From a virus: a stretch of DNA of 25,033 nt. Positions within the stretch are counted from its first letter, which is position 1. Each line of letters starts with the position of its first letter. The notes under the pieces were generated by a model. It saw nothing but the letters and a program-made list of their open reading frames with translations. It searched no databases and was not told where the DNA came from. Below are positions 1-25,033 of this stretch, piece by piece. The position numbers were made by a program, and so were the translations under genes. Location: the IMG/VR virus record IMGVR_UViG_3300032896_000437, positions 1-25,033 of that record, one strand, 5' to 3'.

Positions 1-1683
1 TGGGACGCCTACGCCGCCATTGCCTCACCGTGGTCGTGGCCCGCGGCTGGCGGCCTGGTCGTGCCCGCCGCGGTGCTGATCCCGTTGTGGCCCGCGCTGA
101 AGGAACACGAGGCGCGGATGGCGGAAGAACTGCGCCGCCGGCAGGCCGCGCTCACAGCGGCACAGGGTGCGAAACGCTGGCCCACCCTGCTGGCCAGCAT
201 CGGGCAGAAAGGTGTCACCTACGCCGGCGAGACGGAAACCAAGGCCGGCTACGACGTCGATCTGGAACTGCCCAGCACCGGGCGCGTCACGCTGAAGTCG
301 CTGGCCAGCAGCCTGCATCAGCTGGAGATCGCCGCCAAGGTCCGCGCTGGCAGTCTGTCGTTCGAGCGGATGCCCGGAGCCGACGCGCACCGGGTCATCC
401 TGCACGTGACCACGCGGGACTTCCTCGGCGAGACCATCCCGTTCCCGATCCCCACACGGCGCCGGTCCATCAGCGACCCGATCCCGGTTGGCGTGTACGA
501 GGACGGCGAGATCGCTTACCTGACGTTGCGCGAGGTTTGCCTTCTGATCGTCGCTTTGAGGGGCAAGGGGAAGTCGAACTTGCTCAACGTGCTGATCGCC
601 AATATGGCGTTCTGCGTGGACGTGGTCATCTTCGTCGTTGATCACAAACACCGTCTCGCCCGGCTGTGGATTCAGCCATGGCTGGACGGTGAGAACTCGC
701 GGCCGGTCATCGACTGGGTGGCCACCACTCCCGAGGAAACCGACCTGATGCTGGACGCTTTGCAGCGTGGGGGCGCCGCCCGGACCAGCGCCGGGGACGG
801 CCGGGAAAAGATCACCCCATCCATCAGGGAGCCGGCGGTCATCGTGGTCTGCGATGAGATGGCCGTGGTGTTCGGGCAGAACATGGGCGGCTACAAGAAC
901 CCGGCCGAAGGCCCGACGAACAGTTCGCTGGCCCGGAAGGCCAAGAAGATAACCGTGCTTTACCGGTCCGAGGCCATCGACATGGTCTACGCCACCCAGC
1001 GCGGCACGGTGACCATGGCCGGCGACGGTGACCTCAAGTCCCAGTGTGACGTGCGGATCGGCCTGGGCGTGTCCACCGAGGCGGACGCACGCCTGATCAT
1101 GCCTGACGACCAGATCGCCATCAAGAACCTGGCCCGGCTGTCCGAGCCCGGCTGCGCCATCCTCTGGCGCAAGAACGGCCGCGTCCAGCCGTTCAAGGTG
1201 TTCCGCATCACCGAGGAAGACATCGCCGAGGTGTGCCGCCGCGCCCACCTGTGGCGCCCCGCTCCGGACCCGCTGCTTGAGGAAGCGTTCGGCGACCCGT
1301 ACCGGGAACGCTGGTCGCACCGTGGCCAGTATCTTCTGCCCGGCGGTGGCCAGCCCAGGATGAAGGTTGTCGCACCGCCCGGCACCGACGAGGCCGAGTT
1401 CGAGGCGATCGTCCGTGCCCACCTGTACGACGTGGACATGCCGGTCTCCGAGATGCCGGGCGACGACGACACGGCGTCCCCGCCGCGCAAACGCTACCGG
1501 GAGTTCGCGAAGCGGACGGCCACCGCGGGATTCAACGCGGGCGCTGTCGTCAAGCTGCTGGAAGCCGAAGGCATGCCCGTGACGAGGCAGACGGTCCACC
1601 GCTGGATCAGGGAGGATCACGCCGCCGGGCTGATCGAGCCGATGGGCAAGTTCGGCCGGTGGAAGTGGTGCGCCAGACTGTAA
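1..1683 (+). CDS. FtsK/TraB-type DNA translocase, 5' end outside the window
   Basis: This is probably a membrane-anchored hexameric ATPase that moves double-stranded DNA between mycelial cells, as TraB/TraSA proteins of actinomycete plasmids and AICEs do. The frame is open from base 1, and bases 52-93 encode a hydrophobic stretch, so the true start lies upstream; the first later start, GTG at 61, would cut into that stretch. A P-loop of the form A-LRGK-GKS lies at 553-576 and a Walker B (VIVVCDE) at 838-858. YATQR followed by a DVRIGLG segment is typical of FtsK C-terminal domains. The last 65 or so residues (from about 1486) look like a winged helix with TRQTVHRWIRE, comparable to the FtsK gamma domain or the TraB DNA-reading domain. 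The first Gly of the P-loop is Ala here (GCT), which is unusual. The gene is followed at once by a repeat cluster that may be its target. The family is fairly certain; a conjugation role is inferred. Confidence 0.85.
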   Translation, partial: WDAYAAIASPWSWPAAGGLVVPAAVLIPLWPALKEHEARMAEELRRRQAALTAAQGAKRWPTLLASIGQKGVTYAGETETKAGYDVDLELPSTGRVTLKSLASSLHQLEIAAKVRAGSLSFERMPGADAHRVILHVTTRDFLGETIPFPIPTRRRSISDPIPVGVYEDGEIAYLTLREVCLLIVALRGKGKSNLLNVLIANMAFCVDVVIFVVDHKHRLARLWIQPWLDGENSRPVIDWVATTPEETDLMLDALQRGGAARTSAGDGREKITPSIREPAVIVVCDEMAVVFGQNMGGYKNPAEGPTNSSLARKAKKITVLYRSEAIDMVYATQRGTVTMAGDGDLKSQCDVRIGLGVSTEADARLIMPDDQIAIKNLARLSEPGCAILWRKNGRVQPFKVFRITEEDIAEVCRRAHLWRPAPDPLLEEAFGDPYRERWSHRGQYLLPGGGQPRMKVVAPPGTDEAEFEAIVRAHLYDVDMPVSEMPGDDDTASPPRKRYREFAKRTATAGFNAGAVVKLLEAEGMPVTRQTVHRWIREDHAAGLIEPMGKFGRWKWCARL

Positions 1684-1684
1684 C

Positions 1685-1832
1685 CCAACTGTCGCACCGG
1701 CTGTCACATCAGGTGTCGCATCCATGATCAAAAACTGTAACTGTAACGCGACAGTTGGCCGCTTTTTCGCAGGTCAGCGAGGAACTGTAACGCTGGCGCC
1801 ATGCGACAGGATGACACCCGGCAAACTGTCAC
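1685..1832. repeat. Cluster of CTGT(A/C)(A/G)C repeats, candidate clt-like transfer locus
   Basis: Eight exact copies of CTGT(A/C)(A/G)C lie in about 150 bases: plus strand at 1689, 1701, 1735, 1741, 1785 and 1826, minus strand at 1748 and 1803. There is also a near copy at 1713. Most copies are preceded by AA. The first copy and the minus copy at 1748 form an 11-bp perfect inverted repeat (1685-1695 with 1748-1758). In Streptomyces plasmids the clt locus bound by TraB is a set of short repeats close to traB, and this position and layout fit that. Autonomous origin iterons or an operator are alternatives. The rest of the gap up to 2004 shows no convincing gene. Confidence 0.5.
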
Positions 1833-2004
1833 TCTGGGCTACGCAGCCGGCCCCCGCGCGGCATCCAGGCGAATGCCCCAGGCTCACCATCCCGGGCACA
1901 GGAGAGGCTGCCATGCTGCTGCTCGCCGCTACCGCTGAGACTCAGGGGAGCAGGCCGGGGGCAGCCGCGCAGGCCTGCAGCGCTCTGACGGCCTTTGACC
2001 TGGT

Positions 2005-2280
2005 GTGAACCCGTCGCCAGCGGAGAGCGTCTCTCAAGTGCCCGAACTCCCTCGCGACAGGTGGCTCCCCGCCCTGGTGAACGACAGCCCTGGCCCGGTC
2101 GCGCCGGCTTCCGGCGCCACGGTCCTGCGGATCGTTGTGCGCGACATGCCTGACGGGATGAGGGGGATCGCCTACCGCGGACACGATGGTCTCGTCATCG
2201 TCCTTCGTGCGGGTGGATCATCCGAGGAGCGGTGCGCCGCCGTCCGCCAGGTGGCGCGCGCGCTCGGGCAACGCGAGTAG
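2005..2280 (+). CDS. Small hypothetical protein
   Basis: A 91-residue protein of unknown function. The GTG at 2005 lacks a clear ribosome binding site; GTG at 2038, preceded by GGAGAG, is a possible alternative. The C-terminal half is the more protein-like part: a beta-rich segment with VLRIVVRD and GLVIVLRAG, then a helix with EERCAAVRQVARAL. This beta-then-helix pattern is seen in many short actinomycete element-borne proteins, and no catalytic motif is visible. It ends tail to tail with the minus-strand gene at 2282, one base apart, and no terminator hairpin is evident there. Confidence 0.5.
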   Translation: MNPSPAESVSQVPELPRDRWLPALVNDSPGPVAPASGATVLRIVVRDMPDGMRGIAYRGHDGLVIVLRAGGSSEERCAAVRQVARALGQRE

Positions 2281-2281
2281 C

Positions 2282-2599
2282 TCAGCCCCTCAGACCGTCC
2301 TGCATGGCCTCGGCGATCTGGTTGTCAAGATGCGTGCGAACGAACTCGTCGGCGGCTGACTGCAGCCCGGCATCAGGGTGCTCCACCTCGTGTGCCAGTT
2401 CCACATCGCTGCCGGTTGCCAGGAAGAGCCGGTGATAAGCCTGCATCCACACCAGGGCCTCCGCGGCGGCTTCGCAGAGGCCAAAGGCCAAGGCCTCGGT
2501 GTCGACGGTGATCGGGGGGAATTTCCCTTCCAGGGCATGTCGCATCGTCAGGAGTGCGGCTAGCCGCCCTTCGCGCTTGGCTTTGTCGTCGTCAGCCAC
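2282..2599 (-). CDS. Small acidic hypothetical protein
   Basis: A 105-residue, mostly helical and acidic protein starting with GTG at 2599 behind a GGGAGGG ribosome binding site. It has no recognisable motif. It is the last gene of the minus-strand block led by the phage tail genes, 45 bases after the tape measure stop, so it may belong to the same transcript. In siphoviruses this slot would hold a distal tail or minor tail protein, but this protein is far too short and unlike those, so the tail cluster appears to stop here. Confidence 0.6.
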   Translation of the reverse strand: MADDDKAKREGRLAALLTMRHALEGKFPPITVDTEALAFGLCEAAAEALVWMQAYHRLFLATGSDVELAHEVEHPDAGLQSAADEFVRTHLDNQIAEAMQDGLRG

Positions 2600-2644
2600 T
2601 CTGGATGTCCCTCCCGTGGGTGCCTAAAAGGTAGCCGCCGCGGC

Positions 2645-5600
2645 TCAGACTCCGCGGCCGCGGAGCTGGTAGCCGCTCTTGGTGTTCCGGCGGGCGTGCT
2701 GCAGGGTGTACTTCTGGTTGACCCGGGCCAGGGTCTTGCCGCCGACCACGATGGGCTGGTCCTGGACCAGGTGGATCACGATCGGCTCGGCGCCGCTGCT
2801 TCCGGCCGAGCGGTTGGGCAGGTAACCAGTGAGCGCGCTATTGCCCAGGCGCCCCATCGCCGCGCTCACGGCGCTCTGCCTGGCGTCGATGCCCTGGACT
2901 AGCCCATCGACCACCTGGGAGCCGATTTCCATCGTCGCCTGGGACGGGGAAGAGATCCGCAGCGCGCGCTTGAGGGAGTTCACGAGTTCGTCGGCGACCC
3001 TGTTCATTTCCGCGTCGACGGTTTTGAGTTCGCTGCGCAGCCCAGCGGCCAGGCCGTTGTCGATCTGCGACGCAGCCTCATATGCTGCGTTCGCGCCGGT
3101 GATCCCCAGTTGTTTCGACGCTGTGGCGATCTCGTCTTCGAGCGCGGAAACAGCGGACTTGCCACCTTTGAGGCCGAGGACGAAACCCTGCACGGTTTTG
3201 GTGCCGATGTCGTAGAACTCGGCCGACGGGGAGTGGATGCCGAGGGCTGACATGGCGGCGTGGATCGCGTCCTTGCCGAGGGATTCGGCTTCGCTGACCA
3301 GCGAGCCGTGCAGGGACGCCATGCCGTTGATCAGGCCGTCGATCATGTTCCGGCCGGCGGACCGCAGCCAGCTTGCGGCGCCGTCGAAAACGTGCTTGAT
3401 CTTCCCCGGGATGCCTTCGGCGTACGAGACCACGTGTGACCAGGTCGTATCCCAGTCGTGCTCGATGTCGTGACCGATGTTGATGAGGGTTTCCCGGGCA
3501 ACGTCGGTGGCGTGCTCAACCGCATGCCACGAGGTGTCCCACGCGGCTTCAATGTCGTGGCCCGTGCGGACTATGGTTTCCCGGATGTTATCGAGGATGG
3601 CTTCAGCATTATGGTAAGTGCCGGTTAGCCCTGTTCCGACGGCATTGTTAATATCGTGAAGAGCGCCATTGAAATCATCAACCCAGTTGCGTACATTCTT
3701 GGCGGCCGCTGAGAAGTCATCCCACATGTTCATGGCGTGGCTGATGGCCCGGCCCCACCCGGTGGACCACCAGTTGACCAGGTTGCCCAGAATGTGGAAA
3801 GCGTTCTGGATGTCTTTCGGGCTGAACCTTTCGATGAATTTGCCCCAGTCGCCGATGACCGTGGCCCCGAACTCGCCGATCGCTTCCTCAGCCGGCTTGA
3901 TGTCCGGCTTGATCTTCTCCAGGAACTTCTGCCACCCGGTCGGGTCCGGGGGCGTGGCGATGTCATGGATGTGGTCGGCCAGGCGCCCTGCGGCACCACC
4001 GGGCTTCTGACCCGCGTCAGACTTCGGGATCTTGAAGAACTTCTCAGCCTTGTCGAGCAGGTCATCGATCCCGCCCGCCGCCTGCTCAGCAAGAGGCTTG
4101 AACGTGGGCAGCAGTTCCTCGGCGACCCTGATGCCGCGGTTGAAGATCCCGAAAACGTCCGGCTCGAAGGCTTTGGCCATGCTGTCGTACTCGGATTTCA
4201 GCCGTGCGATCCCGGTGATCGCCCCGGTCTCTGCCGGGCCCATGGACTTGTAGTCGTCCTGGACCTTCTTCAGGGCCTTGGCCTCGGCGTCCAGGTTCGC
4301 GGTGGTCGGGTCCTTGCCGGCTTTCGCAGCGGCCGCCTTGTAGGCGGCCTGGGCCTTGGTGACCTCCTCGTAGCCGTTCTTGAGCTCCTCGAACGCGGGG
4401 ATGGCCAGCGCGACCGCGGGCACGATCCCGGTGATGGCCGCCGAGGCCCCGGCGACCAGCGCGCCCATCTCGGAAGCGACAGACATGATCGCGGCTGCGC
4501 CGCCGGTGAACCACGCCATGTTCCCCAGCAGGCCACCGACTGAGAACCCGCCTTCCCCGCCGCCGCCGGCGAAGCCGAAAAGCTTGCTGAGTATGCCCAC
4601 GCCACCGCCGCTGCCCAGGGCCGCGTCCGCAGCCGACTGTGCGTTCGCCAGCGCGTTAGCACCGGCTGCGGCTTCCTGCTCGCTCGCGCCGAGGGCGAGC
4701 AGCGCCACCCGCGCGTCCTTGGCGATGTCCTCGCTATCGGACAGCGACACCTTCAGGAAGCCGGCTGCGTCACCGGCGCTGGTAAAACGGCTGCCAGCCT
4801 TCGCCATCGCATCATCGAGGAGCTTGATCCCGGTCGTGAACGGCGTCGTCCCGGCCGCGGCGGCGCCCTGCGCGAAGGCGTACTGGCCAGCGGCCCTGGC
4901 GCTGTCGAGAAGCCCCTGCGCCACGTCCTGGGTGGCCTGGTCCACCCCGCCGAACACCTGGGTGAAGTCCTCACCAGAGGACGAGGCGGCCGACAGCGCG
5001 GTGTCCAGGTCCTGGCTGGCCTGGCCGAGGCGGACCAGGTCCTCCCACGACCCGCTGGCGTCATAGGCGTGCCACGCGTCGGAGAACGCCTGCATGGCGG
5101 CGAGCTCGTCGCGCACGTTCGCCGTGAACGTGGCCCCCGCCGCTGCGACGTCGTCGAGGACGCCGGCCTGGCTTTCGATCAGCGGGTTGGCTTTGCCGAT
5201 CGCGTCGCTCGACCCGCTGAGGTCGGTCTCCCAGGTGCTGGCGGCCTGCCCGGCCGACAGGAACTGCTGGAGCAGGCTTGCGGTGCCGGTCTGCTCCATC
5301 TCCTGGAGAAGCTGCGCCAGCTGCTGCGTCGGCTCCCCCTGGCCCGGCAGGGTCCAGCCGAGCCCTGACCGGCCGACGACCAGGCTCTCACCCGCCGCCA
5401 TGCTGAGCATCTGGGTCCGGATGCTCTTCAGGGTGTCCCAGTAATTCGACGCGGCGACCTCGGCGTTTTCCTCGTCCTCGGCGAGGTCATCGAAGTTGAC
5501 GTAACCGCTCGCCGCCAGGCCGGCCTGAGCGTTCTGGAGAGTCTCCGTTTCGGCGACCGCCCTCTGCAGGTCAGTGATGTACTGGCCGATCGACTGCCGG

Positions 5601-6103
5601 TTCGCCATCGCCTCGGCACCGATCCTGGCGCCGGCCGATGCACCTGAGGCGTTGAGAATCTCCATGGCGCCGGCGGCTTCGAGGGTCTTGTTCCGCAAGC
5701 TGTCCATCTCGTTGCCGTCTTCGGCAGCGAACGCGGCGATGTCGTCCAGCCCGGGCCCGCTGGCGACCAGGGCATCGAGCGCCGCCTCAGCCTCGCCGGC
5801 GTCGTCGCGGATCCGGGCCAGCCCTTCCGCTGCGGTCTGCGATTGCGCCGCGATGTCGTCCAGCCCGGTGCCGCTGTCCGACAGGGAATCGACGGCTTGT
5901 TCAGCTTCGGCCGCGGCGTCCCGGATCGAGTCGAGTTCTTCCGCGGCCTCCTCAGCGGCCTCGGCGGTCCCGTCGAGCTCGGCGAAGGCGTTGCGGATCC
6001 GGTCCAGCGCGTCGGCTGCCTCGGTGGCCTCGTCGGTGATCTGCTGGAGCGCCTCGACAAGATCGCTGGAGTCCCCGGTGAAGACTTCCTCGATGTCGGA
6101 CAC
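2645..6103 (-). CDS. Phage tail tape measure protein
   Basis: A 1152-residue protein expected to sit inside the tail tube, set its length and be ejected with the DNA. Residues about 1-150 are Ala/Glu-rich coiled coil with an internal repeat: residues 57-86 and 95-124 align, each ending in SG(T/P)GLDDIAA. A hydrophobic Gly/Ala-rich segment lies at about 522-572, as in many tape measure proteins. Near the C-terminus, the pattern of helix, Asp-Gly-Leu, then IHSPS or ISSPS occurs twice (around residues 950 and 1070), a hallmark of actinophage tape measures. At the usual 0.15 nm per residue it would give a tail of about 170 nm. The start is GTG at 6103, three bases after the gp10-like stop. The flanking tube, chaperone and baseplate genes of a normal siphovirus are absent. 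Confidence 0.9.
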   Translation of the reverse strand: MSDIEEVFTGDSSDLVEALQQITDEATEAADALDRIRNAFAELDGTAEAAEEAAEELDSIRDAAAEAEQAVDSLSDSGTGLDDIAAQSQTAAEGLARIRDDAGEAEAALDALVASGPGLDDIAAFAAEDGNEMDSLRNKTLEAAGAMEILNASGASAGARIGAEAMANRQSIGQYITDLQRAVAETETLQNAQAGLAASGYVNFDDLAEDEENAEVAASNYWDTLKSIRTQMLSMAAGESLVVGRSGLGWTLPGQGEPTQQLAQLLQEMEQTGTASLLQQFLSAGQAASTWETDLSGSSDAIGKANPLIESQAGVLDDVAAAGATFTANVRDELAAMQAFSDAWHAYDASGSWEDLVRLGQASQDLDTALSAASSSGEDFTQVFGGVDQATQDVAQGLLDSARAAGQYAFAQGAAAAGTTPFTTGIKLLDDAMAKAGSRFTSAGDAAGFLKVSLSDSEDIAKDARVALLALGASEQEAAAGANALANAQSAADAALGSGGGVGILSKLFGFAGGGGEGGFSVGGLLGNMAWFTGGAAAIMSVASEMGALVAGASAAITGIVPAVALAIPAFEELKNGYEEVTKAQAAYKAAAAKAGKDPTTANLDAEAKALKKVQDDYKSMGPAETGAITGIARLKSEYDSMAKAFEPDVFGIFNRGIRVAEELLPTFKPLAEQAAGGIDDLLDKAEKFFKIPKSDAGQKPGGAAGRLADHIHDIATPPDPTGWQKFLEKIKPDIKPAEEAIGEFGATVIGDWGKFIERFSPKDIQNAFHILGNLVNWWSTGWGRAISHAMNMWDDFSAAAKNVRNWVDDFNGALHDINNAVGTGLTGTYHNAEAILDNIRETIVRTGHDIEAAWDTSWHAVEHATDVARETLINIGHDIEHDWDTTWSHVVSYAEGIPGKIKHVFDGAASWLRSAGRNMIDGLINGMASLHGSLVSEAESLGKDAIHAAMSALGIHSPSAEFYDIGTKTVQGFVLGLKGGKSAVSALEDEIATASKQLGITGANAAYEAASQIDNGLAAGLRSELKTVDAEMNRVADELVNSLKRALRISSPSQATMEIGSQVVDGLVQGIDARQSAVSAAMGRLGNSALTGYLPNRSAGSSGAEPIVIHLVQDQPIVVGGKTLARVNQKYTLQHARRNTKSGYQLRGRGV

Positions 6104-6106
6104 GCC

Positions 6107-6646
6107 TCAGCCCCCGTCCAGCGCCTCAGTGACGAGCCGGTGCACAGCGTCCTTCGCCGCCGGCTCAACGCCGCCCGCCTTCGCCCAGTCGTGCGCCGGC
6201 CGCATGTAGGGCCTGGCTGGGAGGGTGACGTGCATCGCGAACCGGCGTTCCCCGTCCTGAATCCATGACAGGGAGTGACGCCACTTGTCGTCGTGTTCGC
6301 GGATGCCCCGGGCGGCGTGACCGAAGTGGGCGATGCCGCGCGCTGGCCCGGGGTGGGCGTGGATGGTGCCGCCGTGCTCCTGGATGGCCGCGTAGACGAT
6401 GTGCGGCCCGCATTTCGCTGTGGCGGTCACCCCGCCGGGAGCGGCCTCATCGACCGTCACCGAGTCCGACAGCGCCCCCGAACGCCGCGCCGGAGGCTGC
6501 CCGGGGGCCGACTCACCGTTACTGAGTTCCTTCAGGACGAAACGCCGGAACGACCGGGCTGCCGCGTTGATGCCGTCCGCCGCGCCCCGCTCGGCGACCG
6601 TGTCCGCTGCCTGCTGTGCGCGGCCGGCGAACTCGCGCACATCCAC
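6107..6646 (-). CDS. HK97 gp10-like head-tail/tail completion protein
   Basis: A 179-residue protein resembling HK97 gp10-type connector proteins, which sit at the head-tail junction or terminate the tail. GTG at 6646 was chosen because it is preceded by GGGAGG at good spacing and lies just after the stop of the upstream gene; longer versions would overlap that gene. Seen in the sequence are an N-terminal helix with conserved Arg/Lys, a central SGALSDSVTV segment, the motif VYAAIQEHGG and a C-terminal LPARPYMRPA followed by a helix. The YAxxxEHGG and RP(Y/F)(M/L)RPA motifs are typical of this family. It lies three bases upstream of the tape measure gene and is surely co-transcribed with it. 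Confidence 0.78.
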   Translation of the reverse strand: MDVREFAGRAQQAADTVAERGAADGINAAARSFRRFVLKELSNGESAPGQPPARRSGALSDSVTVDEAAPGGVTATAKCGPHIVYAAIQEHGGTIHAHPGPARGIAHFGHAARGIREHDDKWRHSLSWIQDGERRFAMHVTLPARPYMRPAHDWAKAGGVEPAAKDAVHRLVTEALDGG

Positions 6647-6659
6647 ACCCGGCCTCCCT

Positions 6660-7001
6660 TCACCCGGCCGCGACGGCGAACGCTGCGATGTCGACGATCG
6701 GCGAGGTCCCGGTGAGTGTCCACGCCAGCGCCAGCGGCCCGGGCTGCTGCACCTGGACACTGGCCTGCTGCACGCCGGTGCTGCTCTGCGACGGCAGCGT
6801 CAGGATCGGCTCCCACCCGGAGCCGCCCTCCTGCTGCAGGCTGACCGTGATGCCTGCGCCCGACGTCAGCCCAGTGACAGCGCAGAACAGCGTTACGGTG
6901 CCGGAGGACGGCAGGTTCAGCGGTTCGGTTATCCCGCTGGCGGACACACCGCAGCACAGGCCGGCCGCGGGCATCGGTGCGATCGCGAGGGGTGTTGTCA
7001 T
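6660..7001 (-). CDS. Small beta-rich phage-like protein
   Basis: A 113-residue protein with a composition of alternating Thr/Val/Ser and Gly, suggesting a beta-sandwich. It has no charged catalytic cluster. ATG at 7001 overlaps the preceding stop (ATGA) and has AAGGGA upstream. Its position, immediately before a gp10-like protein in a tail operon, would suit a neck or minor tail protein or a small decoration protein, but no family was recognised. It has two adjacent cysteines near residue 16 and no signal peptide. Confidence 0.7.
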   Translation of the reverse strand: MTTPLAIAPMPAAGLCCGVSASGITEPLNLPSSGTVTLFCAVTGLTSGAGITVSLQQEGGSGWEPILTLPSQSSTGVQQASVQVQQPGPLALAWTLTGTSPIVDIAAFAVAAG

Positions 7002-7351
7002 GGGGTCGTCCCTTCAGGTGGTGCGGCTGCGGCCGCGGCGGTCTCCCGCTGGGCGCTGACGACCTCAGCACCGGATACCGGCCCGGCGGGCGTTTCCCGC
7101 TGGCGGGTGATCGCCCGCCCGGCCAGGTACTCGAGCACGCGCCATGGCGACACCCGGAAGGGCCCGAGTTCGTACTCGAGATCGTGCACGAACCTCCGCA
7201 CCGCGCCCGCGTCGCCGTCGCGGATGTGCCCCTCGATGGCGACCGCCGCGAAGTGCTCGTGCGTGCCGATCGGCGACGGGTGGGCCGCGGGATCGACGCC
7301 GTGGCGCGGCTTCAGATGCGGCGCGTTGTTCACCCGGTCGCTGTCAGGCAT
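6998..7351 (-). CDS. Hypothetical protein of the tail operon
   Basis: A 117-residue protein. ATG at 7351 was chosen over an upstream in-frame start because GGAGGG precedes it and it overlaps the preceding stop by only eight bases. The middle section (RRFVHDLEYELGPFRVSPW) is amphipathic and the C-terminus is Ala-rich. The N-terminal part is His/Pro-rich. No known phage family is recognised. By gene order it could be a connector component, but that is inference from neighbours only. Confidence 0.65.
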   Translation of the reverse strand: MPDSDRVNNAPHLKPRHGVDPAAHPSPIGTHEHFAAVAIEGHIRDGDAGAVRRFVHDLEYELGPFRVSPWRVLEYLAGRAITRQRETPAGPVSGAEVVSAQRETAAAAAAPPEGTTP

Positions 7352-8003
7352 CGTCCCTCCACAGCGGACTCCGAAGGTCGGAAGCCTCGCCGACCAGGCG
7401 CAGCCTGGCGCCGAGATGCCGGCGCAAGTCATCAGGGGTGGCCTCGGCGAGCTGCCGCTCGTAGCCGGGCGGCCCGGCTGCCGCCTCGATCACCCGGCCG
7501 GCTGCCGCTGCGCTCTCGGTGACCGCGCCCCGCGGGCTGGCCCTGTGGAACGGGGAGTGCCCGGCCGAGCCAAGGGCTGAGGCAGCGACCACGGCCAGGT
7601 CGGACCGGCTGCCTTCGCGCAGCGAACGGCTGGCCGCGGCCGCGGTGAACTGCCCGGCGAGCTGGGCGCCCGCCGCGGTCTCGCGCTTGCCAGCCGCGGC
7701 CGCGACTCGCGCGGCCTTCTTCGCCCTCTTCATCTTCTTGACTTGCTTCTTGTGGATCTTCAGAGCGGCGATGACCGCCGGCGTGACCGCCTGGGCGCCA
7801 GCCTTGGCCTGCGCCGCGGAGGACACGTTCGGCAGCGTTGACGGCCGGGCACCTTCACTGACGCCGCGCCGCCACTCACGCCAGGTCGCTGTTCCCTCCG
7901 CGACCGCCACAGCGCGCCCGGCTGCCGGGTTGCGCTCGAACGCGGCGTTGATGAACACCTGCCGGTCGCGCATCTCTCGCGCGGTCAGCGTGGCTGTTCC
8001 CAT
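7344..8003 (-). CDS. Basic, Ala-rich hypothetical protein of the tail operon
   Basis: A 219-residue protein starting at ATG 8003, with AAGG upstream. The middle (about residues 80-105) is a strongly basic helix with KKQVKKMKRAKKAARV, flanked by Ala-rich helical segments. The C-terminal third carries YERQLAEATPDDLRRHLGARLRL. Such a lysine patch suggests nucleic-acid or capsid-surface binding, but no family is recognised. It is in the same coupled operon as the gp10-like and tape measure genes. Confidence 0.65.
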   Translation of the reverse strand: MGTATLTAREMRDRQVFINAAFERNPAAGRAVAVAEGTATWREWRRGVSEGARPSTLPNVSSAAQAKAGAQAVTPAVIAALKIHKKQVKKMKRAKKAARVAAAAGKRETAAGAQLAGQFTAAAASRSLREGSRSDLAVVAASALGSAGHSPFHRASPRGAVTESAAAAGRVIEAAAGPPGYERQLAEATPDDLRRHLGARLRLVGEASDLRSPLWRDDA

Positions 8004-8009
8004 GGTCCT

Positions 8010-8126
8010 TTATCCCTTCGTGGTTGCCGAGCCGGGCCGGCCGGGGCAGGCAAGGTCTTCGCGGTTGAAAGCACACCGCTCTCCGGCCTTCGCTCCACTG
8101 CCGGGCTGGACGGAGACCACCAGCAT
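8010..8126 (-). CDS. Possible very small protein (frame uncertain)
   Basis: A 38-residue frame beginning ATG at 8126 and stopping at 8010, seven bases before the next gene. It has G/C-rich third positions and two cysteines (RCAF and LACPG). No ribosome binding site is visible. Between 8127 and 8278 the coding signal instead sits in another frame, starting with a GTG that overlaps the stop of the upstream gene (GTGA). The region may hold one gene broken by an indel or two tiny overlapping genes. Confidence 0.3.
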   Translation of the reverse strand: MLVVSVQPGSGAKAGERCAFNREDLACPGRPGSATTKG

Positions 8127-8274
8127 TCGCACCCGGAGTGGCGACGTTGACCCTGGTCGGGATCCGGCTCGTCCTTGACACTGGCCCGGGCGCCGGCCTG
8201 CGACCGCAGGGCCGACCCGGTGCCCCTGCATCTGCCGCCGGGCACCCAGGCCAGGTTCGTGGTCATCGCCGCTG

Positions 8275-8946
8275 TCACCACGGCGATCGCTGGGTGGCGC
8301 CCCGGGCGCCAGCGGGCGGCTCCGCTGTCGTGATGACCGGCCGCGGCCGTGGTGGCTCCCGGGGGCCAGTCCACTTAACCAGCGCGCCGACTACGGGGTC
8401 CCCGCCGGGCTCGGCCAGCACGCTGGCGGTGTTCGCACCGGGCGGCCGTGTCGGAGCGGCGAGCTCGCCGGCCGTGACCCGGGCCGCGATCGCCTGGCGC
8501 TGTGCCGCGGCGACGGCCCGCTCAGCGTCCTGGGCCTGGCCGAACTCATCCCGCGCGGCCCGCAGGCACGCATACATGCGCGTGATGTGGTCGGCGACCT
8601 GGCTGTGAGCCAGCCGCTCTGCTGCGATCGCGTCGCCGAGGATCTGCTGCGCCCGGGCCCGCTGCTGCGCGAGGTCGTCAGCCCGGGTCTTCTCGGCCTG
8701 CTGCTGGGCGAGCTGCTGCTGCACCGACAGCAACGCCGCCACGGCGCCCTCAGCGATCAGCATCTGCTCCTGCGCCTCATCGAGCAGCGGCTTGAGCCGG
8801 CTGGCTTCGCGGTGGTCGGCGGCCGCGACAGCGGCGGTGTACCGGGCCGAGAGCTTGCCCGCGGCCTGGCGCTGCGATGCTTCGGCCTCACGGGCCTCCG
8901 CAATGCGGTCGTCCAGACTGCGCGGCGCCGGCGCGGTGATCGTCAT
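8275..8946 (-). CDS. Long coiled-coil protein, possible scaffold-like
   Basis: A 223-residue protein. Residues about 10-175 are almost continuous Ala/Gln/Glu/Arg-rich helix with heptad-like spacing (for example LLSVQQQLAQQQAEKTRADD), and the last 45 residues are Pro-rich and disordered. It heads the minus-strand tail operon and diverges from the HTH-terminase operon. Phage scaffolding proteins have this architecture, but no capsid gene is present for it to act on, so that role is only a guess. The start ATG at 8946 has no ribosome binding site. A TAGCGT box seven bases upstream suggests a leaderless transcript. Confidence 0.7.
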   Translation of the reverse strand: MTITAPAPRSLDDRIAEAREAEASQRQAAGKLSARYTAAVAAADHREASRLKPLLDEAQEQMLIAEGAVAALLSVQQQLAQQQAEKTRADDLAQQRARAQQILGDAIAAERLAHSQVADHITRMYACLRAARDEFGQAQDAERAVAAAQRQAIAARVTAGELAAPTRPPGANTASVLAEPGGDPVVGALVKWTGPREPPRPRPVITTAEPPAGARGATQRSPW

Positions 8947-9003
8947 GGAGTTAACGCTAGTAGTCTGGCGGCAGCCGCCTCTAAGGATGAGTTAGCAGGT
9001 TCG
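8947..9003. promoter_or_regulatory. Divergent promoter region with a 13-bp palindrome
   Basis: These 57 bases separate the minus-strand coiled-coil gene from the plus-strand HTH-terminase operon. On the minus strand TAGCGT (8957-8952) is placed for a leaderless start at 8946. On the plus strand TAGTCT (8961-8966) is a candidate -10. The palindrome GGCGGCAGCCGCC (8967-8979) lies just downstream of both and could be an operator controlling the two phage-like operons together. Confidence 0.4.
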
Positions 9004-9714
9004 ATGAGCAGCCAAGATCGCTACGTTGTCCCGGCCGGGTCCAAGGACGAAGCACAGGCCATCTACGACGCGCAGGAAATGCTGCAAGAAGCGTGGATGT
9101 CATGGATCTTGGAACGCGACGGCGACGCGATCACTGCCAGCTTTGCTCTGCAGAAGTGGCCGGACGTGACCGTGGAACTGAGCCCGTGCGGCCCGGCTCC
9201 CGTGATCGCGGGGGTATTCAGCGAGGACGGCACGCTCAGGCAGCTCCAGTTCGATGCTTCCTACCGGCCACGCGGTGTCCAGGCATCCGACCTGCGCCAT
9301 ATGCCAGCCGTCAGCAGCCTCAAGGCGTGGGAAGTAGCTGCACGCGAGTACGGGCGGCAGATACTCGCCGGCGTCCCCAAGGAGAGCATCGTCTTTGACA
9401 CCACCTCGCCGGCGGCGGCCCTCGAGTCGCTGTCGCGATCCGTCAGACGCAAGCCCGGCGCCCGTGCCCGGGCGGCAGCTGCCCACGAGGCGCTGCTGCG
9501 GCGGGTTGCCAGCGCGTACGAGGAAGCGGCTGGCAGCCGGGCTCCGCGCAAGGTAGTCGCTGAGCGCCTCGGCTACTCTGCCGCCCACGTGTCGCGGCTC
9601 CTCGCTGAGGCCCGCCGACCGCGGGACGGACGTCCTCCGCTGCTCGGCCCCGGGCGCGCCGGCCGGCCGCGTACCCGCCGGAGCACCGGTCACAGCGGGA
9701 TACTTCCGGCATGA
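9004..9714 (+). CDS. Helix-turn-helix protein upstream of the large terminase
   Basis: A 236-residue protein. ATG at 9004 is the best start, although only a weak ribosome binding site is seen; longer versions would run into the divergent gene. Residues 1-110 are a mixed alpha/beta domain of unknown function. Residues 150-205 are basic and helical, ending in a helix-turn-helix (RKVVAERLGYSAAHVSRLL). Its stop overlaps the terminase start (ATGA), so translation is coupled. Small terminases are DNA-binding HTH proteins located exactly here, so it may be a packaging-site recognition subunit. A regulator is equally possible, since similar HTH tails are common in actinomycete integrated elements. 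Confidence 0.65.
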   Translation: MSSQDRYVVPAGSKDEAQAIYDAQEMLQEAWMSWILERDGDAITASFALQKWPDVTVELSPCGPAPVIAGVFSEDGTLRQLQFDASYRPRGVQASDLRHMPAVSSLKAWEVAAREYGRQILAGVPKESIVFDTTSPAAALESLSRSVRRKPGARARAAAAHEALLRRVASAYEEAAGSRAPRKVVAERLGYSAAHVSRLLAEARRPRDGRPPLLGPGRAGRPRTRRSTGHSGILPA

Positions 9715-11303
9715 CCAGAGCATCATTCGCGGCCGCGCTGTCGACGGCGATCAACCCGCCCGAGGTCGACGTTTTCAAGCTGCTCGGCTATCAGCCAGCG
9801 TGCGTGCCCTATCTCGCCGGGCAGATCGAGGCGCCGTGCGGGCAGTGCGCCCAGGAGCAATTCGCTGCCGCCACCGAATACAGCGTCCTCATGGGCGGTG
9901 CGTCCGGAGGCGGCAAGTCCCTGTCAGCCCTGGCGTTCGCCCTGCGGGAATGCATCCGCCACCCCGGCCTGCGCGTCGGTGCGTTCCGCCGCTCCTACCC
10001 CGAGCTGCGCGAGTCCCTGCTCGCCGAGCTCGCCCAGCATTTCTCCTACGCCGAAGCGCTCGGCGCTTCGTGGAACGGCTCGGAGTATGAGTTGCGGTTC
10101 CCGAACGGGTCGCTGATCCTGTTCCGCTACGCGGAGACCTACCAGGACGCCACCCGCCGGCAAGGCGGCCAGTATCAGCTCCTGATCCTGGACGAGCGCA
10201 CTCTGTTCCCGCCCGACGTCGTCAGCTTCCTCGAGTCCCGCGTCCGCTCCGGCCGCGCCGACATCCCCGTTATCGGGTGCCGCAGCACCGCCAACCCCGG
10301 CGGACCCGGGCACCAGCACGTCAAACGCGACTTCATCGACGCCACGAACTACGGCCAGCGCGTCGTCACCGACCAGCGAGGCCGCACCATCCGCTTCATC
10401 CCCGCGAAGATCGCCGACAACCCGTTCATCAACCCCGAATACGCCGCCGACCTGCGCGCCCTCCCCGAGAAGCTCCGCCGGGCGTTCCTCGACGGCGACT
10501 GGTCGTCTTTCGCCGGGGCGATGTTCCCCGAGCTCAGCCGTGACCGACACGTCGTGCGGCCCTTCGCGCTCCCGTCGTCGTGGCGCCGCATCGCCGGGAT
10601 CGACTGGGGTTACACCGCGCCATGGGCCGTGATCTGGCTCGCGGAAGATGAAGATCATCGACTGTGGGCCTTTCGAGAATTGTACGAAACCCAGGTCGGC
10701 GAAGCCGACCAGGCGAAACGCATCCTCGCCGCCGAATGCGATGAGCAGGTCACCCGGTGGATGGACGACGCTGCCTGGGCCACCCGAGGCGACGCGAAGA
10801 GCGTCGCTCAGGTCTACCTGGACAACGGCTGCGCCGTCAGTCCGGCCGGCAAGGGCCCGGGCTCCCGCATCGCGGGCTGGCAGCGGATCCACTCCTACCT
10901 CGCCGAAGCACCAGCGTGTCCTTACCATCGCTCGCTCGGCTGGCCGTCGTGCCCGCGTCTGCACATGTTCAGCACCTGCGAGCATCTGTGGGCCGAGCTG
11001 TCATCCCTCCCGCATTCGACAGCCGGCAACCCTGAAGACGCCGACACCCGGGCACCCGACCACATCAGCGACGCGCTGCGCTATGCCACCGCGGCGCTGG
11101 GCACCGGCGCCCAGTTCGTCATCCTCGGTGACCCGGCCCCCGAACCAGGCTTCGGCACCCAAGGCCAGGAACTGCTCGCCGCCCTCGGGCCCGCGTATGG
11201 CGTGCGCCACGACCCCCTCGACCCATGGCACAACGCTGACCGGAGCGACGGCGACGAGGAGAGGCCACCGCCCGGCAGGACACAGCTATCACCGTTCACC
11301 TGA
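9711..11303 (+). CDS. terL: Phage terminase large subunit
   Basis: A 530-residue DNA-packaging motor and nuclease. The N-terminal ATPase has Walker A GGASGGGKS (62-70), Walker B LLILDE (157-162) and the coupling motif RSTANPGG (191-198). The RNase H-like nuclease has its first Asp in AGIDWGYTAPW (D298), an acidic pair around 352-353 and the final Asp in DHISDALRYA (450-459). Length and motif order are those of a complete, intact TerL. A Cys/His-rich stretch (residues 403-423, CPYH through STCEH) lies within the nuclease part and may be a lineage-specific metal-binding insertion. Start ATG overlaps the HTH gene. It is unusual that no portal gene follows. Confidence 0.92.
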   Translation: MTRASFAAALSTAINPPEVDVFKLLGYQPACVPYLAGQIEAPCGQCAQEQFAAATEYSVLMGGASGGGKSLSALAFALRECIRHPGLRVGAFRRSYPELRESLLAELAQHFSYAEALGASWNGSEYELRFPNGSLILFRYAETYQDATRRQGGQYQLLILDERTLFPPDVVSFLESRVRSGRADIPVIGCRSTANPGGPGHQHVKRDFIDATNYGQRVVTDQRGRTIRFIPAKIADNPFINPEYAADLRALPEKLRRAFLDGDWSSFAGAMFPELSRDRHVVRPFALPSSWRRIAGIDWGYTAPWAVIWLAEDEDHRLWAFRELYETQVGEADQAKRILAAECDEQVTRWMDDAAWATRGDAKSVAQVYLDNGCAVSPAGKGPGSRIAGWQRIHSYLAEAPACPYHRSLGWPSCPRLHMFSTCEHLWAELSSLPHSTAGNPEDADTRAPDHISDALRYATAALGTGAQFVILGDPAPEPGFGTQGQELLAALGPAYGVRHDPLDPWHNADRSDGDEERPPPGRTQLSPFT

Positions 11304-11348
11304 TCTGGCTGCCTGACGGACCACGCCCCACCATGGCAGGCTGCACAT

Positions 11349-11798
11349 ATGCCGCCTACTCCTCGTGACGACCAGAACGCAGTCCGGCTTCGCGACCTTC
11401 AGCGCCTGCAGGCACTCACCAGGCCATACATATCGGACAGCGCCGCGCCCATAGTTGATGTCTTGCCGCTCATGCCGGCCGCCGAGCGCGCGGAGGCCAG
11501 CGGCATCCTCGATCGCATCAGCGACCTCGGCGAGCCAGCAGACAAGCGCGCAGCGCGGCGCGAGATCCTCCTGGACCTCGCCGCGGCCGAGAGCTACCTG
11601 CAGGACGTCCTTGCCCGCGGGCAGCCAGAAATCCGCGACGGCCAGGTCGTCATCGACCCGGAAACCGGCAAGCCGCGCCGCGACGCCGCCATAGAACGGC
11701 GCGCCCATGAGGTACTCGCCGGTGTCGAACGCCTCCGCAGCAGGCTCACCGGGCTGCCCACCAACCACCCAGCCACGGGAGACGAAGAGCAACCGTGA
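11349..11798 (+). CDS. Hypothetical helical protein downstream of terminase
   Basis: A 149-residue, mainly helical acidic protein starting at ATG 11349. It lies 45 bases after the terminase stop, where a portal gene would be expected, but it is far too short and has no portal features. A segment RDGQVVIDPETGKPRRDA looks like a beta-hairpin between helices. Its stop overlaps the start of the next gene (GTGA). No family is recognised. Confidence 0.65.
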   Translation: MPPTPRDDQNAVRLRDLQRLQALTRPYISDSAAPIVDVLPLMPAAERAEASGILDRISDLGEPADKRAARREILLDLAAAESYLQDVLARGQPEIRDGQVVIDPETGKPRRDAAIERRAHEVLAGVERLRSRLTGLPTNHPATGDEEQP

Positions 11799-12178
11799 CC
11801 GGGCACCGCGAACCACCCGAGGACGCGGCAGAGATCCGCCCCGAGGTCGTCCAGGCCGTATTCAGCGCACTGACCGACATAGACCTCGCCAGGCTCGCAC
11901 CGCTCGAGGAAACAGGGATCACCCCAGCCGAGCGCAAGCAGGCCGAGGCGCTATTCACAGCGAGCCTCGAAGCCAGCCTCGGCCATCGCGAGCGCACGCT
12001 CCAGGCGATGCAGATCCTCATTGGCGAGCGCAACCTCTCCGGCGACCCCGCGTGGCCCCACCTGTTCGACAGACTCACCCCTGAGCGCGCAGAGCAACTC
12101 CGTGATCTGTACGACGCGCTGCCCGACGGCGCCCGCGCCGAATACGACCGCCGGTACGGCCGGCCAGGCGCCGTCTAG
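11795..12178 (+). CDS. Hypothetical helical protein
   Basis: A 127-residue protein with start GTG at 11795, coupled to the preceding gene. It is helical throughout, with RLTPERAEQLRDLYDALPDGARAEYDRRYG at its end. It ends convergently with the recombinase gene: the two stop codons overlap in a shared CTAG at 12175-12178. It is probably the last gene of the HTH-terminase operon. Function unknown. Confidence 0.65.
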   Translation: MTGHREPPEDAAEIRPEVVQAVFSALTDIDLARLAPLEETGITPAERKQAEALFTASLEASLGHRERTLQAMQILIGERNLSGDPAWPHLFDRLTPERAEQLRDLYDALPDGARAEYDRRYGRPGAV

Positions 12179-13092
12179 CGCCTGCGGGCCGGGTCGCGCT
12201 CGGCCTGGTGGCGCTGCAGCGCCTCCGCGCTCACCCGGGCGTACTTGGCCAGCGACCGCACCGAGGTGTGCCCGGAGCGCGCCATGAGCATCGGCGTGCT
12301 GGTGCCGGCCTCGGCGTCGTGGGTGAGCGCGGAGTGCCGCAACTGGTGCAGCGTGGCGCCGCCGGAGGCCTGCTTGAACAGCGCCTCGGCGTGGGTGTAG
12401 GACAGCCGGGCCCGGCCGCTCACCTGATCGATGTCGCCAGGAGGCAGTTCGACACGTGCCCTGCGGTCAGTCAGGAACAGCGGGCCCGAGGTGCGGCCCT
12501 TGAGCAGGCGGGGCAGCAGCCTGGCGGTGCCGGTCTGCCAGACGATGATGTCGATCGCGCCGCCCTTGCGCCGGACCCGGGCCCGCCGGTTGGGCAGGTC
12601 CAGGTCCTCGACGTCCAGGGCGAGCACCTCGGCCGAGCGGGCCGCGGTCTCGTAGAGCAGCCGCCAGAGAACGCGCTCGCGCAGGCTGATGTCCTCGCGG
12701 GTGAGCAGCTGGTCGACGTCGGCGCGGGAAAGGGCGCGGCTGCGGTCGGGCGGCAGGCTGCGCCGGCGCAGGCGCCGGGACGGGTCAGCACCAGCCCAGC
12801 CCTGCTCGGCCCACCACGTGGCGGCTGAGCGGAACGTGGCCAGGGTTGCGTTCCACGTCGCCGGGGAGCCGTCGCCCCACTGCGCCGTGAACCACGCGGC
12901 GAACGCATCCGGGTCGATCTGGCCGGGTGGCGCCGCGGCGCCGAACTCGGCCACGGCGGCGCGCAGCCGGCGGCTGTAGGCCCGGTACGTGTTGGCCTGG
13001 TCGCGCCGGCTCAGGGTCGCGAGGTAGGCCTCGGTGGCGTGCCCGAGGCTGGCGGACGTGCCCGCGGTGCTCAGCTGATGAACGGTCCCCAC
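12175..13092 (-). CDS. Tyrosine recombinase, compact Xer/Cre-like
   Basis: A 305-residue site-specific recombinase that cuts and rejoins DNA through a phosphotyrosine. The catalytic set is complete: R152 (TAARSAEVL), K176 (RRKGGAI), H249-x-x-R252-H253 (HQLRH), H275 (SGHTS) and Y284 (AKYARVS). An N-terminal SAM-like core-binding domain spans residues about 15-100. GTG at 13092 is chosen because AGGAGG sits just upstream; a longer ATG start at 13167 would translate through a copy of the repeat described at 13106. There is no arm-binding domain, so it is more like Xer/Cre resolvases than phage integrases. The adjacent 14-5-14 inverted repeat may be its site. It is distinct from the larger integrase at 22164. 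Confidence 0.88.
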   Translation of the reverse strand: MGTVHQLSTAGTSASLGHATEAYLATLSRRDQANTYRAYSRRLRAAVAEFGAAAPPGQIDPDAFAAWFTAQWGDGSPATWNATLATFRSAATWWAEQGWAGADPSRRLRRRSLPPDRSRALSRADVDQLLTREDISLRERVLWRLLYETAARSAEVLALDVEDLDLPNRRARVRRKGGAIDIIVWQTGTARLLPRLLKGRTSGPLFLTDRRARVELPPGDIDQVSGRARLSYTHAEALFKQASGGATLHQLRHSALTHDAEAGTSTPMLMARSGHTSVRSLAKYARVSAEALQRHQAERDPARRR

Positions 13093-13105
13093 GGCCGGCC
13101 TCCTG

Positions 13106-13205
13106 CTATCGCAGATAACGTGTGGGAGTCGGCCTGCGCGTGGCCCGGCGTCCTCCCTGGTCGGCACTCACGCTATCACAGATAATATGCGATTATCTGT
13201 GATAG
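13106..13205. repeat. Perfect 14-5-14 inverted repeat plus a third copy; candidate recombination site or operator
   Basis: CTATCACAGATAAT (13173-13186) is followed by a 5-base spacer (ATGCG) and its exact inverse (13192-13205). A third copy in the same orientation as the left arm, 12 of 14 identical, lies at 13106-13119, just before the recombinase ribosome binding site. Inverted 11-14 bp arms around a 5-8 base core are the layout of loxP and dif sites, and a recombinase gene is adjacent. Binding by the neighbouring ribbon-helix-helix protein is the other explanation. The AT-rich sequence stands out from its surroundings. Confidence 0.6.
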
Positions 13206-13524
13206 AGGGCAGGTAGCTCAGCAGCCCTGGGTGCACGGGTCGGCGTGACCTGCAATGTTCCCGCCGTGCCGGCAGTGCGCGCAGCACGGGTAGCGGCCTG
13301 GCGTGGCAGGCGGCGCCGGAGCACGTGCCTGCGCCTCTGGGGGCACGCTGCGGCCGTCCTTGGCGTGCGGGAGTCCTCCGGGCGCGGCGCCCGGGTGCCG
13401 GAGTCGCATGCGCCGGCCCGGCGGCCGCCACGCCGCGGCGGATCAGCTCGGCAAGCGGAAGCCCGGCCGCCGTCACCGCGGCGTCCAGGTCGTCACTGAG
13501 ATACACCGACGTGCGCCTGCCCAT
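13168..13524 (-). CDS. CopG-like ribbon-helix-helix protein, probable frame break
   Basis: The first 35 or so residues from ATG 13524 form a ribbon-helix-helix DNA-binding domain (RRTSVYLSDDLDAAVTAAG, then LAELIRRGV), as in CopG/Arc-type repressors. After that this frame becomes Arg/Pro-rich with poor codon bias and runs to 13168 through the inverted repeat. From about 13409 the coding bias moves to the +1 frame. That frame encodes a Cys/His tail (PCCAHCRHGG and GHADPCTQGC) and stops at 13218, before the repeat. Related actinomycete proteins pair an RHH domain with a Cys-rich tail, so an extra base near the G run at 13415-13420 may have broken the gene. An operator-like inverted repeat lies just upstream. 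Confidence 0.6.
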   Translation of the reverse strand: MGRRTSVYLSDDLDAAVTAAGLPLAELIRRGVAAAGPAHATPAPGRRARRTPARQGRPQRAPRGAGTCSGAACHARPLPVLRALPARREHCRSRRPVHPGLLSYLPSITDNRILSVIA

Positions 13525-13533
13525 GGCGCCCAG

Positions 13534-13562
13534 TGTGGTACATCGTCCGCCGATATACCACA
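13534..13562. promoter_or_regulatory. Inverted repeat upstream of the RHH gene, candidate operator
   Basis: TGTGGTA (13534-13540) and TACCACA (13556-13562) are exact inverse copies with a 15-base spacer, starting ten bases before the RHH start codon. Ribbon-helix-helix repressors commonly bind paired short inverted sites over their own promoter, so autoregulation is the likely use. Confidence 0.45.
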
Positions 13563-13606
13563 ATCGCGAGCCTCGGTCTCGCGCGCGGGGTTCTCGCAGA
13601 ACGCGC

Positions 13607-14200
13607 TCAGCGCCGCCCGGCAGCCAGGACCGGCTGCTCGTCCGCCGCGGCCACGAGCTCGGCCACGCGGACCCGGATCACCTGCTGCTCCTCGGCCGGC
13701 AGACTCGATTCGGCGAGCGCCTGCGCCAGCGCGCCGGCCAGGATCGCCACCTGCGCCTCCTGCACACGGACACTGCGCTCATCCAGGTTCAGCCTGGCCA
13801 GGCCCTGCAGGATCGTGGAGCAGCGGTCCATCGCCCGCTCGAAGACCACAATCCGGCCGTCGATCTGCTCCGCCGTTTTCGTCGAGTACCGCAGCCGCTC
13901 CAGGTCGGCGATGATGCCCTCGAGCACGTCGAGCCAGCGGACCGCCCGGCCGGCCAGGCGGCGCAGCTCGTCGACCGGGTCAGCGACCGGGTCGTACTCG
14001 CCGATGCCGTCCAGGAGCTTCCGCGCCTCCGTCTCAGTGCGCTCACGCTCGGCGGCCTTGTTGCCGCTGGGTGTGCTGCCGAAGTGCTTGCGGCAGTGGC
14101 CGGCTCCGGGATGGTCGGTGCCCCAGCCAGGTGGCAGCGTGCACGTTCCCTCACGCTTCAGGAGCTTGGCTCCGCAGAACGGGCCTTTGTGTTTTGCCAT
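13607..14200 (-). CDS. Zinc-motif helical protein, small-terminase-like
   Basis: A 197-residue protein from ATG 14200. The N-terminus has a Cys/His set (C9, C20, H30, C36, H39) in the context CGAKL, CTLPPGWGTDH and CRKHFGSTP, followed by a long helical region with RRLAGRAVRWLDVLEGII and a C-terminal helix. This layout of a short zinc-knuckle-like head reading G-W-G-T-x-H and H-x-G-S-T-P before a helical body is common in actinophages beside the terminase and is often taken as a small terminase or HNH-associated protein. It lies about 2.3 kb from terL and on the other strand. The family resemblance is remembered, not computed. Confidence 0.55.
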   Translation of the reverse strand: MAKHKGPFCGAKLLKREGTCTLPPGWGTDHPGAGHCRKHFGSTPSGNKAAERERTETEARKLLDGIGEYDPVADPVDELRRLAGRAVRWLDVLEGIIADLERLRYSTKTAEQIDGRIVVFERAMDRCSTILQGLARLNLDERSVRVQEAQVAILAGALAQALAESSLPAEEQQVIRVRVAELVAAADEQPVLAAGRR

Positions 14201-14225
14201 GGGGGGGTCCCTGGTTGGTCGTTCG

Positions 14226-14927
14226 TCATGTGGCGGGTTCCTGACCATGATCGGGCACGTGGCTGGCAAATCGGGCCAGGGCGTCCCATAGGACGTCGTT
14301 GCGTCCCCATTCCAGGTCTACGACGCTGACCTGCCAGGCGGCACAGAGCGCTTCTACTGCTGCGGGATGGCAGGTCTCGTCATAGCCGCTCGCTTGCTCG
14401 CCGCGGTTGACGACTGCACCGGCCCAGGTCACAGGCTCCTCATCGGCGCACGTCACGGGGATGGCGTCGCGGTATGAGACCAGCAGTTGCGGCGGTAGGT
14501 GCGCAGCCTTGCGAGCGATGATGACCAGGCCACTGTCGCTTGCGCACTCCCGGAGTCTGGCGAGCACCTGATCGTCAGCAACACCGCCGACTGCGGCGCG
14601 TTGTTCCCAGGTGCGGCCGTCGTAGCCAGTTGCCGGCTGTTCTCCGGGCTGCGAGAAGTCGGTCACATACCCGGCGCGGTTGGCCCGGGCCAGGATCGGG
14701 ACCAGCCCCTCCGTCTCCTCGTCGGGGCGGTCGTGGCCGTTGGGGTGCGGGGTGATGGCTCCTTCGAGCCACTGTGCGGTGAGCTCGCCGAGGTCGGCGA
14801 GCGTGCGCGCCGACTGCCAGCGCGCCGTGTCTCCTGGCGTCCCCGGTTCCTCGCGGCCGGGCGTCACAGTGAAGCCGCTGCTGACTGGCTGGTGGCGGCG
14901 GCCGGGAGGTGCCCGTGGTCTTGCCAT
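14226..14927 (-). CDS. DUF6919-like protein
   Basis: A 233-residue protein with a DUF6919-like pattern: WQSARTLADLGELTAQWLEG near the N-terminus, ETEGLVPILARANRAGYVT and SQPG in the middle, and WEQRAAVGG after it. The C-terminal part has alternating beta strands and helices (LVVSYRDAIPV, DLEWGRNDVLWDALARF). DUF6919 proteins are common in Streptomyces and relatives and have no assigned function. The N-terminal 40 residues are Pro/Arg-rich and the start is unsure. ATG at 14927 overlaps the small upstream gene by 64 bases, and a downstream start is possible. Confidence 0.7.
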   Translation of the reverse strand: MARPRAPPGRRHQPVSSGFTVTPGREEPGTPGDTARWQSARTLADLGELTAQWLEGAITPHPNGHDRPDEETEGLVPILARANRAGYVTDFSQPGEQPATGYDGRTWEQRAAVGGVADDQVLARLRECASDSGLVIIARKAAHLPPQLLVSYRDAIPVTCADEEPVTWAGAVVNRGEQASGYDETCHPAAVEALCAAWQVSVVDLEWGRNDVLWDALARFASHVPDHGQEPAT

Positions 14928-15052
14928 ACATGCTGGACGTCGGGGGCAGGGCTGTTGCGGTGGCCGCTGGATCTGGGATGGTCCGGCAACTGGCACGGCA
15001 GCCAGCGGGGGTGCTGCGGGTAGCGATGCCCGCAGACGGCGTTTTCAGGCAT
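14864..15052 (-). CDS. Small Cys/His peptide
   Basis: A 62-residue protein starting at ATG 15052 behind a strong GGGAGG. The N-terminal half has C7, H9, H14, C20 and H25 (VCGHR, QHPRWLPC, PDHPRSS), spaced like a small zinc-binding knuckle; the C-terminal half is low-complexity. Its 3' end overlaps the start of the DUF6919-like gene, implying translational coupling. Short Cys/His peptides of this kind are frequent in actinomycete mobile elements, but no function is known. Confidence 0.55.
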   Translation of the reverse strand: MPENAVCGHRYPQHPRWLPCQLPDHPRSSGHRNSPAPDVQHVWQDHGHLPAAATSQSAAASL

Positions 15053-15104
15053 GGATGGCCTCCCAAGGGGTAGGCTGAGTTTTGAATTACATCGTAGTAG
15101 TTAT

Positions 15105-15134
15105 TTGATATTCTTCAAACCCGATGTCTAGCAT
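15105..15134 (+). promoter_or_regulatory. Promoter of the toxin-antitoxin operon
   Basis: TTGATA (15105-15110) and TAGCAT (15129-15134) are separated by 18 bases. The expected transcription start coincides with the ATG at 15141, so the messenger is probably leaderless. The region from 15081 is unusually AT-rich for this window and contains an imperfect inverted repeat (TTTTGAATTA and ATTCTTCAAA), a plausible site for antitoxin autorepression. Confidence 0.5.
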
Positions 15135-15140
15135 GAGGAC

Positions 15141-15614
15141 ATGGCTACCACCACCGCAGAGGTCCCTTTCTCCCAGCTTGTCCAGCAGCCCAGGGAGACC
15201 GTCGCCAAGCTCGAGGAGAGCCCGCGGCGGCAACTGCGCCTGGAGCGACGAGACGGCCGCGACCTGATCCTTGAATCAGCCGACCGGGCCGAGGCCAAGG
15301 ACGCTGCGCTGACCATGACCAGCCGGCTGTTCTTCTCCTTCGTCAAGAACGACAAAGGCGCCCGCGCACTGCTGCTCGCCCTGCCCGACGTATTCCCGTG
15401 GGTCCGCTACCTGCCTAAGAATGACGTCCGCGGCTTCCTAGTCGAGATCGTCGAGACCGTACGCGCGTGCGCTGACCTGGACAACCTGGCACCCCTGGTG
15501 CCAGTCGTGGCGGCGTGGCGCGACACCGCGGAGATCTACGCGGATCCCGATCTGCTGAAGGCCGCGACCACGCCGCTCGACGGCACCGACTACGGCGAAG
15601 TCCCGGAGTGCTAA
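15141..15614 (+). CDS. Phd-like antitoxin
   Basis: A 157-residue protein. The N-terminal 55 residues follow the Phd/YefM pattern of a short beta-helix DNA-binding unit (VPFSQLVQQPRETVAKLEES, then LRLERRDGRDLIL). The C-terminal part is a helical extension with DVFPWVRYLPKNDVRGFLVE and WRDTAEIYADPDLL, seen in actinomycete members annotated as prevent-host-death antitoxins. It would repress its own promoter and bind the toxin encoded immediately downstream. The stop TAA directly abuts the GTG of the next gene, a tight two-gene operon. Confidence 0.75.
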   Translation: MATTTAEVPFSQLVQQPRETVAKLEESPRRQLRLERRDGRDLILESADRAEAKDAALTMTSRLFFSFVKNDKGARALLLALPDVFPWVRYLPKNDVRGFLVEIVETVRACADLDNLAPLVPVVAAWRDTAEIYADPDLLKAATTPLDGTDYGEVPEC

Positions 15615-15965
15615 GTGAGCCCGAAGCGCCTTGACCGTGTCGCACCACCGCCCGTCGATGACGAATGGGACGTCAGGTTCGGCACGAGTGAGGCAGCTAA
15701 GGGCTGGGGGACCCTGTGCACGCACTCCGGGACGAACACGCGCGAGGCGTTCGAGCAGATGAGGGCCAATCCGCGGCCACCCGAAGACGCCACGCACTAC
15801 CAGCTGCGCGGCGCTCTCGCTACGCGCGCTTTCGGTGGCCGTCGGCTGGAGCAGTGGCAGATCAAGGTGAGTTCCAGTGGCCGCATCTGGTACCTGGTCG
15901 ACGACGAGAAGCACGCGGTCTGGGTGACCCGGGCAACCGCCGCGCATCCGAAAGAGACTGAGTGA
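15615..15965 (+). CDS. RelE/ParE-like toxin
   Basis: A 116-residue basic protein, probably a RelE/ParE-superfamily toxin acting on ribosome-bound mRNA or another cellular target. The visible pattern is helix (REAFEQMRANP), HYQLRGALATRAFGGRRLEQWQI, then SSGRIWYLVDDEKHAVWVT, the ending strand-turn-strand typical of this fold. It begins with GTG at 15615 directly after the antitoxin stop. Antitoxin-first order fits Phd-type systems. The pair could stabilise the mobile element. The target is unknown. Confidence 0.75.
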   Translation: MSPKRLDRVAPPPVDDEWDVRFGTSEAAKGWGTLCTHSGTNTREAFEQMRANPRPPEDATHYQLRGALATRAFGGRRLEQWQIKVSSSGRIWYLVDDEKHAVWVTRATAAHPKETE

Positions 15966-15984
15966 GGCGGGAGGTGAAACCAGC

Positions 15985-16095
15985 ATGAAGAAGATCATCA
16001 TCGGCGCGGCTGTCGGAGCCGTCGCGAACTGCATCGTCGGGCACATCGTCGGCTGCGTCTTCCGGGCCGCCGGGCTTCGGTGCCCGTGCGAGTAA
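15985..16095 (+). CDS. Very small hydrophobic peptide
   Basis: A 36-residue peptide beginning MKKIIIGAAVGAVANCIVGH, with four cysteines in total and a hydrophobic N-terminal two-thirds that could span the membrane. It ends in RCPCE. The ribosome binding site GGGAGGTGA (15969-15977) is the best in the window, with eight bases before ATG 15985. It follows the toxin gene by 19 bases and is likely part of the same transcript. Function unknown; a small membrane or toxin-like peptide is possible. Confidence 0.5.
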   Translation: MKKIIIGAAVGAVANCIVGHIVGCVFRAAGLRCPCE

Positions 16096-16199
16096 CACCA
16101 GATGAGATTGCGTCGCCCGCCGTGGTGGTCGCTGCCGCAGGGGGGCGGGTGGCGCCAGGCCGGCCAGCACCGCGGCAGCGAATACCGCGAAGGTCCGGA

Positions 16200-16433
16200 T
16201 CACCAGGCGTCGGCGACGCGTGGCCTGGTCGGAAGACTTCCGGAGTCCTCGCCGAGCCTGGCGGTGACCAGGGCGATCACGCTGGACATCGCCTCGAGCG
16301 TGGCCCCTGGCTGCGTGGGTTCCTGAGCGGGCGGCTCGGTGTGCGGCGCCGGTGCAGCCGGGTCGGCAGGAGCGTGGCCGATCGCCTCAATGGTCGGCGC
16401 CCCGCACATCGGCCAGCGGTGCGGCGTGATCAC
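16200..16433 (-). CDS. Small hypothetical protein
   Basis: A 77-residue protein with start GTG at 16433, overlapping the stop of the previous gene (GTGA). The N-terminus is HRWPMCGAPTIEAIGH, the middle is Pro/Ala-rich and the C-terminus is an amphipathic helix (AMSSVIALVTARLGE). Third codon positions are strongly G/C, supporting the frame. Its own stop overlaps a further GTG at 16203. Function unknown. Confidence 0.5.
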   Translation of the reverse strand: MITPHRWPMCGAPTIEAIGHAPADPAAPAPHTEPPAQEPTQPGATLEAMSSVIALVTARLGEDSGSLPTRPRVADAW

Positions 16434-16681
16434 CGCGGCCGCTCTCTCAGCGATGCCCGGACCGTGGTCGTCGGCATCAGGTCGACCTCGTGGACGTCGT
16501 CGAGGCGGCACTTCCAGACGTGGACCTGGCTGCGGTGCCATACGTTGCCGCTGCCGGCGCGGCGGTTGACCTCGCGCTCGACGTGCTCGGCGGCGTAGGA
16601 GCCGTCGGCGATCGCGGAGATGGGCCATTCGGTGTCGACGGTGACCAGGTAGACGAACTCTGGCAGCTTCGGCTGGGTCAT
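16430..16681 (-). CDS. Small hypothetical protein with MTQPKLPEF start
   Basis: An 83-residue protein from ATG 16681 with AGGGAG upstream at good spacing. It has a compact alpha/beta look: EFVYLVTVDTEWP, a helix with YAAEHVEREVNRR, WHRSQVHVWKCRLDDVHEVD. No family is recognised. Similar short proteins accompany replication genes in actinomycete integrative elements. It is the best-supported member of this chain of small genes. Confidence 0.65.
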   Translation of the reverse strand: MTQPKLPEFVYLVTVDTEWPISAIADGSYAAEHVEREVNRRAGSGNVWHRSQVHVWKCRLDDVHEVDLMPTTTVRASLRERPR

Positions 16682-16682
16682 C

Positions 16683-16859
16683 CAGTGCTCCCTGGTGGTG
16701 TCGGTCCGGCGCGCGAGATCGGTCAGCGCCGGAGCGCTGGGTGGCGGCCCGCTGCTGCGGGATCTCCCTGACGAGGTGCTCGAGTTCGGCGAACTCGCGC
16801 ATCCTGGCGGCTAGGCGCTCCCGGTCGGTGGCTGAGAGCAGGTCGGCGATCGCGGTCAT
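16683..16859 (-). other. Coding segment starting MTAIADLL, without its own stop
   Basis: ATG at 16859 overlaps the stop of the gene before it (ATGA) and opens a helical frame, MTAIADLLSATDRERLAARM and on through FAELEHLVREIPQQ. After about residue 42 the codon bias moves to another frame, which leads straight into the gene at 16681. This frame itself stays open to 16200 but with an Arg-rich shadow composition. Either a base has been gained or lost near 16740, or the gene ends in a third frame. The exact gene end is therefore uncertain. Confidence 0.35.
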
Positions 16860-16963
16860 GCCGACGCCGCGGCGTCGACCTCGCGCTGCCACTGCCGCCA
16901 CCTGCGCAGACTCGCGGCGAGACGCAGGCTCGCGGGCCCCAAGAGCTTGGGTTTTCGTGCCAT
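16856..16963 (-). CDS. Very small basic peptide
   Basis: A 35-residue peptide starting MARKPKLLGPASLRLAASL at ATG 16963, preceded by GAGGAG at eight bases. It is basic and helical with LRRWRQWQRE. Its stop overlaps the next start (ATGA). It is the first gene after the iteron array and heads the chain of small minus-strand genes. Function unknown. Confidence 0.45.
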   Translation of the reverse strand: MARKPKLLGPASLRLAASLRRWRQWQREVDAAASA

Positions 16964-17027
16964 GTGGGGGCTCCTCGTGATTGGTGTGGTGCGTCACGGC
17001 TATCTCCATGGGGCCGTATATGTGCGG

Positions 17028-17276
17028 AGAAGCGGTCGGAGCGGTCGCAGCGGTCGCAGCGCCGCGTTTATGCAGGTCATAAGCTCGGCATAGGGCGTGA
17101 TCTGGCGACCGCTTGTCATGGCGACCGGTCGCCTGGCGCCGAGAAGCGGTCGCGGCTGGAGGCGGGCGCGGCTGGAGAGAAGCGGTCGCCAGCGACCGGT
17201 GGATTTGGGAAGCGGTCGGCGCAAATATGGTCCCTGACCTGGCGCTGCGACCGCTGCGACCGCTCCGACCGCTTCT
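17028..17276. repeat. Iteron array in a 36-bp inverted repeat, candidate replication origin
   Basis: Bases 17028-17063 and 17241-17276 are perfect inverse copies 36 bases long, separated by 177 bases. Each arm holds three AGCGGTCG units on a 9-base period (plus 17031, 17040, 17049; minus 17248, 17257, 17266). The interval adds further copies (plus 17145, 17181, 17211; minus 17106) and the palindrome GCGACCGGTCGC at 17121. The array starts 51 bases beyond the 3' end of the ATPase gene. SaPI-type satellites place a two-sided iteron origin just 3' of their replication protein gene, so an origin is the first choice. A very large terminator or regulatory array is less likely. The whole 16964-17326 gap holds no other gene. 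Confidence 0.65.
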
Positions 17277-17326
17277 GGAGATATAGGGGCTGCTGTAGTA
17301 AGGGGCGCGTGCGCACACAGCATGGG

Positions 17327-19456
17327 TCACGGCCGGGTGTCTGTCTCGAAGCTGTGCACGGACATGTGCAGGTTGCGCCGGTCTTTCCTGCCCCCGAGGT
17401 CGTGGCGGGCGGTGAGGTGGCCTGGGTCGCATGTTGCGAGCAGGCCGCGGTCACGCAGGTGCCCGTGCAGGACCTTCTTGGCGATGCCGAGCTGGCCGCC
17501 GGACGTCTCCGCGAACCGGCGGGCTGCGCGGTAGGCGGCGTCGGGTTCGAGGTGCACGTCCTTGCCGTCGGTCCAGCCGATGAGCTCGCCCCGCGGCCGC
17601 ATCGCGATGTCGCCACCGGTGAGGTATTCCTCCCATCCCCACCGGATCGGGTCGGCGGGGCATCCGCCGTTGAGTGCGGCGATGTGCGCGCCGCCTGATG
17701 CGATCAGCGCGCTGAGGGATGTCAGGTAGACGGTGACCGGGTCGGCGTCGCGGCGGTAGCGGTCTTGGTCGGCGCCGACCTCACACAGTGCTTTCCACGC
17801 GCGTGTCCAGAGCCGCTCGTGCTCCTCGCTGGTGATCGCCTCGGCTGTCAGCGCGTAGGCGAGGAACTCTGACCAGCCGAGGGCGAGGCTGGCGACGTTG
17901 AGCGCGGTCCGGGGATGCTGGCCGTCCGCCCGGGCTTCGTCCCGCAGCCGGCCACGTTCGCCGGCCAGGTACGCGGGCAGGCTTCCGTCCGCGTCATACC
18001 TTGTGGCGAGGTGCCGGATGTAGCCGGCCATGGCGACGGCGTACTGCCCGTCCGTGGCCAGGCCTTGCGCCTTGGTCAGCTCGGCCCGTTTCACGTCGCC
18101 GGGCTTTACCTCGGCCAGGAACGACCGGGCGAGCAGGGACTCGATCGCTGGCGGCAGGTCCTCGGCCGATGCGAGGAGCTGCGCCTGGGGTGGCTTGTCG
18201 GGGCGGCGGGTTCCGTCCGGGCGCAGCCGCCCGCGGCCGGCGCGGTTGGCGCCGCCGCGGATGAGCTGGTCCGCCGCTGCGGCCCGTCGCTGAGCGTCGA
18301 TCTTGGTGATGTCCGGTGAGTAGTCGTCGACGGTGAACAGCGCGTCCTTGAGCGCGTGCGCTTGCATCACCAGGGAGTTCGCGGTGCTGGTCCAGTTCCC
18401 GGGCAGGTTGTAGGCGTCCATCGTCGGGCCGAAGTGCTGCTGGCCGAGGGCGGTCAGCGCGGTCTTGAACGTGCCGCTTCTGCCGTATTCCCAGACGGTG
18501 CAGTCGGGTGGCAGCGGGAGCGGAGCGCGGTATACGGCGGCCAGCAGCGGCACGATCACCGCGTCGGGTGCGACCGCCACCAGCGAAAGGCTCGACCGGA
18601 CAGCGTCGCGGACAGCGGTCGCAGCGGCCGGGGCGGGCAGTGCGTAGCCGCTGAGTGTGCCGAGGTCGACGGTCACCGTATCGTCGAGGCCGTCCGCGCC
18701 GAGAGCGCCCGAGGATGTCAGGTAGACGTGCCGGCCGCCGAGTTCGCGCCAGCCCGTGTGTGTGTACACGGTCTTGCACTCCGGCTCGGCCGCGGATTGG
18801 ACCGCGGCGCGCAGGTGATCGGCGATCGCCAGGCCTGGCATCACGAGCGCCGACGTCCCTGCGGCCTTCGCTGCCCACTGCTGCGGGCGGCCGAGCTGGT
18901 CCGGGGTGATCCGCACCTCGCCTGCCCGGCCATCTTTCGTGACGACCCGGAGCAGCCAGGTCAAGGTCCGTTCGGCACCGTCGTCGAGTGTGAGTTCCTC
19001 GGCGATCTCGCTGGTGAAGGTTGCCAGCATCGTGGGGACAGGGCCGCCTTGCGTTGGCCTGGACCACCAGGTGCAGCCACCCTCGGTGTAGTAAGCGCTC
19101 ATCCCATCCGCAGGCTGAGCCGCAGTGTCGGCTTCGGCGATGAGCTCATCGGCCTGTTCGCCCGCGGTTGGCGGATCCGCGTCGGTCAGCTCAGCGTGCA
19201 GCCGCAGGTCGTCCAGCACCTGGGCGATGTCGCCGCGGGACGGCACTCCGTCATCCGGGTACTTGGTCCGCCATGCTGCACGCATGTCCGCGCCCAGGTC
19301 CCGGCGGTCCTGTCCCTCGAAGAGGTAACGTCGGTCACCCCGGAGCAGGTACGGAAATGCGCTGGTTCGCCGCAGCTCGTACCGGTCCCCGGCGAGCTGG
19401 AGCAGCCGTTCGGACCGCGGCGGTGGCTTCTTGCCTCCCTCTTTCTGGTCGCTCAC
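17327..19456 (-). CDS. DUF927-like replication ATPase/helicase
   Basis: A 709-residue ATPase that probably unwinds the origin for the primase-polymerase encoded just upstream. Walker A is GRSGTFKT (325-332). Walker B is ALFTVDDYS with D377 and D378. LLASAEDLP (about 428-436) fits sensor I, and R444 in LLARSFLAE could be the arginine finger. A THTGWR motif at 232-237 and a beta-rich region before the P-loop are as in DUF927 proteins. The N-terminal 120 residues look like an accessory domain. Start GTG overlaps the prim-pol stop (GTGA). The iteron array lies directly 3'. The ATPase family is clear; helicase activity is inferred. Confidence 0.82.
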   Translation of the reverse strand: MSDQKEGGKKPPPRSERLLQLAGDRYELRRTSAFPYLLRGDRRYLFEGQDRRDLGADMRAAWRTKYPDDGVPSRGDIAQVLDDLRLHAELTDADPPTAGEQADELIAEADTAAQPADGMSAYYTEGGCTWWSRPTQGGPVPTMLATFTSEIAEELTLDDGAERTLTWLLRVVTKDGRAGEVRITPDQLGRPQQWAAKAAGTSALVMPGLAIADHLRAAVQSAAEPECKTVYTHTGWRELGGRHVYLTSSGALGADGLDDTVTVDLGTLSGYALPAPAAATAVRDAVRSSLSLVAVAPDAVIVPLLAAVYRAPLPLPPDCTVWEYGRSGTFKTALTALGQQHFGPTMDAYNLPGNWTSTANSLVMQAHALKDALFTVDDYSPDITKIDAQRRAAAADQLIRGGANRAGRGRLRPDGTRRPDKPPQAQLLASAEDLPPAIESLLARSFLAEVKPGDVKRAELTKAQGLATDGQYAVAMAGYIRHLATRYDADGSLPAYLAGERGRLRDEARADGQHPRTALNVASLALGWSEFLAYALTAEAITSEEHERLWTRAWKALCEVGADQDRYRRDADPVTVYLTSLSALIASGGAHIAALNGGCPADPIRWGWEEYLTGGDIAMRPRGELIGWTDGKDVHLEPDAAYRAARRFAETSGGQLGIAKKVLHGHLRDRGLLATCDPGHLTARHDLGGRKDRRNLHMSVHSFETDTRP

Positions 19457-20349
19457 GCCGCACCACCCCGCGGGTACTGGGCGGCAGCGCGGAAGCCGGA
19501 TGCGACGGTGCGGCGGACCTCCGGGGCAGGAAGGCCGATGCGCTCGCCAGCTCGCTGCAGCAGCGTCTCGACGCGGGCCGCGTCGATCGCGCCGCCGGCC
19601 GCGAGTTGGCCGAGGTTGAATGCCGCCAGGTGCAGGGAGGTGTTCCGCGTGCCCTCACCGGAGCTGAGCACGTTCTCGAGTTCGTACCGCAGCGCGGCCT
19701 GGACGTAACCGCCCGGATGGCGTCCCGGGGTGCGCGTCACCGGAGCCGGGCGGGCCGGCCGTTCGGGTTCGCTGAGGCGGCGCACCCAGAACTCGGGCAG
19801 CGGGGCTAGGGCGTCGCTGCAAGGGGTCAGCCACTTGTAGGGCCGGTGCGTCACCGGGTGGACCGACGGCGCCACCACGATGTACCCGCCGTCGGCCTTG
19901 ATGTCCACACCCGGGCCGCCCTTGCCGGCGCCTGAGGTGATCTTCCCGCCGGGGTGGGCGTAGACCAGGTGATACCCGCCGCGCCCCGTCACCGCCGCGA
20001 CCGTGCGGGGCAGCACACCATCGCTCACGAGCATCCTCATCGTCTCAATGCCGGGCGGGTCGACGTCGACCACCACAGCGCCTGAGACCGAACCCGTACG
20101 GATGGCGAGCAGCCCGCGCGGATGCAGCCGGATCATCGCAGCCAGACGGTCAGCGTCACTCGTCGCGCTATAGAAGCCGTGGCAGCACAGGCAGGTGCAC
20201 GACTCCATCTGCGCGGGCGTCTTGTGGTCGGCCTTGCACCGGTCGCAGTTGGCGACCGGTACCTTCGACGGGGACAAGACGAACGGGCGCCAGCCACGGG
20301 CGATGTAACAGAGCCCCGCCTGCAGCAGGTCATCTGCCCGGCGCGTCAT
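19453..20349 (-). CDS. Bifunctional primase-polymerase (AEP/prim-pol)
   Basis: A 298-residue archaeo-eukaryotic-type primase that can both prime and extend DNA, used by prim-pol plasmids, AICEs and satellites to start replication. ATG at 20349 overlaps the preceding stop (ATGA). Motif I is VVVDVDPPG with D95 and D97, motif II contains H127 (GGYHLVY), and motif III is GVDIKADGGYIVV with D149. A Cys-rich zinc insertion lies at residues 35-56 (CDRCK, CTCLCC). The C-terminal 100 residues (GTRNTSLHLAAFNLGQLAAGG onward) form a helical tail as in related prim-pols. All catalytic residues are present. Confidence 0.9.
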   Translation of the reverse strand: MTRRADDLLQAGLCYIARGWRPFVLSPSKVPVANCDRCKADHKTPAQMESCTCLCCHGFYSATSDADRLAAMIRLHPRGLLAIRTGSVSGAVVVDVDPPGIETMRMLVSDGVLPRTVAAVTGRGGYHLVYAHPGGKITSGAGKGGPGVDIKADGGYIVVAPSVHPVTHRPYKWLTPCSDALAPLPEFWVRRLSEPERPARPAPVTRTPGRHPGGYVQAALRYELENVLSSGEGTRNTSLHLAAFNLGQLAAGGAIDAARVETLLQRAGERIGLPAPEVRRTVASGFRAAAQYPRGGAA

Positions 20350-20561
20350 GCCGCACGCTCCGGTGCCGTGGCCCGCGAGGACAGTACGACGTAGCCCCAG
20401 CACAGGTCGACGCGGCGCTGGCGGTACAGCACGCCGACAACCGGCCGCAATTCGGCCATGGTGACTTTGAGATGGCTGGCCAGCGCTGCGTCGGTCAGCC
20501 CGATCTCACGGGCAAGGATCCCCTCGATCTGGCGCCCCAGCCGCCACTGCGCGGGGGTCAT
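20346..20561 (-). CDS. Small winged-helix-like DNA-binding protein
   Basis: A 71-residue protein from ATG 20561, coupled at both ends by ATGA overlaps. It reads as a small winged helix: helix RLGRQIEGILARE, then LTDAALASHLKVTMAELRPVV as the helix-turn-helix, and RVDLCWGYVVLS as the wing. Being placed before the primase-polymerase, it may bind the origin or regulate replication. The fold is judged from pattern only. Confidence 0.65.
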   Translation of the reverse strand: MTPAQWRLGRQIEGILAREIGLTDAALASHLKVTMAELRPVVGVLYRQRRVDLCWGYVVLSSRATAPERAA

Positions 20562-20827
20562 GCCGCACCTCGTTCCAGGCCGGCGTCGAGGCCGTCCTGC
20601 CAGCCGTTGGCATGGCCTTCGAGGACGCCGGCCTGCCACGCCTCGCGGCGTTCGGCCACGAGATCGTGGAGTGCGGCAACCGGATCGTGGCCGCAATGCG
20701 GGCAACGGTCCGGGAGCGCGGTGCCGCGCCGTGTTACATTACGGCTGTCGGTGCCTTCGGCGAGGGATCTGACGTTCTGACGGCCTGCAGGGGTGGTGAC
20801 CTGCGGGCCGTCGCTCTTGCTCGACAT
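20558..20827 (-). CDS. Small protein with a CPHCGHD motif
   Basis: An 89-residue protein from ATG 20827, with GGAG eight bases upstream. Residues about 42-48 are CPHCGHD, half of a zinc ribbon, followed by a helical tail rich in Gly/Asp/Glu (AWQAGVLEGHANGWQDGLDAG). It opens the replication operon that continues through the winged-helix, prim-pol and ATPase genes. Function unknown. A 205-base stretch separates it from the excisionase gene. Confidence 0.65.
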   Translation of the reverse strand: MSSKSDGPQVTTPAGRQNVRSLAEGTDSRNVTRRGTALPDRCPHCGHDPVAALHDLVAERREAWQAGVLEGHANGWQDGLDAGLERGAA

Positions 20828-21032
20828 CCTGAGACTCCAAAACTGTGATGGTTCGGGTCAGCGGATCGAGCCCATTGCGGCAATGAAGCACCGGCGCCAG
20901 ATGCGCCGGCGGGCTTGAGGGTGGACAAGGACGGGGTGCCCGGCGCCGAAGACCTGCGCGTTACCGCCACTCGGGCACCGGTGCGAAACCGGCGCGCAGG
21001 GGACGGCGCGGGCGACTGCGAGTTGTGGGTCA

Positions 21033-21275
21033 TCAGGCGACGTCGCCAGTTGCCGTGCGCTCGGCGGGCATCTCTACGCCGAGCGCCTCAAAGAGCGCGG
21101 TTCGCGGCACCCTGTATTTCAGGCCGACGCGCAGAACACGGCAGGGGAATTCGCCGGCCTGCGCCAGCTCAAACGCCTTGGTCCGGCCGAGGCCGAACGC
21201 GCGGCGGGCGGTGACCAGATCGACGCTCACGGGCAGTGCGAGCAACTCATCGAGCGACATTTCCAGGCCGATCAT
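21033..21275 (-). CDS. xis: Excisionase/AlpA-like HTH protein
   Basis: An 80-residue MerR-like winged-helix protein of the excisionase/AlpA type. DLVTARRAFGLGRTKAFELAQAGEFPCRVLRVG is the recognised pattern: helix-turn-helix, then the wing leading to a conserved Arg/Lys and KYRVPRTALFE. ATG at 21275 was chosen because GGAGG precedes it, over ATG at 21299. In such elements it binds attachment sites to direct excision by the integrase and may activate replication genes. It is divergent from the XRE regulator. Confidence 0.85.
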   Translation of the reverse strand: MIGLEMSLDELLALPVSVDLVTARRAFGLGRTKAFELAQAGEFPCRVLRVGLKYRVPRTALFEALGVEMPAERTATGDVA

Positions 21276-21300
21276 GCTGTCCTCCGCGGGTATAGCCAAG

Positions 21301-21363
21301 CGCAGACCTCGGGGGGGTGTCTGCGCTGAAGTACACCATGCCGAAGCAGTGCCGCGATGTCAA
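21301..21363 (-). promoter_or_regulatory. Candidate xis promoter and hairpin-like operator
   Basis: On the minus strand TTGACA (21363-21358) stands 17 bases before CATGGT (21340-21335), a fair -35 and a weak -10. Downstream, CGCAGAC (21301-21307) and GTCTGCG (21319-21325) are inverse copies around 11 bases containing a G run. The repeat lies between the likely start site and the xis ribosome binding site, so it could be an operator for the XRE regulator or act in the leader RNA. Confidence 0.35.
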
Positions 21364-21390
21364 CCGTTTCGCAGGTATGTCGCGGGAGTG

Positions 21391-21420
21391 TGGACTACTG
21401 CTTACTGTGTCCGCTACAGT
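21391..21420 (+). promoter_or_regulatory. Leaderless promoter and operator of the XRE regulator
   Basis: TGGACT (21391-21396) and TACAGT (21415-21420) are separated by 18 bases, which would place the transcription start at the GTG at 21427. ACTGT (21404-21408) and ACAGT (21416-21420) form an inverted repeat over the -10, suitable for autorepression. The 8-mer GCTACAGT recurs, inverted, upstream of the HTH gene at 24812. Confidence 0.45.
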
Positions 21421-21426
21421 CGCGGG

Positions 21427-22167
21427 GTGAGCGACGCTGAGCCGCGCAGCGACGCGGGCCTGCCAGCCCGCGTGGTCACGCTGAACCAGCTGGTCGGCTA
21501 CAACATGCGATGGTTCCGGCAGGCTGCAGGCATCACGCAGGAGGAACTAGGCCGCCGCCTGGGCGGGTGGAGCAAAGTCGTCGTATCGGCCGCCGAGCGC
21601 TCCTGGGACGGGCAGCGTGTCAGGAAGTTCGACGCTGACGAGATGACCCGGATCGCGAGCGCTCTGGGTATCCCAGTCATCGCGCTGCTGCTGCCGCCCG
21701 TAGACGCCGACACCGCCGTGGACTACGACTTCGATGTCGGTGCTAACGGCCTGATCGCCATGGAAGAGGTGCTCCGCGTGGTGCTGCCGGAGTACCAAGG
21801 CGGCACCCCAGCCAGCGATGCTTTCATCGGCCGCGTGATCCAGCTGGGCGCGGACTGGTTCATCCGCCAAGGGGATGACTTCGTGCTCGAGGCCAGGCGC
21901 GCAGTAGAGGAGACCTTGAGCGAAACCGGCGCCCAGAGCCTGAAGGGCGAGATCCCTCTGCTGCTGGAGCCGATTGTCCAGGCTCGGAAGGACCTGCAGC
22001 GCCGTGTCACGGACCTGCGGGCATTCGAGCGCGAGTACCGACTCAGGCTCATCAAGTACCACGATGAGGCGCTCCGCGAGCTGCTCGCCGGGGTGGAAGA
22101 CCCAGACACCCTCCCGGCCGGCGAGGCACCCCCGGAGGACAGGCCCGCAAAAGGTGGCGATCAGTGA
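21427..22167 (+). CDS. XRE-family regulator, probable maintenance repressor
   Basis: A 246-residue protein. Residues about 20-75 are a Cro/C1-type helix-turn-helix (MRWFRQAAGITQEELGRRLG, then WSKVVVSAAERS, and MTRIASALGIPVIALLLPP). The remaining 170 residues are acidic and helical with VLRVVLPEY and a coiled segment around VQARKDLQRRVTDLRAFEREY, perhaps for dimerisation or sensing an inducer. GTG at 21427 is used because the promoter boxes predict a leaderless start there. It is divergent from xis and overlaps the integrase start (GTGA). Position and orientation match the master repressor (Stl-like) of phage satellites or the regulator of AICEs. Confidence 0.8.
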   Translation: MSDAEPRSDAGLPARVVTLNQLVGYNMRWFRQAAGITQEELGRRLGGWSKVVVSAAERSWDGQRVRKFDADEMTRIASALGIPVIALLLPPVDADTAVDYDFDVGANGLIAMEEVLRVVLPEYQGGTPASDAFIGRVIQLGADWFIRQGDDFVLEARRAVEETLSETGAQSLKGEIPLLLEPIVQARKDLQRRVTDLRAFEREYRLRLIKYHDEALRELLAGVEDPDTLPAGEAPPEDRPAKGGDQ

Positions 22168-23600
22168 GGGGCTCGGTCTTCCGGCAGTGCTGGTGCCGCG
22201 ACCCGGAGACTGGCAAGAAGCTGCATGGCAAGTGCCCCAAGCTGCGGCAGAAGAGCCACGGTTCCTGGTGGGTGCGGTTCGACGCGCCGCGCTCGCGGGG
22301 GGAGCGCCGGCGGCAGCCGCTCGCGGGCCCGTTCCGGACGCAGCGCGAAGCTGAGGAGGAGCTCGCCACGGCGCTGGCGAGGATCGGCGGCGGCGGGTCG
22401 GCGCCGGACCGGTCGCTCAGGGTCGGCCCCTACCTGACCGCGTACGCCGCCGGCAAGGTGGACGTGAAGCCCCGGACCCAGGAGGCGATCCGCGAGGCCG
22501 TTGACCTGTACTGGAAGCCGGCACTCGGCCACCTGCGCCTGGTCGACCTGCGCGACCATCATGTCTCCGAGGCTGTCCGTGAGCTGATGAAGATCAACCG
22601 GCCGCTGGCGGACGGCGAGAAGCCCTCGGAGACGCTGCGCCGGCTGCTGGCCGTCCGGGCTGACGACGTGCGCCGCGAGTTGCCCGCTGGCGAGGTGAGG
22701 CACAAGAAGTCGACCAAGCCGCTGTCACCGGCGCGGATCCGGCGCGTGTTCGCCGTGCTGCACGCGGCGCTCGAGGCCGCCGTGCCGGGCAAGATCAGCG
22801 TGAACCCGTGCGACGGGGTGACCCTCCCGCGGGTGCCGAGGGTCCGGCCACTGCCCTGGTCGGCCGACCGCGAAGCGGCATTCTGGGCAGCACTCAAACG
22901 CAGCATGGCTGCCGCGGCCGGAGACCGGGATCTTACGACCGTGGAGAAACAGCGCGCGTGGGCTGACCCGCAGCTGCGCCCGTGCCCGGTCATGGTCTGG
23001 CTTCCCGCGCATACCGGCCGGTTCCTGGACTTCACCGAGCAGGCGGGCGAGCGGCTGTTCGCCCTGTTCGCCCTGGTCGCCTACTGCGGACTGCGGCGTG
23101 ATGAGGTGGTCGGCCTGGGCTGGGCTGACCTTGACCTTGACCAGGGCATCGCCAGCATCCGGGAGACCGGCGGCGGAGACGGCCCGAAGAGCGAGTCAGG
23201 CACCCGCGCAGTCCCGCTCCCGGCCCCGGTCGCCACGGCACTGCGGGCCTGGCGCAAGCAGCAGGCCGCCGACCGCCTCGCCTGGGGGTCGGACTGGACC
23301 GACAACGGGCGCGTGTTCACGCGCGAGGACGGCACGGCCGTGCCTGGTCAGTGGGTTTCCACCCGGTTCGCAACGCTGGCCTTCCGGGCCGGCCTGCCGC
23401 CGGTCCGGTTCCACGATCTGCGGCATGGTGCGGCCAGCGTCTGCAAGGCTGCCGGGCTCGACTCGAAGTTCATCAGCGCCCTGCTGGGTCACTCGAGGAC
23501 GTCATTCACCGACAGCACTTACGTGCTGGTGTTTCCCGAGGTCGCCAAAGCCGCAGCCGAGGCGGCCGCGGCGGTCGTGCCCCGCGCCGACCGGATCTGA
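22164..23600 (+). CDS. int: Tyrosine-type integrase of the element
   Basis: A 478-residue phage-type integrase. The catalytic residues are complete: R311 (CGLRRDEVVGL), K342 (PKSESGTRAVPL), H417-R420-H421 (HDLRHGAASV), H443 (LLGHSR) and Y453 (STYVLVFPE). The N-terminal 60 residues are arm-binding and contain a Cys set (QCWCRDP, GKCPKL) that may bind zinc. The core-binding domain has an extra basic segment at about 140-190. The start GTG overlaps the XRE stop, so regulator and integrase share a transcript. It would recombine the element with its chromosomal attachment site, but no tRNA or obvious att core is in the window. Confidence 0.92.
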   Translation: MRGSVFRQCWCRDPETGKKLHGKCPKLRQKSHGSWWVRFDAPRSRGERRRQPLAGPFRTQREAEEELATALARIGGGGSAPDRSLRVGPYLTAYAAGKVDVKPRTQEAIREAVDLYWKPALGHLRLVDLRDHHVSEAVRELMKINRPLADGEKPSETLRRLLAVRADDVRRELPAGEVRHKKSTKPLSPARIRRVFAVLHAALEAAVPGKISVNPCDGVTLPRVPRVRPLPWSADREAAFWAALKRSMAAAAGDRDLTTVEKQRAWADPQLRPCPVMVWLPAHTGRFLDFTEQAGERLFALFALVAYCGLRRDEVVGLGWADLDLDQGIASIRETGGGDGPKSESGTRAVPLPAPVATALRAWRKQQAADRLAWGSDWTDNGRVFTREDGTAVPGQWVSTRFATLAFRAGLPPVRFHDLRHGAASVCKAAGLDSKFISALLGHSRTSFTDSTYVLVFPEVAKAAAEAAAAVVPRADRI

Positions 23601-23612
23601 GGGAAGGAAGGC

Positions 23613-23672
23613 GGGCAGGCAATCCTAGACTGCCCCCGGTGCAGATTCCAGCGCGCAGAGGCGCGTACGCGC
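23613..23672. other. Short hairpin and 12-bp palindrome downstream of int
   Basis: GGGCAG (23613-23618) pairs with CTGCCC (23630-23635) to give a weak hairpin after the integrase stop. GCGCGTACGCGC (23661-23672) is a perfect palindrome. This 85-base gap between int and the convergent GntR-HD gene is a usual place for an attP core or a bidirectional terminator, but nothing decides between them. Confidence 0.3.
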
Positions 23673-23685
23673 GCGTAGGTGAGAG

Positions 23686-24579
23686 CTACTCCCCCCGCGA
23701 CGACTCGCTCAGATAGGCGTCATTCCCTGGCCGCCGCAGCCAGCGCCGCTCATACGCTGCCCTGTGCCCGAGGTACCAGGCAGCGGGCGGGGTTGCGGTG
23801 ATCGCCTGCGCAAGATGCTTCGCCGCGTCGGTGCGCAGCGTCGGCAGCGCCGCCTCGCGCCACGGGCCGGCATCGTAGCCCTGCTCGATGTACTCATCAG
23901 CCTGCAAGATCAGCTCAAGCTTGTCCGCGTCGTGCGCGAGCTGCGCTTCCGTTGTCTCATTCGCTTCGTACTCTGCGACAAGACCCGCGATCAGTTTTGC
24001 CGCGTCGTCACTCAGTCCCGCGATCTGGCGGCCGGTGATCGCTTCGGCGTCGTGCACGGTTACGTATCCTCGCCCGACCGCGTCGATGTCGCCGGTCCGG
24101 GTTTCCTGCGTGTCGTGCACGAGGCACAGCGCAGCGGTGCGGGTAGCGTCCGCCCCGCTCTCCGCGGCCAGGATCATGCCCACCATCGCGGCCCGGAATG
24201 AATGCCCGGCAACGTCCTCCGGCTGCGTGATCCCCAGGTGGAACCATCCTGAGCGCGGCAAGACCTTTAGCTTCCCCATCTCGAACAGGAACATGGCCAG
24301 CCCGGCTAGCGGGTGATCCTGGTCTTCCGGCACGGGCAGGCCGGCCTGGTCACGCACCCATACGTGGGCACCGGGCCGGCTGGTGACGAAACCTTCGGTG
24401 CGCAGGACGCGGATGGCTGAGCCGATCGTCACCTTCGCCACGCCGAAGCGTTCGGCCAGCTCGCCCGTACTGGGCAGTTGTGCCCCGGGCTCTAGCTCGC
24501 CGGTGAGGATTGCGGCCCGGATGGATGCCGCGATCTGGACGTAGGGACGCCGCGGGTCGTCTGGGTCGATTGGCTGCAT
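23686..24579 (-). CDS. GntR regulator fused to an HD (YfbR/HDDC2-like) nucleotidase domain
   Basis: A 297-residue fusion. Residues 10-77 are a GntR winged helix (ASIRAAILTGELEPGAQLPS, then LAERFGVAKVTIGSAIRVLR). Residues about 90-235 are an HD domain of the YfbR/HDDC2 5'-deoxynucleotidase type: H126 (AGHSFR), H155-D156 with E159 (HDTQET) and D217 within AHDADKLE. Thus all metal ligands appear intact. GntR proteins of AICEs (KorSA type) normally end in a ligand-binding domain; here the ligand could be a deoxynucleotide or the protein may hydrolyse one. ATG at 24579 lies nine bases after TAGGCT, so the transcript is nearly leaderless. It is convergent with int and divergent from the HTH gene. 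Confidence 0.85.
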   Translation of the reverse strand: MQPIDPDDPRRPYVQIAASIRAAILTGELEPGAQLPSTGELAERFGVAKVTIGSAIRVLRTEGFVTSRPGAHVWVRDQAGLPVPEDQDHPLAGLAMFLFEMGKLKVLPRSGWFHLGITQPEDVAGHSFRAAMVGMILAAESGADATRTAALCLVHDTQETRTGDIDAVGRGYVTVHDAEAITGRQIAGLSDDAAKLIAGLVAEYEANETTEAQLAHDADKLELILQADEYIEQGYDAGPWREAALPTLRTDAAKHLAQAITATPPAAWYLGHRAAYERRWLRRPGNDAYLSESSRGE

Positions 24580-24587
24580 GGGTTCAA

Positions 24588-24694
24588 AGCCTACCTGTCT
24601 GGATAGGCCGTGTCTGCCCCGGCCGTGTTGACGGGCCGTTGTGGATAGGCTTACGCTCAGTCGCGGATAGCTGTGTCACCCATTCTGGATAGGC
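24588..24694. promoter_or_regulatory. Divergent promoters with phased GGATAGGC operator repeats
   Basis: Four GGATAG(G)C copies start at 24601, 24643, 24665 (GGATAGC) and 24687, so they are 42, 22 and 22 bases apart, close to whole helical turns. The minus-strand promoter for the GntR-HD gene has CAGACA (24616-24611) and TAGGCT (24593-24588) 17 bases apart, with the first repeat between them. The plus-strand promoter has TTGACG (24628-24633) and TACGCT (24652-24657) 18 bases apart, with the second repeat between them. The other two copies lie just downstream. The GntR protein is the natural binder. The repeats are seen directly; the binder is inferred. Confidence 0.6.
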
Positions 24695-24786
24695 GGCGCA
24701 GGCGGCAAACGGGAAGGCGGCGATATGGCGGCTGCCAGGATCATCTGCCGCCCGGACGCAGCCGGGCCTCTCCTGTTGTATTACTC

Positions 24787-24802
24787 GCTACATTACTGTA
24801 GC
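24787..24802. promoter_or_regulatory. GCTACA-4-TGTAGC inverted repeat before the small HTH gene
   Basis: GCTACA (24787-24792) and TGTAGC (24797-24802) are perfect inverse copies around TTAC, nine bases before ATG 24812. TACTGT inside it could be a -10 box. TTACTGT and the 8-mer ACTGTAGC are shared with the site upstream of the XRE regulator (21402-21420), suggesting one protein controls both genes. Confidence 0.5.
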
Positions 24803-24811
24803 GTGCGATGC

Positions 24812-25033
24812 ATGACGGATCTGACCGTACGGCAAGCCAGGGAACTGCTCGCCGCGTGGGCCGCTGACAAGGATGCGGTAGCGCGCAAGCGTGACGACGT
24901 GGTCCGTGCGGTGATCGCCGCCGGCGTCAGCAAGAACGAGGTGCACAAGGTGACGGGCATCGCGAGAACCACGATCGACCGCATCATCGGCTCCGGGCGC
25001 GCCTCATCCGCCAGCGAAGGCGCCACGGCATGA
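24812..25033 (+). CDS. Small HTH protein
   Basis: A 73-residue protein ending exactly at the last base of the window. An N-terminal charged helix (ARELLAAWAADKDAVARKRD) precedes a Fis/resolvase-like helix-turn-helix at residues about 33-60 (VIAAGVSKNEVHKVTGIART, then TIDRIIG). ATG at 24812 is preferred to ATG at 24725, because the upstream extension is poorly biased and contains the inverted repeat. It may be an activator or Cro-like partner to the element's repressors. Confidence 0.7.
   Translation: MTDLTVRQARELLAAWAADKDAVARKRDDVVRAVIAAGVSKNEVHKVTGIARTTIDRIIGSGRASSASEGATA

Follow-up and report, generated by a model that had tools for sequence, protein, structure and literature searches.

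The question raised by this locus is whether one mobile element can join a conjugative-type translocase and a replicon to phage packaging and tail genes while carrying no capsid genes. The window, meaning the whole stretch of DNA analysed (25,033 bp), is an entire IMG/VR contig, linear and cut within a gene at each end, so that the absence of portal and capsid genes holds for a fragment only. The initial annotation had described a translocase, an int/xis/prim-pol core and a capsid-less phage gene set. PHROGs and Pfam profile matches confirmed the translocase, tape measure, gp10-like, TerL, prim-pol and tyrosine recombinase genes (Table 1); of the proposed core, int and prim-pol were upheld, but no window gene was recognised as an excisionase. 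As had been claimed, portal, major capsid, protease and major tail families gave no match in a PHROGs scan of 23 of the 30 called genes (the other seven encode 39-116 aa), and the frames described as intact are open over 3,459 bp (tape measure) and 1,593 bp (TerL). The genes at 6.6-8.9 kb had to be reassigned to the minus strand, the direction of the tape measure gene, and the second integrase and the TerS-like genes (13607-14200 and probably also 11349-11798) were missing from the earlier gene list. The answer favoured here, with a probability of roughly 0.6, is that the window holds most of one actinobacterial integrative element, which combines AICE modules, a PICI layout and captured packaging and tail genes, and which would have two exits from the cell.

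Table 1. Features of the window, their coordinates and strands, and the evidence for each.
Feature	Coordinates	Strand	Evidence
FtsK/SpoIIIE-like (TraB-type) DNA translocase	1..1683	+	phrog_31069 E 2.9e-44; 5′ end cut by contig end
Small ORF after tape measure	2282..2599	-	gene call; nearly whole length without family match
Tail length tape measure protein, 1152 aa, open frame	2645..6103	-	phrog_305 E 2.5e-32
gp10/Neck1-like tail completion protein, directly before tape measure	6107..6646	-	phrog_5 E 1.6e-6, computed on the longer ORF 6107-6760
Small jelly-roll protein	6660..7001	-	G420 homolog E 1.5e-12
ORF, same operon as 6660..7001	6998..7351	-	gene call and coding GC3
219-aa protein with lysine-rich stretch	7344..8003	-	gene call and coding GC3; no family match
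Coiled-coil-like protein (by eye)	8275..8946	-	homolog at G420 56937-57530, E 1.4e-7
Gene overlapping TerL start by 4 bp	9004..9714	+	gene call; no significant family
Terminase large subunit TerL	9711..11303	+	phrog_979 E 1.4e-35; Terminase_6N E 1.9e-6
Possible TerS-family relative without HTH part	11349..11798	+	E 9.3e-7 to G420 protein
ORF after 11349-11798	11795..12178	+	gene call
Second tyrosine recombinase	12175..13167	-	PF00589 E 3.2e-16
TerS-like protein	13607..14200	-	45%, E 1.4e-41, to L014 gene overlapping TerL start
DUF6919 protein	14226..14996	-	PF21897 E 1.9e-39; G005 homolog 39%
Probable replication origin, AGCGGTCG repeats, directly after helicase gene	17028..17276	.	repeat counts
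Probable replication helicase (P-loop protein, possibly DUF927-like)	17327..19456	-	homologs in G268, G420, G654
Prim-pol	19453..20403	-	PF09250 E 9.6e-33
ORF at xis position of relatives	21033-21275		phrog_32619 (function unknown) its only match, E 5.2e-10
XRE-type regulator, overlaps int start	21427..22167	+	HTH_3 E 4.6e-5; 41% to product of gene before int in phage record G411
Tyrosine integrase	22164..23600	+	PF00589 E 8.6e-19
GntR-HD regulator	23686..24579	-	HD_3 E 3.2e-30; GntR E 3.4e-15
HTH-like gene cut by contig end	24725..25033	+	weak HTH matches

The window TerL is 55-64% identical to proteins at 17 genome loci of Streptomyces, Kitasatospora, Catenulispora and relatives, and its alignments contain what we take to be the Walker and nuclease motifs. 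At 22 of 22 related loci where TerL is of this type, a gene of portal size comes after it, confirmed as portal family in all four loci tested. In the window, two small genes and then the recombinase come after TerL, with no portal-sized gene there; the longest window gene without an assigned function encodes 236 aa, which is below the size of a portal. The gene that overlaps the TerL start has an HTH-like C-terminus (by eye). The TerS-like protein at 13607-14200 also resembles the genes directly before TerL at loci L096 (E 2.1e-6) and L098 (E 4.8e-5), and has no significant PHROGs family. The G420 protein matched by 11349-11798 belongs to a family that directly precedes TerL in several prophages; 11349-11798 itself has no PHROGs match, and a search for the TerS fold gave no significant match.

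Among the tail genes, the gp10-like protein has 26% sequence identity to the product of the gene that immediately precedes the tape measure gene in G005, a temperate actinophage record (IMGVR_UViG_3300036792_000218). The G420 homolog of the jelly-roll protein matches prophage genes (E down to 9.4e-11), and related prophages carry this family in their head region. The structure model of the window protein (pLDDT 68, pTM 0.64) matches generic jelly rolls in Foldseek, with the cement protein of phage KHP40 (7dou) only at rank 42, and is consistent with a protein that is possibly cement- or decoration-like.

Searches with the window helicase found three close relatives in bacterial chromosomes, G268, G420 and G654, whose homologs are 46%, 52% and 42% identical to it, respectively. 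Such relatives are rare: three in a total of 1,361 genome searches that includes repeats (matches in overlapping samples were 1/18, 3/394, 1/35, 3/293, 5/394, 1/3 and 1/224, with two to five candidates scored per genome in the samples of 394, 394, 293 and 224). More distant matches were found in G093, G040, G018, G562, G729, G448 and G950. A match to DUF927 occurs only in the G654 homolog, and at E 0.005 is below the cut-off. Alignments were better at finding relatives than single-protein scans, which yielded no confirmed relative among viral_contigs with the tape measure, TerL, FtsK, helicase or TerS-like protein; sixteen phage contigs have a related helicase (24-31%) and share with the window only recombinase matches, at E 0.01. 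The integrase profile matched nothing in 394 genomes at E 1e-100, an over-strict threshold.

G654 is a chromosomal element of 24,297 bp, exactly delimited by att-like 44-bp perfect direct repeats of a tRNA-Thr 3′ end (7606-7649 and 31903-31946). Between the repeats lie int, XRE, xis (phrog_66, E 1.1e-9), prim-pol, helicase, a gene with weak likeness to TerS (phrog_7344, E 2.5e-5), a tape measure gene with an open frame of 1,447 aa (phrog_4197, E 5.1e-104) and FtsK; no portal, capsid or TerL gene was recognised in the element, and the longest unassigned product of its 36 called genes, at 279 aa, is a DNA-binding protein. In G420, where xis was also recognised, int-XRE on one side and prim-pol, helicase, TerS, coiled coil and jelly roll on the other are arranged as in the window, which links both halves of the window. 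The integrases of G654 (E 8.6e-12) and G420 (E 3e-7) are homologous to that of the window, while the coiled coil and jelly roll have no match in G654. The G420 gene at 55879-56751 resembles genes that related prophages have in their head region (E down to 8.9e-54); its candidacy as a head protease was rejected, the match to phrog_207 being weak (E 0.012) and the prophage homolog L094 having none. A search of the G654, G420 and G268 genomes for TerL of the window's clade found none, and thus no such helper prophage; run without a positive control, this empty search shows little.

The bounded G654 and the gene order of G420 support the earlier suggestion that the hybrid is one element. The exact gene set of the window occurs in no relative, which was counted against that reading. 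Also counted against it were the lack of convincing att repeats among those listed for the window, in which neither tRNA genes nor Rfam matches were found, the rarity of close helicase relatives, the lack of a match between the window FtsK and those of G420 and G654, and the closeness of the window integrase to phage integrases.

An iteron-like array directly follows the helicase gene in three of four elements (the window, G654 and G268), at a level reached by none of 480, 779 and 235 other stretches, respectively. The window array, partly within a 36-bp perfect inverted repeat, has ten copies of AGCGGTCG in 349 bp, against at most four copies of any 8-mer in the 480 other stretches; in a cruder test, 200 shuffles of a 649-bp stretch gave at most seven. 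The G420 candidate was not significant with 8-mers (263 of 1026 other stretches reach the same level), and its twelve copies of GGGAA, against at most four elsewhere, involve a motif picked after seeing the sequence (a general 5-mer test was reached by 43 of 1026). The best candidate for a repeat at the left end of G420 was not above 12 random controls.

AICEs have a tyrosine or serine integrase, RepSA, RepAM or prim-pol for replication, and an FtsK/SpoIIIE translocase in the same element, and transfer by conjugation as double-stranded DNA (PMC3218068). The window has a tyrosine integrase, a prim-pol gene accompanied by another replication gene, and FtsK at its cut end; in G654, located at a tRNA gene, FtsK is inside the repeats. 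Unlike the AICEs of that account, the window element carries terminase-type and tape measure genes, and no paper in the literature collection searched mentions both 'AICEs' and 'tape measure'. The first plasmid match to the window FtsK among the matches listed is Frankia pFQ12 (31%). The window FtsK gave no match to the FtsK of G420 or G654 in a comparison that does link those two.

PICIs have a regulator and int in one direction and xis, pri, rep, ori and TerS in the other, no phage structural genes, a size of about 12-15 kb, att sites never used by prophages, and helper-phage-dependent induction and packaging (PMC6092414). The window and G654 share this layout (with xis recognised in the latter and in G420), and the iteron-like array directly after rep is a further likeness; in contrast, G654 is 24 kb long and the window alone 25 kb, both contain FtsK and a tape measure gene, and the window also a gp10-like gene. 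Capsid-forming PICIs supply their own capsid, portal and protease and take tails from the helper (PMC10690885). The window resembles them in its integrated satellite layout and its own TerL and TerS-like genes, but this fragment has tail genes, and no major capsid, protease or portal gene was found in it. The Streptomyces Flayer and Mulch satellites, also actinobacterial and with terminase genes, are the opposite of the window in that they have portal and capsid genes and lack key replication genes (PMC10690885).

The main competing explanation is an ordinary temperate actinobacterial siphophage, 50-110 kb long, of which the contig would be a 25-kb fragment; portal, capsid, major tail and lysis genes would then lie outside it. 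Both ends are cut within genes; the nearest counterparts of the integrase belong to complete phages, with 57% identity in a 92-kb record and 61% in a 110-kb record; and G005 resembles the window in its integrase (57%), TerL (about 50%), gp10-tape measure order and DUF6919, but it has portal and major head genes. FtsK-like genes are present in 11 phage records of actinobacteria, so that FtsK by itself is weak evidence for conjugation, and Streptomyces phage Mischief19 offers a precedent for a tape measure gene apart from the major tail gene, its own being annotated between terminase and portal. (A 387-aa gene product of G005, considered as its major tail protein, has no PHROGs match.) However, the window helicase has no match in G005 or four other phage records searched, nor prim-pol in G411; and it is with chromosomal elements lacking a recognised capsid gene that the window shares its coiled coil and jelly roll as well as the replication module and the position of the origin. 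Also against the phage fragment are the two small genes and the recombinase that come after TerL, where 22 of 22 relatives have a portal-sized gene. The phage fragment is unlikely, though it is the strongest of the rivals.

A prophage decayed inside an AICE, its terminase and tape measure genes being leftovers without present function, would account for the portal and capsid genes missing relative to G005, for the scrambled order in which TerL and the TerS-like gene at 13607-14200 are on opposite strands, and for phage genes that are not alike among the three elements. It is nevertheless improbable, given that the tape measure gene (3.5 kb) and TerL (1.6 kb) have open frames, with the TerL motifs kept, and that the G654 tape measure gene and the phage-type genes of G420 are open in the same layout, which independent decay would not favour. 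Less probable still is a misassembly of a phage contig with an AICE contig; the window does come from a virus collection record, but the single chromosomal locus of G420 has homologs from both halves in the same order.

If the window is most of one integrative element, as preferred here, we infer excision, replication, packaging, transfer and a role in tails as follows. The tyrosine integrase adjoining the XRE regulator would integrate the element, and prim-pol and the helicase would replicate it from the iteron-type origin, with the FtsK/TraB-type translocase as the third AICE-defining module. To these would have been added genes captured from phages: those for packaging (TerS-like and TerL), those for tails (gp10-like and tape measure) and that for the small jelly roll of a head-region family. 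The element is probably a phage hitchhiker: a similar, exactly bounded element in the chromosome of another bacterium suggests that it may hitchhike inside the shells of other viruses. Most likely it would leave the cell in two ways, by FtsK-driven transfer and in a helper siphophage. In the latter case, helper capsids would be filled with the element's DNA by its own terminase, and helper tails re-specified or disturbed by its tape measure and gp10-like proteins. Borrowing of capsids and setting of tail length are plausible. It is more tentatively proposed, as a possibility short of an even chance, that this is a new class of actinobacterial satellite, also conjugative, with a borrowed capsid, its own packaging motor and tail ruler, and a satellite-specified tail.

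If this is true, cell-to-cell DNA transfer and phage hitchhiking would be joined in one element, a mirror image of the capsid-forming satellites in which tail genes are kept and the capsid is borrowed. A satellite could then carry a protein that otherwise serves only as a structural component, the tape measure, to re-tail or sabotage the particles of its helper. An element of the G654 type is a compact, exactly bounded unit suited to testing the idea.

The window is linear and, at 25,033 bp, identical to the complete IMG/VR record; because genes are open at both ends (an FtsK gene, 5′-open from base 1, and a 3′-open gene reaching base 25,033), it is a fragment. The FtsK translocase, tape measure, gp10-like, TerL, prim-pol and integrase genes named in the initial annotation were all borne out by profile searches. 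The genes at 6.6-8.9 kb were assigned by third-position GC to the minus strand, the direction of the tape measure gene. The second tyrosine recombinase gene is located in the stretch from TerL to the TerS-like gene; an att site of its own, an inversion or a nested element is conceivable. A small gene at the xis position (21033-21275) matches the phage family phrog_32619 (E 5.2e-10).

Features of the window assigned by profile search
Feature	Position	Strand	Basis
FtsK/SpoIIIE	1-1683		profile search
Tape measure	2645-6103	minus	profile search
gp10/Neck1-like	6107-6646		profile search
TerL	9711-11303		profile search
Second tyrosine recombinase	12175-13167		profile search
Prim-pol	19453-20403		profile search
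Tyrosine integrase, XRE gene just before	22164-23600		profile search
GntR-HD regulator	23686-24579		profile search

Portal, major capsid, protease and major tail genes had been reported missing, and no match to these families was found among the 23 genes scanned with PHROGs, out of 30 called (the other seven encode 39-116 aa). The longest gene without an assignment encodes 236 aa, and the portal-sized genes that follow related TerL genes encode 461-719 aa; on size, therefore, no portal is among the unassigned genes. In related phages, major head proteins were confirmed twice, at 458 and 304 aa; by gene sizes alone, the window may encode a capsid protein that is very small and diverged.

Alignment-guided scans, one each of viral and genome contigs, placed the nearest TerL relatives (50-64% identity) in five viral loci (L012-L016, from 80 kept) and in 17 bacterial ones (L092-L108); near-duplicates such as L013 and L100 are among them. 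A portal-sized ORF comes after TerL in all 22 (in L014, a 39-aa opposite-strand ORF lies between them), and all four such genes tested match portal families. Downstream of TerL, the window has a 149-aa gene, then a 127-aa gene and the opposite-strand recombinase gene. The 149-aa protein matches (E 9.3e-7) a protein of G420, a genome locus found with the window's helicase; the family of this G420 protein is encoded immediately before TerL in several prophages and is labelled 'RNase E' in PHROGs (phrog_645, E 6.1e-24). The product of 13607-14200, for which PHROGs gave no significant family, is called TerS-like because its matches are encoded directly before TerL (L014, L096, L098) or about 4 kb upstream of it (L012).

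Two phage records resemble the window. G005 (92 kb) has related TerL (50% identity), integrase (57%) and DUF6919 (39%) proteins and shares the tape measure C-terminus and a gp10-like gene immediately preceding the tape measure gene; G411 (110 kb) shares the XRE-int pair, with 60-61% integrase identity. Both possess portal and major head genes. From these likenesses, the integrase and late genes of the window look derived from temperate actinophages. No match was found to the window's helicase in G005, or to its prim-pol or TerL in G411. Related integrases (the window's; L178 10001-11443; L164 1409-2896) occur in phages with differing terminases, and movement of the integrase thus seems to be uncoupled from that of the late genes. 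A precedent for displacement comes from Streptomyces phage Mischief19, whose annotated tape measure gene (L129 4246-8070) stands between the terminase and portal genes and far away from the gene annotated as major tail.

Genome searches with the window's helicase yielded three close relatives, G268, G420 and G654 (46%, 52% and 42% identity, respectively); capsid genes were recognised in none of them among the genes scanned. In G420, an XRE-int pair is followed in the opposite direction by xis (phrog_66, E 3.2e-9), prim-pol, helicase, the TerS-position protein, a coiled coil, a protein of a family from the head region of prophages, and a jelly-roll homolog. In the left half of the window, the matching genes are those for the coiled coil (E 1.4e-7) and jelly roll (E 1.5e-12); in the right half, they are prim-pol, helicase, XRE and int. 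Because G420 thus matches both halves in the same order, a chance or chimeric join is an unlikely origin of the window. The window and its relatives have modules in common and gene sets that are not identical; the window's FtsK matches neither that of G420 nor that of G654. To the left of the G420 element (C22, about 40267-52677; L190 267-12677) is an FtsK/TraB-like cluster with, by eye, STAS-, ATPase- and hemC-like genes, all of which may or may not be part of the element. G268 lies on a 12.7-kb contig ending just upstream of the helicase gene; five proteins scanned comprise a recombinase, two HTH proteins of the phage family phrog_5536, encoded by adjoining genes (L128 6521-7530), and two without matches.

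Perfect 44-bp repeats of a tRNA-Thr 3′ end, spaced 24,297 bp apart, delimit G654. Among the 36 genes called in it are int, XRE, xis (phrog_66, E 1.1e-9), prim-pol, helicase, FtsK (phrog_1358, E 1.8e-18), a weakly TerS-like HTH protein (phrog_7344, E 2.5e-5) and a tape measure of 1,447 aa (phrog_4197, E 5.1e-104 with the first 995 residues). The longest unassigned protein (279 aa) matches DNA-binding proteins, and the second longest (243 aa) has no match. No capsid gene was recognised in profile scans that took in a minority of the smaller genes.

Immediately 3′ of the window's helicase gene, AGCGGTCG occurs ten times (both strands) within 349 bp, part of the copies forming a 36-bp perfect inverted repeat; no 8-mer exceeded four copies in 480 other windows. 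At the same place, different motifs reach seven copies in G654 (at most five in 779 other windows) and ten in G268 (at most four in 235); the array of G420 was not significant in this test. At 17028-17276, probably the replication origin, the window's 36-bp inverted repeat consists of 9-bp AGCGGTCGC-type units, with more copies between the arms. An origin-like array directly after the helicase gene resembles the PICI layout of rep gene, then origin, in a passage of PMC6092414.

Tyrosine integrases carry out excision and integration. In the most likely account, the window belongs to an actinobacterial integrative element with captured phage genes; helper infection would trigger excision, and the excised element would replicate and load its own DNA into helper capsids. 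Its tape measure and gp10-like proteins would alter or block helper tails; the tape measure may act by pure interference, and the title of a 2024 paper reads 'Tail assembly interference is a common strategy in bacterial antiviral defenses' (PMC11364771). TerS directs SaPI DNA packaging (PMC6092414), and PMC3218068 describes AICE transfer as movement of double-stranded DNA by TraB/FtsK proteins.

By its predicted genes, G654 is an AICE (integrase, prim-pol and FtsK are all present) that differs in carrying extra phage genes. It departs from PICIs in size and virion genes, and from capsid-forming PICIs in capsid genes as far as its genes were scanned. Predicted Actinomycetota PICIs are mentioned in a passage of PMC10690885; among the matches listed from the open-licence literature, no title or beginning of an abstract describes a satellite or AICE with tape measure genes. 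On a bolder reading, elements of the window's type are possibly a new class of satellite.

Follow-up and report, generated by a model that had tools for sequence, protein, structure and literature searches.

In SaPIs, the origin follows rep directly, is made of iterons and is read by the C-terminal domain of Rep; Rep reportedly binds these iterons, apparently as two hexamers (PMC7581432). The DUF927 protein Cch is related to SaPIbov1 Rep (PMC7581432). In PICI origins, two iteron sets lie 3' of rep around an AT-rich region, and these origins support plasmid replication (PMC6092414). Gram-positive PICIs carry int and the repressor gene in one direction and xis, pri, rep and ori in the other (PMC6092414). 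The organisation of the PICI origin has been stated to be common to no other known bacterial replicon (PMC6092414). Here we describe a repeat array in a 25-kb linear IMG/VR record of 69% GC, analysed over its whole length of 25,033 nucleotides (the window). With a probability of about 0.8, we read the array as a replication origin at which the initiator encoded next to it would bind. It would serve an integrating mobile element whose high-GC host is probably an actinobacterium.

Architecture of the array

The array (17028–17276) is framed by a perfect inverted repeat. The left arm (17028–17063, plus strand) and the right arm (17241–17276, minus strand) are 36 nt each, 100% complementary and separated by 177 nt. 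The unit AGCGGTCG occurs ten times within 17031–17273 (243 bp), on the plus strand at 17031, 17040, 17049, 17145, 17181 and 17211 and on the minus strand at 17106, 17248, 17257 and 17266. Three of these units lie in each arm on a 9-bp period, and the arm units point inward, forming two convergent three-unit sets. The core (17064–17240, 177 bp) holds the four other exact units together with three one-mismatch units, ACCGGTCG, at 17122 (minus), 17124 (plus) and 17193 (minus). The first two of these overlap and make up the GCGACCGGTCGC palindrome (17121–17132). An earlier sequence-only reading had claimed the perfect repeat, the ten units and the additional units and palindrome in the center, and all of these are borne out.

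The array is far beyond chance. The expectation for AGCGGTCG is 2.9 ± 1.5 copies per 25 kb, and the commonest 8-mer reaches at most 4 copies in 500 dinucleotide shuffles of 16801–17500. A single copy lies outside the array in the 25-kb window, at 18614 within the ATPase gene. At this place 22 bp (18614–18635) are 86% like two array units (AGCGGTCGCAGCGGCCGGGGCG), a likeness that GC-rich coding DNA may produce by chance. A small MITE-like transposable element with 36-bp terminal inverted repeats could also explain two perfect, terminal-like repeats that enclose 177 bp. We reject this explanation, as there is no flanking target-site duplication, the array is single copy in the record, no DNA match is found elsewhere in plasmids and phages, and the arms are built of iterated units.

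The symmetry picks up again beyond the arms, with CTATCTCCA to the left (17000–17008) and TGGAGATATAG to the right (17276–17286) at an offset of about 19 bp. The AT content of the array is 30% against 31% for the window, and the 177-bp core shows no AT enrichment; AT patches sit outside the arms only, flanking them. Beside the left arm, an AT-leaning patch (17000–17024, 52% GC) contains CTATCTCCA, whose inverted form is found in the right flank. On the rep side of the right arm lie the least stable 30 bp of the region (17272–17301, top 0.4% of the window), a candidate unwinding patch. The least stable 60 bp at the array rank at 2.8% of the window and are likewise located in the flank. The sequence-only reading had also suggested a GC-skew check, and the skew makes no sharp switch at the array.

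That the core has no AT-rich unwinding region counts against the origin reading. The same want of a clear melting region in the core would suit a site that assists replication or acts in incompatibility or partition, of the kind of P4 crr or of a set of copy-control iterons; replication would then start at another place. P4 indeed requires a second iteron site, crr. We consider such a locus improbable here, because the window contains no other iteron cluster (the next best 8-mer has 4 copies) and none of the window proteins searched was recognised as parA/parB-like.

Gene setting

A gap of 50 bp separates the right arm from the stop codon of the ATPase gene, and the array is directly 3' of this gene, as had been claimed. 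The array is intergenic, since it has the ATPase stop (17327) on one side and a 35-aa ORF (16856–16963, minus strand; an ORF only) on the other; this is the first small ORF beyond the array and is on the same strand as rep. The ATPase gene (17327–19456, minus) encodes a 709-aa DUF927/MCM-like protein, the putative replication initiator and helicase. It overlaps by 4 bp with the gene for a Prim-Pol (PF09250, E = 9.6e-33; 19453–20403, minus), and prim-pol and ATPase are separate (split) genes of one operon. On the same strand follow a small protein of 71 aa from the ATG at 20561 (20346–20561), a possible winged helix with a weak TFIIE_alpha match only, and an excisionase-like (Xis-like) HTH_17 protein of 80 aa (21033–21275), the first gene of the replication side. 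An HTH_3 regulator gene (21424–22167, plus; likely start near 21424) is divergent from the replication genes and adjoins a tyrosine integrase gene with a profile match to PF00589 (22164–23600, plus). The gene order is int-HTH and then, divergently, xis-like, prim-pol, rep and array, where the Xis-like match is below the Pfam cut-off.

An array between two same-strand genes might also be an operator or enhancer through which the HTH regulator, the small winged-helix protein or the ATPase controls the small genes beyond it. Two convergent binding clusters can serve as a looping operator, and initiators often autoregulate from iterons. However, the downstream ORFs are tiny, 10–13 units are excessive for this purpose, and no promoter-like match is found in the region by a search that covers actinobacterial promoters poorly. 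We regard an operator as unlikely.

Elsewhere the record encodes terminase large subunit (TerL), tape-measure, neck and FtsK-like proteins and a second integrase. Within 1–13167, TerL and the FtsK-like gene are on the plus strand, and the tape measure, neck protein and second tyrosine integrase are on the minus strand. With strands in such conflict, the record may be a junction of two elements or a rearranged prophage, and the whole element may be a satellite, a prophage or an AICE. Two adjacent small genes at 15141–15965 are toxin-antitoxin-like by size and arrangement and have no family match. An integrase, a replication gene and an FtsK/SpoIIIE-like type are all in the record; a direct-repeat search for an att site gave nothing convincing, and no tRNA is found in the record. 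The host is probably an actinobacterium, judging from the GC content and from the ATPase relatives on plasmids, every one of them actinobacterial.

Predicted fold of the initiator

By its structure model, the ATPase is a DUF927/MCM-like initiator helicase. The best PDB matches in Foldseek are SaPIbov1 Rep (8tch, E = 1.4e-12) and then SCCmec Cch (5dgk, 5e-12). The confidence of the model is moderate, with a mean pLDDT of 66 and a core at 80–95. In an alignment with ten DUF927-like phage proteins, most of which carry an N-terminal primase-type extension, the Walker motifs GRSGTFKT and FTVDD of the ATPase are in register with those of its DUF927 relatives. The window ATPase itself has no direct match to PF06048 (DUF927), while its relative L027 is above the cut-off (28.8 vs 22.6 bits).

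A winged-helix-like domain is predicted at the C-terminus, at about residues 620–700. When the C-terminal 149 residues are modelled alone, 8tch is again the first match, weakly (E = 0.015, prob 0.99), and the next is an accessory DNA-binding protein of the pCW3 relaxosome, also weak (E about 0.02). The likeliest binder of AGCGGTCG is the ATPase's own predicted C-terminal winged helix rather than the separate small winged-helix protein.

Arrays at the 3' end of rep in prim-pol loci

We collected 80 prim-pol loci from IMG/VR, 67 of which include the full rep ORF and 500 bp or more beyond its end; these form 48 independent groups. An array was defined as at least 5 copies of one 8-mer within 400 bp. 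Such a cluster starts between −123 and +69 bp from the rep stop in 19 of the 48 groups (+54 in the window), where 1.9 groups are expected under uniform placement (p = 3e-16). None of 960 shuffled regions has one. All 19 clusters are of mixed orientation. Mixed clusters occur only 6 times elsewhere in the same loci and 7 times in 890 kb of unrelated viral control loci. Across these relatives the position of the array tracks rep and not a promoter, which argues against an operator. The window array has the most copies in the comparison (10), and the iteron sequence varies from element to element, as expected for initiator-specific sites. The search for the array in other prim-pol elements, as the sequence-only reading had proposed, recovers its layout and place, but these elements do not share the sequence of the repeat.

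The arrays also coincide with unstable DNA. The 60 bp of lowest stability in the entire locus fall inside the array or within 150 bp of it in 14 of the 19; over all groups they lie at the rep 3' end in 24 of 48, where 3.8 are expected. This is a prediction of an origin and not of an operator or a terminator, and the coincidence further disfavors an accessory locus. A melting region as weak as that of the window is seen in only 3 of the 19 comparison arrays. Folded as RNA, the window region is much more stable than shuffled sequence (z = −11), as would be a structured RNA or a terminator of the ATPase operon made from the 36-bp stem. This fold is, however, a trivial consequence of the inverted repeat; there is no U-tract terminator in the array and no Rfam match. 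In addition, exact inverted repeats in the relatives' arrays are only 9–20 bp, against 36 bp in the window, so the stem is not conserved while the iteron arrays are. An RNA element or terminator is very unlikely.

The helicase partners in the array-bearing loci are of VapE-like, AAA_25, DUF3987 and D5 types. The survey thus bears on the claim that this organisation belongs to PICIs only (PMC6092414), as rep-3' arrays recur with all these helicases. Mixed-orientation arrays at rep 3' ends, mostly with AT-rich cores, are seen in L146, L150, L161, L167, L183, L189, L193 and others. At least three contigs with a rep-3' array also encode TerL and an HK97-type capsid gene and could be capsid-forming PICIs. 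The rep-3' arrays are widespread in IMG/VR contigs, where they provide ready candidate origins for uncharacterised elements. On the other side, 26 of the 48 groups have no array even at a relaxed threshold, which counts against the origin reading.

Individual relatives

Only one prim-pol locus, L141, has the helicase type of the window (28% over 579 aa). Its array, lying over and after the rep stop, consists of six TGAACAG on the plus strand, a stretch of 83% AT and three reversed copies on the minus strand, convergent as in the window. The closest prim-pol relative, L011/L137 (57% prim-pol identity), has no array at the rep 3' end. The sequence-only reading had held that absence of the array in close relatives with the same prim-pol genes would speak against an origin. 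Taken literally this is the case for L011, but by sequence inspection its helicase is D5-type, unlike that of the window, and its replication genes are therefore not the same. No array lies 3' of the gene in eleven relatives with a fused DUF927-TOPRIM protein (27–31%). Both L011/L137 and these eleven relatives count against the origin reading.

In actinobacterial plasmids with a DUF927-like Rep, the iterons are instead upstream of rep, a further point against it. Two related circular plasmids, pCPRO01 (L008:3470–3575) and pXCEL01 (L010:3510–3606), have multi-copy iteron sets, CGATTCCC and TCGTTTCC respectively, upstream of the large DUF927-like Rep gene; these sets are likely origins. Taken together with L011, the plasmids suggest that the array travels with the initiator and not with the primase alone.

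An exact search of IMG/VR for the array (AGCGGTCGNAGCGGTCGNAGCGGTCG) gave no match, DNA similarity against plasmids and phages gave nothing beyond chance for the array, and scans of genome contigs with the ATPase and with the prim-pol pair gave no relatives. A two-unit pattern search returned 98 contigs, mostly chance coding matches. That the exact array is in no other element searched is also against the origin reading.

Several other loci carry similar repeats. An unrelated 35.5-kb viral contig (L082:1703–1913) has nine copies of AAGCGGTC in both orientations, within or beside a gene just before a P-loop gene; it shares the core motif of the window, possibly by convergence. Repeats of CAAGATGGC type lie just 5' of DUF927-TOPRIM-like replication genes in L131 (4019–4205) and L127 (4007–4204), each enclosed by a short inverted pair; they could be either RNA elements or iterons. 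L214 (6109–11431) encodes a 60% identical integrase, a similar HTH regulator and a DUF3987 replication gene, and it has no comparable array. Between L214 and the window, the replication module appears to have been swapped behind a conserved int-HTH pair.

Proposed mechanism

From the sequence, position and gene order of the array, the initiator fold and the recurrence in relatives, we infer how the array would be bound and unwound, the direction of copying and its use in vivo. The 709-aa DUF927/MCM-like protein would act as a self-loading initiator helicase, with its C-terminal winged-helix domain binding the AGCGGTCG iterons. The inward-facing three-unit sets of the arms would load two oppositely oriented helicase hexamers, and the extra units of the core may aid this loading. 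The 3+3 arrangement of the arms suits two-hexamer binding as described for SaPI Rep. The DNA would open beside the arms at the AT patches, or it would be forced open between the hexamers. The separate Prim-Pol would prime synthesis, and copying would probably follow excision of the element by the integrase and the Xis-like protein.

With its core lacking AT-rich DNA, the array would test whether a pair of MCM-like hexamers is able to open DNA that has no such region. The array is also a defined, cloneable candidate origin of about 300 bp plus two genes, from a high-GC host and with an initiator predicted to have a solved fold (that of SaPIbov1 Rep). We tentatively propose, as an idea somewhat more doubtful than not, that the array is a SaPI/PICI-type origin in a GC-rich form, its AT-rich core replaced by a long perfect inverted repeat with inner iterons, so that opening must take place at the flanks or be forced by the two helicases, and that rep-3' iteron arrays are general to prim-pol replicons with many helicases and are not a PICI hallmark.

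Comparison with known systems

Prim-Pol AICEs of actinomycetes of the SLP1 type (SCO4617-SCO4618) resemble the element in having an integrase and a separate Prim-Pol with a second replication gene (PMC3218068), and an FtsK/SpoIIIE-like gene is also present in the window record. Unlike in AICEs, no tRNA att site is found in the window, and FtsK is at the far end, on the other side of phage genes. No DUF927-type helicase is among those reported for AICEs in the available part of PMC3218068.

SCCmec Cch shares the DUF927 helicase family and the initiator fold, and the short direct repeats bound by Cch2 follow closely after its own gene (PMC7581432). However, SCCmec modules have no Prim-Pol (the Cch2 type has CCPol-MP), and the Cch2 site has only three iterons.

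The IMG/VR element L141 has the same primase and helicase families and a convergent two-sided array at the rep 3' end. It differs from the window in its fused Prim-Pol-DUF927 Rep, its iteron, its strongly AT-rich core and its lower GC.

SaPI and PICI origins have an AT-rich region between the iteron sets, whereas the core of the window is 30% AT. The window further differs from the SaPIbov1 module in its 69% GC, in having units within the core as well and in its 36-bp perfect inverted repeat, and from classical PICIs in that the record has TerL and tape-measure genes. Judged from its sequence, the array would work like a SaPI origin, yet we do not file the element as a PICI, because the AT-rich core is missing. 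Like SaPI and PICI origins, the array lies immediately 3' of the initiator gene, and it has two sets of short iterons, here three convergent units per arm. The module also matches that of SaPIbov1 and PICIs in its primase gene, MCM-like Rep and 3' array, with int and regulator divergent from xis-pri-rep-ori (PMC6092414, PMC7581432). The initiator fold, the gene order, the recurrence in 19 of 48 groups and the L141 array all support the parallel with SaPI origins that the sequence-only reading had drawn, and the array is probably a variant of the SaPI/PICI origin type.
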